A DNA stretch of 45,188 nt from a virus, in the IMG/VR virus record IMGVR_UViG_3300036772_000209, positions 1 through 45,188 of that record; one strand, given 5' to 3'. Under the pieces are notes generated by a model, which was not told the DNA's origin, searched no databases, and saw nothing but the letters and a program-made list of their open reading frames with translations. A program made the translations under genes and the position numbers. This document shows, piece by piece, positions 1 through 45,188 of the stretch; within the stretch, counting starts at the first letter, position 1; each line of letters opens with the position of its first letter.

Positions 1-113
1 TGCAACCGCAGCACGCAGCCAATCTCGTCCTCCGTCTCTGCGGCCGCAATAAGGAGATTGACGTCCATCTCGATGTTAACGTTCGGGGCGGCGCTGCCGT
101 TAATTTGGGACAT
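1..113 (-). CDS. Truncated gene following terL (N-terminal 37 codons only)
   Basis: An open frame starts with ATG at 113 and runs off the left edge with no stop. It begins MSQINGSAAPNVNIEMDVN and is acidic. It lies 66 nt beyond the terL stop and has its own promoter with an operator array (140-173), so it may be expressed separately from the terminase genes. The visible part is too short to assign. A portal or head-morphogenesis gene is usual at this position, but the early-type operator argues equally for a small regulatory or accessory gene. No strong ribosome-binding site is visible upstream. Confidence 0.5.
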   Translation of the reverse strand, partial: MSQINGSAAPNVNIEMDVNLLIAAAETEDEIGCVLRL

Positions 114-139
114 GAATGGCTCTAGGGTAATTTTTCATT

Positions 140-173
140 GGCTGATAATAGCCTTAAATGGCTAACTCCGCAA
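140..173 (-). promoter_or_regulatory. Minus-strand promoter with phased GGCT/AGCC operator array (site A)
   Basis: On the minus strand a -35 TTGCGG (168-173) is followed after 17 nt by -10 TATTAT (145-150). The predicted transcript starts about 25 nt before the ATG at 113. On the plus strand GGCT at 140, AGCC at 150 and GGCT at 160 are exactly 10 bp apart. The core GGCTATTATCAGCC (minus strand) contains the -10 box, so a protein bound here should block the promoter. The same arrangement recurs at 18449-18492 and 22407-22450. Confidence 0.7.
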
Positions 174-179
174 TGACGA

Positions 180-1715
180 TCAAGCGCCCGCAAATTCCTC
201 ATCTGCCTGCGCACGCGCCGTCTTGACGAGTTCGTCCGCCGAGTACTGACCCGATGAGTCATCGGTGATGTAGTGAGCATCTTCGAGAAAGGCCATACAG
301 ATCGTGTCCCATAAGTCAGGGGAGGAGATACCCTCCTTCTTCATATCGACCTTGCTCATGATCTGCCAGCGCCCCTTGTCGTCGAAGAAGAAGGGGATGC
401 GCGAGCCCTGATCGAGCAGTTCCTTTTTGTACTTGTCGGTGAAGGTGACGCGACCATCCTTCACGGCGTCGGCACAGTTCACGCTGCACTGCGCGCGCTG
501 ATTGACGAAGCGCTTCTTCAGGCGGTCGAGGAAGTTCACGACACCCCAGTTCACGCGGATGATGTTCGGCGTATTGAGGTTTTCGAGCATCTTCGCGAAC
601 TGCACGCCCTGACCGCCGACGTCGACCAGCACGGTGCAATTCGAAAGACCCGCAGCGATGTCGTGCGCGCGGCCAGCGACTTCCTGCCAGTCAAGCGAGC
701 TCGAAAAGATCGGTATGTCCATCACGTCGATGCGCCGCGGAGTAGGGTCGAGGCGGTCGCCGTAGCCGGTCACGCGCATGTGCGTGCCAACGGTCTTGTC
801 GCGGAACACGCCGGCAGCCACGTCGATGATAAGGAAATTGCCGTAGGGCTCGTCGTCCGCGATCGCGCGGACTTTGGGGTTTATCAGGCGCTCGATGGCA
901 CCGCGGCTGAGCAGGTATTTGTCGCTGAATTCCGGGAACTCGCCCCGCACCTTGATTGAATATTCAGGGGAGTCGGCGCCACCGTACTCGAGCAGTTTGT
1001 CCAGAATGAACTGGTCCGACACCAGCGGGGAGTCTTCGCTGTTGAAAACCAGCGCATCCCATGGGCCGCCGTTCTTTTTCGATAGCGAATGGTGTGTCTC
1101 GCGGAAGAAGCCGCTTGCGCGCGTCGGCTGCGAAGCGAGGAGCATCCGGTTGTTCGCATCCGTCAGCGCGCCCCCAAGCACACCGAAATTGGCGTCAGGG
1201 ATACCACTGCTTTCGTCGCAAAGGACGCTCAGCCACGCGGAATGCGAGCCCGCCAAATTTTCCGGCTTTCCGACCGGTGCCGTCTTCGCGATGACCCACC
1301 AGTTGAACTTGTGGCCGGCGATGTAGACCTTCTCGCTCTCGACCTTGATGTATTGAGCGATCCACGCCTGAGCGTTGTTCTGGATGGCCTGATGGTGGCC
1401 GGCGAACTCTTTCCACACGCCGTCGTGCACGGTCGCAAGGCGAGCTGCGGTGATGATCGTGTTCGAGAACGCAAAGACGCTCAGATGCCAGAGCGCGATG
1501 ATCGAGAAGCCTGAGGTCTTGCCCGTCCCGTGGCCGCTCGATACCGACGTGCGCGCACCCGGCACAACAAAGCTATCGAACATCTCGATTTGCTGATGCG
1601 TCGGCGTGATGCCAATGACCTCGATCGCGAACCGCACGATGTCGTCGCAATAGCGCTCGACAAAGGCCTTGTAGCGCGGGTCATTGATGAGACTGCCTTT
1701 TACGGTGCCGGCCAC
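180..1715 (-). CDS. terL: Terminase large subunit (packaging ATPase/nuclease)
   Basis: The motor that pumps phage DNA into the prohead and cuts it. The 511-residue length is normal for the family. The N-terminal ATPase has Walker A GHGTGKTS near residue 62 and Walker B LCDESS near residue 165. The C-terminal RNase H-like nuclease has acidic residues in LIIDVA (about 294), TVLVDVGGQG (about 360) and SPDLWD near the end. The start is GTG, one base after the terS stop, with no clear Shine-Dalgarno site, so translation is probably coupled to terS. The assignment is secure; the packaging mode (headful or cos) cannot be read from this protein by eye. Confidence 0.95.
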   Translation of the reverse strand: MAGTVKGSLINDPRYKAFVERYCDDIVRFAIEVIGITPTHQQIEMFDSFVVPGARTSVSSGHGTGKTSGFSIIALWHLSVFAFSNTIITAARLATVHDGVWKEFAGHHQAIQNNAQAWIAQYIKVESEKVYIAGHKFNWWVIAKTAPVGKPENLAGSHSAWLSVLCDESSGIPDANFGVLGGALTDANNRMLLASQPTRASGFFRETHHSLSKKNGGPWDALVFNSEDSPLVSDQFILDKLLEYGGADSPEYSIKVRGEFPEFSDKYLLSRGAIERLINPKVRAIADDEPYGNFLIIDVAAGVFRDKTVGTHMRVTGYGDRLDPTPRRIDVMDIPIFSSSLDWQEVAGRAHDIAAGLSNCTVLVDVGGQGVQFAKMLENLNTPNIIRVNWGVVNFLDRLKKRFVNQRAQCSVNCADAVKDGRVTFTDKYKKELLDQGSRIPFFFDDKGRWQIMSKVDMKKEGISSPDLWDTICMAFLEDAHYITDDSSGQYSADELVKTARAQADEEFAGA

Positions 1716-1716
1716 G

Positions 1717-2835
1717 CTATACGTCGCTCACGTCGTCGCTGGCTACTTTCAGCGGGTCGATGCCGAGCCGGCGCAGACGATCGCCGCGGCCAATGAACTG
1801 CTTCGCGCGCTCGCGCACGTCGGCCATTCTCGTTGCATAGATGTCGTCCAGATCCTTCGTGGACGTCACGGTCAGATCGATTTCGACTCGCTCCTTAAAC
1901 ATGCCCATGAACTTGGCGATGTTGTCCCAAGCCTTCTCTTGGCTGTGCATCTTCGCTTCGATGCCTTCCTTTCCCTCTTTCATACCAGCGTACAGGCGCC
2001 GGGCCGCAACGGAGAGCCGGCGTGTGTCGTGTATATGGACATACCCGATCCCGTCGCCATCGCATTGCGGGCACGATGGGTTCGGTTCGCGGCTCTTCAC
2101 GAAACCAAACCCGCCGGCGCCGTCTGGCGGTTCGCGGTTGAATCGCTTCCCGGCTGCAGTTGCTTTGTCTTCGTCGCGCTGGTGACGGACCATCGCCTGA
2201 TTGAATTCTTCCTCGTCCGCCCACTGATGGCCGTGTGCGGTTCCCCAGCAATGCCGACAGTTGTCGCGCCGGTACTCGACGATTTCATTCGGGTCCGCTG
2301 TGGCGATATCCCACCAGTACTTCAGAACCATGTCCTGCGAAATGTGCAGGCGTTCCATCATGGCTTTCTCGGATAGCTGAATAGCCTTGCGGACATCGGG
2401 TCGATTGAGGAGCTTGTGCGATTCCTTCGATGCGGTGGAATCCGCGTAGCCAGCGCGCCGAGCCGAACCGGTTGCATTCCGGTCGATGACGTACTCCTCG
2501 ACGAACCGCGCCTCCATCGGGTTGAGAGTGTCAACCTCCCATGCAGGCTCTATTTTCGGAAGACGCTTGCCGCTGTTATCGCGTGGTGCGATCGGCTTCG
2601 CCTGAACAGGTGCATAGCCACGCTGCCATTCCTTGCGCTTGGCGTACGTAGCGACGGCTCCCTTTGACGGAAGAGGGGCGTTCGTCGTGGCCGCTACCAT
2701 CTCCAAAGCTTTCGCATAAGAGATGCCCCCGGCGGACGCCCAAGCGATGCGGATCAGCTCCCATATTTCATCGGGATACCGCTTTCCTTTTCCTTCGCTG
2801 GGTTCGTTGCTTTCTGGCGTGTCCATGTTGGACAT
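1717..2835 (-). CDS. terS: Terminase small subunit, enlarged, with zinc-ribbon-like insert
   Basis: DNA-recognition subunit of the packaging terminase. Residues about 105-155 match the Terminase_2 pattern (NPMEARFVEEYVIDRNATGS, then RRAGY and an SHKLLNRPDV segment), the helix-turn-helix region of TerS. At 372 residues it is about twice the usual length. The extra middle part has two cysteine pairs, CRHC and CPQCDGDG, about 65 residues apart, which could bind zinc. The gene directly precedes terL. Its promoter region holds four GAACATGTTC-like palindromes, one overlapping the start codon. A downstream in-frame ATG (M4) is an alternative start. Confidence 0.88.
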   Translation of the reverse strand: MSNMDTPESNEPSEGKGKRYPDEIWELIRIAWASAGGISYAKALEMVAATTNAPLPSKGAVATYAKRKEWQRGYAPVQAKPIAPRDNSGKRLPKIEPAWEVDTLNPMEARFVEEYVIDRNATGSARRAGYADSTASKESHKLLNRPDVRKAIQLSEKAMMERLHISQDMVLKYWWDIATADPNEIVEYRRDNCRHCWGTAHGHQWADEEEFNQAMVRHQRDEDKATAAGKRFNREPPDGAGGFGFVKSREPNPSCPQCDGDGIGYVHIHDTRRLSVAARRLYAGMKEGKEGIEAKMHSQEKAWDNIAKFMGMFKERVEIDLTVTSTKDLDDIYATRMADVRERAKQFIGRGDRLRRLGIDPLKVASDDVSDV

Positions 2836-2956
2836 GTTCGCCGCACTTGAACATGTTCACACCTTGCTTTTTCCGTGTGTGAACATGTACGACTATGATG
2901 CGCGCCTTATCTGGCAATGGTTTCGGTCGGTTTCCGAATTCAGGTGAACATGTTCA
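2830..2956 (-). promoter_or_regulatory. Cluster of GAACATGTTC palindromes upstream of terS
   Basis: Two perfect 12-bp palindromes TGAACATGTTCA lie at 2848-2859 and 2945-2956. An imperfect copy (TGAACATGTAC) is at 2880-2890, and a copy with one changed base (GGACATGTTC) at 2830-2839 overlaps the terS start. The 164-bp gap contains nothing else obvious. No clean sigma70 pair is visible; weak candidates lie between the copies. The palindromes are unlike the GGCT/AGCC sites elsewhere, so they probably bind a different dimeric protein (a phage late regulator or a host factor), or serve as a terminase recognition region. I noticed no other copies in the window. Confidence 0.6.
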
Positions 2957-2999
2957 GCCAATCGACTACCGCCCCTCGCCGTCGAGTAATAAGTCGTTT

Positions 3000-4457
3000 T
3001 TAGGGTGTTGGCTCAGCGATCACGAGTTGTGCCGCCGGTACAGCGGCCGAAGAAAATGGCACTGGTGTCGGCGCTGGAGTTAGCGCGCCCGTGTTTGCGT
3101 TGATGGTAAATGCGGAAATCGTTCCATCGGTGCTCGGCGCGTACAGCCATCTTCCAGTGGGATCGATAGTGACTTCGGCCGGAACAGACGTGCCCGTGGT
3201 CGAGCCTGCTGCGGAAGGAATATCGGTCGCCGAACTAATGCCAAATGTCGATATCTGATTTCCCGCTATCACGTAGGCGAATTTGCCAGACGGCACGAAC
3301 ACGAACGGACCTGTAAAAGGACCGGGAACCAACCCGCTGTTCCGGATCCCCCCAGTCGACGAATCCGTTCCCTGGATTAAGAGATCGTTAGTGGCGCTCA
3401 CCCCGTAAAGTAAATGATCCGATGGATCTATCGAGAGACTGGTTTGGGTACGTCCCAGTACCGACGGGAACGGACTACCTGGGATGGCAGTCGGCAGGCC
3501 CGTCACGGAGTCGAGCGAGAAAGCGTCGGTTTCGCCGGTTGAATCTCCCACGTACAGGAATTTCCCAGAAGGAGCGATGACGAAGTTCGTAGATGCTGGC
3601 GCCTGCAGCGGAATGAACTCTGTATTCTGCGTGACAACGTTGAAGAAGACCACCTCATTGAGCGTCGGACTCAGCATGTACACGGCCGGTACGGCCGGGT
3701 TCGCTACGGCTGACTGCAGGAGGATGCCAAGACCGGTGAGGTTGTCCGCGGGGACCGGGGCGAGCGCGCCGCTCGACGGGTCGATGCTGAACGTAAGCTC
3801 TTCATTCAGGGACCCTTGCGTGATCGCGACAAGATTTCCCGATGGGATCACTGCGATGGAACTGGGTTGGCCACCTGTCGGGAACGGACTCCCCGGCACC
3901 TGGTTGAGTGCACCGGTCGTGGGGTCGACGCGGTAAACGGCGGTTACCCCAGCGTTCGGGTTCGGAACGAGCGCGAATTCAGCCTGCTCGCAGCTGATCG
4001 CAATCGTGGTGACATTGGATTCAGCGACCGTGCCCGCACCGTTGGTGACGACGCATGTTTCGCCAGCGGGTTGCGAGGCGATCGTTACCGAATACCCGGC
4101 TCCGCTTCCCAGGGGCGTCGGAAATGCGAATGACCCATTGGCGGAAATCGTTACGGCGTCGGTGCCGTTATTGCTCAGTTGAAGTGATACGCCTCCGGGC
4201 ATACCAGCAACGGTGCCTCCGAGCGCGAAGGTCGACGCTGACGGTGTCGACGGTGTCGACGGAGTTGTCGGTGTTGTCGGTGCGATGGTGGACGGCCCTG
4301 CGCTGCTCGGCTGATTACCGGGAGTAGTATCTCCGCCGCAGGCGCCCAGCGTAAGCAGCAACGTTGCGGCCAAGACGCAGGCGCCATGCCTCGTTACAGA
4401 TGCACGTGAAAATCTCCGCAATTTCGCATTGGCGTTGCGGCGTAATAAATCCGTCAT
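3000..4457 (-). CDS. Surface lipoprotein with beta-propeller (lactonase-like) repeats
   Basis: Predicted exported lipoprotein of 485 residues. A basic N-terminus and hydrophobic stretch end in the lipobox LGAC (Cys40). A Thr/Pro/Ser-rich linker (about 55-75) follows, then a beta-rich domain ending in a paired cysteine (about 75-155), then repeated blades such as VYRVDPTTGALNQVPGSPFP, FSIDPSSGALAPV, FVFVPSGKFAYV and VTIDPTGRWLYA. These repeats are typical of the 7-bladed lactonase family, but many such proteins have no proven enzyme activity. It sits between terS and a small gene, outside any recognisable phage module. It is most likely a moron changing the surface of the lysogen; surface exclusion is possible. 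The start has AGGGA 11 nt upstream. Confidence 0.75.
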   Translation of the reverse strand: MTDLLRRNANAKLRRFSRASVTRHGACVLAATLLLTLGACGGDTTPGNQPSSAGPSTIAPTTPTTPSTPSTPSASTFALGGTVAGMPGGVSLQLSNNGTDAVTISANGSFAFPTPLGSGAGYSVTIASQPAGETCVVTNGAGTVAESNVTTIAISCEQAEFALVPNPNAGVTAVYRVDPTTGALNQVPGSPFPTGGQPSSIAVIPSGNLVAITQGSLNEELTFSIDPSSGALAPVPADNLTGLGILLQSAVANPAVPAVYMLSPTLNEVVFFNVVTQNTEFIPLQAPASTNFVIAPSGKFLYVGDSTGETDAFSLDSVTGLPTAIPGSPFPSVLGRTQTSLSIDPSDHLLYGVSATNDLLIQGTDSSTGGIRNSGLVPGPFTGPFVFVPSGKFAYVIAGNQISTFGISSATDIPSAAGSTTGTSVPAEVTIDPTGRWLYAPSTDGTISAFTINANTGALTPAPTPVPFSSAAVPAAQLVIAEPTP

Positions 4458-4600
4458 TATCGTGGTGGTCCCTGCGTTGAATTTCTGTTTATGGGGAGAG
4501 CCGCCGCGATTATGTCAGAACCGGCTTGCGTCCATATTAGTGAACCCCGTAGGCGCGGCGACAGAAGAGCCCGCCCTCGTGGCGACGCATAATGGTCGCG

Positions 4601-4837
4601 TCATCGGTCGTTTGTCTGCGCCCGTGCAATATGCAGCAAGCCATGCGCGATGACGACGTTCGCATCGTGCGACACGTCGACGGCACCGTTCTTCAGCACC
4701 ATGAGCGGCATTGATGCCGCGATTGGCTCCCACGCCTTCAGGAGGGCTTCGGGATCAGGGTGAGTCCGAAATAGCACCGAGAGCGCGGCAGTGAAGACGG
4801 TTGCCGTGTCGGCATCATCGGCTTGAGGAAGGTCCAT
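4601..4837 (-). CDS. Small hypothetical protein
   Basis: An acidic protein of 78 residues beginning MDLPQADDADTATVFTAALS, not recognised. I chose the ATG at 4837 because GGAG lies 6 nt upstream; the upstream ATG at 4849 has no ribosome-binding site. It stands alone between the lipoprotein gene and the divergent plus-strand gene at 5019. Upstream is a region with several AGCC/GGCT elements (4880-4952). The 143 bp between its stop and the lipoprotein start hold no feature I can support. Confidence 0.55.
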   Translation of the reverse strand: MDLPQADDADTATVFTAALSVLFRTHPDPEALLKAWEPIAASMPLMVLKNGAVDVSHDANVVIAHGLLHIARAQTNDR

Positions 4838-4879
4838 ACGAAGCTCCATTTCGTTGTGGATGCTTCAATGAGTATATTC

Positions 4880-4952
4880 AGCCTATCGGTTCGCGGCGGA
4901 AAGAAATAAAGCCATCGCCGAATGGCTATAAAGTCGAGACGCAACTAGCCAT
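4880..4952. promoter_or_regulatory. Irregular AGCC/GGCT sites in divergent intergenic region (site B)
   Basis: The gap between the divergent genes at 4837 (minus) and 5019 (plus) holds AGCC at 4880, AGCC at 4910, GGCT at 4924 and AGCC at 4947. AGCCAT (4910-4915) and ATGGCT (4922-4927) form a perfect inverted repeat with a 6-bp gap. Unlike the other sites, the half-sites are not all in 10-bp phase. No convincing promoter pair could be fixed on either strand. Confidence 0.4.
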
Positions 4953-5018
4953 CTCTATGTGACCTGCAAGACGCAAGGCTGGACTAGAATCTCAATCTCA
5001 ATACCAACAGGGGGACCA

Positions 5019-5450
5019 ATGAACGCCTATCAAACGCTATTGAACACGGCCCAGACAGCACGAGCAAAAGCGCAGATGCAACTATCCGAACTTCGCTTGG
5101 CTATATCGAATCTGCGGAATGAACTCGCGCATCATATTCAAGCTCCAGAGGGCTGCATCACCTTTGCTCAGAGGAAGCCCGACGGGGAGCCGCGAACTTT
5201 AGACTTTGCTCATTTGACATACACCGAAGCAAATACCATTGAATTTTATATACGTGTTCGGCTCGACGGATCTCACGGCACCGTGACCACACTTTCCGTT
5301 CCGATCAGTATTTTTCACATGGATGTTGGCATCATGACCATTGTCGAGGACAGTGCTCCGAATAGCTATCAACTCAACAACAATGCTAACTGCATAAAGC
5401 TTATCTTGAATAGCTTGACGCGGCAGGCGGACGAAGTCGGCGTTCAGTAA
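5019..5450 (+). CDS. Orphan plus-strand hypothetical protein with low GC
   Basis: A protein of 143 residues, not recognised. The N-terminal ~40 residues look helical and may form a coiled coil (MNAYQTLLNTAQTARAKAQM and on); the rest is mixed alpha/beta. The ATG at 5019 is chosen for the GGGGG 5-9 nt upstream; earlier in-frame ATGs lack one. Base composition is clearly more AT-rich than neighbouring genes (codons such as ATA, AAT, TTA), which suggests recent acquisition. It is the only plus-strand gene left of 21.8 kb and ends 7 nt inside the 3' end of the opposing gene. Confidence 0.65.
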   Translation: MNAYQTLLNTAQTARAKAQMQLSELRLAISNLRNELAHHIQAPEGCITFAQRKPDGEPRTLDFAHLTYTEANTIEFYIRVRLDGSHGTVTTLSVPISIFHMDVGIMTIVEDSAPNSYQLNNNANCIKLILNSLTRQADEVGVQ

Positions 5451-5938
5451 CCAGCACTGACTGCGCGGCGGGGCAGCACCGGCAATGCGCCCGTGTATTT
5501 CCTCGCCGTGCGCGCCAGCGTGCGGACGCTCTCCATTTGCTCGGGCTGGTAGAGATCATGCCGCACGCCATCTATCAGGACGCTGTACTCGCATACGAGC
5601 CAGTTCAGGTCGTTCGCGCAAGTGCGCTCCCATCGCCATGACCACCATGAGCGCTTTCGGGCGACTCTTATCAGGTGACGGTTCACCCAGTCTCGCCAGC
5701 GCGCAGGGACGGTCTCGGTGATCTTCAGCCGGCGGACGTACCGCTCAAGCAACGCGATCGCGTAGTAGCGCGCCGTGCCGCGTTTGGCAATGCGACAGTG
5801 CAGGGCGCCGCGCATCACCACCGGCCGGTCCTCTCCTTCCCATTCCACCCAGCGAATGATCTGGTAACACTCGATCGTCGGATACGTGCTCGCCGGCATG
5901 ACCGGCAGCGCGGCTAGCTCGTCACTTGCGGTCGCCAT
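5444..5938 (-). CDS. Hypothetical protein, last gene of the leftward operon
   Basis: A basic, tryptophan-rich protein of 164 residues (RWVEWEGED, SWWSWRWER), not recognised. The start ATG at 5938 lies inside the end of the upstream gene, as in most junctions of this operon; the earlier in-frame ATG would extend it by 14 basic residues. It is the distal end of the long minus-strand operon and converges on the plus-strand gene at 5019-5450, with the two stops overlapping. Confidence 0.6.
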   Translation of the reverse strand: MATASDELAALPVMPASTYPTIECYQIIRWVEWEGEDRPVVMRGALHCRIAKRGTARYYAIALLERYVRRLKITETVPARWRDWVNRHLIRVARKRSWWSWRWERTCANDLNWLVCEYSVLIDGVRHDLYQPEQMESVRTLARTARKYTGALPVLPRRAVSAGY

Positions 5939-6470
5939 CGCTAGCCACAAGGTCAAGCGTCTGGATCGCTTGCTCCGCACGCTTCAGGATGACTGCCGCT
6001 TTCAATTCGAGGTTCGTCGCGTTGTAGACCTGTTGCGCGAGCGAAACGACGTTCTTGACCGTCTCCGTGCCTATCTCGCCTTTTGCCGCGCGCACCATCT
6101 GCTGCAGCAGGAATTTGCGCATGTCGGACGTGTTCAGGATAGGTACGTCGACGGCCGGCGTTAGGGGTTTCTCCGTTGATGCCGGTGGCACGTCAGGTTC
6201 CAGACACGCAATCTCTGTCGAAGAGGCTCGCGCTTCGATGAGTGCCTGCGCCATGGCGGATAGTTCCGCACTCGATCGCTCAGGCGCAACCAAGGCAGCA
6301 GGCGACTCTTGGGGCGTCGGAACGGATTGCGATGCGTCGGCGGACTCTTCGGGGTCGGTAACGGGCATCGCCGCTAGCGATTCGTCGTCCCGCTTTCCCC
6401 ATACGGGTTTCGTGGTAGGCGCGGTCGTTGCGCTGACCAGCTTTCCAGCTTCGTATCGACGCGCTGTCAT
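5922..6470 (-). CDS. Conserved phage-type hypothetical with disordered N-terminal half
   Basis: A protein of 182 residues. The first ~115 are rich in Ala, Pro, Ser and Thr and probably disordered. The last ~65 form predicted helices (MRKFLLQQMVRAAKGEIGTE, then VSLAQQVYNATNLELKAA). The helical end resembles small phage proteins often found near RusA or terminase genes, but I cannot name a function. The ATG at 6470 overlaps the stop of the upstream gene, so translation is coupled. Confidence 0.6.
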   Translation of the reverse strand: MTARRYEAGKLVSATTAPTTKPVWGKRDDESLAAMPVTDPEESADASQSVPTPQESPAALVAPERSSAELSAMAQALIEARASSTEIACLEPDVPPASTEKPLTPAVDVPILNTSDMRKFLLQQMVRAAKGEIGTETVKNVVSLAQQVYNATNLELKAAVILKRAEQAIQTLDLVASDGDRK

Positions 6471-6826
6471 GGCTTGGCTATCTCAAATGGTGCGGGTGAA
6501 GGTGCACGTTTGCTCGCCCGCTGGGTGCAAACAGCGCGCCAGATCTCCATCCACGCGGGATCGGCACGGCCGACGATCGATACGACTTCGACCATTGCGG
6601 AATTGGCAGACATGTCGGGCAACTCCTTGTTGGGGAGGTCGCGCAGGATGGCGAGCAATTCTCGCCATGTGCAGCCCTGACGTTCCTTGAGGCGTTGAAC
6701 CGTCTGGTAGTGGTTGCGCTTCGCCTGCGCCTCGTGCTGATCGACGATCCAATAGGGAATCGACGGCGGCGCAAGCGGCAGGGCTTTGCGGTCGCTCGGG
6801 TGAATCGGGAAAGTGCCTTGCTCCAT
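6467..6826 (-). CDS. Hypothetical protein
   Basis: A protein of 119 residues starting MEQGTFPIHPSDRKALPLAP, not recognised. The ATG at 6826 has AGGA 6 nt upstream and overlaps the stop of the preceding gene (TGATG). The middle (QHEAQAKRNHYQTVQRLKER) is helical and basic. It forms part of the run of small overlapping genes 5444-7522. Confidence 0.6.
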   Translation of the reverse strand: MEQGTFPIHPSDRKALPLAPPSIPYWIVDQHEAQAKRNHYQTVQRLKERQGCTWRELLAILRDLPNKELPDMSANSAMVEVVSIVGRADPAWMEIWRAVCTQRASKRAPSPAPFEIAKP

Positions 6827-7005
6827 CACAGATCCTTTTCTCGGCGCAACGTGACTCGCACGCGGCCGGGACATTGTTTGTTCAGGCCGTCGCGCCGGCG
6901 GATGATTCCGCAACGCGTGCAGCACCACCAGTCGTGGTCGAACCCACGAGCCCGCGCCGGCGCGAAGACGTGATCATTTTCGTAGATGAGCGGGACGAAT
7001 CTCAC
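6826..7005 (-). CDS. Small zinc-finger-like protein
   Basis: A protein of 59 residues with the cysteine pattern WWCCTRCG...KQCPG, which could bind one zinc, and a strongly basic C-terminus (RVRVTLRREKDL). The start is GTG at 7005, overlapping the upstream stop by the GTGA arrangement common in this operon, with GGGG 6 nt before it. Function unknown; binding to nucleic acid or protein is plausible. Confidence 0.55.
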   Translation of the reverse strand: MRFVPLIYENDHVFAPARARGFDHDWWCCTRCGIIRRRDGLNKQCPGRVRVTLRREKDL

Positions 7006-7169
7006 GAACGGCCCCACATGCGGCGCAGCAACGCGACGTACACCGCCATCAAAATCAGGAAGATGACGGCGGCAGCGTAGTAACCCTTTTGGATGAACCC
7101 GCAAGCCAATAGCCCAAGTGCCACGGCAATAAAAGTGCAAAATTGAATCAGTGCTCGCGCAGACGTCAT
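7002..7169 (-). CDS. Small two-span membrane protein
   Basis: A protein of 55 residues. Two hydrophobic stretches (about residues 8-24 and 30-47) flank a short polar turn, ending in basic RRMWGRS. Start ATG at 7169 overlaps the upstream stop by ATGA; its own stop overlaps the next GTG. It lies far from the lysis genes, so a membrane accessory or exclusion role is as likely as a holin role. Confidence 0.55.
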   Translation of the reverse strand: MTSARALIQFCTFIAVALGLLACGFIQKGYYAAAVIFLILMAVYVALLRRMWGRS

Positions 7170-7522
7170 GATGGTCGGCGCTCCAATGGCTTATTCCAGC
7201 CGTTGCGTCGCGCGCGGTCGCGCATCTTGATCTCAACCCGATGCCGGGCCGCATAGCGCGCGCTGTATTCGCGGCCTGCCTTGCGGACAAACACGGCATC
7301 CGGGAGATTGCCGACGGCATAGATCGCGCGCTCGCGGCCTTGCACGCCCGTATCTTCGAATCCGCTCACGTACACACGCCTGGCCGCGCGAAGGTGTTTC
7401 AGGCCATCTTTGATGACCGTCGGACCAAGTTCACCGATACGCGCGATGTCGACCGGCGTCATGGGACCGCCGTCCACCAGCACGCGCAGCACAAGAACGT
7501 CGCACATTCGCTTGGCAGGCAT
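7166..7522 (-). CDS. Winged-helix DNA-binding-like protein
   Basis: A basic protein of 118 residues. Residues about 12-50 (VLRVLVDGGPMTPVDIARIG, then a second helix GPTVIKDGLKHLRAARRVYV) fit a winged helix: helix, turn, recognition helix and a short wing. The C-terminus is arginine-rich. It may be a local regulator or DNA-binding accessory. It starts with ATG 4 nt after the acyl-carrier-protein gene stop. Confidence 0.55.
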   Translation of the reverse strand: MPAKRMCDVLVLRVLVDGGPMTPVDIARIGELGPTVIKDGLKHLRAARRVYVSGFEDTGVQGRERAIYAVGNLPDAVFVRKAGREYSARYAARHRVEIKMRDRARRNGWNKPLERRPS

Positions 7523-7526
7523 GGCC

Positions 7527-7778
7527 TTAGCCTTTCGCCTTGGTCGCGATGTCGACCAGCGTGCGGCCGGTCACTTTCGATACGTCGTCGACCGTCGTGA
7601 CCGAGTCAAACGCCTCATCGGGGATTTCAATGCGAAGTTCGTCCTCGATCGACATCACAAGCTCGACCAGGTCGAGACTGTCGGCATCGTATTCGGAGAG
7701 CGGTGCATCGAGATTCACAGTCGTTACGTCCCTGCGGAACTGCGTGACGATCGCGTTTTTCACTGCGGCTTCTACCAT
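7527..7778 (-). CDS. Acyl carrier protein encoded in the phage operon
   Basis: A protein of 83 residues with the acyl carrier protein signature DADSLDLVELVMSIEDE. Ser34 in the DSL motif is the expected 4'-phosphopantetheine attachment site. The acidic helix II-III surface (IEDELRIEIPDEAFDS) is typical. Length and acidity match the AcpP family, which carries acyl chains in fatty acid or secondary-metabolite synthesis. No acyltransferase, synthase or phosphopantetheinyl transferase is visible here, so it would have to use host enzymes. It is embedded between an XRE regulator and a winged-helix gene. Its presence in a phage operon is unusual. Confidence 0.85.
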   Translation of the reverse strand: MVEAAVKNAIVTQFRRDVTTVNLDAPLSEYDADSLDLVELVMSIEDELRIEIPDEAFDSVTTVDDVSKVTGRTLVDIATKAKG

Positions 7779-7793
7779 GGGATATCTCCGTTT

Positions 7794-8450
7794 TCAGTCT
7801 TTGTGATCATCGAAAAGCGGCATCGTTGTCGCCGGCTTGCGCTCTTCGGATAGGTTCGCGCGACGCGACAGGAACCGGTCGACTTCGACCATTGCCTCAA
7901 CCAGGTCATCGATGTCATGCTGCAATGTCGCACCGCCGCGGATATCGTCGTTGAACGTCGAATTCAGGCGGCAGACTTTCTCGAAGGATTGGGTGGTGCG
8001 CCGCGCGGAATCGAGGATGGTTCGTAGATGCGATTCGAGCGGCAGTTGATCGCTTGCGAGGCGCAGCATCACGGCAGCGGCGTATTGCGTGGTGTCGAGC
8101 ACCGAGGCGTGGACCGCGCGCATCACCGCCATCTGGCCGGCAAGTTGAGGTTCGCGCTCAGGCTCGTTCGATAGGCCCAACAGCCAGTCCGCTGAAACGC
8201 CGTACGCCAGTGAGGCTTTGCGGAGGAGCGATTTCGGGAGAGGTGCGTCGCCGCTCTCGACCTTGGATAGCTGGCTTGAGTTCTTGTAGCCGAGCTTCGC
8301 CGCAGCTTCTTTCTGGTCAAGCGAATTGAGATTGCGCGCGACTATCAGGCGCTCTCGCATCAGCTTTTCGGTTTCGGCATCGTCGGCAAGGCGCCGGCGC
8401 GGCCGGGTCGGGGATCGGGAGAAAAGCGTTATCGCTTCAAGCGTTGTCAT
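7794..8450 (-). CDS. XRE-type helix-turn-helix regulator
   Basis: A protein of 218 residues. Residues about 30-85 form a lambda-repressor-type HTH (RERLIVARNLNSLDQKEAAA, KLGYKNSSQLSKVESG, then YGVSADWLLGLS). The remainder (QLAGQMAVMRAVHASVLDTT and on) is helical and may dimerise. The ATG at 8450 lies inside the end of the upstream Ref gene and follows GAGG. It is probably a regulator of this operon or of host genes; it is distant from the immunity switch at 21.7 kb. Confidence 0.75.
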   Translation of the reverse strand: MTTLEAITLFSRSPTRPRRRLADDAETEKLMRERLIVARNLNSLDQKEAAAKLGYKNSSQLSKVESGDAPLPKSLLRKASLAYGVSADWLLGLSNEPEREPQLAGQMAVMRAVHASVLDTTQYAAAVMLRLASDQLPLESHLRTILDSARRTTQSFEKVCRLNSTFNDDIRGGATLQHDIDDLVEAMVEVDRFLSRRANLSEERKPATTMPLFDDHKD

Positions 8451-8802
8451 GTTGATCCTCGCCGATCCAGTCCGGTAACTCGATCTGACCGCGCTCGGGC
8501 GCCGGCAGCAGATGAGCAAATTCGCGGCGCGTCAGGTTGATGAGCCCAACCTCGGAAATACCGTAGAGGGCGGCGAACTGAGGTCGGCCCATGTTGTGTA
8601 CCCCGGAACCCGATTGATCGTGATGAGACAAGCACAACGCGCATCCGTGAGTGTGCTTCGCACGCATCTTTCCTTGCCCGGTGCGCTGGTGATGCCAAAG
8701 CGCGCTGGTCTCGCCGAGCCGCAAGTATCTGCACAGAGCGCAGCCCGCGCGAACGCATGCATCTACGTAGCGCTTCTCCACTGCGGTCATGGGCTTCGAC
8801 AT
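8437..8802 (-). CDS. ref: Ref-family recombination-enhancing nuclease
   Basis: A protein of 121 residues. It matches the HNH-type Ref fold known from phage P1: CALCRYLR near residue 21, then HHQRTGQGKMRAKHTHGCAL, CLSHHDQSGSGVHNMG and FAALYG. P1 Ref is a RecA-dependent DNA nuclease that boosts recombination. The cysteine pairs and clustered histidines suggest zinc and metal binding. It starts a transcription unit: the ATG at 8802 has GGAG upstream and an operator array 18-64 nt before it. The P1 ref gene is also under phage repressor control. Confidence 0.8.
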   Translation of the reverse strand: MSKPMTAVEKRYVDACVRAGCALCRYLRLGETSALWHHQRTGQGKMRAKHTHGCALCLSHHDQSGSGVHNMGRPQFAALYGISEVGLINLTRREFAHLLPAPERGQIELPDWIGEDQHDNA

Positions 8803-8819
8803 GCTTACTCCAAATTAAG

Positions 8820-8866
8820 AATAGCCACACTATACTAAAAATAGGCGTAACAGGCTATTAAAAGTC
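8820..8866 (-). promoter_or_regulatory. Five-fold phased half-site array upstream of ref (site C)
   Basis: On the plus strand, 4-bp elements recur every 10 bp: AGCC 8823, TACT 8833, AGGC 8843, GGCT 8853 and AGTC 8863, with AT-rich spacers. AATAGCC (8820-8826) and GGCTATT (8853-8859) are perfect inverted copies. The minus strand has possible -10 boxes TATTTT or TATAGT inside the array, but no good -35 in register. It occupies the only substantial gap in the middle of the leftward operon, so it probably controls the ref-to-5444 part. Confidence 0.6.
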
Positions 8867-8884
8867 GAGCGGAAAGTGGTGTAG

Positions 8885-10732
8885 TTAGAACAACTCGGGC
8901 TGATGGTCGGCATTGTGTTGTGGCGCAGTCTCCAACGGCGGCACGGATGCATGTTCCGGCGGCTCGGGCATTCGATGATCGTCGGGGCACTCGATCTCTT
9001 CGGGAATGTCGGTATCAGGAATTTCGACAACTTGAGCCGGCGCGGCCGATGCCTGCGCGCCTGCCAACTCTTTGCGGCTCAGAAAAGCCTCGGCGAGGGC
9101 GCGGACGCGTGACTTATCGGGCGCGCGCTGTTCGAACGCTTTGCCTGGATCCGTGATGCCGGCCGCCTGCGATGCCTTCAACCCCAACAGATCCATCATT
9201 GGCGGGTCGGAGCCGTCCTCGCTTACGAGGTAGATTGCCGTGACGGGGCTCGTCTGCCCGTCACGGTCGACGCGGCCGATCAGTTGCGTATTCATTAATG
9301 CCGCGCTCCAGTCGAGCTCGCCAATGACGATTGTCGAACAACGAAACTGGCAGCCGTCGAGGCCCGCGCCCGAGCGAAGTGAGATGCAAAGCAGGTTGCT
9401 TTCTCCAGCCACGAAGGCCTTCTTCGATTTATCCTTCTGCGCTGGGCTTTCGGTACCGGTGTACATCAATGGCTTGAACTCTTTGAGTTCGGTCGTGACG
9501 ATGCTCCAAAACTCGCGGTGCCAGCCGGCTAGCATGACGGGCACGTTGTTCTCGAGCAGGATGCGCACGTATGCGGCGACGTAGGGTGCCTTGCCGACGC
9601 CGGTCGCCTGCCGTGCCATCATGTCCAGTTCGCGAGCCGCCTGGCCGCGCTCCGTGAATGTGCCGGTTATCGCGCGCAGCGCAAGCATCCGCGCGAGTTC
9701 GGCAATTTTCGCGATCGCCTTGTCGTCAGATGGGATCGTTTCGATGATCGGATCGACGCGCGGCAGTTCCATTCCCACGTCTTTCTTGGTTCGCTTGACG
9801 AATACACCTTGCTCGCGCAGGAACGAGCCGAGCGCGTCCGGATCTTTCACGATGAGCGACCCATCGGTCCATTCGCGCATGAAGTCTTCGCGCTCGCCGA
9901 GCACACTTTGATCGATGACGCGCATGATGTTCCATGCCTCGGCGCCAAAGCCGTATATGGGCGTTGCGGAAAGGCCGAGCCGATAGCCGTTGTCGGACTC
10001 GATCTGGTCGGAGAGCGTCACCGCAGCGCAGCCCTTGTTGCTCGCGGCGCCTGTGCGCAACTCCTGCGGCTCGTCGTAGGTGACCGAGTGAAAGAACCCG
10101 GTCTTGAAGAAATCGACCCAGCCCGCGATCTGCCCATATCGGTAGATGTAGACGTCCGCCGGCGGCAGGCTGTACGGTGACCCTTTCTTGATCTTGTGCA
10201 CGCGCAGATTCGTGAACTCCGCTATTTTCTCGGCCCATTGTGTCTGCAGATGCGTTTGCACGACGACCGCGGCGGGCAGCGCGCGCGGGTCGAGGAACAT
10301 GGCGATCGCTGACACGGTCTTCCCGAGCCCGACTTCATCCCCAATCAGCAGGCTCTTGCGTACCAGCACAATGTCTTTGTTCTGCGACTGGTAGTGCCGA
10401 ATGGTCTTGCCGGGCCGCAGCCCGACGCCGGGCATCGGTGCATAGTCCGGGGAGAGAATGCGGCCGAGTTCGGCCTGATCGCTTTCGAACTTCAGACGGC
10501 CTCCGATGAGGCGCGTCCGGTCCTCGTCGGTCATCTCAAGCGGGTAGCGGCTTCGGAACCAATCGAGGTCTGCGCAGTGGATCTGATTGGCTGGAAACGT
10601 GAAGGGCGCCGTCGCGGTCTTGGGCACACGGGGAAACAGGTGCTTTACTCGAATCGCGACGTGCGGCGGAACGCTCGACATTACCCATGACCCATCGACG
10701 TAACGGAGTTCGCCGTAGGTACGACCGCTCAT
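8885..10732 (-). CDS. SNF2-like DNA helicase/translocase
   Basis: A superfamily 2 ATPase of 615 residues: motif I GDEVGLGKT (131-139), motif II DEPQ (220-223), motif III GLSATP (253-258), motif V SLRSGAGLDG and motif VI QLIGRVDRDGQ (last third). The C-terminal ~80 residues are acidic, Pro/Ala-rich and likely disordered. Phage SNF2 helicases of this type are usually assigned to replication or recombination. The ATG at 10732 overlaps the stop of the upstream VRR-NUC gene (ATGA), so nuclease and helicase are probably made together. Confidence 0.88.
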   Translation of the reverse strand: MSGRTYGELRYVDGSWVMSSVPPHVAIRVKHLFPRVPKTATAPFTFPANQIHCADLDWFRSRYPLEMTDEDRTRLIGGRLKFESDQAELGRILSPDYAPMPGVGLRPGKTIRHYQSQNKDIVLVRKSLLIGDEVGLGKTVSAIAMFLDPRALPAAVVVQTHLQTQWAEKIAEFTNLRVHKIKKGSPYSLPPADVYIYRYGQIAGWVDFFKTGFFHSVTYDEPQELRTGAASNKGCAAVTLSDQIESDNGYRLGLSATPIYGFGAEAWNIMRVIDQSVLGEREDFMREWTDGSLIVKDPDALGSFLREQGVFVKRTKKDVGMELPRVDPIIETIPSDDKAIAKIAELARMLALRAITGTFTERGQAARELDMMARQATGVGKAPYVAAYVRILLENNVPVMLAGWHREFWSIVTTELKEFKPLMYTGTESPAQKDKSKKAFVAGESNLLCISLRSGAGLDGCQFRCSTIVIGELDWSAALMNTQLIGRVDRDGQTSPVTAIYLVSEDGSDPPMMDLLGLKASQAAGITDPGKAFEQRAPDKSRVRALAEAFLSRKELAGAQASAAPAQVVEIPDTDIPEEIECPDDHRMPEPPEHASVPPLETAPQHNADHQPELF

Positions 10733-11070
10733 AGCCACCCCCGCGATAGCGACGCTACAAGCGTTGGCTTGCCGTTGATGAGGGCCGGAAGGTGCATCGA
10801 CCGCGACGAAACGAGCAGGATCGACGTCACGCATTCGTGCGCGGCGTAGCGCTCCAACTGGCGATAGATCGCCGCCTTCGCGCCTTTGATCTTCACCTCG
10901 ATCGCGACGCTTCCCACCATGAAGTCGACGATATCGGCTTCAGATAAGCGCACTTCGCGCTCGAAAACTAACCCGGCGAGTTCAAGAGCATTGGCGATTG
11001 CGGTTTGCGTCACCTTCTCGTCGTTCAGGGGGAGGCGGTTCCGCTCGATGATTTCTTTGATATCTTGCAT
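10729..11070 (-). CDS. VRR-NUC-type nuclease
   Basis: A protein of 113 residues with the PD-(D/E)XK core of the VRR-NUC family: an early helix with Glu (DEKVTQTAIANALELAGLVF), then DIVDFMVG, then AIEVKIKGAKAAIYRQLERY. The Asp and the E-x-K lysine are the expected metal and catalytic residues. Stand-alone phage VRR-NUC proteins are structure-selective or Holliday-junction nucleases and often lie next to an SNF2 helicase, as here. The start has AGGT 8 nt upstream. Confidence 0.85.
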   Translation of the reverse strand: MQDIKEIIERNRLPLNDEKVTQTAIANALELAGLVFEREVRLSEADIVDFMVGSVAIEVKIKGAKAAIYRQLERYAAHECVTSILLVSSRSMHLPALINGKPTLVASLSRGWL

Positions 11071-11097
11071 ATGGTTACCTACACGTGGTCGCCGCTG

Positions 11098-11532
11098 TCA
11101 CGCGGCGCAGCGCTCGAGCACGAGCAGTCCGCTTCCCGTCCACCCGCATCGGCGCCAGCCGGCCGCGATAAAGCAAAATCCAGGGTTGCTTGATTGGACC
11201 TTCTTTGTATCGACGAAGGTGTAATGCCGGCTATCAGGCCAGAGGCAATCAGCAATCGAATCCGCCTGTCGGATGAGGTCCGAGCTGCGATGCGTCGACT
11301 CGTTGCGGAAAACGGCGCAATTGACGCCGGTTTGCCCGCTGTCGTCGATGAACTTGCGCCACACGAAGCAGGCGTCGCCGCGCTCGGTGCGCAGCACGAC
11401 CTTTTCGCCGGGTCCGACGAACAGTTTTCGCTGTCGGCCGTCGACGTATCGGTAGGCGGAATAATGATGCTCATAGAGTTCGAGGCAGTCTTTGTCGCCG
11501 TCTTTCGTGAGCCACCACAGCGGCCCCGTCAT
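11098..11532 (-). CDS. Conserved phage protein, possible GNAT/Mom-like fold
   Basis: A protein of 144 residues. Its C-terminal half has a pattern I associate with a recurrent phage family: VFRNESTHRSSDLIRQADSI, WPDSRHYTFVDTKKV, then NPGFCFIAAGWRRCG and GLLVLE. The layout (a helix after a substrate strand, then a W/GW motif) suggests an acetyltransferase-like fold, and Mom-type DNA-modifying enzymes share that fold. This is a weak inference. The start overlaps the end of the methyltransferase gene, so it belongs with the DNA-modification genes. Confidence 0.5.
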   Translation of the reverse strand: MTGPLWWLTKDGDKDCLELYEHHYSAYRYVDGRQRKLFVGPGEKVVLRTERGDACFVWRKFIDDSGQTGVNCAVFRNESTHRSSDLIRQADSIADCLWPDSRHYTFVDTKKVQSSNPGFCFIAAGWRRCGWTGSGLLVLERCAA

Positions 11533-11533
11533 G

Positions 11534-14035
11534 TCAGGCGGCTTCCTCTTGCTCGAGCGAATCGAATAGGCTCGGCATTGAGAACTCACGCTCAGCCGCT
11601 TTCAGGTAGTGAACCTGATCCATGAAGTAGGCGGAATTCAGTTCCGACCCGCCGCCGCGACGCCCCTTGAGGATCGCGCGGTATGGAGTGGTGCCGAGCC
11701 CGCAGAACGGGTCATAGACCAACTCGTCAGGGTTGCTGTAGCGGTCGATCAGTCGATCGACGATATCGAACTGAAGAGGGCAAACGTGCTTTTCGACGGA
11801 CCGTTTAGCCTGGTCGCCGTTGAGCGTGAGCATGCGTGTCACATCGTGCCAAACATCGTCATGGTGAGCGCCGGGCGCCAAGCTCATGAACGTCGATGGC
11901 AGGGCGCCGCGCTCCTGTAGTTCCTCACCGATCTTTACGTGGAACTCGTAGTCGTAGACGTTTTCGAGACTGAATTTGGTGAACAGGCTGGCCAGCTTGG
12001 CCGGCCCGAGCGCGGCCATTTCCTCGGCGGTGATCAGGCGTTCGCCGCTCGAGCGCCAGAAGGCGTGCGCATCGATCTGCCACCGCGCGAGGCTGTATTC
12101 GTCTTTGGACTTCTTCACCGGCACGTCGGCGTAGCCCTTCGAGCGGTCGCTTTGTGGCTTGTGGAACAGCAGAATGTACTCGGGCGAGCCGACGCTCATC
12201 TTCGTACCGTCTTTGCACATTTCCGTATAGCCGAGCCGATACGTCTGGTTGTTCTCGCGCACGACGTCGGTGTTGATGGTGATCATCCCGCAATAGTCGA
12301 AGCCGTGTTTCATGCCGTGGAACAAGGCCTCGGCGTGGAACGGGCTGTAGGTCGGTATGCCGGCGCCCGTGACATTGCCGAACAGGATCCGATCCTTGAC
12401 GTGACACGCGTAGATGCGGCCGGGCTTCAGGATGCGAAGAAGTTCCGGCGTCAGGAAATCCATCTGGGCCCAGAAGTGCTTGTTGTCGTCGGTGTGGCCG
12501 AAGTCGTTGTAACTTGGCGAGTACTCGTAGTGGTTCGCGAACGGGATCGAAGTCACGATCAGGTCGACATGGTCGTCCGGCTGCAGCTTCGCCTCTTCGA
12601 CGCAGTCGTTATTGGCAACCGTGAAGAGGTCGCTGGCGACTTCAATGCGCTTAATGCCAATCGAGCGCGACAGCGTCTCTTGCATGGCCAACTGATTAAG
12701 GCCGTACTTTCTGATGATTTCCGTCATGTTTTTGACCATCTCTTCGTGTTGAACCCACTTCTGCTGGAGCGTTCGTAAGACTTCGCGCTCTGCTTCGCTG
12801 TAGATGACGTCGATGCGCACTCGATGCGGCTGCTGAAAGCGCTGGACGCGGTGGATCGCCTGGATGAAGTCGTTGAACTTGAAGCCAATGCCGGCGAAGA
12901 TCTCGCGATGGCAATGCCGCTGGAAATTGCAACCGCTGCCGGCGATGATTGGTTTGGTGGAGAGCAGTCGATACGCGCCATTGCCGAAGTCGACGATCCG
13001 TTGCTCGCGCTCGTCAAGGTCTTGGGTGCCCCACACACTCACGACATCCGGTACCGCTTGCTGGATCGCATGACGCTCCGACTCGAGGTCGTGCCAGATA
13101 ACGAAGTGGTCATCCGGATCAGCTTCGATAATTTCCTTCGCCATGGCGACGCGCGCCGGCAGGCTGTCGCGCTTTTCGGCCGCTGCAGCGCTCAGACCGA
13201 GCGCCGGATCCTGAAACATCAAAGTCTGGCCGTCGCGGTCGGCGCCGGCCTTTGCGTAGTCGGTCGGAACCTCGTGATAGCGCACATCGAGCTCGGGGAG
13301 GTCGTACCCCTCGTCGCTGTAGCCGAGGTCGCTCGGAAACTGAATGAAGATGGCCCAGCTGGACACCCACAGCCAGAACTCTTCTTCCTTGTGTGGGTAG
13401 AGCGTCAGGTTGCCGGCCTTCTCGCTGTCGCGCTGGAAGAATCGCGTCAAGGCCTGCCCGCTGTCCATTACGCCGAGGAACGCCGCGTAGTGAATCAGTT
13501 CCTTGAAACGGTTAGGACTTGGCGTCGCGGTGTTGACCAGTTTGAATTTGACGCCCTCGAACAGCGGCAGGAATTCTTGATAAGTCGTGCTACCGAAGCT
13601 GCGCAACACGCTCGCCTCGTCGAGGCTCACCGCGGTGAAAAGCGCCGGATCGAGTTTCCCGTCGCGCACGGTCTCATAGTTCGTGACGTAGAAGTGATGA
13701 TCTGACGTCATCTCGGCGGCGCTGCGGATGAAGCGCAGCTCGATGCCGAGCATGAGCGCGTCGCGGATCAATTCCTGACGTACGCCAAGCGGACAAACGA
13801 TCAATCCATGCCCACCCGCAAACGCGATGATCTGCCGCATCCACTCGCACTGCATCACCGATTTGCCGAGGCCGAACTTGGCGAAGATTGCGCGGTTGCC
13901 GCCGAGCACCGCCCATCGAACGATATCGCGCTGATGATCGAACAGGCATTCGTGCAGGGCAGACAACTCGACGCGAAAGCCGTCGAAGTTCGCCATCTTG
14001 ATTTTGCGTTTCAGGAAGCCGAGGTAGTCGCTCAC
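11534..14035 (-). CDS. Fused SF2 helicase and N6-adenine/N4-cytosine DNA methyltransferase
   Basis: A protein of 833 residues in two parts. The N-terminal ATPase has FGLGKS (54-59), DEAS (139-142), LVNTATPSPNR (near 170) and motif VI QAIHRVQR (392-399). The C-terminal methyltransferase has the catalytic motif TSIPF (495-499), a variant of DPPY/SPPY, and the AdoMet site DPFCGLGTT (775-783) followed by GSELN. The motif order (IV before I) is the beta class. No nuclease domain is visible. It starts at GTG 14035, overlapping the stop of the C5 methyltransferase. A modification or anti-restriction role is likely; target sequence unknown. Confidence 0.88.
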   Translation of the reverse strand: MSDYLGFLKRKIKMANFDGFRVELSALHECLFDHQRDIVRWAVLGGNRAIFAKFGLGKSVMQCEWMRQIIAFAGGHGLIVCPLGVRQELIRDALMLGIELRFIRSAAEMTSDHHFYVTNYETVRDGKLDPALFTAVSLDEASVLRSFGSTTYQEFLPLFEGVKFKLVNTATPSPNRFKELIHYAAFLGVMDSGQALTRFFQRDSEKAGNLTLYPHKEEEFWLWVSSWAIFIQFPSDLGYSDEGYDLPELDVRYHEVPTDYAKAGADRDGQTLMFQDPALGLSAAAAEKRDSLPARVAMAKEIIEADPDDHFVIWHDLESERHAIQQAVPDVVSVWGTQDLDEREQRIVDFGNGAYRLLSTKPIIAGSGCNFQRHCHREIFAGIGFKFNDFIQAIHRVQRFQQPHRVRIDVIYSEAEREVLRTLQQKWVQHEEMVKNMTEIIRKYGLNQLAMQETLSRSIGIKRIEVASDLFTVANNDCVEEAKLQPDDHVDLIVTSIPFANHYEYSPSYNDFGHTDDNKHFWAQMDFLTPELLRILKPGRIYACHVKDRILFGNVTGAGIPTYSPFHAEALFHGMKHGFDYCGMITINTDVVRENNQTYRLGYTEMCKDGTKMSVGSPEYILLFHKPQSDRSKGYADVPVKKSKDEYSLARWQIDAHAFWRSSGERLITAEEMAALGPAKLASLFTKFSLENVYDYEFHVKIGEELQERGALPSTFMSLAPGAHHDDVWHDVTRMLTLNGDQAKRSVEKHVCPLQFDIVDRLIDRYSNPDELVYDPFCGLGTTPYRAILKGRRGGGSELNSAYFMDQVHYLKAAEREFSMPSLFDSLEQEEAA

Positions 14036-16017
14036 GCTGCCGCACCCGCCATCTGCTTTTCGTGTGCAAAGTTCGCCAAGATGAGCGCGGTGGCAACGTC
14101 GGGGCAAACGCTGTTGCCGATCATCCGCACCTGCGCGGACTTCGATAGAGGTTTCCCGTTGACGATCGGATCGAGAATGTAGGTGCTCGGGAAGCCCTGG
14201 GCGGTCGCCAACTCTCGAGGGGTCAACATACGCATACCGATGTCGACAATGATGTAGTCTTCGCCGTGGACTGTTACCAAGCCGAATCGATCGTGTGTCG
14301 GGATCGTGCCGAGCGGCGAGCGCAGGTTTGCGCCGTCCTTGTCATTGCCGTAATACTTGATGAGGAAGGCACGCACCTCCGCATGGTGCGTTCCCTGCGC
14401 GCTGACGGTGTGAAGTGGCTCATCAAATGCATGCCCGGTGTTGGTGCCGCGCAGCTTCAGAATGTTGCCGGTGACGAGCGCCTGATGACCGCCGCCGCCC
14501 GCGGTAACGGTGCCCATCGGATCATCCGCCGAACCGCCTACGGATTGTCCAAAGTCTCGCTGGATATGCGCCGTAACGAGGTGGTGATGGTCCTGTGTCG
14601 TGATGGTGCTTATCGAGTCACCTAACGCTGAGCCTGGCGACTCATGGCCGCCATAGTGCTTCGCGAGGAAGGCCGAGACGACTTGCTGTTGCCCGCCGCT
14701 GGCCGTGACCGTGCTGATGGGCACTTCGACCGGGCGCCCGGCCTTCACCCCAACGCGCTCCTTGTTGTGCTGCGCGAGGAAAGCAGTCACGAGCGCGTGC
14801 TTGACGCCGCCAGCTACTGCGGTGCCAAGCGGCTTATCTAGTCCCGGCACGCGCGGCGCCTGACCCGGACGCTCGCCGTAGCCCGTTTGGATCAGTGTCG
14901 CAGACACAAGCGCTTGCTCGCCGCGGTTCGCACCGGTCACCGTTGCGATTGGCGAGTCGACTCCCGCGTTTCGGTCTGAGCCCTGATGGGTGACATGCAT
15001 CAGCGTGGGCGCGACCGCTGCAAAGTCGCTCGATGCGGTAACCGTTGGGAGCGGATCGGCGCCGTCGTGCTCGCCGACGCCCCAGCGCCGCACGCCAGTA
15101 GGCGACACTTCGCCGTGGGCGGTGCGCACGATGAACGGATCCGCGCTGTTCACCACAAACTTCATGATGCCCTTGGCGATGCGGCTCAGCGTCGCATCCT
15201 TCAGCGGGCGTTCTCGCTCGAAGATAGACGGGCAGGGGATCGACCAGTCGATGCATTCAGCGGCAGTGCGCCACGGCTTCAGCTTGCCGGCCTTCACCGC
15301 GGGGCTTTTCGGATCGCCATGTGTCTGCGTCGGCCATACGATCGGCAAATGGTCGCGTCGCGCGATTAGATACAGGCGCTTGCGGATCGTCGGCGCGCCG
15401 AAGTCACACGCGCGCAGTTCGCGGTGCTCGACCCTATAGCCCATGTCTTCGAGCGACCGCACGAATCGGCGGAAATGACTACCCTTGGTTTTTGGATTGG
15501 CGACAAGATGCTGCTCCTGAACTGGAACACGCTCGCCCGGCTCAGCGACCGATCCGTCGAGTTTGAAGACGCGGCCGGTAGCTTTATCGCGCTTCGCCAC
15601 AAGTCCAGTCCACGACTGGATTTCCTCCACGTTCTCGAGCATGAGTGCGCGCGGCTTCGATTTCCCGGCCCATTTACGACCGATCCATGCGAGGCCGCGA
15701 ATCTTCTTTTCGACGGGCTTTCCGCCTTTCGCCTTAGAGTGATGCCGGCAGTCCGGTGAAAGCCAAACGAGTCCAACCGGCTGATTTTTCGTCGCCTCGA
15801 TAGGGTCAATCTGAAACACGTCCTCGCAGTAGTGCTTTGTGCCCGGGTGATTGGCCGCGTGCATCGCGAGGGCTTCGCTGTTGTGATTGATGGCGATGTC
15901 TACCGGACGCCCGAATGCCTGTTCCATGCCCTCAGAAGCGCCACCGCCGCCGGCAAAGTTGTCGATGATGAGTTCGCTGCCGAGGTCGAGCGAAAGGGAT
16001 ATGGCATCACGCTTCAT
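14032..16017 (-). CDS. C5-cytosine DNA methyltransferase with repeat-filled target region
   Basis: Methylates cytosine C5 in DNA. Motif I DNFAGGGGASEG (19-30), motif IV SPDC with catalytic Cys90 (PPC in most relatives), motif VI ENV (128-130), motif VIII RKRLYLIARR (about 213-222), and a C-terminal TPRELATAQGFP...MIGNSV as motifs IX-X. At 661 residues it is far longer than the ~400 of the family. The excess is a run of about eight 35-50-residue repeats each holding P(L/I)xTVTA-like text between about 315 and 600, where target recognition occurs. No endonuclease partner is near, so it protects phage DNA or acts in regulation. Confidence 0.9.
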   Translation of the reverse strand: MKRDAISLSLDLGSELIIDNFAGGGGASEGMEQAFGRPVDIAINHNSEALAMHAANHPGTKHYCEDVFQIDPIEATKNQPVGLVWLSPDCRHHSKAKGGKPVEKKIRGLAWIGRKWAGKSKPRALMLENVEEIQSWTGLVAKRDKATGRVFKLDGSVAEPGERVPVQEQHLVANPKTKGSHFRRFVRSLEDMGYRVEHRELRACDFGAPTIRKRLYLIARRDHLPIVWPTQTHGDPKSPAVKAGKLKPWRTAAECIDWSIPCPSIFERERPLKDATLSRIAKGIMKFVVNSADPFIVRTAHGEVSPTGVRRWGVGEHDGADPLPTVTASSDFAAVAPTLMHVTHQGSDRNAGVDSPIATVTGANRGEQALVSATLIQTGYGERPGQAPRVPGLDKPLGTAVAGGVKHALVTAFLAQHNKERVGVKAGRPVEVPISTVTASGGQQQVVSAFLAKHYGGHESPGSALGDSISTITTQDHHHLVTAHIQRDFGQSVGGSADDPMGTVTAGGGGHQALVTGNILKLRGTNTGHAFDEPLHTVSAQGTHHAEVRAFLIKYYGNDKDGANLRSPLGTIPTHDRFGLVTVHGEDYIIVDIGMRMLTPRELATAQGFPSTYILDPIVNGKPLSKSAQVRMIGNSVCPDVATALILANFAHEKQMAGAAA

Positions 16018-16298
16018 TATTCTCGTCCTTTTGATAATTCTGAAAACAGGTCTGTTTGGCGCAGATCAACGGGGTTGCGGACTTCCAACCAGCCCCATGT
16101 GCGGCCGGCTTTGATGCTGGCGATCGTTGAATCGCTTACCTTGAAAGCACGCGCAAGGCGCGCTGCGGTACCGTCATCGACCAGCGCGAGGGACAATTGA
16201 CGCTTGATCTCGACGACATCAACTTCGCGAAGCTTTGCGTTCTTGATTTCCGAGCCTTTGCGCACGATGCCGCCGCGCGTACGAATGAAGGCGGTCAT
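16017..16298 (-). CDS. Small helix-turn-helix protein
   Basis: A basic protein of 93 residues. VVEIKRQLSLALVDDGTAAR followed by LARAFKVSDSTIASIKAGRT and W is a classic HTH. It resembles the DNA-binding module of HNH homing endonucleases, but without any catalytic HNH part. ATG at 16298 has GGAG 7 nt upstream; the stop overlaps the start of the methyltransferase by one base (TAATG). Confidence 0.65.
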   Translation of the reverse strand: MTAFIRTRGGIVRKGSEIKNAKLREVDVVEIKRQLSLALVDDGTAARLARAFKVSDSTIASIKAGRTWGWLEVRNPVDLRQTDLFSELSKGRE

Positions 16299-16300
16299 AT

Positions 16301-17152
16301 TCAATCTCCGCACATGCAGTCAACCAATGCGTCATCCGGCTCGGCATCGGGGAAGTCGAGCGGGATTTGCTTGGCGTAGAAAAGAGCTTCGCGATGAAGG
16401 TTTTCGTAGTTCGGTCGATCATTGCGGAAGGTCGCACCAGCTGGACGCGACTCTTCGTTAATCCACCAGGCAGCACGCTGGGGTTGATCGACAAGCGCCC
16501 TTACGATCTTGTGGCGGGCTTTGAGGAAGCAGCAATCGCAATTACCGAAATCACCCTCCGGGTCGAGCGCAAGATCAAAGGACTGCGCGCGCCAGAACGC
16601 GAGCACATCGGCCTTTCTCACCTTAGCGCGAGCGAGCGGCAGATTCGGAACGCCGGCGCTGTTGTCGCGACCCGGATTGCCGAGTCTCGCCACGCGCAGG
16701 GGCTCGTCGGCGCGAATTCCCATCACGTTGTCCCATTCCTCGTAACCGAGCGAGCGCATAAAGGCTTTGCCGGTTTTGACTTTGAGGTTTGCGGTGCACG
16801 TCCGCGCCACAGGGTTGGGCAAAATTCCCAGTGCGTCGATCATTCGGGAGAAGGGTTCGCCACTGCGGCTGGCTGTCTCGAAACTGACTCCCCGCACGAT
16901 GCACTTTGAGCGGCTACCGTTCTCGAATCCATCCCATTCGATCCATGCGATCGGCACAGCCCAGCGGACGGCGCATTCGTTGATGAACTCCAGTGTTTCC
17001 TCTCGCTCTTTCCCGGTGTTTTGGAACGAGACGATGCAGTCGGACGGGAGTCCGCCGTTTGCCTCCAGAATCCGATGAAGCATGTAGCCACTGGTGCGGC
17101 CACCGCTGAAGCAAATTTGCGCGGGCCCTTCTATGATGTACGGGCTTTTCAT
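16301..17152 (-). CDS. PAPS-reductase-like PP-loop protein
   Basis: A protein of 283 residues of the adenosine-nucleotide alpha-hydrolase fold. The PP-loop is SGGRTSG (16-22), followed by VSFQNTGKEREETLEF, as in phage PAPS reductase-family proteins. Cysteines near the C-terminus (GNCDCCFLKARHK and DCMCG) could hold an Fe-S cluster or zinc. True PAPS reductases reduce sulfate; phage members often have unproven roles, and DndC-like relatives act in DNA sulfur modification. Clustering with two methyltransferases makes nucleic-acid chemistry a reasonable guess. The ATG overlaps the upstream stop. Confidence 0.8.
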   Translation of the reverse strand: MKSPYIIEGPAQICFSGGRTSGYMLHRILEANGGLPSDCIVSFQNTGKEREETLEFINECAVRWAVPIAWIEWDGFENGSRSKCIVRGVSFETASRSGEPFSRMIDALGILPNPVARTCTANLKVKTGKAFMRSLGYEEWDNVMGIRADEPLRVARLGNPGRDNSAGVPNLPLARAKVRKADVLAFWRAQSFDLALDPEGDFGNCDCCFLKARHKIVRALVDQPQRAAWWINEESRPAGATFRNDRPNYENLHREALFYAKQIPLDFPDAEPDDALVDCMCGD

Positions 17153-17604
17153 CGACCAACCCGCTCCATGTCCCAGCCGCCGTCATCGCGCTCGTACACA
17201 AAGAAGAATGGCCATGGGCTCATTTCCGCGGCGATCTTCGTCTTCGCTAGCGCGTCATCAGTCACGGCTTTGCGATGCGCCTTCGTGTCGCGTGCCTGCA
17301 ATTCATCGAGGTCCGTCATCACGAAAAAGTCGATCGTGAGATGGGTGTTTTTCGCGAGCTTCAACTTGACGAACTCATAGCGCCACCACTTGATCGCGCC
17401 AGCCAATTTCTGTTGATCGAGGTAGGTCATGTAACGCAGCTCAAGCTTGGTGGGCTCGCCATCCTTCATGCGCCCCTTTGCTTGATGCGTCTCATCAACC
17501 GTCGACGCCGCTTTGACAGCAGGGACCTTAGCGACAGGAATGCCGCGCTTCGCTTGAAGCGCCGCAAGCTCTTCCTCTGTCATCCGCAGACGGTTCTTTG
17601 ACAT
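17149..17604 (-). CDS. DUF1064-like phage endonuclease
   Basis: A protein of 151 residues. The C-terminal ~90 follow the DUF1064 pattern: TKLELRYMTYLDQQ, then WWRYEFVKLKLAKNTHLTID, then FFVMTDLDELQARDTKA and FFFVYE. In this family Glu, Asp and E-x-K-like positions make a restriction-endonuclease-type centre; members are thought to act on branched DNA. The ATG at 17604 is chosen because upstream in-frame ATGs overlap the previous gene. No Shine-Dalgarno is present and an operator/promoter-like element abuts the start, so a leaderless transcript is possible. Confidence 0.75.
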   Translation of the reverse strand: MSKNRLRMTEEELAALQAKRGIPVAKVPAVKAASTVDETHQAKGRMKDGEPTKLELRYMTYLDQQKLAGAIKWWRYEFVKLKLAKNTHLTIDFFVMTDLDELQARDTKAHRKAVTDDALAKTKIAAEMSPWPFFFVYERDDGGWDMERVGR

Positions 17605-17614
17605 GAATATTAAT

Positions 17615-17628
17615 AGCCTATGAAGACT
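17615..17628 (-). promoter_or_regulatory. Half-site pair upstream of the DUF1064 gene (site D)
   Basis: AGCC at 17615 and GACT at 17625 (one change from GGCT) are 10 bp apart with an AT-rich spacer, overlapping the stop of the antirepressor gene. On the minus strand TATTAA just after GGC could be a -10 box placing the transcript start almost at the ATG (17604). No clear -35 is visible. Confidence 0.4.
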
Positions 17629-18430
17629 AATGATGCGCGTGCGAAATCGCAGCGACGGAGCGCTGCTGCACACCACGTTGATTCAGGTTAACCAAATGCT
17701 TGCCCCATTCGCCCGCTATCCACGTCACGCCCTTGGGTGTGAAGGTCATGTGGTTGTACGCATGGTCGCTGTGATTCGAGACCCCAGCCTTCACGCTGAA
17801 GCGGCCGGTGTCGAGATGGCCCGATCGCGGCGTCATTTCACCATTGAGGTAATAGACGACGTCGCGATCGATCAGGAATTCTTTAAACCGCTTCTCGTTG
17901 GCGCCAAGCAACTTGCACACCTGACGGAAGGTCTTGTTGCCAGTCGGGGCTTCGACGTACCTCTCGACGAACTCGACCATCGGCTTCTGCTCGACCAGTC
18001 GCGCTTCCGCGGCGACAGCACGCCTTTCGGACTCCAAAGCCATGGTAAGAATTTCCATCCGGCTAAGGGCAACGGGTGTCGGCGCTTCGTTTTTTCGAAC
18101 AGCAGGAAGCACCACAGAAGTGACAAACTTTCGGAAGCGGTGCGGTACGCTGCCAGGAGTCATCGCATCCCGGCAACGAAGAACAAGTGCATAAAGACCT
18201 GATTCGTTGATGACGGTGACTTTTTGCTCTCCACCAAGGGTCTGCACTGAATGCAGACCCCTTTCATCGTCGTCAAGCTTACGAACCGACGTCGAATCGA
18301 CGTTCAGGATGCTGCACACATCCGATGCAATGAACCATGGATCGCCGTCGATCAACACGGTACGAACCTTCGAACTCGTCTCGCAGTTAGAGAAGACGTG
18401 CGTGAAGCTGAATATCATCGGCATGGTCAT
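17627..18430 (-). CDS. ant: Phage antirepressor with BRO-N and KilAC domains
   Basis: A protein of 267 residues. The N-terminal BRO-N domain (about 8-115) has VRTVLIDGDPWFIASDVCSI, then VINESGLYALVLRC and FRKFVTSVVLPAVRK. The C-terminal KilAC/ANT domain (about 130-245) has FVERYVEAPTGNKTFRQVCK and DRDVVYYLNGEMTPRSGHLD. Such proteins counter the prophage repressor; P1 Ant carries the same C-terminal domain. I start at ATG 18430 because GGAG lies 8 nt upstream; a GTG at 18442 lies upstream of that site. It has its own promoter overlapped by an operator core. It lies downstream of the C4-like leader, as ant does in P1. Confidence 0.87.
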   Translation of the reverse strand: MTMPMIFSFTHVFSNCETSSKVRTVLIDGDPWFIASDVCSILNVDSTSVRKLDDDERGLHSVQTLGGEQKVTVINESGLYALVLRCRDAMTPGSVPHRFRKFVTSVVLPAVRKNEAPTPVALSRMEILTMALESERRAVAAEARLVEQKPMVEFVERYVEAPTGNKTFRQVCKLLGANEKRFKEFLIDRDVVYYLNGEMTPRSGHLDTGRFSVKAGVSNHSDHAYNHMTFTPKGVTWIAGEWGKHLVNLNQRGVQQRSVAAISHAHH

Positions 18431-18448
18431 CGTTTGCTCCACGGGGTT

Positions 18449-18492
18449 GGCGTATTATGGCTAATAATAGCCGTATAAGACTATTTGAGCAA
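18449..18492 (-). promoter_or_regulatory. Antirepressor promoter with operator core (site E)
   Basis: On the minus strand -35 TTGCTC (18487-18492), 17 nt, then -10 TATTAT (18464-18469). The -10 sits inside GGCTATTATTAGCC (18459-18472). Half-sites on the plus strand: GGCG 18449, GGCT 18459, AGCC 18469, GACT 18479, all 10 bp apart. The transcript would start near 18457, about 27 nt before the antirepressor ATG. The -35 lies inside the end of the upstream gene. Confidence 0.75.
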
Positions 18493-18927
18493 CTGGCTAT
18501 CGGACTTTTCTGCTTGCCGCGCTTCGATCTGCGCGCGCCGGCGGCGGACGGCCATCTCGCGATTTACATTGGTCGAGCCGAACCCATCCTCGGGAAAGAT
18601 CGCTTCGCTACAGTACGGGCAGATGGGCACCATCTTGCGGCTGCGCCATGCGTCCTCGACGCGCTGCGCCGCCTTCAGGTGCAACTGGCGATGTTCCTGC
18701 TCGCCAAGCCGCGTTTGCTGCGCCTGCAGCTTTGACCATTGCTTCGCGTACGAGTCCAGCATGATGTTGAGCGCGACAAACGCGTCGATCTGCTTGCCAC
18801 AGTCATCGCACGTGATGATCCCTCCGTTCTGGTCCACGGTCATGTGCTTGTGCTGGCACGATCCGTCGAAGGGGCGGTGCGGCTTGCGTTCAACTCGGTA
18901 TTCGCCGAGGTCGATGATTTCAGCCAC
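18481..18927 (-). CDS. Zinc-ribbon protein
   Basis: A protein of 148 residues with two metal-site candidates: a CQHKH...CDDCGK group (about 24-45) and CPYCSEAIFPEDGFG (about 102-116). The middle is a long charged helix (SKLQAQQTRLGEQEHRQLHL). It probably binds zinc; the function is unknown. The start is GTG at 18927, 27 nt after the HNH/replication-like gene. Its last codons carry the -35 of the antirepressor promoter. Confidence 0.65.
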   Translation of the reverse strand: MAEIIDLGEYRVERKPHRPFDGSCQHKHMTVDQNGGIITCDDCGKQIDAFVALNIMLDSYAKQWSKLQAQQTRLGEQEHRQLHLKAAQRVEDAWRSRKMVPICPYCSEAIFPEDGFGSTNVNREMAVRRRRAQIEARQAEKSDSQLLK

Positions 18928-18954
18928 GGGTATTCCCGTTCTTGCGCATGACCT

Positions 18955-20340
18955 TCATTGCGTAGAACCCTCGCTCCTGCCGAACTTCAGACCCGGCGTG
19001 ACGGCGAGTAGGGCTGCGCGGCGCTCGGCGATCTGCTCTGGCGTCAGTTCGACCTTCGGCGGCTGAAGTTCGGCTGGTATCGGCGCGGGTGTAGTGACCG
19101 GTACGGGCAGCTTGCCGCCGCTCTCAATCGCGGCGCGTATTCGCGCATGCCACGCATCTTGCGAATCGGACGGCAGCGGTCCTCCCACACCGACGAGCGC
19201 ACCTTGCTGCTTCGCAAGGTCAATGTCTTTCCACCACCCCGGAATTTGCCCTGACGCGCGCTTGTCGGGCGCGACAGGAGGGGCCTTGCTGTTCGCCATG
19301 AAGCGGTCGATCTGCTCCTCGCTGCCGATGCACACATGCAGGCCGAGGTACTTCTGCCCGCGATCGTTGACGCCCTGGTTGTGCGGCGTCAGCGTGCAAC
19401 CCTGAATCGCGCGGCAGAGGTCGCGCGGCGTGTAGCCCCAGCGGAGTGCGGCCCGGATGGTTTTGATGCGCTTTTCGCCGAGACGCGCTCTTGTCGCGCC
19501 GGTAACGCGCTGCCAGTAGGCGAAAATGCCCGCGATCTTTTCGGTCTCTGTCAAATGCCCGTCACCGGCACCCCCCCCGTCGAGCGCAAGCTCGACAGAG
19601 GTTTGGGTGTTAACTGTAGGTGAAGAGGAAGATGAAGACGTAGAGCCGTCACTTCGACCTTCACCATGCCGTCGGGTTGGTGAAGACTTAAGTGCTTCCC
19701 AATCGTCCGGTAGGGTGTCAGATTTATCCTGGTTGCATGGCACGCAGGACGGCACCATGTTGTCGAATGTGTGACGGCCGCCTTTACTTCTCGGCATCAA
19801 ATGATCGATCTCCCAGACGTCACCAAGCGGGTCACTGCAGTGATGACAATGCCCGTTATTCTTTGCGAGAACGCGTAGACGCAACTTTGCCCGCTCTGAA
19901 TCCTGGTCCGCGCCGCGGCCCTTCGCGTCGTCCGGCTGTTCTGCGCCGAACCGGGTTGCTGTGCCCGCGTTGCGGCGCACATAATCGTCGCGGACGAAGC
20001 GAGACGAATACCAGATTGGGCCCGCCTGCGCGGGTATGAGTTCGACCGGTGCGCCATCCCGTCGTCCAGATCGCGGCGTGTAAATGTAGGGCGTGCATAT
20101 TTGCCCTTTGTCAGCACCTTTCAGGACGCCTTTTGCTTGCAACGCTTTAAGCTCTGCCACCTTGCAGTGAGCGGCCTCGGCGATCTCTTTCAGAGTCCAG
20201 CGCAACACGCCGTACTCCTCCTGGTCATGCATGAGACAAAGCACGTCGAGCCACACGCTCTTTTCGGCGCGCGTGCAGCGGCGCAGGTTGCTGTTGGACT
20301 GCCAGTCACCCGGATAGAACTGAAACGAAGGGCGTTTCAC
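18955..20340 (-). CDS. Replication-initiator-like protein with inserted HNH nuclease domain
   Basis: A protein of 461 residues. The N-terminal ~110 (KRPSFQFYPGDWQSNSNLRR and KSVWLDVLCLMHDQEEYG) resemble the winged-helix start of phage replication proteins (DUF1376/gpO type). Residues about 160-215 are a complete HNH nuclease: CHHC, WEIDHLMPRSKGGRHTFDNM, CVPCNQDKSD. A Ser-rich linker and a helical C-terminal replication-like part (FAYWQRVTGATRARLGEKRI, LRWGYTPRDLCRAIQGC) follow. I chose GTG at 20340 because it follows a GGGGTG stretch, overlaps the stop of a tiny ORF (TAGTG) and matches the family N-terminus; a longer ATG form would reach 20490. Confidence 0.75.
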   Translation of the reverse strand: MKRPSFQFYPGDWQSNSNLRRCTRAEKSVWLDVLCLMHDQEEYGVLRWTLKEIAEAAHCKVAELKALQAKGVLKGADKGQICTPYIYTPRSGRRDGAPVELIPAQAGPIWYSSRFVRDDYVRRNAGTATRFGAEQPDDAKGRGADQDSERAKLRLRVLAKNNGHCHHCSDPLGDVWEIDHLMPRSKGGRHTFDNMVPSCVPCNQDKSDTLPDDWEALKSSPTRRHGEGRSDGSTSSSSSSPTVNTQTSVELALDGGGAGDGHLTETEKIAGIFAYWQRVTGATRARLGEKRIKTIRAALRWGYTPRDLCRAIQGCTLTPHNQGVNDRGQKYLGLHVCIGSEEQIDRFMANSKAPPVAPDKRASGQIPGWWKDIDLAKQQGALVGVGGPLPSDSQDAWHARIRAAIESGGKLPVPVTTPAPIPAELQPPKVELTPEQIAERRAALLAVTPGLKFGRSEGSTQ

Positions 20341-20411
20341 TAGCGCACCCCGGTGCGGTTCCCGGGGTTGCCGCGGAAGAATGGTGGTATCGGCGATTGA
20401 GTTGTTGCCAT
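20340..20411 (-). CDS. Tiny ORF, possible Ash/Icd-type leader remnant
   Basis: An open frame of 23 codons from ATG 20411, MATTQSPIPPFFRGNPGNRT and three more residues, ends in TAG overlapping the GTG start of the next gene (TAGTG). The frame stays open upstream through LVEFVRPFETH. The text before and around MATT resembles, from memory, the start of Phage_ASH/Icd-like proteins, which follow C4/CI RNAs in P1- and P4-type immunity regions. The body of such a protein is missing. It may serve only for translational coupling. Confidence 0.4.
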   Translation of the reverse strand: MATTQSPIPPFFRGNPGNRTGVR

Positions 20412-20431
20412 ATGTGTCTCGAACGGGCGAA

Positions 20432-20444
20432 CGAATTCCACCAG
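20432..20444. repeat. 13-nt direct repeat, copy 1 of 2 (copy 2 at 20831-20843)
   Basis: CGAATTCCACCAG occurs here and again at 20831-20843 in the same orientation, 399 bp apart, bracketing the inverted repeats and the hairpin region. On the minus strand both copies encode LVEF in the same relative frame, so they may be remnants of a duplicated leader ORF. Confidence 0.7.
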
Positions 20445-20500
20445 TCGACAGGTGTCGATCTGACAGGGCAAACATCAGGGGTTCCCGCAACCGGGTAGTG

Positions 20501-20673
20501 GTTCAGTTTGCAGCCTCGGGCGAGTGATGCAGTGGCCGACCGGATCACTACAGAGAGCTTTGCGACGTTGCTGACCGCCAACCGGCCAGGCGTATCTCTC
20601 ACCATTTCGCTGCGAGCCGAAGGCGTTGGTCTGGGCGTTTCTACCTGCCAGTTGCCGAGGCTGCGAACTGAAC
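20501..20673. repeat. 18-bp inverted repeat in the leader (arms 20501-20518 and 20656-20673)
   Basis: GTTCAGTTTGCAGCCTCG at 20501-20518 is the reverse complement of 20656-20673 apart from one base (a G-T wobble in RNA). Weaker similarity continues for several bases outwards. With 137 bp between the arms they could pair in the leader RNA or, if the upstream part is processed, act in trans as antisense and target. That is how C4 and CI RNAs of P1 and P4 act. Confidence 0.7.
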
Positions 20674-20730
20674 TACCACGCGGAACCGGGCGGTAACTAC
20701 GAAGGCGGGCAGTGAGCCATATGCAATGGT

Positions 20731-20823
20731 CCTGCGCAGGAGGAAGAAGAGGGGCTCGCCCGCCGACTCAGAAACGGCGTGGTGCCCTTACGGGGAGACC
20801 ACCCCCCTTCCTCTTGCGCTCTG
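20731..20823 (-). ncRNA. C4/CI-like antisense immunity RNA (structured core)
   Basis: On the minus strand the core folds as an outer stem (20807-20819 with 20734-20746, 13 bp with one wobble pair), a GGGG/CCCC inner helix and two side hairpins: GTGGT/ACCAC (20779-20783 with 20798-20802, a CCC/GGG stem inside) and CGCCG/CGGCG (20761-20765 with 20775-20779). Fold and text (CTCCCCGTAAGGGCACCAC) resemble, from memory, the C4 antisense RNA family. Context fits: it lies downstream of an operator-bearing promoter (20895-20918) and upstream of complementary sequence (20501-20518), a tiny Ash/Icd-like ORF and an antirepressor. Ends are approximate. The whole 612-bp gap 20341-20952 holds only this, the repeats and the promoter. 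Confidence 0.62.
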
Positions 20824-20894
20824 AAGTGAGCGAATTCCACCAGCCGGCGAAAGCGTGTGGGGCGTCAGAACGACAACGGTCGCCGATATATTGC

Positions 20895-20918
20895 GACTCT
20901 TAATAGCCATAATAAGCT
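20895..20918 (-). promoter_or_regulatory. Leader promoter/operator (site F)
   Basis: Half-sites GACT 20895, AGCC 20905 and AGCT 20915 are spaced by 10 bp. The minus strand carries TATTAT (20909-20914) as a -10 between AGCT and GGCT half-sites, but no good -35 (TCGAAA at 17 nt). The transcript would start near 20900 and run through the structured leader. Confidence 0.5.
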
Positions 20919-20952
20919 ATTAAAGATCGAATTTCGACCTCTGCGGGAAAAT

Positions 20953-21288
20953 TTAAAGGGAACCTGCGCGAGTCACGCGATCCGAGCCGCTGTCGCCGCT
21001 GCGCGCCCGAATGTCGCTCGCGATGAACCGGACCTTCGCCTGGTCCTTTCCATGCGATTCCACGACAGCAATGCATGCCTCGCGCTCATCCGCGACCGCC
21101 TGCTCGACGGCCGGTGCGACGTGATGGTCGAACAACTGCCCCATCTCTCGACGCAGGAATTCGCGCTCACCTTCCGACATGCCAAGGCCGATCGTAGGCT
21201 CGCTGTTGATCCTGTCCACGCCGAAATCATGGCGCCACGTGAGACACATAGCCTCGATCACCTCGGCGCGATCTAGTGTCTGAGGCAT
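20953..21288 (-). CDS. Hypothetical protein downstream of the small repressor
   Basis: A protein of 111 residues (MPQTLDRAEVIEAMCLTWRH, then an acidic helical part FDHHVAPAVEQAVADERE and a basic end), not recognised. ATG at 21288 has AGGA 8 nt upstream; an in-frame ATG at 21336 would add 16 residues but has only a poorly spaced AAGG. It lies between the HTH gene at 21422 and the C4-like leader. The 133 bp upstream up to 21421 show nothing I can name. Confidence 0.6.
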   Translation of the reverse strand: MPQTLDRAEVIEAMCLTWRHDFGVDRINSEPTIGLGMSEGEREFLRREMGQLFDHHVAPAVEQAVADEREACIAVVESHGKDQAKVRFIASDIRARSGDSGSDRVTRAGSL

Positions 21289-21421
21289 ACTTCGCTTCCT
21301 GGCTTGAGCTGCCCAGCAGAACGACAGCAACGACATGCCTTGTAGTATTTTGACAGCAGGCTGTACGAGACCATTCGGTTCGTCGTGTCGCGAAATTTCC
21401 GCGTAGATGCCGGGTCGCCGT

Positions 21422-21682
21422 TCATATAAGAACAGGCCCCAATGTGACCGACGTCGAGATATCGACCGTCCGCTTGCCTTGTTGCTCAAGCTCGAACAGA
21501 ACGTCGTATATCTTCTGGACCGTCTTCGCTTTCGGGTTCTTCGTTTGTTGCTGGAATATCTTGTTGAGCGTATCCAGGGATACACCCGAAAGCTTCGCCA
21601 GATCCTTTCGGCGACGCCCGAAGTGGACGCTATGGGTCCGCATGACGAATTCGTATTGGCTTTCGTTGGGCAATTTGTCCAT
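21422..21682 (-). CDS. Small helix-turn-helix repressor, leftward arm of the switch
   Basis: A protein of 86 residues with an XRE HTH: FVMRTHSVHFGRRRKDLAKL, SGVSLDTLNKIFQQQT, then KAKTVQKIYDVLFELEQQG. The size and single domain suit a Cro-like or compact repressor. It is transcribed from 21748-21725 on the minus strand, divergent from the HTH gene at 21862. Operators cover both promoters, the classic layout of a lysis-lysogeny switch. It is one of two candidates for binding the GGCT/AGCC sites. Confidence 0.8.
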   Translation of the reverse strand: MDKLPNESQYEFVMRTHSVHFGRRRKDLAKLSGVSLDTLNKIFQQQTKNPKAKTVQKIYDVLFELEQQGKRTVDISTSVTLGPVLI

Positions 21683-21719
21683 TCCCGATCGAGATTGATG
21701 GCTTCTTCGACGTCAGAAT

Positions 21720-21753
21720 AGCCTATTATGGCTATAGAGACAACGTTAAACAA
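21720..21753 (-). promoter_or_regulatory. Leftward switch promoter with operator (site G)
   Basis: Minus strand: -35 TTGTTT (21748-21753), 17 nt, -10 CATAAT (21725-21730). The -10 lies inside AGCCTATTATGGCT (21720-21733), half-sites exactly 10 bp apart in the inverted (AGCC then GGCT) order. An alternative pair, TTGTCT and TATTCT, overlaps it. It would drive the HTH gene at 21682. Confidence 0.7.
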
Positions 21754-21785
21754 TGGGCTGGCACTCAGAAGCGGGGCAAGTGGCG

Positions 21786-21839
21786 TTGCGCGGCTAAAAA
21801 AAGTCGCTTATAGTTCGCCGTATATGGCTATTTTTAGCC
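21786..21839 (+). promoter_or_regulatory. Rightward switch promoter with operators (site H)
   Basis: Plus strand: -35 TTGCGC (21786-21791), 17 nt, -10 TATAGT (21809-21814), start near 21821. GGCT 21792 and AGTC 21802 lie in the spacer. A second array, CGCC 21816, GGCT 21826 and AGCC 21836, lies over and after the start site, with GGCTATTTTTAGCC as its core. A protein bound to either array should block transcription of the HTH gene at 21862. Confidence 0.7.
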
Positions 21840-21861
21840 ACCACCACGGTTATCCATTACT

Positions 21862-22338
21862 ATGCCAACGCATAAAACACACAGGGTTGTGCCTGCCCAT
21901 GCGGTCGCCGCGAAAGCGGAAGCCGAAGCAAAAGACGCGATCAAGCGCAGAAACAGGGGACCTAAACCGCCGCCGGCGATCTCCCGTGAGGCCAAGGCGA
22001 TTCGAAAGCTGCTGGCTCAGAATCTCGAAGCATGGATGCGGGAAGTGCCTCATCTGGACACCCAGGTGAAGTTATCCGATGAGTCGGGCGTGTCCCAAAC
22101 GGCTATTGGTCGAATTCTCAGAGGCGAAGTCTCAGTGGCGGTGGATGCCTTGCAGCAGATCGCAAAGGCATTCGGGAGGGACGCGTCAGAATTGCTAGCG
22201 AGTCCAGACCTTTCCCGCGTGAAGTACGACGCCGCGCGCTACGACCGCCTCCCATCCTATGAGCGCGTACGCATTGATGCGTTCATTGCGGAGGTCATCA
22301 AGGAACATAGTAATAAAGGCCCCGCGGGAAAAAAGTGA
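21862..22338 (+). CDS. HTH regulator, rightward arm of the switch
   Basis: A protein of 158 residues. A basic, Ala/Lys-rich N-terminus (about 1-45) precedes an XRE HTH (about 75-115): VKLSDESGVSQTAIGRILRG, VSVAVDALQQIAKAFGRDAS. A helical tail follows. The HTH resembles those of small phage repressors, but there is no LexA/CI-type protease domain. No Shine-Dalgarno precedes the ATG. With the divergent HTH gene it makes up the presumed immunity switch; which one maintains repression cannot be told from sequence. Confidence 0.78.
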   Translation: MPTHKTHRVVPAHAVAAKAEAEAKDAIKRRNRGPKPPPAISREAKAIRKLLAQNLEAWMREVPHLDTQVKLSDESGVSQTAIGRILRGEVSVAVDALQQIAKAFGRDASELLASPDLSRVKYDAARYDRLPSYERVRIDAFIAEVIKEHSNKGPAGKK

Positions 22339-22406
22339 TGGGCGCCGGAGACGTCGAGACGCAGCAGAAATATCCGGCCTGCGGGCCTATATCGCATCAA
22401 AGTTCC

Positions 22407-22450
22407 TTGCATTAATAGTCGTTAATGGCTATTATTAGCCTTGATAGGCG
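22407..22450 (+). promoter_or_regulatory. Early rightward promoter with four-fold phased array (site I)
   Basis: -35 TTGCAT (22407-22412), 17 nt, -10 TATTAT (22430-22435). Half-sites AGTC 22417, GGCT 22427, AGCC 22437 and GGCG 22447 are spaced exactly 10 bp. The core GGCTATTATTAGCC (22427-22440) equals that of site E on the other strand. It drives the recombination operon starting at 22481. The rest of the gap 22339-22480 holds only a weak GGCC hairpin near 22376-22393. Confidence 0.78.
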
Positions 22451-22480
22451 CACTGGGCGCCGTCCTTCAAGGCTATTCCT

Positions 22481-23389
22481 GTGTCAGATTCCAGCTCCAC
22501 AAGGGCGGTTTCCTCCAACATTTTGGGTGTCGTCCGCGCATCGTCGTGGAAGACCCTGTTCTCCTGCGGTCTGAGTTGGTACTACGCCAACATCGAGAAA
22601 ATCCGCAAGCCATCTGCCGGTATCGCGCAGATCGGTACCGCGATACACGCCGGCACCGCGCTGTTCGACGGCCCGCGCCTGCGTGGCGATGAAATCAGCA
22701 TCGAAGAAGCCGTCGAGGGCGCAATCGCGATCCTTTACAACGACGATGACGAGGTGAACTGGGACTCCAGCGCGCAATTCAAAGCCGCGGAAAGCATTGT
22801 CGCGCGCTCGGTGAATCGGTACTGCCACGAAATCGCGCCGAACGTCACCTACACCGCGGTCGAAGTCCGCTGCGAAGACCTCCATATCAACACGAAGCAC
22901 GGAACGATCGTCACTACCGGAACGATCGACCGGGTGCGTCAACGCGCATACGCCGTCCAGAACGACGGCGCCCTCCAAGAGGTTTCGCGCCCGGACGAGT
23001 ATCAGACCATCGTCTTTCACGAAAACGTCCGCGATATCAAAACTGGCCTGCAGGCTGTCGGCTATGGCGATGACGGAGAGCGCGTTGCCGCAATCGGTGC
23101 GCACCATCTGCAGGTTGGTATCTACACGATCATGACTGAAGTCGAGTTGCAGCGCGCAATGGAGGCGCCGGCCGAAATCTGCGGCATCTCCACTGGCAAG
23201 TCAGGCGACATTGCGGTGAGCGATATCCGCGATGTGCGCACGGCACTACTCGGCACTGAAGAGCGCCCCGGCATGATCGAAATGGCCGCAAAGATGCTGA
23301 AAGAAGGCGATTTCCGGCCCGCGCCGGGAACTGTGATGTGCTCTCCCGTTTATTGCGCCGGGTGGGATCGCTGCCCGTATCACGCTTGA
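22481..23389 (+). CDS. Cas4/RecB-like PD-(D/E)XK exonuclease with Fe-S cysteines
   Basis: A protein of 302 residues. The nuclease core includes GTAIHAGTALFDG, VEVRCEDLHI, TGTIDRV, a RDIKTG motif (Asp and Lys of the active site) and the QVGIYTIM helix typical of RecB-family nucleases. One cysteine near residue 29 (LFSCGLSWYY) and three at the end (MCSPVYCAGWDRCPYH) match the split Fe-S cluster of Cas4 and AddB. The start is GTG with AAGG about 9 nt upstream. With the RecT-like gene it forms an exonuclease/annealing pair for phage recombination. Confidence 0.85.
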   Translation: MSDSSSTRAVSSNILGVVRASSWKTLFSCGLSWYYANIEKIRKPSAGIAQIGTAIHAGTALFDGPRLRGDEISIEEAVEGAIAILYNDDDEVNWDSSAQFKAAESIVARSVNRYCHEIAPNVTYTAVEVRCEDLHINTKHGTIVTTGTIDRVRQRAYAVQNDGALQEVSRPDEYQTIVFHENVRDIKTGLQAVGYGDDGERVAAIGAHHLQVGIYTIMTEVELQRAMEAPAEICGISTGKSGDIAVSDIRDVRTALLGTEERPGMIEMAAKMLKEGDFRPAPGTVMCSPVYCAGWDRCPYHA

Positions 23390-23416
23390 AACCCATAAAT
23401 CACAAAGGAATCCACG

Positions 23417-24667
23417 ATGACCGCAGCAACCCTCGAACAGATACGCCGGCCTGCCGCGGCGCCGTTGGCACCCGTTATACCAGGCTTTGGTACGTCGGAA
23501 TCGTTTGAACTGATGCAGCGTGGCGCGCGCCTGCTCGCATCCGGGACGCTTGTTCCGTCCGCATATCGCCTCATCATCGAGAAGTACGACCGGTTCGGCA
23601 ACGTGACCGAGTCCCGCGACAACCCGGCCGCGCTGTCGAACTGCGTCGTCGCGCTGAATATGGCGATACGGATGAATGCCGATCCGGTGATGGTGATGCA
23701 GAACCTGCATATCATCGAAGGGCGGCCATCGTGGTCGTCGCCGTGGATCATCGCGCAGATCAACAACTGCGGCCAGTTCTCCAAGCTTCGGTTCGAAGTC
23801 AAGCAACTCGGCAAGCGGACGATTGAACATGTCGGCTTCGAGTGGAGCAAGAACGATCAGGGCAAGAACACTCGGCGGGAAGTCAAGACGCCGGTCGAGA
23901 TTGAGGATGCACAGTGCATCGCATGGTGCATTGAAAAGGCGACCGGCGAGCGGCTTGAGTCGACCCCCGTATCGATCGGCATGGCGGTTATGGAGGGTTG
24001 GTTCACGAAGAACGGCTCCAAGTGGAAGACGATGCCCGACCAGATGCTCCGCTACCGGACTGCCGCGTTCTTCGGCCGCGTCTACGCGCCGGAATTGCTG
24101 ATGGGCCTTCCGACGACGGACGAGCTCGAAGATACGGTTATCGACGTCAAAGAGCAGCCTGACGGCAAGTACGCCGCCGACGTGGATGCGTTGCGCGAGG
24201 GCGCCGCGAATCGTGCGGCCGCAGCAGAGCCGGCGCGCGCGCGGAAAGACACGCAGGACGCGGCAACGGTAGAGGCGACTGACGTCAAGTCGAACGCGCC
24301 CGCTGCGTCGCAAGCTGCCGCCGCGGAATCGACTGGCGCAACGGCGACTGCAGCGACTGCGGCGAGCGCGCCAGCATCCGCCGCCGCACAGACGACGCCA
24401 GCGGAGCAGGTAGGCATGGAATTCGATCAGCCGGCGCAGTCAACGGGCCAGTCGTACACCCACGACGAGACGCTCGAGATGGCGATCGAATTCGCCGGCA
24501 AGGGCGATTACGACTCAGCGCTCGGCCTCAAGGCGCAGGTGCCCGCCGAGATGAAGAAGCGGATCGATGCAGCGATTCAGGGCCACCAGGACGACGTTGC
24601 GGAACTTGCGCGGCAAGCGCAGCAGCAACCCCAATCCCGGCGGCCGAGCCGTTCGTACAACGTCTGA
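23417..24667 (+). CDS. recT: RecT-like single-strand annealing protein
   Basis: A protein of 416 residues. The core (about 25-245) follows the RecT pattern: NCVVALNMAIRMNADPVMVM, QNLHIIEGRPSWSSPWIIAQ, INNCGQFS and, at the end, TMPDQMLRYRTAAFFGRVYA. It anneals ssDNA left by the neighbouring exonuclease. A long Ala/Thr-rich linker (about 260-340) joins a short helical C-terminal domain (about 350-400) that could contact SSB or another partner. The start follows AAAGGA. Confidence 0.85.
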   Translation: MTAATLEQIRRPAAAPLAPVIPGFGTSESFELMQRGARLLASGTLVPSAYRLIIEKYDRFGNVTESRDNPAALSNCVVALNMAIRMNADPVMVMQNLHIIEGRPSWSSPWIIAQINNCGQFSKLRFEVKQLGKRTIEHVGFEWSKNDQGKNTRREVKTPVEIEDAQCIAWCIEKATGERLESTPVSIGMAVMEGWFTKNGSKWKTMPDQMLRYRTAAFFGRVYAPELLMGLPTTDELEDTVIDVKEQPDGKYAADVDALREGAANRAAAAEPARARKDTQDAATVEATDVKSNAPAASQAAAAESTGATATAATAASAPASAAAQTTPAEQVGMEFDQPAQSTGQSYTHDETLEMAIEFAGKGDYDSALGLKAQVPAEMKKRIDAAIQGHQDDVAELARQAQQQPQSRRPSRSYNV

Positions 24668-24675
24668 ATTTTTTC

Positions 24676-24709
24676 GTCTACGGATAGCCGTAACAGGCTA
24701 TAAATAGGC
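24676..24709 (+). promoter_or_regulatory. Phased array upstream of the SbcC-like gene (site J)
   Basis: GTCT 24676, AGCC 24686, GGCT 24696 and AGGC 24706 are spaced by exactly 10 bp, again alternating in orientation. TATAAA (24699-24704) can be a -10 box, but no good -35 is in register. It divides the rightward operon before the gene at 24727. Confidence 0.55.
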
Positions 24710-24726
24710 AAATAAAGAGAAATTAC

Positions 24727-26478
24727 ATGCGCATAACGCAAATCGAAGTCGAGAACGTGCTTGCTTTGAAGCAGGTTTCCATCGAAGTCAATCAGGCGAT
24801 TCTCTGGATCAGCGGCGAGAACGGACAGGGCAAGAGTTCGCTCGCAGAGGTGTTGAAGCACACGCTTGCGAACCGCGTCACGCGCGGCGGGGAGAAAGAC
24901 GCCGAGCAGTTGAAGAAAGGCGAGTTCGCGAACTTCCTGCACCGCGGCGAAAAGCTCGGCGCTGCCCGCATTGCGCTGGACGGCGGCTCGGCAACGCTGA
25001 CGCTGCCCAAAGGCACGCGCACATTCAGCATGGACGACCTGTCGATGCGGCAGATGCAGGCCATGCAGGCGGCGATGCCTTTCGTGATGGACCCGGAGCG
25101 CTTCGCTGCGATCAGCCCTAACGAGCGGCGCGCCTATTTGTTTGAGTTGACGAAGGTCGACACAAGCGCCAAAGCTGTTTCCAAACGCCTGACAGACAAG
25201 GGACACGATGCGGAGCTGGTGAAGATGGTTGCGCCTCTTGTCGCGGCGAGTTTTGGCGAGGCCTGCGATGAGGCGAAGGGCAAGGCGCGCGACGCGAAAG
25301 CATCGTGGAAAACCGTTACTGGCGAGTCATGGGGCAGCGAGAAGGCCCCGGAATGGAAAGCGACCGCGCCGACATACAGCGACGACGACATCGCGGCCGC
25401 GCGAGCGCTCGTCGAGCAGAAGACGGCGGAATTCGGTGGCGCGAATCAGGCGCTTGGCGTCCTGAACGAAAAGGCGCGCGTGCACAACGAGGCCTCGGCG
25501 AAGCGCGCCGAGCTGACCGTGAAAGCTGGTCGCATCGAAGCCATCAAGGCAAAACTGGCGACCGACGAAGCCGAACTCGCGAACTGGACCCGGAAGGTCG
25601 CCGACACGCAAGCGCTCGCCGAAGGCGCCCGGGCGAAGACGCCGCTTGTCTGCCCGCACTGCGCGGCACTGAGCGAATTGCAGGATGGAAAGCTGGTCGA
25701 CTTCGTACAAGTCGAAAAGATCGCAGACGCCGAGGCAAAGGCAAAGTTGCCGGAGTATCAGCGCGCGCTCACGACGATGCAGAACTCGGTCGCGAACGAT
25801 AAACGAGACCTTGCCGAGGCGGAAGCGGCAGTTGCAGCGCTCGCGGCATTGAATTCGCTCGAAGCGCCCAGCTCGGCGGAACTCGACGCGGCGCGGCAAG
25901 CGGTGGAAACGATCAGGACCGCCGGCCAAGCTGCGCGCACGCAGTTCGATGCGGCGACGACCCTTAAGACGGCAGCGATATCTGCTGATCAGAAGACACT
26001 CGACGCCCTGACGCATCACAAGTCCGTGATGGCGTGGCTCGCGATCGCAGATGACCTTTCGCCGACGGGCATCCCTGCCGAACTGATGGCCGATGCGCTG
26101 ACACCGTTCAACGAACGCCTGAAGGCGAGCGCTGCAGCCGCGTATTGGCCGGTCGCGCAGATTGAAAACGACATGAGCCTGACGGTCGACGGCCACCCGC
26201 ATCACATGGAATCGGAGTCGTACCAGTGGCGCGCGAATGCGCATTTCGCCGAGGCCATCTCCTATTTCTCCGGCGCGCGCGTGATGTGCCTGGACCGTTA
26301 TGACCTCCTAGTAGGTCAGGGGCGCGGCGACCTCATCGATTGGCTTCAGGACATCGTGGCGAAGGGCGAAATCGATACGGTCATCGTGATGGGAAGCGCT
26401 ACGTCGATGCCGTCGGGCCTGCCGGAAGCGTTCCAGACGGAGTGGATAGCCGACGGCTGCATAGGGGTAGCGGCATGA
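24727..26478 (+). CDS. SbcC/Rad50-like ATPase with zinc-hook-like motif
   Basis: A protein of 583 residues. Walker A is GENGQGKS (30-37). Two long coiled-coil arms (about 215-300 and 320-440) flank CPHC (309-312), the zinc-hook signature of Rad50/SbcC. The C-terminal ATPase part has RVMCLDRYDLL as a likely Walker B. It is about half the length of host SbcC. No SbcD nuclease gene is seen nearby, so it may work with the RecB-like exonuclease or another partner in recombination or end processing. Confidence 0.83.
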   Translation: MRITQIEVENVLALKQVSIEVNQAILWISGENGQGKSSLAEVLKHTLANRVTRGGEKDAEQLKKGEFANFLHRGEKLGAARIALDGGSATLTLPKGTRTFSMDDLSMRQMQAMQAAMPFVMDPERFAAISPNERRAYLFELTKVDTSAKAVSKRLTDKGHDAELVKMVAPLVAASFGEACDEAKGKARDAKASWKTVTGESWGSEKAPEWKATAPTYSDDDIAAARALVEQKTAEFGGANQALGVLNEKARVHNEASAKRAELTVKAGRIEAIKAKLATDEAELANWTRKVADTQALAEGARAKTPLVCPHCAALSELQDGKLVDFVQVEKIADAEAKAKLPEYQRALTTMQNSVANDKRDLAEAEAAVAALAALNSLEAPSSAELDAARQAVETIRTAGQAARTQFDAATTLKTAAISADQKTLDALTHHKSVMAWLAIADDLSPTGIPAELMADALTPFNERLKASAAAAYWPVAQIENDMSLTVDGHPHHMESESYQWRANAHFAEAISYFSGARVMCLDRYDLLVGQGRGDLIDWLQDIVAKGEIDTVIVMGSATSMPSGLPEAFQTEWIADGCIGVAA

Positions 26479-26762
26479 CGACGAATTCGAAGCCGAGCCC
26501 GGCAGCGTTCGAGATGGAAATCGTCAAACAGCCGAACGGCATCTACGCGATCGTCGACAAGCCGAAGTCGCAGCCGAATCTCAACCTGCAAGCGGCGGTC
26601 ATCCAGACGGTGCATGAGGGTCACCGCGCTGCGCGCAAGGAGCCGGTCGTCCAGTTCAAGGCGCCGGTACCGGCACGGCTCGACGGCGACGCCCACGCGC
26701 GCATTGATGCGGCTATGGCGAAGCGGAACCGGAAGGCAGCGAAGCTGCGAGGTGCCAAATGA
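26475..26762 (+). CDS. Small basic hypothetical protein
   Basis: A protein of 95 residues, beginning MTTNSKPSPAAFEMEIVKQP and ending in a basic tail (AMAKRNRKAAKLRGAK). Not recognised. Its ATG overlaps the stop of the SbcC-like gene and its own stop overlaps the next start, so it is translated as part of the operon. Confidence 0.6.
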   Translation: MTTNSKPSPAAFEMEIVKQPNGIYAIVDKPKSQPNLNLQAAVIQTVHEGHRAARKEPVVQFKAPVPARLDGDAHARIDAAMAKRNRKAAKLRGAK

Positions 26763-27217
26763 GGGGCTACGCTGCACTCGGGCTATATCGCCCGAAGGAC
26801 TCGAAGAACCTCGGCGCGATCATGCGCGCGGCAGGTTGCTACGGCGCTGGTCTCGTCGCGCTTCAAGGCGCGCGGTTCTCGCTGTCGAGCACCGATACCC
26901 AAAAGGCACATCGGCACATTCCCGTGATCGAGACGACCGACATTCTTTCGGTGGTGCCGGTCGGCTGCCGCGTGATCGCCGTCGAGTTCATCCCAACCGC
27001 ACGGCCGCTTCCAGCACTGACACACCCGGAGCGCGCGATGCACGTCTTCGGACCTGAAGATGGTTCGTTGCCGCCGAGCTTGCTCGAGCGCTGCGACGAC
27101 GTCGTCTATATCCCGACCGACTACTGCCTGAATCTTTCGATGGCAGCGAACACGGTTCTCTATGACCGAATGGCAAAGCGCGCGGAGTGGTCGAGCGTGC
27201 GCCCGAAAGCCGCCTGA
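26759..27217 (+). CDS. SpoU/TrmH-type RNA 2'-O-methyltransferase
   Basis: A SPOUT-fold protein of 152 residues. Motif 1 is KNLGAIMRAAGCYGAG, motif 2 FGPEDGSLP and motif 3 LNLSMAANTVLYDR; the last two form the knotted AdoMet site. The length equals that of TrmL-like tRNA methyltransferases. It would methylate a ribose 2'-OH in tRNA or rRNA. An RNA-modifying enzyme within a phage recombination operon is uncommon; it may protect tRNA from host anticodon nucleases, which is an inference. Confidence 0.85.
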   Translation: MRGYAALGLYRPKDSKNLGAIMRAAGCYGAGLVALQGARFSLSSTDTQKAHRHIPVIETTDILSVVPVGCRVIAVEFIPTARPLPALTHPERAMHVFGPEDGSLPPSLLERCDDVVYIPTDYCLNLSMAANTVLYDRMAKRAEWSSVRPKAA

Positions 27218-27238
27218 ATCCGCACAAGGAAAAACCAA

Positions 27239-28105
27239 ATGGATCTGACAGCACATCTTCACCGCATCGCTCCTAAATTGCCGTCTCTGCCAGAGTGCGA
27301 TCGTGCCATCGTGGCCCCTCTCATCGAACACATGCACGCAGGAGTCGTTCGCACGGTGACGGATAAAGAGCGGTCGACCATCATCCGCTTGAGCGTGATG
27401 GAATATTCGTGCCCGCGCGAGCAGTTCCTGCGCGATGTCTCCGATCTGCGGATGACCGTGCTGCGCGATGACGGGGCGGACCGTCATATCCAGTTCGAGA
27501 AGCCGGGCACGAGCTGCTATCACTTCGATCTGCTGACGTGGCCGGGGCATCTCCTCATCACGGGCGACTGTGGTTCGTTCCTGTTCCGCCGTCTGCACGA
27601 CATGTTCGAGTTCTTCCGCGGCGGCCAACAGCAAGACCCGGACGGAATCGGCATCAACCCGCAATATTGGTCGGAGAAATTGCTCGCGACCGATTGCGGC
27701 GGGTCGCACGGCGGTGCGGCAAAGGAGTACTCGAAAGAGAAGTTCGAAGCCAGCATCAAGCGCTGGTTTGACGAGCGCTTCGAGGAGGAGATTCGAGAGG
27801 ATGCGGACCCCGATGAGGAGTGGCCGGGCTACGACGCAAAGGGGATCGCAGAACGTAAGGTGCGACGTGACGAAATCTGGAGCGAGATTCAATCGAGCGT
27901 TCTGCAGTGCTCGGACAGCGAGCATGAAGCCCTAGAGGCTGCGATGGATTTCGAGCACCACGGCTTCCGGTTCGTCGACTTCTATGAGGTCGACAACCGC
28001 GACTACACCTTTCATTTCATTTGGTGCGCGTACGCGATCGCTTGGGGTATGAAGCAATACGACGCCGCCAAAGCGCCGGTCGCGCCTGCGGAGGTGGCAG
28101 CGTGA
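27239..28105 (+). CDS. Conserved phage hypothetical protein
   Basis: A protein of 288 residues, acidic, with aromatic-rich stretches (HFDLLTWPGHLLITGDCGSF, FRFVDFYEVDN). I recall similar proteins in Burkholderia phages and prophages, with no known function. AGGA lies 8 nt before the ATG. The stop overlaps the GTG start of the next gene. Confidence 0.65.
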   Translation: MDLTAHLHRIAPKLPSLPECDRAIVAPLIEHMHAGVVRTVTDKERSTIIRLSVMEYSCPREQFLRDVSDLRMTVLRDDGADRHIQFEKPGTSCYHFDLLTWPGHLLITGDCGSFLFRRLHDMFEFFRGGQQQDPDGIGINPQYWSEKLLATDCGGSHGGAAKEYSKEKFEASIKRWFDERFEEEIREDADPDEEWPGYDAKGIAERKVRRDEIWSEIQSSVLQCSDSEHEALEAAMDFEHHGFRFVDFYEVDNRDYTFHFIWCAYAIAWGMKQYDAAKAPVAPAEVAA

Positions 28106-28416
28106 GCGAGCCGATCCTCAAACCCTACTTCGTGACCATCTCGCACACGGCCGTTGTGATGGCCGAAAGCGAACTCGACGCGCGATCGGTCGCTGATGAG
28201 CAAGCGCGCGAGATCCACTCCAACGAGGCGGCCGACATTACGACCGGATCGGAAGTCACGTGCGCAGATGACCTTAAGGCGCATGGCTGGTGCGGCGAAG
28301 AGTTGGCGTACGGCGGAGACGGGCAGACCAAGCTGAAAGACATCCTCGCAGCGCTCGATGCGCTTCCGACGCGGGACACCAAAACCGTCGATATGTTTGC
28401 GGAGGTGTCGAAGTGA
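28102..28416 (+). CDS. Small hypothetical protein
   Basis: A protein of 104 residues (SEPILKPYFVTISHTAVVMA and on). The first 55 residues look like an alpha/beta sandwich of the kind seen in small phage proteins. Start GTG at 28102 overlaps the upstream stop by GTGA. Function unknown. Confidence 0.55.
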   Translation: MSEPILKPYFVTISHTAVVMAESELDARSVADEQAREIHSNEAADITTGSEVTCADDLKAHGWCGEELAYGGDGQTKLKDILAALDALPTRDTKTVDMFAEVSK

Positions 28417-28877
28417 GAGCCCTGTCTATCAAGCAGCCATGGGCGTTCTTGATAGTGCGCCCGGATATCGTCGGCGAGGAAGCGCGCCGCAAGGCATATA
28501 CGGCGGGGCTCATCAAGGATATCGAGAACCGCACCTGGGCAACAAAGCACCGCGGCAAATTCCTCGTCCACGCGAGCCTTGGCCTGACGCGCCGCGAGTA
28601 TGACGACGTTGGCGACTTCCTTTGCGTCTGCGACCTCGCTATAAAGTTGCCGCCATTCGAAGAGTTGCAGCGTGGAGGGATTGTCGGCGCGGCGAAGCTG
28701 GTCGATTGCGTCGACGCGAGCGAGTCGCATTGGTACATGGGCAGTGGCCTAAAAGGCTTCATGCTGCGCGACGCGCGCCCGCTGCCGTTCATTCCATGCC
28801 GGGGGATGCTCAATTTCTTCGACGTTCCCGATGACGTCGCGGAAAAGGTGCGCGAGTACAGCGCGGCCACCGCCTAA
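28413..28877 (+). CDS. ASCH-domain protein
   Basis: A protein of 154 residues with the ASCH pattern: RALSIKQPWAFLIV at the start, then IKDIENRTWATKHRGKFLVH, IVGAAKLVDCVDAS and PLPFIPCRGMLNFF. ASCH domains are PUA-like RNA-binding folds; some are nucleases or hydrolyse modified nucleosides. GTG start overlaps the upstream stop. Near the SpoU-type methyltransferase, an RNA-related role is possible but unproven. Confidence 0.8.
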   Translation: MRALSIKQPWAFLIVRPDIVGEEARRKAYTAGLIKDIENRTWATKHRGKFLVHASLGLTRREYDDVGDFLCVCDLAIKLPPFEELQRGGIVGAAKLVDCVDASESHWYMGSGLKGFMLRDARPLPFIPCRGMLNFFDVPDDVAEKVREYSAATA

Positions 28878-28888
28878 CAGGACAGACC

Positions 28889-29761
28889 ATGACAACCGAA
28901 CAACTTAGTGCAGATGCAGCGCCGCGCAATGAGGCTGTGGCGCCGGATGAGCGAGCGGCGTTTGAGGCCTGGGCGAAGACGAAGAAGATGGATCTGACGC
29001 CTTTCGGCGCAACATTTGATAGTGATTTCACCAGTAACGCATGGGACGGCTGGCAAGCCCGCGCCGCCGCTCCCGTAGTTCCCGCCACGGATGCAGCACC
29101 AGCGATGCATGCGGGTGGTGGTGAGCCTGTGGCCTACACGAGTTTGGAGCGGCTAAAGAAGATCGCAGAGCGCCCCAATCACGTTGACACCATGTGGGCC
29201 AAGGCTATGTGTGTCGAAGGCGAAGGCGACATTCCGCTCTACACCACCACGCCAGCCACACGTACCGCTGCGGATGCCGTGCAGGGCGAGCCCGCCAAGT
29301 CGCAAGCCGAACTTGACGCCGCAGCTTATCTGGAAGTGAAGGCGGCTCTGTGGGATGAGGTGCGGCAAATCTGCGTACCGCATGGCGCTGGCATTGACAA
29401 ACCCATTACCGAATGGCTGGCTGACCGGCTCGCCACTCCTGCTGCATCGCTCGTCGCGAGCGCAGGTGAGCCGGTCACTGACGAGCGCTTAACGGAACTG
29501 GCTGTCGATCATTTGCATATCGACTATGACCGGATGCCGGCTGGCGTCGTGCCGCTTCTAAGGGGTTCTATGGCTCTTAGCCACCCGCCCATCGGGAGCA
29601 ACGAGCGCGCGCGGTTGACCGAATCCGTTATCCGGGATGGTTGGCACAACACCTTCAGCACCGAAAACCCGTTCTGCCCGTGTGACTTCAATACCTTCAC
29701 GAAAGCCGTGCGATGGGCTGAGCACGCGATCAAGCAACAGGGGCGCGGCAATGGCAACTGA
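28889..29761 (+). CDS. Modular phage hypothetical protein
   Basis: A protein of 290 residues built from short segments joined by Ala/Pro/Thr linkers. It includes RAAFEAWAKTKKMDLTPF and NAWDGWQARAA, a recurrent module in Burkholderiales phages, and GEPVAYTSLERLKKIA. These modules are of unknown function and often shuffle between phages. ATG has AGGACAG upstream. Confidence 0.6.
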   Translation: MTTEQLSADAAPRNEAVAPDERAAFEAWAKTKKMDLTPFGATFDSDFTSNAWDGWQARAAAPVVPATDAAPAMHAGGGEPVAYTSLERLKKIAERPNHVDTMWAKAMCVEGEGDIPLYTTTPATRTAADAVQGEPAKSQAELDAAAYLEVKAALWDEVRQICVPHGAGIDKPITEWLADRLATPAASLVASAGEPVTDERLTELAVDHLHIDYDRMPAGVVPLLRGSMALSHPPIGSNERARLTESVIRDGWHNTFSTENPFCPCDFNTFTKAVRWAEHAIKQQGRGNGN

Positions 29762-30023
29762 TTACAAAGCGCTCGATGCGCTGATTCTCGGTGCGATCAG
29801 CGAAGAACCCAAATTGTTTGCGGGGCTTTGCGAGCACATGGAGATTTTCGCAACATGCAAAGTCATTGCGGAGGAAGCGGGAACGAAGCGCTCGCCATTC
29901 GGTGTCGAGCCGAGGCGTGTGTTGGATCGTCGCCTCCAGGCGCTTCGCAAAGCCGGAACGATTCGCTCGACACCGACAGGATGGGCGCTCATCAACGGCG
30001 CGCCAGCTGCTGACCAGGACTGA
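29751..30023 (+). CDS. Small winged-helix-like protein
   Basis: A protein of 90 residues. The segment RRVLDRRLQALRKAGTIRST and the following PTGWAL look like the recognition helix and wing of a winged-helix domain. ATG lies inside the end of the upstream gene. Possible DNA-binding accessory. Confidence 0.5.
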   Translation: MATDYKALDALILGAISEEPKLFAGLCEHMEIFATCKVIAEEAGTKRSPFGVEPRRVLDRRLQALRKAGTIRSTPTGWALINGAPAADQD

Positions 30024-30026
30024 CCC

Positions 30027-30239
30027 GTGAAGTCCGTATGGGATCGCGTGACGTTTCGCGTCTCGTCCTGGATCGGCGATCCGCCGGAATCAGGCGACGA
30101 GTTGATGACTCGCACCGGCCGCCGATATCAAATCCTCGAAGTGAAACCGCGCGCGCTCGTATGCCTCGTGCTGCCATCGGACGCGCCTGTTCAGGGGCGC
30201 GTCTTTATGTGGGAATGGGGTAAGAGGAAGAAAAAGTGA
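30027..30239 (+). CDS. Small basic hypothetical protein
   Basis: A beta-rich protein of 70 residues (RTGRRYQILEVKPRALVCLV) with a lysine/arginine tail (WGKRKKK). GTG start three nt after the upstream stop. Resembles small phage proteins of unknown role. Confidence 0.55.
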   Translation: MKSVWDRVTFRVSSWIGDPPESGDELMTRTGRRYQILEVKPRALVCLVLPSDAPVQGRVFMWEWGKRKKK

Positions 30240-30379
30240 AATTCATAGCACGCACCTTTGCAGTCGTTGGCTTTCTGGTGTTTCTGTTCTCCACCAGCGG
30301 GGCGCTTGGCATCGGGCACTTTCGCCTCTACTACGGGCCGGCCCCGGTCGTTTGCGAGCCGAGCCATGCCGACAAGTAA
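30236..30379 (+). CDS. Tiny single-span membrane protein
   Basis: A protein of 47 residues: basic start (VKFIAR), one hydrophobic span (about 7-26, FAVVGFLVFLFSTSGALGIG) and a short C-terminus with one cysteine. GTG at 30236 overlaps the previous stop (GTGA), and its end overlaps the next start. It could be a signal-anchored peptide of unknown role. Confidence 0.5.
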   Translation: MKFIARTFAVVGFLVFLFSTSGALGIGHFRLYYGPAPVVCEPSHADK

Positions 30380-30848
30380 AAGGCGGGGCAAGAAATACTG
30401 CCCCAAACCGATATCTGCGAACTCAATGCAATGGGCGATGGCCGGCGTGCATCTGCTGCCACCAGTGAAGCGCGCGCAGCTATACGAACCCATCGCGTCA
30501 GCAATGGATTCGCTTCGACAGGGGCGCGCGTCGATGGAAGAGTGGTACGTCATCGATAACGGCCTGCGCATCTCCGAAGCGTTGATTGAACTCAACATAG
30601 GGAACAACCTGGTCGATGCGATCCGCGCGGGCAGGGAAGCTCTGGATGCCGTCGGCGACCGGATTCGCGGGACTCGCTTATCGACGTGCCGCGCGGCGGA
30701 ACTGGAGCTGATTCGCGAGGCGGCAGACCTCTATCGCATCCAACTCACCTTATGCACGCAGGGCGAGCTGTCGAAAGCCGTGCGGCGAGTTCAAAACACC
30801 ATCATGGGCGCAGTCATCGTGCCGCGCGAGGAGACTTGCAATGCTTAA
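30366..30848 (+). CDS. Helical hypothetical protein
   Basis: A protein of 160 residues, mostly helical, with a basic start (MPTSKRRGKKYCPKP). The middle (VIDNGLRISEALIELNIGNN) and end (LCTQGELSKAVRRVQNTIMG) look like a helical bundle. Not recognised. The ATG lies inside the end of the small membrane ORF. Confidence 0.55.
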   Translation: MPTSKRRGKKYCPKPISANSMQWAMAGVHLLPPVKRAQLYEPIASAMDSLRQGRASMEEWYVIDNGLRISEALIELNIGNNLVDAIRAGREALDAVGDRIRGTRLSTCRAAELELIREAADLYRIQLTLCTQGELSKAVRRVQNTIMGAVIVPREETCNA

Positions 30849-31410
30849 ACGCTGGACGCGGGAGGAGGACAGGAGTATCGCCCGGCAACTGAAAAAGGGC
30901 ATCGTGATCGGCAGCGTAACGGTTCCCAGGCGAAAGAAGGGTGATATTCGCAAGCGCGCCTACCGCATCAAGTTGATTGTGAAGTACAAGCCCGCGATCA
31001 AGCGCCGCGAGCAGCGGTGGGCGATCGTAAAAGCGTGCCTTGCCAGCGGCGACAAGACGCAAAAGCAACTCGTTGCTGAGTCGGGCCTGACCGACGACAT
31101 CATTCGGGCGGTTCTCGAGCAGAATCGAAGCGAGATCCACATATCCGGGCGCATGGTGGAATCTCCCAAAGGTCGACGCTACGGGACGGTATGGGCGCTC
31201 GGCGCTGGCGAGGACAAGCCTGAATTCGATAGGGACGATAGCCTGGCGGCTGTACTGTTCGAATCTCGCGGCGATCCGGAGGCGGCGATGATTGCGGAGG
31301 CGCGCGAACGTCTGCGCGAGGTTGAGGAGCGGGGTGAGTTGATTCGGCGCGATCCGTTTGTGGCGGCGCTGTTCGGCAAATACACCCCGGCGCCGCGAGT
31401 TTCGCTGTAG
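30841..31410 (+). CDS. Putative HTH regulator at the end of the rightward operon
   Basis: A protein of 189 residues, strongly basic at the N-terminus. MLKRWTREEDRSIARQLKKG resembles a SANT/homeodomain-like start. A second HTH follows (RWAIVKACLASGDKTQKQLV, AESGLTDDIIRAVLEQ). The C-terminus is acidic and helical. As the last gene of the rightward early operon it occupies the place of a Q- or late-type regulator, but there is no direct evidence for that. It converges on the Rz gene with a single base between the stops. Confidence 0.5.
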   Translation: MLKRWTREEDRSIARQLKKGIVIGSVTVPRRKKGDIRKRAYRIKLIVKYKPAIKRREQRWAIVKACLASGDKTQKQLVAESGLTDDIIRAVLEQNRSEIHISGRMVESPKGRRYGTVWALGAGEDKPEFDRDDSLAAVLFESRGDPEAAMIAEARERLREVEERGELIRRDPFVAALFGKYTPAPRVSL

Positions 31411-31411
31411 G

Positions 31412-31975
31412 CTAGTTCGGCTTGGCGATGTAGCCCGACTGCTCTAGTTGGACGACGTAGCCTTGGAGGTACTCGGCTTTTGCGCGGGCGTCGTCGTCGG
31501 CGTTGTCGACGATCCCGAAAAGAGCGACTCCAGCCTCCGGTGATAGGTCGGCTGTGCCACTGGCACCATCGCCCACGCTGCCGGCGGCGGAGCCAAAACT
31601 GGTTTGGTCGGTACTGACTGGATGGAAGTTGGACACTGCGATGCGCAGCCGGCGAGAGCCATCAGCAATAGCAGTGCGATTCTTGGCGTTGTCCGCTTCA
31701 TGGGCTTCCTTCTCCTTTGTCAATTGATCGTCGAGCGTGGCGATCCTGCCTTCTGCGACGGTGTGCGTGTCGATCGCGCGGTTTTCTGCGGCGAGCGCCG
31801 CCTTCGAGATGAGATTCAGGTCGTTGGCGTGTTGCTCGTTGTCGCGCGCGTGCGCAGCTTGTTCGGTCGAAAGCGCTATGCGATAGTGGTTGGCCGTCAA
31901 TTCATAGCCACCGCCTGCGCCGAGCGCGATGCCGAGCAGGCCGGCGCCGATGCCGGTTAAGAAATATCCGTTCAC
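31412..31975 (-). CDS. Rz: Rz-like inner-membrane spanin
   Basis: A protein of 187 residues. An N-terminal membrane anchor (GYFLTGIGAGLLGIALGAGG) is followed by a long periplasmic coiled coil (SKAALAAENRAIDTHTVAEG and on). This is the i-spanin of the two-part complex that fuses inner and outer membranes at the end of lysis. GTG at 31975 overlaps the endolysin stop (GTGA). Rz1 is encoded wholly inside it. Confidence 0.85.
   Translation of the reverse strand: MNGYFLTGIGAGLLGIALGAGGGYELTANHYRIALSTEQAAHARDNEQHANDLNLISKAALAAENRAIDTHTVAEGRIATLDDQLTKEKEAHEADNAKNRTAIADGSRRLRIAVSNFHPVSTDQTSFGSAAGSVGDGASGTADLSPEAGVALFGIVDNADDDARAKAEYLQGYVVQLEQSGYIAKPN
31444..31701 (-). CDS. Rz1: Rz1-like outer-membrane spanin lipoprotein, nested in Rz
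   Basis: A protein of 85 residues. Signal sequence MKRTTPRIALLLLMALAGC ends in lipobox LAGC (Cys19), followed by a proline-rich chain (PTKPVLAPPPAAW), as in Rz1 proteins. It lies entirely within Rz in another frame, the embedded arrangement known from lambda. It should bind Rz through the periplasm. Confidence 0.85.
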   Translation of the reverse strand: MKRTTPRIALLLLMALAGCASQCPTSIQSVPTKPVLAPPPAAWAMVPVAQPTYHRRLESLFSGSSTTPTTTPAQKPSTSKATSSN

Positions 31976-32466
31976 TGCGATTTCCCCTCGCACCATGCGC
32001 GTTCCTGCGCGCGGCGCTTTACGAGACCCGGAAAGACTTCGCCATCAGCAGTCACCCATTGCGGCTTGCCCAACGGCGATTCGTTGAAAGAGCGGCACGC
32101 GGCCGCGAGGTTGCCGGCGCGGAAGTTCGCCGCGATCGATGATCGGCAGTACGCGCCCGATCCTTCGTTGTATGCAAAGTCCACAACCGCCACGCGCTGC
32201 AACGGAGTCATCTTGTCCAGCGGCGTGCAGCGATCAGCGGCTTCCGCAAACTCAGCTAGGCGCGGCTCAAGCTTCGCGATGCATTGCGCGAGCGTGAAGC
32301 GCTGCCCGAGTTTCACGTCGCGCGTCTCGCCAAAGCACGCCGTCACGACGCCGACCGGGTCCGGTTTGGCGACAGGCACGAAGCCTTCCAATTTCGGTAC
32401 CGCGGTTATCATCACGCTGGCTGCAGCCGCGCCGATGATTGCCGCGAGTGTGCGTTTGCGCGCCAT
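31972..32466 (-). CDS. SAR endolysin, GH24 lysozyme
   Basis: A protein of 164 residues that cleaves peptidoglycan. Glu27 in LEGF, Asp36 in PDPVG and Thr42 fit the E-x8-D-x5-T catalytic triad of T4/P21-type lysozymes. The N-terminus (TLAAIIGAAAASVMITAV) is a weakly hydrophobic signal-arrest-release segment, so it needs no holin for export and would be activated when released from the membrane. Several cysteines (44, 54 and later) may form activating disulfides. I start at ATG 32466 with GAGG upstream; a preceding ATG is too close to that site. Confidence 0.87.
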   Translation of the reverse strand: MARKRTLAAIIGAAAASVMITAVPKLEGFVPVAKPDPVGVVTACFGETRDVKLGQRFTLAQCIAKLEPRLAEFAEAADRCTPLDKMTPLQRVAVVDFAYNEGSGAYCRSSIAANFRAGNLAAACRSFNESPLGKPQWVTADGEVFPGLVKRRAQERAWCEGKSQ

Positions 32467-32684
32467 CATTCCTCCAGCGACGATTGATGCATGTACGCAC
32501 CAATCAGTCCAAGCACAAAGATCGCGGTCGGCACACACAGCACAACCCACATGGGCAGGCGATCGACAAGCGCATCCGGGAGCGAGGCCCATGCGGCACC
32601 GACCGCAGAAACAACAGCACCAGCGATCATGGCGCGCACGCTGTGTCGCTTATGTGCCTTGCGCCAGTAAGGGACTCGTTTCAT
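32466..32684 (-). CDS. Putative (pin)holin with two membrane spans
   Basis: A protein of 72 residues. Basic N-terminus (MKRVPYWRKAHKRHS), a first hydrophobic span (AMIAGAVVSAVGAAWA), a short loop, a second span (MWVVLCVPTAIFVLGLIGAY) and a short tail. Position directly before the SAR endolysin and the ATGA overlap with the preceding gene fit a holin or pinholin. Confidence 0.7.
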   Translation of the reverse strand: MKRVPYWRKAHKRHSVRAMIAGAVVSAVGAAWASLPDALVDRLPMWVVLCVPTAIFVLGLIGAYMHQSSLEE

Positions 32685-33019
32685 GATTTCAGAGCATTTT
32701 TTGCATAGAGCAGGAGCGCGAGGACCAAGACGCCACCAGCGGCCAACAGCCCGTGAGTGATGAGCTTCGCCAACACTTCTTTCCACAACTTCTCGCGCGC
32801 TTCGTTCCTCTTGATGAGGCTTTCGTGATAGAGGCGGTGGCTATCGGCATCGCCCTCCGGGAAGGCCGACGTAAGAACCTTCTGAAGACGCTCACTGATT
32901 TCGCTGATTTTGCGATCGGCATCACTTTGACGGTCGGTATTCTCGATATGCCGAGCATCCAGATCCGCCTTTAGCGCCCATACGGCCTTAGCCAGTTCGG
33001 TGTTGTCGCTAGGCAGCAT
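32681..33019 (-). CDS. Tail-anchored membrane protein of the lysis cassette
   Basis: A protein of 112 residues. A charged helical N-terminal region (ADLDARHIENTDRQSDADRK and on) precedes a single C-terminal span (HGLLAAGGVLVLALLLYA). It may be a second holin, an antiholin or a regulator of lysis timing. AGGGG lies 6 nt before the ATG. Confidence 0.65.
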   Translation of the reverse strand: MLPSDNTELAKAVWALKADLDARHIENTDRQSDADRKISEISERLQKVLTSAFPEGDADSHRLYHESLIKRNEAREKLWKEVLAKLITHGLLAAGGVLVLALLLYAKNALKS

Positions 33020-33046
33020 GAGTTCCCCTGAGTTCGTGCCGGCACA

Positions 33047-33358
33047 TCAACGCCGCGCCAACACTTTATGAATAGCGTCCAGTCGATTGACCAGGGCTAG
33101 CTGCAACTTCAACTCCGCCTCGCGTCCCTTCTGGTACTCCTGAAAGGTTTTCGACGCGAAAAAATCATTGGCCTCGCTCACCGGCATACGCTTCGCATCG
33201 GCGAGCGATGTAGGTGAATATAGAGCGAGGTTATGTGCTAGCCGCTCGAGGTTTTCCACCCATTCGGAGCGAGAAGTCCGAGAGGCAGGAGCTAACGGGA
33301 AATCGCGCCGGAGGCAACATCGCCTCCGCCTCCTTTTCAACCTCTTCGAGAAAGACAA
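33047..33358 (-). CDS. Frameshift extension of the tail assembly chaperone
   Basis: An open frame of up to 103 codons overlaps the last 43 codons of the 260-residue gene in the +1 (equivalently -2) frame. It has no credible start of its own (TTG without a ribosome-binding site). Its C-terminal part (WVENLERLAHNLALYSP, EANDFFASKTFQEYQKGR, LVNRLDAIHKVLARR) looks like real protein, unlike a shadow frame. Many tailed phages make a long chaperone by ribosomal frameshifting at this point; Mu is reported to use a -2 shift. A plausible +1 site is TTT-CCC at 33302-33297. Confidence 0.62.
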   Translation of the reverse strand: MSFSKRLKRRRRRCCLRRDFPLAPASRTSRSEWVENLERLAHNLALYSPTSLADAKRMPVSEANDFFASKTFQEYQKGREAELKLQLALVNRLDAIHKVLARR

Positions 33359-34013
33359 TTCCGTCGTCGTTGATGTCCATGTTGAAAAAGTGCCGCGTGG
33401 ATTTGACAGCCATGCGGTACATCACCAGCGCCTGCACGAAGTCCGACTCAGGGTATCGGTGCCACACTTCCATGCGCTTGCGTAGCCAGTCGCTGTATTC
33501 GGTGTTGATGACCGGGTCGGGCGCGTCGTCGTCCTTTCTGCGCAGTTGCGATGCCATGCAGCCGAGCATCCAGTGATACTCGCCGCTGATACCTGTGACA
33601 TCGCCGTGTAACTCCTCGATCGCCTCCGCCGCAGCGCCGACTAGCGGAATGAGCGACCACGCATCGCCGCCAACTTCGCCGGCCGAGAAGGAGGGTATGA
33701 CTTGCTGCTGTTGGCCGACGAGGTAGTTCGAGAACTTTCCGGCGCCGATCGCGAAGTCGGGCGCAGTTGCGGATACGTGCGCCATGTAGTGCGCCACCAC
33801 AAACGCGCGCTCTTGAACCGTCATCGCGCGCGGGTCGGTGATATGCGCTGCCGTCGGCGCTTCGGCCTGCGCGATGGCGCTCGACAGAAACCGCGTGGTT
33901 TGCGACTCGTACATCGATGGCGGGATCGCGGCGAGGCTGATTGCATCGCCAATGGCGATCTCCTGCAACTTCAGCGCGAGGCGCTTGGTGCGCAGTGGGC
34001 GGAATTCGATCAA
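33231..34013 (-). CDS. Tail assembly chaperone-like protein (short form)
   Basis: A protein of 260 residues, mostly helical: LALKLQEIAIGDAISLAAIP near the start, then FVVAHYMAHVSATAPDFAIG, IEELHGDVTGISGEYHWMLG and SDFVQALVMYRMAVKSTRHF. The overlap with a second frame at its 3' end is the main reason for the assignment; the family is too divergent to name from motifs. The start is TTG at 34013, overlapping the upstream stop, with GGAG 7 nt before it. Confidence 0.55.
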   Translation of the reverse strand: MIEFRPLRTKRLALKLQEIAIGDAISLAAIPPSMYESQTTRFLSSAIAQAEAPTAAHITDPRAMTVQERAFVVAHYMAHVSATAPDFAIGAGKFSNYLVGQQQQVIPSFSAGEVGGDAWSLIPLVGAAAEAIEELHGDVTGISGEYHWMLGCMASQLRRKDDDAPDPVINTEYSDWLRKRMEVWHRYPESDFVQALVMYRMAVKSTRHFFNMDINDDGIVFLEEVEKEAEAMLPPARFPVSSCLSDFSLRMGGKPRAAST

Positions 34014-34801
34014 CTTGAGGCTCCAGGGGATGCGATAGCGATGAAGTCGTCCCGGTCGAGCGCGGTCAGCGAACAGATGGTGACTGGGATGATTTTATCG
34101 GTGTGGTAGCCGCTCTGCGAGATGGGTGCAGTGATCGGATCGCCAATCGATTCAATGACGAGAGGCGCGTACGTGTAGGTTTTGTACTGAAACGCGATCA
34201 TCGTCGGCGCAAGCGAGGGCAGCAGGGCTTTGAGGTAGCCCGATACACCGTCAGCGGTCGTCGCGCGCTTCACGATCGAGTCGTGGCTCAACTTCTTCGG
34301 CACGGCCCAATAGTTCAACTGGTTGACCGGCAACTCGACCTCAATGTACGGATCCACGATCGCGCGAAAGTGGACATTGAACGTGAAGCGGATCGGCGCC
34401 ATGCCGGTGAAAATCTGCGTGCTGTTCAGCTTCGTGATGCCGGTGCGACCCTTAAGGTCTTCAAGCGCGTTCTGAAGCGCGGTCGGACTCTGGTTGTTCT
34501 GCGCGCTGCTAGGCTTCTGACCGGATACGGCGGAGGTGAGGTCGGACAGGACGGTCGATAGCGCGCCGGATTGCAGCATCGCCGCGAGCGCGGGCGCCTT
34601 TGTGTCAGGGCTCGTCGCCTCGAACGGCGATTGCCAGTTGAGCGTCATGTCCCGGTGGCCGTCGCTGATGGGCGCATGCACTTCCATCGCGTCGTCGGGA
34701 AGGCGAATACCTTTCTCGTCGACTGCATAGAACTTCGCGATAAGGAATGGGTTAAGGCCATCCCAATGCGAGGTGAGGATTGTTCCGTTGCCGGGATTCA
34801 T
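34010..34801 (-). CDS. Putative tail protein
   Basis: A beta-rich protein of 263 residues (NPGNGTILTSHWDGLNPFLI and on; FNVHFRAIVDPYIEVELPVN). Placed between sheath-operon genes and the chaperone, it is probably a tail or baseplate component. I start at ATG 34801; the longer form from 34840 would begin inside a terminator hairpin, which argues against it. Stop overlaps the TTG of the next gene. Confidence 0.6.
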   Translation of the reverse strand: MNPGNGTILTSHWDGLNPFLIAKFYAVDEKGIRLPDDAMEVHAPISDGHRDMTLNWQSPFEATSPDTKAPALAAMLQSGALSTVLSDLTSAVSGQKPSSAQNNQSPTALQNALEDLKGRTGITKLNSTQIFTGMAPIRFTFNVHFRAIVDPYIEVELPVNQLNYWAVPKKLSHDSIVKRATTADGVSGYLKALLPSLAPTMIAFQYKTYTYAPLVIESIGDPITAPISQSGYHTDKIIPVTICSLTALDRDDFIAIASPGASS

Positions 34802-34812
34802 CGTGCGCCTGT

Positions 34813-34837
34813 AAAAAAGGGCCGCAGTTCGCGGCCC
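34813..34837 (-). terminator. Rho-independent terminator between virion genes
   Basis: On the minus strand GGGCCGC (34837-34831), a 5-nt loop and GCGGCCC (34825-34819) form a perfect 7-bp GC stem, followed at once by six T (34818-34813). It lies 23 nt after the stop of the 219-residue gene and 12 nt before the next ATG. It should end or reduce transcription from the capsid-sheath block. Confidence 0.85.
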
Positions 34838-34859
34838 CATACCTCGACTCGGAACGCCG

Positions 34860-35519
34860 TTACAGCGCCGCGGCCTTGCGTTGAGACTTGACGCGCTTCA
34901 TCGTTGCCGACGCGGTGTGCGCCTTCTTCGATGCCTTGCGCAACGCGAGTTTTTGCTTGGCCGTCAACTTGATCTTGCCCGACACCCGCTTGTTGACGCG
35001 GACCTTCTTTCCGTCGCGAATCGCCATCTTCCGGCGATACACGGCATCAAGCGTCGCAGCGCTGTCGAACGCGAAGTTGTCGATGTCATCGATCGGATCG
35101 ACTTCGGAGAGCGTCGCGGACAGAAGATCACGCATGCGAACGGCCGCATCGTTGTCCCAGTCGTTCAGCAGCGCACCCGCGTCTTCGTCTGACACGCCCT
35201 TGTCGGTCATGTAATCCCACGCGGCTTCGAGCGAGAGATCCATCGTGTCCTGTTCGTCGCTCGACAGTTCTTCGTCGTCGACGTCGGGATTCGACAAGCC
35301 GATCAACAGACCGAGCAAGCGCGTCGCAAGCGTCTCGCCTTCGTCCAGGTCGCTATCGCCGCTCTCGACCCATTCCTGGATGGCGGCGGCGACATTGATC
35401 GCGATGTTCGTCAGCGCGTAGTTCTGCGCGTCGTCGTCGACGACCGACGCATCGTCGAGCGTCGGGGCGGCCGGCTTTTGCTTGGCGAGGCCGCGGATGA
35501 GAGAAGTCAGCTCGTACAT
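34860..35519 (-). CDS. Virion-operon protein, acidic N-terminus and very basic C-terminus
   Basis: A protein of 219 residues. Residues 20-150 are strongly acidic (DDASVVDDDAQNY, VESGDSDLDEGETLA, NPDVDDEELSSDEQD). The last ~50 are Lys/Arg/Ala-rich (KQKLALRKASKKAHTASATM), resembling a histone tail. It lies right after the sheath gene and before a terminator. It could be a scaffold, a tail-tube terminator or a DNA-binding head protein; I cannot tell. Confidence 0.6.
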   Translation of the reverse strand: MYELTSLIRGLAKQKPAAPTLDDASVVDDDAQNYALTNIAINVAAAIQEWVESGDSDLDEGETLATRLLGLLIGLSNPDVDDEELSSDEQDTMDLSLEAAWDYMTDKGVSDEDAGALLNDWDNDAAVRMRDLLSATLSEVDPIDDIDNFAFDSAATLDAVYRRKMAIRDGKKVRVNKRVSGKIKLTAKQKLALRKASKKAHTASATMKRVKSQRKAAAL

Positions 35520-35528
35520 GGGTCCGCC

Positions 35529-37382
35529 TTATTTCGAAATGGTTTGCGTGACCGTGATTTGCCGCGCGACGCCGTCGTAGTGCAGCGAATACGTCACGAC
35601 CAGGTTGTCCGCCGGCTTGATGTTGCTTGCGACGACCTGATACTGGAAAGCGGCGCCGTTCAGGAACGTGCTCGGCTGCAACCATCCAGCCGACTGCGCA
35701 CCCTCGAACAGCGTTTTCAGGTAGTCGTTCATCTTCTTGATGGCGATCGCCATCGGCAACTGGATGAACTCCCGGCCCGCCATGACGACGTTGTCATCGA
35801 TGGTCGACGACATTTCCGCGACCGAAATCAGCTTCTTGAACGACACGGTCGTGGTCGCCGAAGTCAGCGAGTCGGTGAACACGAACAGTCCGCCGCCGTT
35901 GTACTTCGTGAACAGCACCGGGTTGATCTTCGCGGTCGCGAGGTCGCTGAGCTCGTTGTCGCTCGGCGTGTAGATTTGCGACATGCCGGTGCGGTTGAGC
36001 GGCCACGCCTTGCCGGCGATCGGGAAGTTCTTCGGCGCGAAGCCGTTCGCGTCCGTCTGCGCGTTGCGGGCGCAGGCGCGGGCGATGTTGAACGTCGACG
36101 TGCCGAATACCTGATTGCCGTTGATGCCGGTCGGGTCAGCGCTCTTGATCGGCGACCAGTACACGTGGCAGTAGTAGTCCTTCGTGCCAACCAAGCTCAG
36201 TTGCGCAACCCATGCCTTTGCCTCTGCCGGCGTGAGAGTGCCCGGCACGTCCAGCTTGAAGCACTTGTTCACGTTGAACGCGAGATTGCTCAACTGCGAG
36301 AGCAGGGCGACAGCCTGCGAGCCGCACGATGCGATATACCCGTATTCCAGTTCGGTGTACTGGAGGGCGTTGACCGCCTTCGTGTAGTCCGCGACTTCGT
36401 AGCCAAAACCACCCTCGCTGAAATAGCTCAGGACAGCCGAGGTCGACCATTTGTCGATCCCGTTTTCGTCGCGGCCGTACGCATCGGAGTTGGGGGCGAC
36501 GGTGGCGTCTGCGCCTACCTCGATTTCCATTCCGTCCGTCAACGCTGCCACGACGTCGGGCAGGTAGAGGCTGTTGTTGTAGTCGTCGACCGCAGTCGGG
36601 TCGAGCGACGCCGGTATGTCGCCGAAGATGTTCACGCCATTTGGGTCAAGCAGGCGGAACGTAATCGACGGATTCGCGATCGGATTGCCGGTCGCGTCCG
36701 TCGCCGCATCGGCGTGGTAAGAGATCGATGCGCCGTCGTTGTAGCACTGCAAGTGCGTGACGGACAGGAAGAAGCCTTCCGGCAACTCGTCGGCGACGGA
36801 GTACGTCGTGGTGGTGCCGCCGAGAACCGTCAGGGTCGGTGCAGTTACGTAGCCCGTGCCGCCCGCGATTACCGCGACTGCCGTGATGACGCCGGCCACT
36901 ACCGTCGCTTGGAGCAAGGCACCCGTGCCCGGCCCGCCGACCTGAATCGTGACGTCGCTCGGATAGTCTTCGCCGCCAGTCGTGACCGCCACGGCCGTAA
37001 CGGCGCCCGCAACGACCGTCGCCACCAGCACAGCACCCGACCCGACTTCACCCGTGACGGCGATCATCATCTGGAGGACCGCCGAAGCCGGGGTGATCCG
37101 CTGAATGATCGCCTGCGCCGCGCCGTTGTTCAGCGCTTCGACAACATGCACATACGCCTCATTGAGCGGCGTAACGCGCATCGATTCGCCTGCGCCGAGC
37201 AGCGCGCTGACGGTGCCCGCATCCACGGCGAAGGGCTTGTCGATACGCCCACGCGTCGAGCGCATGACCGTACCGAAGACCTGATCCGAATTGTCGGGCG
37301 CGAAGCCGTCGGTATTGTCGAGGACCGGGTTAAGCTGAATCCCCGGCTGTGCGCCAAGCTGGCGGCTGAAGGCTGATGGCAT
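35529..37382 (-). CDS. Contractile tail sheath protein
   Basis: A protein of 617 residues. The N-terminal region (DQVFGTVMRSTRGRIDKPFA, LNEAYVHVVEALNNGAAQAI) and the C-terminal region (RTGMSQIYTPSDNELSDLAT, VKRQL-like beta strands, IAIKKMNDYLKTLFEGAQ) fit phage sheath subunits, which shorten to drive the tube. Residues about 112-190 hold two tandem beta repeats (GAVLVATVVAGAVTAVAV, GALLQATVVAGVITAVAV), absent from minimal sheaths and probably surface-exposed. GAGAGGATC lies before the ATG. Confidence 0.82.
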   Translation of the reverse strand: MPSAFSRQLGAQPGIQLNPVLDNTDGFAPDNSDQVFGTVMRSTRGRIDKPFAVDAGTVSALLGAGESMRVTPLNEAYVHVVEALNNGAAQAIIQRITPASAVLQMMIAVTGEVGSGAVLVATVVAGAVTAVAVTTGGEDYPSDVTIQVGGPGTGALLQATVVAGVITAVAVIAGGTGYVTAPTLTVLGGTTTTYSVADELPEGFFLSVTHLQCYNDGASISYHADAATDATGNPIANPSITFRLLDPNGVNIFGDIPASLDPTAVDDYNNSLYLPDVVAALTDGMEIEVGADATVAPNSDAYGRDENGIDKWSTSAVLSYFSEGGFGYEVADYTKAVNALQYTELEYGYIASCGSQAVALLSQLSNLAFNVNKCFKLDVPGTLTPAEAKAWVAQLSLVGTKDYYCHVYWSPIKSADPTGINGNQVFGTSTFNIARACARNAQTDANGFAPKNFPIAGKAWPLNRTGMSQIYTPSDNELSDLATAKINPVLFTKYNGGGLFVFTDSLTSATTTVSFKKLISVAEMSSTIDDNVVMAGREFIQLPMAIAIKKMNDYLKTLFEGAQSAGWLQPSTFLNGAAFQYQVVASNIKPADNLVVTYSLHYDGVARQITVTQTISK

Positions 37383-37394
37383 GTGATCCTCTCG

Positions 37395-37856
37395 TTACGC
37401 CGCGTGCGACGTATCGCCCGCAGGGGTTTCAATAGCGGGCGCAACCGGAGCGCCAGTCGCAGCCGACGCAACCGTTTCCTGAATGGCGACGGCCTTGGAC
37501 ACTACGGCAGGAGCCGCAGGCACAACGGCAGCAGGCGCGTCGATTTCTTCGATCAGGACGGCGGGGTCGTACTTGTGGATGTTCGCGAGCGCTTCCGCGT
37601 CGGTTTCGAGGCGCTTCAATTGCGCTTCGCTCGAGAACTTCACGTCGGCCGAGTTCTTCTCGCCGGGCTTCGGCAAACGCGTATTGCCGATGAGGTACAG
37701 ACCGAGTTCGGCGAAAACGAACGCGATCGGCATCTGATTGGTGACGCGCAGCTTGCGCGGGAAAGACAGGCTCTCGACCGCAGTGCGGTCGGCGGTCGCT
37801 TCCGCTGTGGCGTTCTGCGCGGTCGTGCCGATCTTTACGGATTTGGTACGGGACAT
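37395..37856 (-). CDS. Capsid-associated protein
   Basis: A protein of 153 residues lying between capsid and sheath genes. The N-terminal ~85 are a folded part (LSFPRKLRVTNQMPIAFVFA, ELGLYLIGNTRLPK). The C-terminal third is Ala/Val/Pro-rich and disordered. A head decoration, head-tail joining or scaffold-like role is possible. AGGAGC lies 5 nt before the ATG. A strong hairpin (37881-37900) separates it from the capsid gene. Confidence 0.55.
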   Translation of the reverse strand: MSRTKSVKIGTTAQNATAEATADRTAVESLSFPRKLRVTNQMPIAFVFAELGLYLIGNTRLPKPGEKNSADVKFSSEAQLKRLETDAEALANIHKYDPAVLIEEIDAPAAVVPAAPAVVSKAVAIQETVASAATGAPVAPAIETPAGDTSHAA

Positions 37857-37880
37857 GGTTGCTCCTTATGGCGTTGCGAA

Positions 37881-37900
37881 TGCCCGGCCGAAGCCGGGCA
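37881..37900 (-). terminator. UUCG-capped hairpin after the capsid gene
   Basis: A perfect 8-bp stem, TGCCCGGC and GCCGGGCA, around a TTCG loop (read on the minus strand), 12 nt after the capsid stop. Only two T follow, so termination would be partial. It may lower downstream expression or protect the capsid mRNA 3' end from nucleases. Confidence 0.65.
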
Positions 37901-37911
37901 ACCAGCTACGG

Positions 37912-39588
37912 TCAGAACAGGTTCGAGACCGTGATGAGCGCAACACCCAGGGACGACGGACCGTGCGGGTTCACGCTGGTGAAGCTGCGTGCGTAGTACG
38001 CATTGCCCGACACGTACTGCTTCGTGAAGGCGGTGGGGATCACCGTCGGCGGCACAGCGTCACCCAGGACAAACGGGCAGCGTGCAACCTGCGTCGATCG
38101 GCCGATACACAGGATCTGTGCCGTTGCCGAACCGGCTGCACCCGCGACAACCCTCGGCGCGTAGTACACCTCGTACTTGCCGAACAGACGGCCCAGGCGG
38201 TAGATACCCGGCTTCGACACGATGCCGCTCGGCACGAACAGTTCGAGCGGGAGCGCGATGATCTGCGCCATCACGTTCGTCGGCACGTACATGTGCGTGA
38301 TGCCGTGATCGATCGTGTTGTTCGCCATGTCCTGGTCGGCCGCTCCGAGAATCGCGGAGAAGTCTTGCCAGATTTGCGCGCGGGTCTTCTGCTCGCCGAA
38401 CGTGCCCCACTCGAAGTCGAACGTGTACGGCGTCAGGCGCGAGGCGATACGCATCGCCTTGAGCAGCACGTTGTAGTGGCGCTCGTTTGCGGCCTGATTG
38501 CGGACAGCCATCAGCGATTCAGCAGCCGGGTCCAGTCCCAATTCGTTCGCGAACTGCGTGCGGCTGTCGACGGACTGTTGCGTCAGGACGCGCCACGGGC
38601 TGGCGTACAGGCGGAACGGCGTGGCGTTCGTGTTGACGTACGGCACGAGGTCCGGTGCGAGTTCATAGTCCATGAACCCTTCGACGATGACCGTCGTGTT
38701 CGCCGGCAGAGCCGCGCTCGGCGTCACCACGATAGCGCCCGTGGCGTACGTGATCGTGCCCGACAGGTTGTACGTCGTGCCAGCGATCGTGACCGAGCCA
38801 ACGAGGTTGCCGGTTGCCGGCGTGCCGTCGACCGGCATTTCGCTGAGCGCCGGCAGGCCATTGACGTAACCGATGATGCGGTTGCGCAGCAGCGTTGCGG
38901 CCGGCGCCGTCTGATCGCACGTTTCCGAGTCGGTCTGGATGGTCGTCAGAAGACCGGTCCACGAACCCGAGTTCGCGCCAGCCGATTGCAGTGCCAGCGT
39001 ATGGACGCGCTGAGCGGAGGCGTACATGCTGCCGCTGTTGATGCCGTCCATGTTGTCGTTGGCCTTGTACTGACCGTACGTCTGACCAGCCGAGTGCGAA
39101 ACGATGATGAGCTTTGCTTCGTTCGAGCCGATGTCCGTCGGCAGGTAATTCGCTACCGGAATGGCTTCGGCGATCGCCGCCGTGATGGCGATTACCGCGC
39201 GGTTTGGTTGCAGCGAGAGGGGATCGCCATGCGCCGATGACGCCGAGTCGAGGCTGTAACGCTTCGCTGCGTGGTCGGTCGTCGCGTAGCCTTGATGCAG
39301 GGCCCACTCGATCACGTCTGCCGTCGGTGCGATGCCGTGCTGGCGCTCGTACGAAGCGCAGCCATCGAGAACGCCGCGCAGCAACGCGCCTTGCTCGTTC
39401 TTCTCAACTTCGTCGAAGATCATGCTCAGTGCGCGGGGCACTTCGCGGCCGGATTCGCTGGTTGCGCCGGCAACGAAATCGTCCGCCGATGCGGAGTCGA
39501 ATGTCGGGCCTTTCTGCGTTTCGCGCAGACCGTCGACGAAGTCTTCGATCTTGCGGGTTGCGTCGTTGCTGTAAATTGCGCGTGGCAT
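37912..39588 (-). CDS. Major capsid protein (HK97-like)
   Basis: A protein of 558 residues. The C-terminal half has capsid-like text: VLLKAMRIASRLTPYTFDFE, IWQDFSAILGAADQDMANNT and IDHGITHMYVPTNVMAQIIA, matching the dimer and axial regions of HK97-type subunits. The N-terminal ~100 residues are polar and may be a scaffolding delta-domain. A beta insert around residue 265-310 (VTIAGTTYNLSGTITYATGA) is probably a surface domain. No protease gene is in the window. GAGG lies 7 nt before the ATG. Confidence 0.75.
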   Translation of the reverse strand: MPRAIYSNDATRKIEDFVDGLRETQKGPTFDSASADDFVAGATSESGREVPRALSMIFDEVEKNEQGALLRGVLDGCASYERQHGIAPTADVIEWALHQGYATTDHAAKRYSLDSASSAHGDPLSLQPNRAVIAITAAIAEAIPVANYLPTDIGSNEAKLIIVSHSAGQTYGQYKANDNMDGINSGSMYASAQRVHTLALQSAGANSGSWTGLLTTIQTDSETCDQTAPAATLLRNRIIGYVNGLPALSEMPVDGTPATGNLVGSVTIAGTTYNLSGTITYATGAIVVTPSAALPANTTVIVEGFMDYELAPDLVPYVNTNATPFRLYASPWRVLTQQSVDSRTQFANELGLDPAAESLMAVRNQAANERHYNVLLKAMRIASRLTPYTFDFEWGTFGEQKTRAQIWQDFSAILGAADQDMANNTIDHGITHMYVPTNVMAQIIALPLELFVPSGIVSKPGIYRLGRLFGKYEVYYAPRVVAGAAGSATAQILCIGRSTQVARCPFVLGDAVPPTVIPTAFTKQYVSGNAYYARSFTSVNPHGPSSLGVALITVSNLF

Positions 39589-39700
39589 GTCGTTCCTCTA
39601 TGGAAGGTGGGTTCGCCTTAAGCGCAGGCGTTACCCGCGCGTTCTGCAAAACCAATTGTCAAGAGGAAGAGATGCGCTACTTCGCAGCTTTTTCCGATTG

Positions 39701-39916
39701 CTAACGAGATCCGTTGCGACGTTTAGCATCCTGAATGCGCTCGAAGTCGTCGCGGCACTCAACGGAACAAAAGTGGAGGGTGGGATCGATCGGCGCTTCG
39801 CAGTTCATGCACTTACCGTTGCTAGCGGGAAGCTTCGGCGCGGCGCGAAGGTGGGAGCGGGCGCATTCGATCGTGAGGTCGATGAGTCCGTCCGCGAGGT
39901 CGCAAACGTCAGGCAT
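39701..39916 (-). CDS. DksA/TraR-type zinc finger protein
   Basis: A protein of 71 residues. The helical N-terminus (DLADGLIDLTIECARSHL) and four-cysteine finger CMNCEAPI...FCSVECRDDFE match phage TraR-like proteins. TraR proteins bind RNA polymerase through the secondary channel and alter transcription. It may direct late transcription or host shut-off. The spacing within the finger is shorter than in typical TraR. ATG overlaps the upstream stop (TAATG). The 112 bp down to the capsid gene hold only the capsid ribosome-binding site and an isolated TTGACA. Confidence 0.75.
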   Translation of the reverse strand: MPDVCDLADGLIDLTIECARSHLRAAPKLPASNGKCMNCEAPIDPTLHFCSVECRDDFERIQDAKRRNGSR

Positions 39917-40377
39917 TACGCCTCCAACTCTGTCTTGGCCGCGGCGATCGCATCATTCAGCGTCGCGAGTCGGGCTTGCAAGGCTGCCTCGACTTTCGGT
40001 GCCGCCATGCGGATCGTTGAGGGAACCACGGCTTGCGCCTTCGTCAGCGCGTCCTGAAACACAGCGCGGCCGCTGTCCAGCGCTTTGACCATTTCAGCCA
40101 TTGCGGCTTCCTGGTCGTCTTGCGCCTTTAACGGAAGTGCTTTGCCGTTCAGCAGCACCGAGAAGATGTCGCCGCTTTCCTTGACGAGTAGCGTGAGGCG
40201 CTGGCCGTCGGCGAAAGTCAGGTCAACCGTCTTGTAGGCGATGTCGGACGAAGTGCGGACCTGAGGGTCGACCGTCGTCTGGACAAGTTGCTCGCCGGCG
40301 CCTTGGAAATAGCGCGACAAAGCCTGCTCGGCGATATCGCTGCAAAGGTCTTCAAAGTTGAATACTAGGGTGCCCAT
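39916..40377 (-). CDS. Hypothetical protein of the baseplate region
   Basis: A protein of 153 residues. N-terminal beta/alpha part (VFNFEDLCSDIAEQALSRYF, KTVDLTFADGQRLTLLVKES) and a helical C-terminal half (ALDSGRAVFQDALTKAQAVV, LNDAIAAAKTELEA). Not recognised. AAGGAG precedes the ATG. It lies between the spike gene and the TraR-like gene. Confidence 0.55.
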   Translation of the reverse strand: MGTLVFNFEDLCSDIAEQALSRYFQGAGEQLVQTTVDPQVRTSSDIAYKTVDLTFADGQRLTLLVKESGDIFSVLLNGKALPLKAQDDQEAAMAEMVKALDSGRAVFQDALTKAQAVVPSTIRMAAPKVEAALQARLATLNDAIAAAKTELEA

Positions 40378-40386
40378 GGTCTCTCC

Positions 40387-41010
40387 TTATTGCGGTGGAT
40401 CGGTAAGGCTTCCCGTACCGTTTTCTTTGTGTTGGTGGCCGGAACCGACATCCACTCCGATGTTCTTGAGCGTGCCAGTGAAGCCGACGTTGCCGTCGAT
40501 GTCGATCGTGTTCGTTGATCCGCCGCCCGTTCCAGAACCAAGGATGCCGGCCAGGAATGAGAGGAGCCCCTGAAAGATGCCCTGCCCGGAGAACTTTGCA
40601 ACCGGCGTATTCACGATGACCTGCGTGGACGCGTTGATCGTCAGCGTCTGCGTGTCCATCGTGATGTTGGGTGCCTGAAAGTGAATCAACGTGTCCGCGA
40701 CCAGTTCGATATTGGCGTGATGCCAGCGGCGGGTGCCGGATGGATTTCCTGATCGCGGGTTGCGATAGCCAGTGATGATCGGGAAGCGCTCGTCGCCGTT
40801 CTCGAACATGATCCAAACGGGATCGCCAGCAAGAATCTCAATTTCCGTGTTGTGCGCGCTGTTCGCCGACTTGTCGCCTATCGTGTATTGAATCTCCGCG
40901 AGAGGAAACTCCGTCGCGCCGTCAGTGATGCCCGGAATTTCGACGGGACACATCCGCGAGATCGGATCGTAGCCGCGGACGATGCCAGGACGGAGACCGG
41001 GGTAGTTCAT
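40387..41010 (-). CDS. Baseplate central spike (gpV/gp45-like)
   Basis: A protein of 207 residues that pierces the outer membrane on tail contraction. N-terminal OB fold (LRPGIVRGYDPISRMCPVEI, DPVWIMFENGDERFPIITGY), then beta-helix repeats (NITMDTQTLTINASTQVIVN, NTIDIDGNVGFTGTLKNIG) and, near the tip, GSGHQHKENGTG. The HxH pair matches the iron-binding apex of P2 gpV-type spikes. ATG at 41010 overlaps the hub gene stop. Confidence 0.87.
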   Translation of the reverse strand: MNYPGLRPGIVRGYDPISRMCPVEIPGITDGATEFPLAEIQYTIGDKSANSAHNTEIEILAGDPVWIMFENGDERFPIITGYRNPRSGNPSGTRRWHHANIELVADTLIHFQAPNITMDTQTLTINASTQVIVNTPVAKFSGQGIFQGLLSFLAGILGSGTGGGSTNTIDIDGNVGFTGTLKNIGVDVGSGHQHKENGTGSLTDPPQ

Positions 41011-41888
41011 TGGAGGCTTCCCAACCAAAGCTTCGAATACGCATTCGTGCCGCTGCCGTCTGAGCCAGTCTGGTAGACATGCGCCGCCGTGACGATTGCG
41101 TAAGGGGTATCAACAACGGTGATCACATGCCCAGCATTGAGGGCTGGCGCATACGGGGACTTGAACTGTTTTCGCATGATCAGCACTTTCGTCATATTGG
41201 TGAGAGTTCGCGCATCCTGACGGGGCATGTAGAACGCTGCGCGCGTGGTGGTGCGATTCCCATATGTGAAGTTGCCGCCGTCATCCGTTGAATAGAAGAA
41301 CGGCACCTCATGACGCTGAAGGAAACTGCTCTGCAGATCCGTTGTCGTGTCCGTGACGAGTTTCTTGACCGGGGCCTGTTTCATAAGATCGTCAAGTCTC
41401 GAGAACTTCAACTTCTGTCCGGTCCAGTAGACGGCTCCGCCTTCCTCCTGGAGAACCTGAGCGATGGCGAAGCTCGGAACTTTGCCAATGAAGCACGCGA
41501 ACTGACTGATCGTGAAATCGGCGTCGACCTGTACGGCTGCACCGCACGCGCGATAGATGGCACCTAGCGAAGTGGACGACATGACGACCGCCGTCTTTCG
41601 TTGAAAGCTGACGCCGGCACACGTCTTGAGAACGGCAATGAAAGAGGTCGTCGCGTAGGCGCGCGAGCCCTGTGCAGCCGAAATGTTGTTGTTGTCGTGC
41701 GTCTTGATGACCTGGAACTCTGCGTTGTCGCGGCCGGCAACAACGGAATCACCCTCGGCAACTGCAGTGGAGTCATCGACGCGAAGGGTGCATTCGAGCG
41801 TGAGGGGAATGGGTTCGAGTGTGCTGCGAATGACGGCGGACACAATCAGGTCGCCGCGCACCAACTTCCCGCCGATGATGATGTCCAC
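41007..41888 (-). CDS. Baseplate hub protein (gp27/gpD-like)
   Basis: A protein of 293 residues preceding the spike gene. It begins MDIIIGGKLVRGDLIVSAVI-like, then has LECTLRVDDSTAVAEGDSVV and QVLQEEGGAVYWTGQKLKFS, as in phage late-control D/hub proteins where barrels hold the spike. The pairing and ATGA overlap with the spike gene support this. Start is GTG at 41888. Confidence 0.75.
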   Translation of the reverse strand: MDIIIGGKLVRGDLIVSAVIRSTLEPIPLTLECTLRVDDSTAVAEGDSVVAGRDNAEFQVIKTHDNNNISAAQGSRAYATTSFIAVLKTCAGVSFQRKTAVVMSSTSLGAIYRACGAAVQVDADFTISQFACFIGKVPSFAIAQVLQEEGGAVYWTGQKLKFSRLDDLMKQAPVKKLVTDTTTDLQSSFLQRHEVPFFYSTDDGGNFTYGNRTTTRAAFYMPRQDARTLTNMTKVLIMRKQFKSPYAPALNAGHVITVVDTPYAIVTAAHVYQTGSDGSGTNAYSKLWLGSLQ

Positions 41889-41891
41889 GAT

Positions 41892-42437
41892 CTAAACCGA
41901 TATCACGGGCTGCACGAAGGCATTGCCGGGTAGGTCCAGCTCGGCGCGATCGATGTCGCTCATGATCTCCGACGAGGATCGCCCGTAGACGTCGGAACCG
42001 AAGGCGCGCGTCGATTCGAGATACAGCGCTTGCTCGCGCTCGACGTACAGCAGAAAGAGCGGGCGAATAACGGCCCATTCGCTTTGCGAGATGACCGTTG
42101 TCCCATCAACCCAATCGACCGGATCGAGGGGCTTGCCGGCGATGATCGGCGGATCGACGCGACCGAAACCAAAAGGCAGTCCGTAGACCGCTGGCGTAAA
42201 GTATTCGTCGATCGTCCCCGGCGCGTCCTCGCCCCAGTTCGGCGCTTCGCAATGCGGGGGCGGAGTGGGGTCGGGCGGCGGAGGCGGAAGCAGGCTAGCG
42301 ATGGGGCCGTAGCCCGCATACTTGCGAGCAGCCACCACCGCTTGCTGCGTGACGATCGCCGGATCGATAACGGTTCCGATCGGGCGATCAGTCTCGAGGA
42401 ATTCGCTCGCCAGATCGGTGAGCGTTTTGGCGATCAC
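41892..42437 (-). CDS. Baseplate/tail-region structural protein
   Basis: A protein of 181 residues. Helical N-terminus, a proline-rich middle (LPPPPPDPTPPPHCEAP) and a helical end (ISQSEWAVIRPLFLLYVERE, SSSEIMSDIDRAELDLPGNA). Probably a virion or assembly protein by position; not recognised. GTG start overlaps the previous stop (GTGA). Confidence 0.55.
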   Translation of the reverse strand: MIAKTLTDLASEFLETDRPIGTVIDPAIVTQQAVVAARKYAGYGPIASLLPPPPPDPTPPPHCEAPNWGEDAPGTIDEYFTPAVYGLPFGFGRVDPPIIAGKPLDPVDWVDGTTVISQSEWAVIRPLFLLYVEREQALYLESTRAFGSDVYGRSSSEIMSDIDRAELDLPGNAFVQPVISV

Positions 42438-42928
42438 GAAAGAATATTCCCCGGAATCACTTCGCCGAAGTAGTGATAGAACAGGGTGCCCGACAGCGTC
42501 ACGATGGAGCCCCGGTTATCCCAGTTCCGCTCGCTCGGCTCGCAGGACAGGAAGCAGTCCACGACGTTGAGATAGAAGCGGTATTGGTCGGTGGTGCCGG
42601 CATAGACCTTCGCGTTGAATCGGCCGCCGGCCGCGATCATCTGCAGCAGCAGATTCGACGCGGTGCCAGCGACCGTTTCCTGAATCGTGACGGCGCCTTG
42701 CTGGTTGACCTTTGCCTGTTGCGGGATCTGCTGCGCCACGCCGAGCGGCATGGGCACTTCGATTTCACCGCCACTCGTCAGCACCGGCCACGGGAATCCC
42801 TGAACGAGAAGCGCCATGGATTCGAAGCCAGCGAATTCGATCATGGCATCGCTGGAGATGGCTTTCTGACCGGCAGCATTGGCCGTGTCGTAAATCTGTT
42901 TCAGGTATGCCGCGGTTGAGACGGTCAT
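42434..42928 (-). CDS. Putative tail tube/baseplate beta-barrel protein
   Basis: A protein of 164 residues, mostly beta after residue 45 (FPWPVLTSGGEIEVPMPLGV, GAVTIQETVAGTASNLLLQM, IVTLSGTLFYHYFGEVIPG). The pattern is compatible with a tail-tube or tube-initiator fold, which is an inference. It follows the tape-measure-like gene. GGAG lies 8 nt before the ATG. Confidence 0.5.
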   Translation of the reverse strand: MTVSTAAYLKQIYDTANAAGQKAISSDAMIEFAGFESMALLVQGFPWPVLTSGGEIEVPMPLGVAQQIPQQAKVNQQGAVTIQETVAGTASNLLLQMIAAGGRFNAKVYAGTTDQYRFYLNVVDCFLSCEPSERNWDNRGSIVTLSGTLFYHYFGEVIPGNILS

Positions 42929-42974
42929 CGCGAAGCTCCGCTATATGTAGGTGCACGACCGACTTTAAGCGGCA

Positions 42975-42996
42975 GGACGCGCGCGGCTTCGCGTCC
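42975..42996. other. GC hairpin between tape-measure and baseplate genes
   Basis: GGACGCG (42975-42981) and CGCGTCC (42990-42996) form a 7-bp stem with an 8-nt loop. Four T follow on the plus strand, where there is no gene; on the minus strand, which carries the genes, no T run follows. It could pause transcription or stabilise mRNA; as a terminator it points the wrong way. Confidence 0.45.
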
Positions 42997-43004
42997 TTTT
43001 CCGA

Positions 43005-45173
43005 CTAGTTGCTGAGGCCGCCGCTCACGATGCGAGCGATTTTGGGATCGCTGACCGTCGGCCCGACGTCGCCGACATCTACGGATACCCTGACCTGAGG
43101 CGCGGCCTGCCTTCCCATTGAGGAAGGCGTTGCCGGCGCTGCATCGGACACTGCTGGCACATTGACGCCGGGCGATGTTGACGGAGACGGAAGGGGCTGC
43201 GCCAGCGCGAGAAGGCGATCTCGCTCGGTGCCAGCGCGGTTGAGCGTGCTGGCCTGAATGGCGGAACTGGAACTCTTGAAAAGGTCGCTGTTGTGCGCGA
43301 TCTTGTAGTTCTGTATCGCACTCACGATTTCGGCGTCGCTCATTTTCGACGCGTCTTTGCCTGCCAATGCAGACTTGATGAGCGACGTTTGTCCGCCGAA
43401 CTGGACGGAGGTCGACCAAACGGCGTCCTGCACGCCCGCGCCTCGCTTGCTCAAATCTATGCCGGCCTTGCCGAGCATCGCCATCTGCGGATCGAAGTGC
43501 GTCGACTTGATGAAGTCGTGCTGCGCCGCGCCGAACGCCGGGTCATTCGCAGCAATCTGCCTCCATTTGGCGTTGAACTCGGGCGAGCCGGGTTTGAGGC
43601 CCGCGAACTGCGACGCATAGCCGCTTGCGTTCAGGAACTTGCTGAGAGTGCTGTTCGCTCCGCCTGCGCTTGCGAGCTGGTAAGTACCATAGCTCGCACC
43701 ACCATGGTCACCCCTTCCGCTAGAGATAGCTGCCGCGCCACGGTTTCCCGACTCAAACGACCGCGAGGTCTGACCAAGCACCCAATTCTTGGCGGCAATA
43801 CCGGCGTTGATAAGCGGTTTCGCCATCTTCGTTGCGCGATCGGCGACATAGTCGGCGGATGCAGTTGCTGCCTTCGTCGCTATGTCCGCTGTTCTGCTTG
43901 CGGCCATCGAGACTGCGGCAGATACCTTTCCGGCGGTCTCCTTTACGTTGATGCCGGTTATGTCCTCCGCATGCTTCACTGCGCTGCCTGCAAGCCCCGT
44001 GACGATGCCAAACTTGTCCTTGAGCCACTTTCCTACCGTATCCCAGATTGCAGAGAAAACGTTGACGGCACCGTCCCATTTGTCGGTAATCGTCGCCCCG
44101 ATTTTGCCCCAATCGAGCGTCGACAACCATTTACCAACGAGTTCGCCGACCTTGTCCCCGATCATGCCGCCGATAATGGAGCCCACCGGGCCGCCGAGCA
44201 ATGTACCAATCCCGCCACCGATGAGTGCGCCTATGCCCGAGCCGCCGCCAGTGAAACGCTTTTGACGATTCTCTTCGGCTGAAGCATTCGGGTCATCACC
44301 AAACCCCGCGATGCTTGCCGCGGCAGATCCGCCAGCAAACAGAGCGCCCAGCAATGGAATGCGGCGGACGAGTCCTATCCCTCCTCGCAGTCCGAGCCTC
44401 GCCAATCCCCCGGCGCCGCGCGCACTCCGGCCTAGCAATCGGCCTATTGAGCCAACGCCTGGTATGCTGCCAAGCACACTCCCCAGGATTCCGCCGATAC
44501 CCTTCCCGAAAATTCCCCCTGAACCCTTACCGCCGCCCAGGTTGGTATTGTCGCGAATTTGCGTCAATACTTTCAATTCTGCTTTCTCAAATGGCGTAGA
44601 GCCCTTGTTCTTGCCGAAGACTCGAGCGAGCAGACCATTGCCGCCATTGTCGAAGAGAAAGTTGAATCCGCGACCTATAGGCGCGACTGCGGCCTGCACC
44701 TCATGCAGAGCGGCAATAGCAGGGTCAATCTCTGGGGCGCTGGCTAATGCATTGTTTGCTGACCCAATAACAGATGACCCTTCCTTTTCCTTGGCTTTCT
44801 TTTTTTTCTTGTTCTTTTCATACTCTTCGTTTGCTCGATCAATCTCCTCCTGCTCTGGATCCACGGGAGGCGAAGGGTTTTGCGATTGGGCGGGAGTCGC
44901 TGGTTTAGGTGGGGCTCCCTTTCCTCTGGTCGGGGTCGCAACGGGCTTCTTTGGAACGCTCTGCGACATCGCTGCGTTCTGCGCAGCAATGGTGGCCTTG
45001 ATTTCTGCAGCGGATCTGGCTGGGGTCGCTGCAGGTGACTGCGTGCCGGTCGATCCCGTGCCGGCAGAAGCCGCGCCTGGCGCGGTATGAAATCTGCTTT
45101 GGTCGCGGGAGGGGGCAGGCGAATTTGCATCGCGAATTTCCAGCCGGTTGTGGTCGCCTGGAAGCGGCATCAT
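43005..45173 (-). CDS. Tape-measure-like protein with C-terminal VgrG3-type lysozyme domain
   Basis: A protein of 722 residues. The first ~110 residues are Pro/Ala-rich and disordered, followed by a Lys-rich stretch (NKKKKKAKEKEG). A Gly-rich hydrophobic zone (about 220-350, with IGALIGGGIGTLLGGPVGSI) suits membrane insertion. Residues about 470-640 (SFESGNRGAAAISSGRGDHG, GASYGTYQLAS, EFNAKWRQIAANDPAFGAAQ, HDFIKSTHFDP) match the cell-wall hydrolase at the end of VgrG3-type T6SS spikes. It would sit in the tail and open the peptidoglycan during DNA entry. AGGA precedes the ATG; only 15 bp remain beyond it. Confidence 0.75.
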   Translation of the reverse strand: MMPLPGDHNRLEIRDANSPAPSRDQSRFHTAPGAASAGTGSTGTQSPAATPARSAAEIKATIAAQNAAMSQSVPKKPVATPTRGKGAPPKPATPAQSQNPSPPVDPEQEEIDRANEEYEKNKKKKKAKEKEGSSVIGSANNALASAPEIDPAIAALHEVQAAVAPIGRGFNFLFDNGGNGLLARVFGKNKGSTPFEKAELKVLTQIRDNTNLGGGKGSGGIFGKGIGGILGSVLGSIPGVGSIGRLLGRSARGAGGLARLGLRGGIGLVRRIPLLGALFAGGSAAASIAGFGDDPNASAEENRQKRFTGGGSGIGALIGGGIGTLLGGPVGSIIGGMIGDKVGELVGKWLSTLDWGKIGATITDKWDGAVNVFSAIWDTVGKWLKDKFGIVTGLAGSAVKHAEDITGINVKETAGKVSAAVSMAASRTADIATKAATASADYVADRATKMAKPLINAGIAAKNWVLGQTSRSFESGNRGAAAISSGRGDHGGASYGTYQLASAGGANSTLSKFLNASGYASQFAGLKPGSPEFNAKWRQIAANDPAFGAAQHDFIKSTHFDPQMAMLGKAGIDLSKRGAGVQDAVWSTSVQFGGQTSLIKSALAGKDASKMSDAEIVSAIQNYKIAHNSDLFKSSSSAIQASTLNRAGTERDRLLALAQPLPSPSTSPGVNVPAVSDAAPATPSSMGRQAAPQVRVSVDVGDVGPTVSDPKIARIVSGGLSN

Positions 45174-45188
45174 TAGATCCTACAAACC

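Follow-up and report, generated by a model that had tools for sequence, protein, structure and literature searches.

Arrays of alternating AATAGCC half-sites in a P1-like phage fragment: likely stacked operators of a dispersed prophage-repression regulon

The operators of phage 434 are 14-bp palindromes of the form 4-N6-4, bound by dimers of HTH_3 proteins, and those of 434 and lambda occur only in the immunity region. Other repressors have more sites. The C1 repressor of P1 has 22 dispersed operators, one of them ahead of lpa-pacAB (PMC8546580), and the stoperators of L5-type mycobacteriophages are asymmetric monomer sites, found genome-wide, that block elongation (PMC9283540). In the cryptic prophage CP-933P, four contiguous 18-bp palindromic repeats lie over two divergent promoters and give a continuous footprint of ~78 bp; PaaR2 and YdaS both bind this common operator region (PMC8630535). 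In the SPC32H/epsilon15/phiV10 group (Uetakevirus), Rep of the Salmonella phage SPC32H binds DNA as a tetramer, which is broken by Ant (PMC9638917). Over-expression of a homologous repressor lowered phage ZX5 by 99.99%, and a Bro-N anti-repressor favored lysis (PMC9782041).

Exact TTACC-N5-GGTAA dyads are dispersed through the genomes of phiV10 (8) and SPC32H (10), in which no TTACC/GGTAA dyads occur at other spacings from N2 up. When one locus was scanned from each recognition-helix group of Rep homologues (57 loci in total), such dyads were found to flank rep on both sides in 14 of 14 groups. One of the dispersed dyads lies beside ant/Bro-N; in SPC32H the dyad at 20013 is upstream of ant.

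The window analyzed here is the whole of IMGVR_UViG_3300036772_000209 (45,188 bp), which, judging from its genes, is a fragment of a P1-like myophage. It carries a P1-like (punavirus-related) virion gene set of capsid, sheath and terminase; PHROGs matches mark the tail sheath and terminase genes as P1 type, and the major capsid protein gives 24% to P1 gp23 and 37-50% to plasmid-borne relatives. Intergenic DNA accounts for 3,456 of the 45,188 bases in the gene map made in this analysis, and a scan of the whole window found no Rfam families or tRNAs. The immunity region runs Cro-like gene, operator arrays, repressor, operator arrays, exonuclease, RecT. This gene order around the repressor is that of the SPC32H/epsilon15/phiV10 group, and is common to the contig, phiV10, BUCT554, Tyrion and a Klebsiella prophage. 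The genes that matter most are as follows.

7794-8444, minus strand: the third gene for an HTH protein, flanked by ref and terminase; counterpart of P1 lpa by position only
17627-18442, minus strand: anti-repressor candidate with Bro-N and KilAC/ANT domains
21422-21682, minus strand: Cro-like HTH protein, 86 aa, of phrog_9425, the family of PAJU2 gp60
21862-22338, plus strand: repressor candidate, 158 aa, with a basic N-terminal tail, HTH_3 at residues 66-111 and an SPC32H Rep-like C-terminal association domain
22481-23389, plus strand: PD-(D/E)XK exonuclease, first gene of the operon behind the array at 22417
23417-24667, plus strand: RecT-like annealing protein, in the same operon

The arrays are built from half-sites of consensus AATAGCC/GGCTATT that alternate in orientation at exact 10-bp steps; 32 half-sites fall into ten arrays of two to five.

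140-163, minus strand: three half-sites, GGCT GATAAT AGCC TTAAAT GGCT; a promoter-like TTGCGG-17-TATTAT points leftward into a gene truncated by the contig end
8823-8866, minus strand: five half-sites upstream of the Ref-like gene (8437-8802) and the HTH gene 7794-8444
17615-17628, minus strand: weak array of two half-sites, AGCC TATGAA GACT, just upstream of a Holliday-junction-resolvase-like gene (17149-17604)
18449-18482, minus strand: four half-sites on the predicted promoter TTGCTC-17-TATTAT (18464-18492) of the candidate anti-repressor gene
20895-20918, minus strand: three half-sites on a leftward promoter-like TCGAAA-17-TATTAT (20909-20937)
21720-21733, minus strand: two half-sites, AGCC TATTAT GGCT, on the predicted Cro-like gene promoter TTGTCT-17-TATTCT (21715-21743)
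21792-21805, plus strand: two half-sites, GGCT AAAAAA AGTC, within the 17-bp spacer of TTGCGC-17-TATAGT (21786-21814), a predicted promoter upstream of the repressor candidate gene
21816-21839, plus strand: three half-sites, in a phase different from 21792, immediately 5' of the repressor gene
22417-22450, plus strand: four half-sites on TTGCAT-17-TATTAT (22407-22435), the top-scoring predicted promoter of the window, ahead of exonuclease-recT
24676-24709, plus strand: four half-sites, with GGC-TATAAA, upstream of an SbcC/AAA-like gene (24727)

A first-pass annotation had listed nine places with GGCT and AGCC elements at exact 10-bp steps, and the elements are present at all nine. The alternation, the number of sites per place and the AT-rich 6-bp spacers that it described also hold: A+T is 85% in AGCC-N6-GGCT and 92% in GGCT-N6-AGCC, in a contig of 60% GC. 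What it gave as a single array at 21792-21836 contains the elements but is two arrays, because the gap between the half-sites at 21802 and 21816 is 14 bp and the two are thus out of phase; nine places therefore become ten arrays. All 32 half-sites keep the G in their AGCC core.

The scan that the annotation had proposed, for bare 4-mers with one mismatch, was nearly null (57 alternating pairs at step 10 against ~45 at other steps), because the flanking AT bases belong to the motif. When these bases are included, the comparison with shuffled and coding sequence that it had called for comes out clearly. Chains of three alternating half-sites, scored against GGCTAT/ATAGCC with a threshold of at least 14 of 18, were counted at steps 6-15: step 10 has 15 of them, the other steps 0-3; 200 local dinucleotide shuffles gave a mean of 0.13 and a maximum of 2, and every one of the 15 chains is intergenic. 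Matches to GGCTATTATTAGCC with at most three mismatches number 19, against 1.16 in shuffles, and the most over-represented 7-mers of the window are ATAGCCA (14 against 2.5 expected) and AATAGCC (13 against 2.2). The pattern is real and well above chance. The same chain scan found no strong array beyond position 24,709, which agrees with the reported lack of comparable arrays in the virion half. The alternation is most simply described as 434-type 4-N6-4 palindromes at 20-bp pitch, and no novel half-site grammar is needed.

A scan for consensus promoters recovered only one of the array-linked promoters, being too stringent for assessing the sites, and a position-weighted score with hand-written matrices was therefore adopted. 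Among the promoter-like sites that this score ranks in the window, the arrays overlap the top 4, seven of the top 10 and ten of the top 20, where ~1.2% would be expected by chance. In six arrays GGCT or AGCT runs straight into a -10 box (TATTAT, TATTCT or TATAAA). The assignment of the arrays to early promoters stands for part of them; it fails at 140, which falls outside the early region, in the packaging part of the window and a little beyond the terminase genes, and at 17615, where the start codon follows the predicted -10 box too closely for an ordinary promoter.

By sequence comparison the 158-aa repressor candidate combines a PAJU2-CI-like HTH with an association domain of the SPC32H Rep type. 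Its HTH_3 match exceeds the Pfam gathering cut-off, and the HTH shares 48% identity with the one at the N terminus of the S24-type repressor of PAJU2. The C-terminal half of PAJU2 CI matches UmuD-like families; a domain search detected no S24 peptidase domain in the 158-aa protein. Residues 46-151 align to residues 92-198 of SPC32H Rep (E 6e-13), and Foldseek gives 2e-5 against the solved structure of that protein (5D4Z). The N-terminal DNA-binding domain of SPC32H Rep is absent, with a 45-residue basic tail in its place, and the case for DNA reading therefore rests on the PAJU2 likeness; the Rep region aligned with the HTH is a dimerization domain in SPC32H (PMC9986798). The AlphaFold model is moderate (pLDDT 70, pTM 0.47), and that of the Cro-like protein alone is poor (pLDDT 51). 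RacR of Rac, also of 158 aa, was considered as a relative of the candidate and is not homologous.

Besides the gene order, the likenesses to SPC32H and phiV10 include the homologous C-terminal half of the repressor, and putative operators that lie on both sides of rep and are also dispersed. The SPC32H operator ahead of the anti-repressor gene has its equivalent in the array at 18449 on the predicted Bro-N/KilAC promoter. However, the dyads of those phages are separate, whereas the AATAGCC-N6-GGCTATT sites of the contig are stacked contiguously every 20 bp, and SPC32H has a Rep with an extra N-terminal DNA-binding domain and a small Ant where the contig has a shorter repressor, a Bro-N/KilAC anti-repressor and a P1-like virion. 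With P1 the contig shares virion genes, probable anti-repressor control and dispersed putative operators at many promoters, including that ahead of the lpa-pacAB region; the array at 8823, ahead of the terminase genes, corresponds in position to Olpa. The C1 network would be its functional parallel, although C1 recognizes asymmetric operators of 17 bp, ATTGCTCTAATAAATTT, and the contig sites are palindromic with an HTH_3 protein as candidate reader. PaaR2/YdaS offer equally spaced contiguous palindromes that overlap promoters, but with the consensus GTTTAGTAA and another repressor. In L5 one immunity repressor likewise has many genomic sites; the contig sites differ in being palindromic and promoter-linked, with strong chains intergenic. 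The 14-bp 4-N6-4 palindrome and the HTH_3 type of the candidate reader are shared with 434/lambda, but here the half-sites occupy ten dispersed places and are stacked without gaps. A dispersed-repressor regulon is thus of a known kind; the contiguous stacking of half-sites and the domain mix of the repressor are unusual.

Searches of viral and genome contigs with the early-region proteins found no close relatives of that region, and none of the contigs recovered with relatives of Rep, the Cro-like protein, RecT or terminase bears these arrays. An IMG/VR search for TAGCC-N6-GGCTA-N3-TAGCC returned 13 single-match contigs, fewer than a rough chance estimate. No comparable GGCT arrays were found in Ideonella, Rb1 or L021. 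Related P1-like elements carry yet other dyads: pBVIE05, and possibly Rb1 and an Ideonella plasmid.

From the arrays and their statistics, the promoter overlap, the gene order and the homologies, we infer DNA binding, oligomerization on DNA, repression and induction. It seems likely that the arrays are stacked operators, at 20-bp pitch, of a dispersed prophage-repression regulon governed by the 158-aa repressor and induced through an anti-repressor. Most likely a dimer of the repressor binds each palindrome, whose two AATAGCC half-sites (4-N6-4) are separated by one helical turn, and palindromes set head to tail would yield half-sites of alternating orientation every 10 bp. The 158-aa protein most likely reads the half-sites with its HTH, while its C-terminal domain, homologous to the tetramerization and anti-repressor-binding domain of SPC32H Rep, could assemble adjacent dimers. 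Cooperative binding to one face of the DNA, as the annotation proposed, is a fair reading because of the 10-bp step and this homology. On binding, the repressor would mask sigma-70 promoters at their -10 box and spacer, silencing cro, exonuclease-recT, the SbcC-like gene, the ref/late-regulator operon, the gene past terminase and the Bro-N/KilAC anti-repressor, and, by covering its own promoter, would regulate itself. Since no RecA-cleavable peptidase domain was detected, induction would come from the anti-repressor: firing of its operator-covered promoter would inactivate the repressor and clear every site at the same time. A probable competitor for these sites is the Cro-like protein. The annotation's multi-site immunity regulon finds good support in that the arrays flank the repressor gene, cover the best predicted promoters and have a layout like those of SPC32H/phiV10 and P1 C1. 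It is rather doubtful that the chimeric repressor goes further and polymerizes on gap-free rows, with half-sites pairing with either neighbor, array length (2-5 half-sites) setting how strongly each promoter is silenced and the anti-repressor depolymerizing the entire network in one step.

The Cro-like protein might instead be the main reader, with the 158-aa protein acting through protein contacts. The alignment of the latter to SPC32H Rep is confined to the middle and C-terminal domains, whereas the 86-aa protein belongs to the PAJU2 Cro family (PAJU2 Cro is in the same PHROG), its own predicted promoter bears an array, and the shared operator region of PaaR2 and YdaS is a precedent (PMC8630535). 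We consider this unlikely, given the HTH of the 158-aa protein, with its S24-type resemblance, and the dispersed dyads that flank the repressor gene in homologous phages.

It is quite improbable that the arrays serve an activator at promoters of one class found throughout the phage, with GGC-TATTAT marking activator-dependent promoters. The constant register of half-site and -10 box in six arrays would suit such a class, as would the -22 repeat of P1 late promoters, at which Lpa acts, and the HTH gene at the lpa position; but -35-like boxes at 17 bp are present too, the sites lie on the -10 box and beyond rather than upstream, they flank cro and rep, and the virion half, in which late promoters would be expected, has almost none. 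A role in DNA maintenance (as iterons for replication, or in partition or recombination) rather than transcription is very improbable. Plasmid-borne P1-like elements do occur among the capsid relatives, and phased repeats are also typical of iterons and parS sites; yet the arrays, which overlap predicted promoters, lie at the starts of genes scattered through 24 kb, and no iteron-like cluster was found near a replication or partition gene. That the eye has selected an accidental pattern from a GC-rich genome agrees with the scant enrichment of bare 4-mer pairs, but is refuted by the excess of chains and palindromes over shuffles and the intergenic location of the chains, and is scarcely credible.

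If the arrays are indeed repressor operators, the contig represents a P1-like phage with P1-style dispersed-operator immunity but an unrelated repressor module of epsilon15/SPC32H type. Because this module sits in a P1-like phage and related P1-like elements have other dyads, the comparison suggests that one repressor-operator pair can replace another within a multi-promoter layout that is itself retained. Being graded and placed on similar promoters, the arrays would also provide a natural series relating half-site number to the strength of repression.

The phased half-sites are a real and ordered feature of the window. All nine places listed in the first-pass annotation carry GGCT/AGCC or near variants in alternating orientation at exact 10-bp steps; the place it gave as a single site, 21792-21836, does hold half-sites, but these form two arrays that are mutually out of phase. 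In total, 32 half-sites are spread over ten arrays, named here by first coordinate.

Half-sites in each array
140: 3
8823: 5
17615: 2
18449: 4
20895: 3
21720: 2
21792: 2
21816: 3
22417: 4
24676: 4

The scan originally suggested, with bare 4-mers and one mismatch, gave scarcely any excess of phased pairs, because flanking bases belong to the motif (consensus with flanks, AATAGCC/GGCTATT). When three-half-site chains of GGCTAT/ATAGCC were scored (score at least 14), 15 were found at step 10 and 0–3 at steps 6–9 and 11–15; 200 local dinucleotide shuffles gave a mean of 0.13. All 15 are intergenic, intergenic sequence being 7.6% of the window on our own gene map. In a count made independently of the earlier claim, ATAGCCA and AATAGCC were the most over-represented 7-mers. 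GGCTATTATTAGCC, with up to three mismatches, occurs 19 times against 1.16 expected. The 45,188-bp window is the entire IMG/VR virus record, classed as linear and probably a fragment; since some of the genome is missing from the contig, further arrays may exist.

Promoters are predicted beneath most arrays. With an approximate sigma-70 weight matrix, which is indicative only, the top four of 90,314 ranked positions all lie on arrays (22417, 20895, 21720 and 18449), and arrays overlap 7 of the 10 best and 10 of the 20 best sites, against about 1.2% by chance. GGCT directly abuts the −10 box at 140, 18449, 21720, 22417 and 24676, as AGCT does at 20895; in TTGCAT-17-TATTAT, for example, GGC stands directly before the TATTAT box. 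Array 17615 departs from this pattern: there the −10-like sequence lies almost against the start codon. A stricter built-in consensus scan recovered just one array promoter, 20895.

Predicted promoters and the genes toward which they read
array 18449: anti-repressor candidate (Bro-N/KilAC, 17627-18442, minus strand)
array 21720: Cro-like gene (86 aa, 21422-21682, minus strand)
21786-21814: repressor candidate (158 aa, 21862-22338, plus strand)
22407-22435: exonuclease-recT (22481-24667, plus strand)

To the left of array 20895, some 400 bp (20490-20895) without a convincing ORF precede the next gene. That leftward gene (18955-20490) encodes an HNH domain (Pfam HNH) beside a replication-initiation-like stretch; its Cas9d/IscB-like HNH matches are weak and under cut-offs.

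Of the two HTH proteins, we infer that the 158-aa protein is the likeliest array binder. It is read as an HTH plus an association domain because of its alignment with SPC32H Rep and its likenesses to PAJU2. Residues 46–151 align with residues 92–198 of Rep (structures 5D4Z and 5D50), and identity to the phiV10 repressor is 45% over 103 residues (47–149). In Rep the N-terminal domain binds DNA, the middle domain dimerises, and the C-terminal domain forms tetramers and binds the anti-repressor (PMC9986798); DNA-bound Rep is a tetramer, which Ant breaks (PMC9638917). Unlike Rep, the window's protein is without the N-terminal DNA-binding domain. The HTH that it does retain shares 48% identity with the one at the N-terminus of the PAJU2 repressor. 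In its C-terminal half the PAJU2 repressor matches UmuD/CI-like families, and the 86-aa neighbour of the window's protein is assigned to the PHROG of PAJU2 Cro. The predicted structure model of the 158-aa protein is of moderate quality. Its N-terminal tail (21862-22000) holds an AT-hook-like KRRNRGPKPPP; that this tail might contact the AT-rich spacers is pure speculation.

The arrays, their statistics, the predicted promoters, gene order and homologies together suggest that the arrays are most likely a dispersed operator regulon. Repressor dimers would most likely sit on AATAGCC palindromes and adjacent dimers would join through the C-terminal domain, and the assembled repressor would hide −10 boxes and spacers, silencing several transcription starts together. 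Because no S24 peptidase domain was detected in the 158-aa protein, induction would be expected to depend on the Bro-N/KilAC anti-repressor; array 18449, with its four half-sites, lies on the predicted promoter of the anti-repressor gene itself. Over-expression experiments in a related phage, ZX5, showed a 99.99% reduction of phage with the repressor and a shift towards lysis with the Bro-N anti-repressor (PMC9782041).

Repressors of the Rep-type family characteristically have dispersed operators. The window's immunity region shares its layout with phiV10, BUCT554, Tyrion and SPC32H: a Cro-like gene, operators, the repressor gene, operators again, then exonuclease and RecT. Exact TTACC-N5-GGTAA dyads number 8 in phiV10 and 10 in SPC32H, and no other spacing from N2 upward gives any; the N5 dyads flank rep on both sides, and one adjoins the anti-repressor gene (20497 in phiV10, 20013 in SPC32H). 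The same dyads are retained on both sides of rep in 14 recognition-helix groups (57 further loci), one locus being scanned per group. Each of these dyads stands by itself, paired ones being 17 bp apart, whereas the window's palindromes are stacked at 20 bp; continuous stacking is therefore peculiar to the window. The collections searched yielded no close relatives of the early region.

The immunity region differs in origin from the P1-like virion genes. The capsid gene (37912-39588) gives a 24% match to P1 gp23 and 37–50% matches to plasmid- or phage-borne relatives (an Ideonella plasmid, Xanthomonas phage Rb1, Burkholderia pBVIE05 and Pseudomonas plasmids), and the tail sheath and terminase matches are consistent with this affiliation. 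P1 itself has 22 dispersed, asymmetric C1 operators (PMC8546580). One of them lies at lpa, directly ahead of pacAB; its positional counterpart is array 8823, which is followed by ref, then an HTH gene and then the terminase genes. The HTH gene (7794-8444), between the Ref-like gene and the terminase genes, is a possible late-gene regulator at the P1 lpa position; Rb1 and the Ideonella element have an HTH gene at a similar place. Also in the packaging region, the C-terminus of a 485-aa protein (3000-4457) matches Lactonase, a Pfam family of 7-bladed beta-propellers.

Other P1-like elements carry dyads of their own. Plasmid pBVIE05 has six dispersed, mostly intergenic copies of ATAGA-N4-TCTAT (1789, 25134, 25409, 31060, 31108 and 39731), one of them upstream of repB, which are probably the operators of its repressor. 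The Ideonella element has three TAGGC-N3-GCCTA dyads, and its TTAGGCGTCGCCTAA is identical to a dyad between racR and ydaS of the E. coli Rac prophage (coordinates in the Ideonella/Rac entry: L022, 5855, 8398 and 8423; L089, 4322). In Rb1, GTATA-N6-TATAC dyads at 171, 1213 and 2570, downstream of TTGAC sequences, are possibly another operator or promoter family.

The arrays are most likely a new form of a regulon whose principle is already known, that of phage-repressor operators dispersed over many sites. What is unusual is the combination of a P1-like virion with an SPC32H/PAJU2-type switch, and the stacking of half-sites without gaps; both are open to direct testing.
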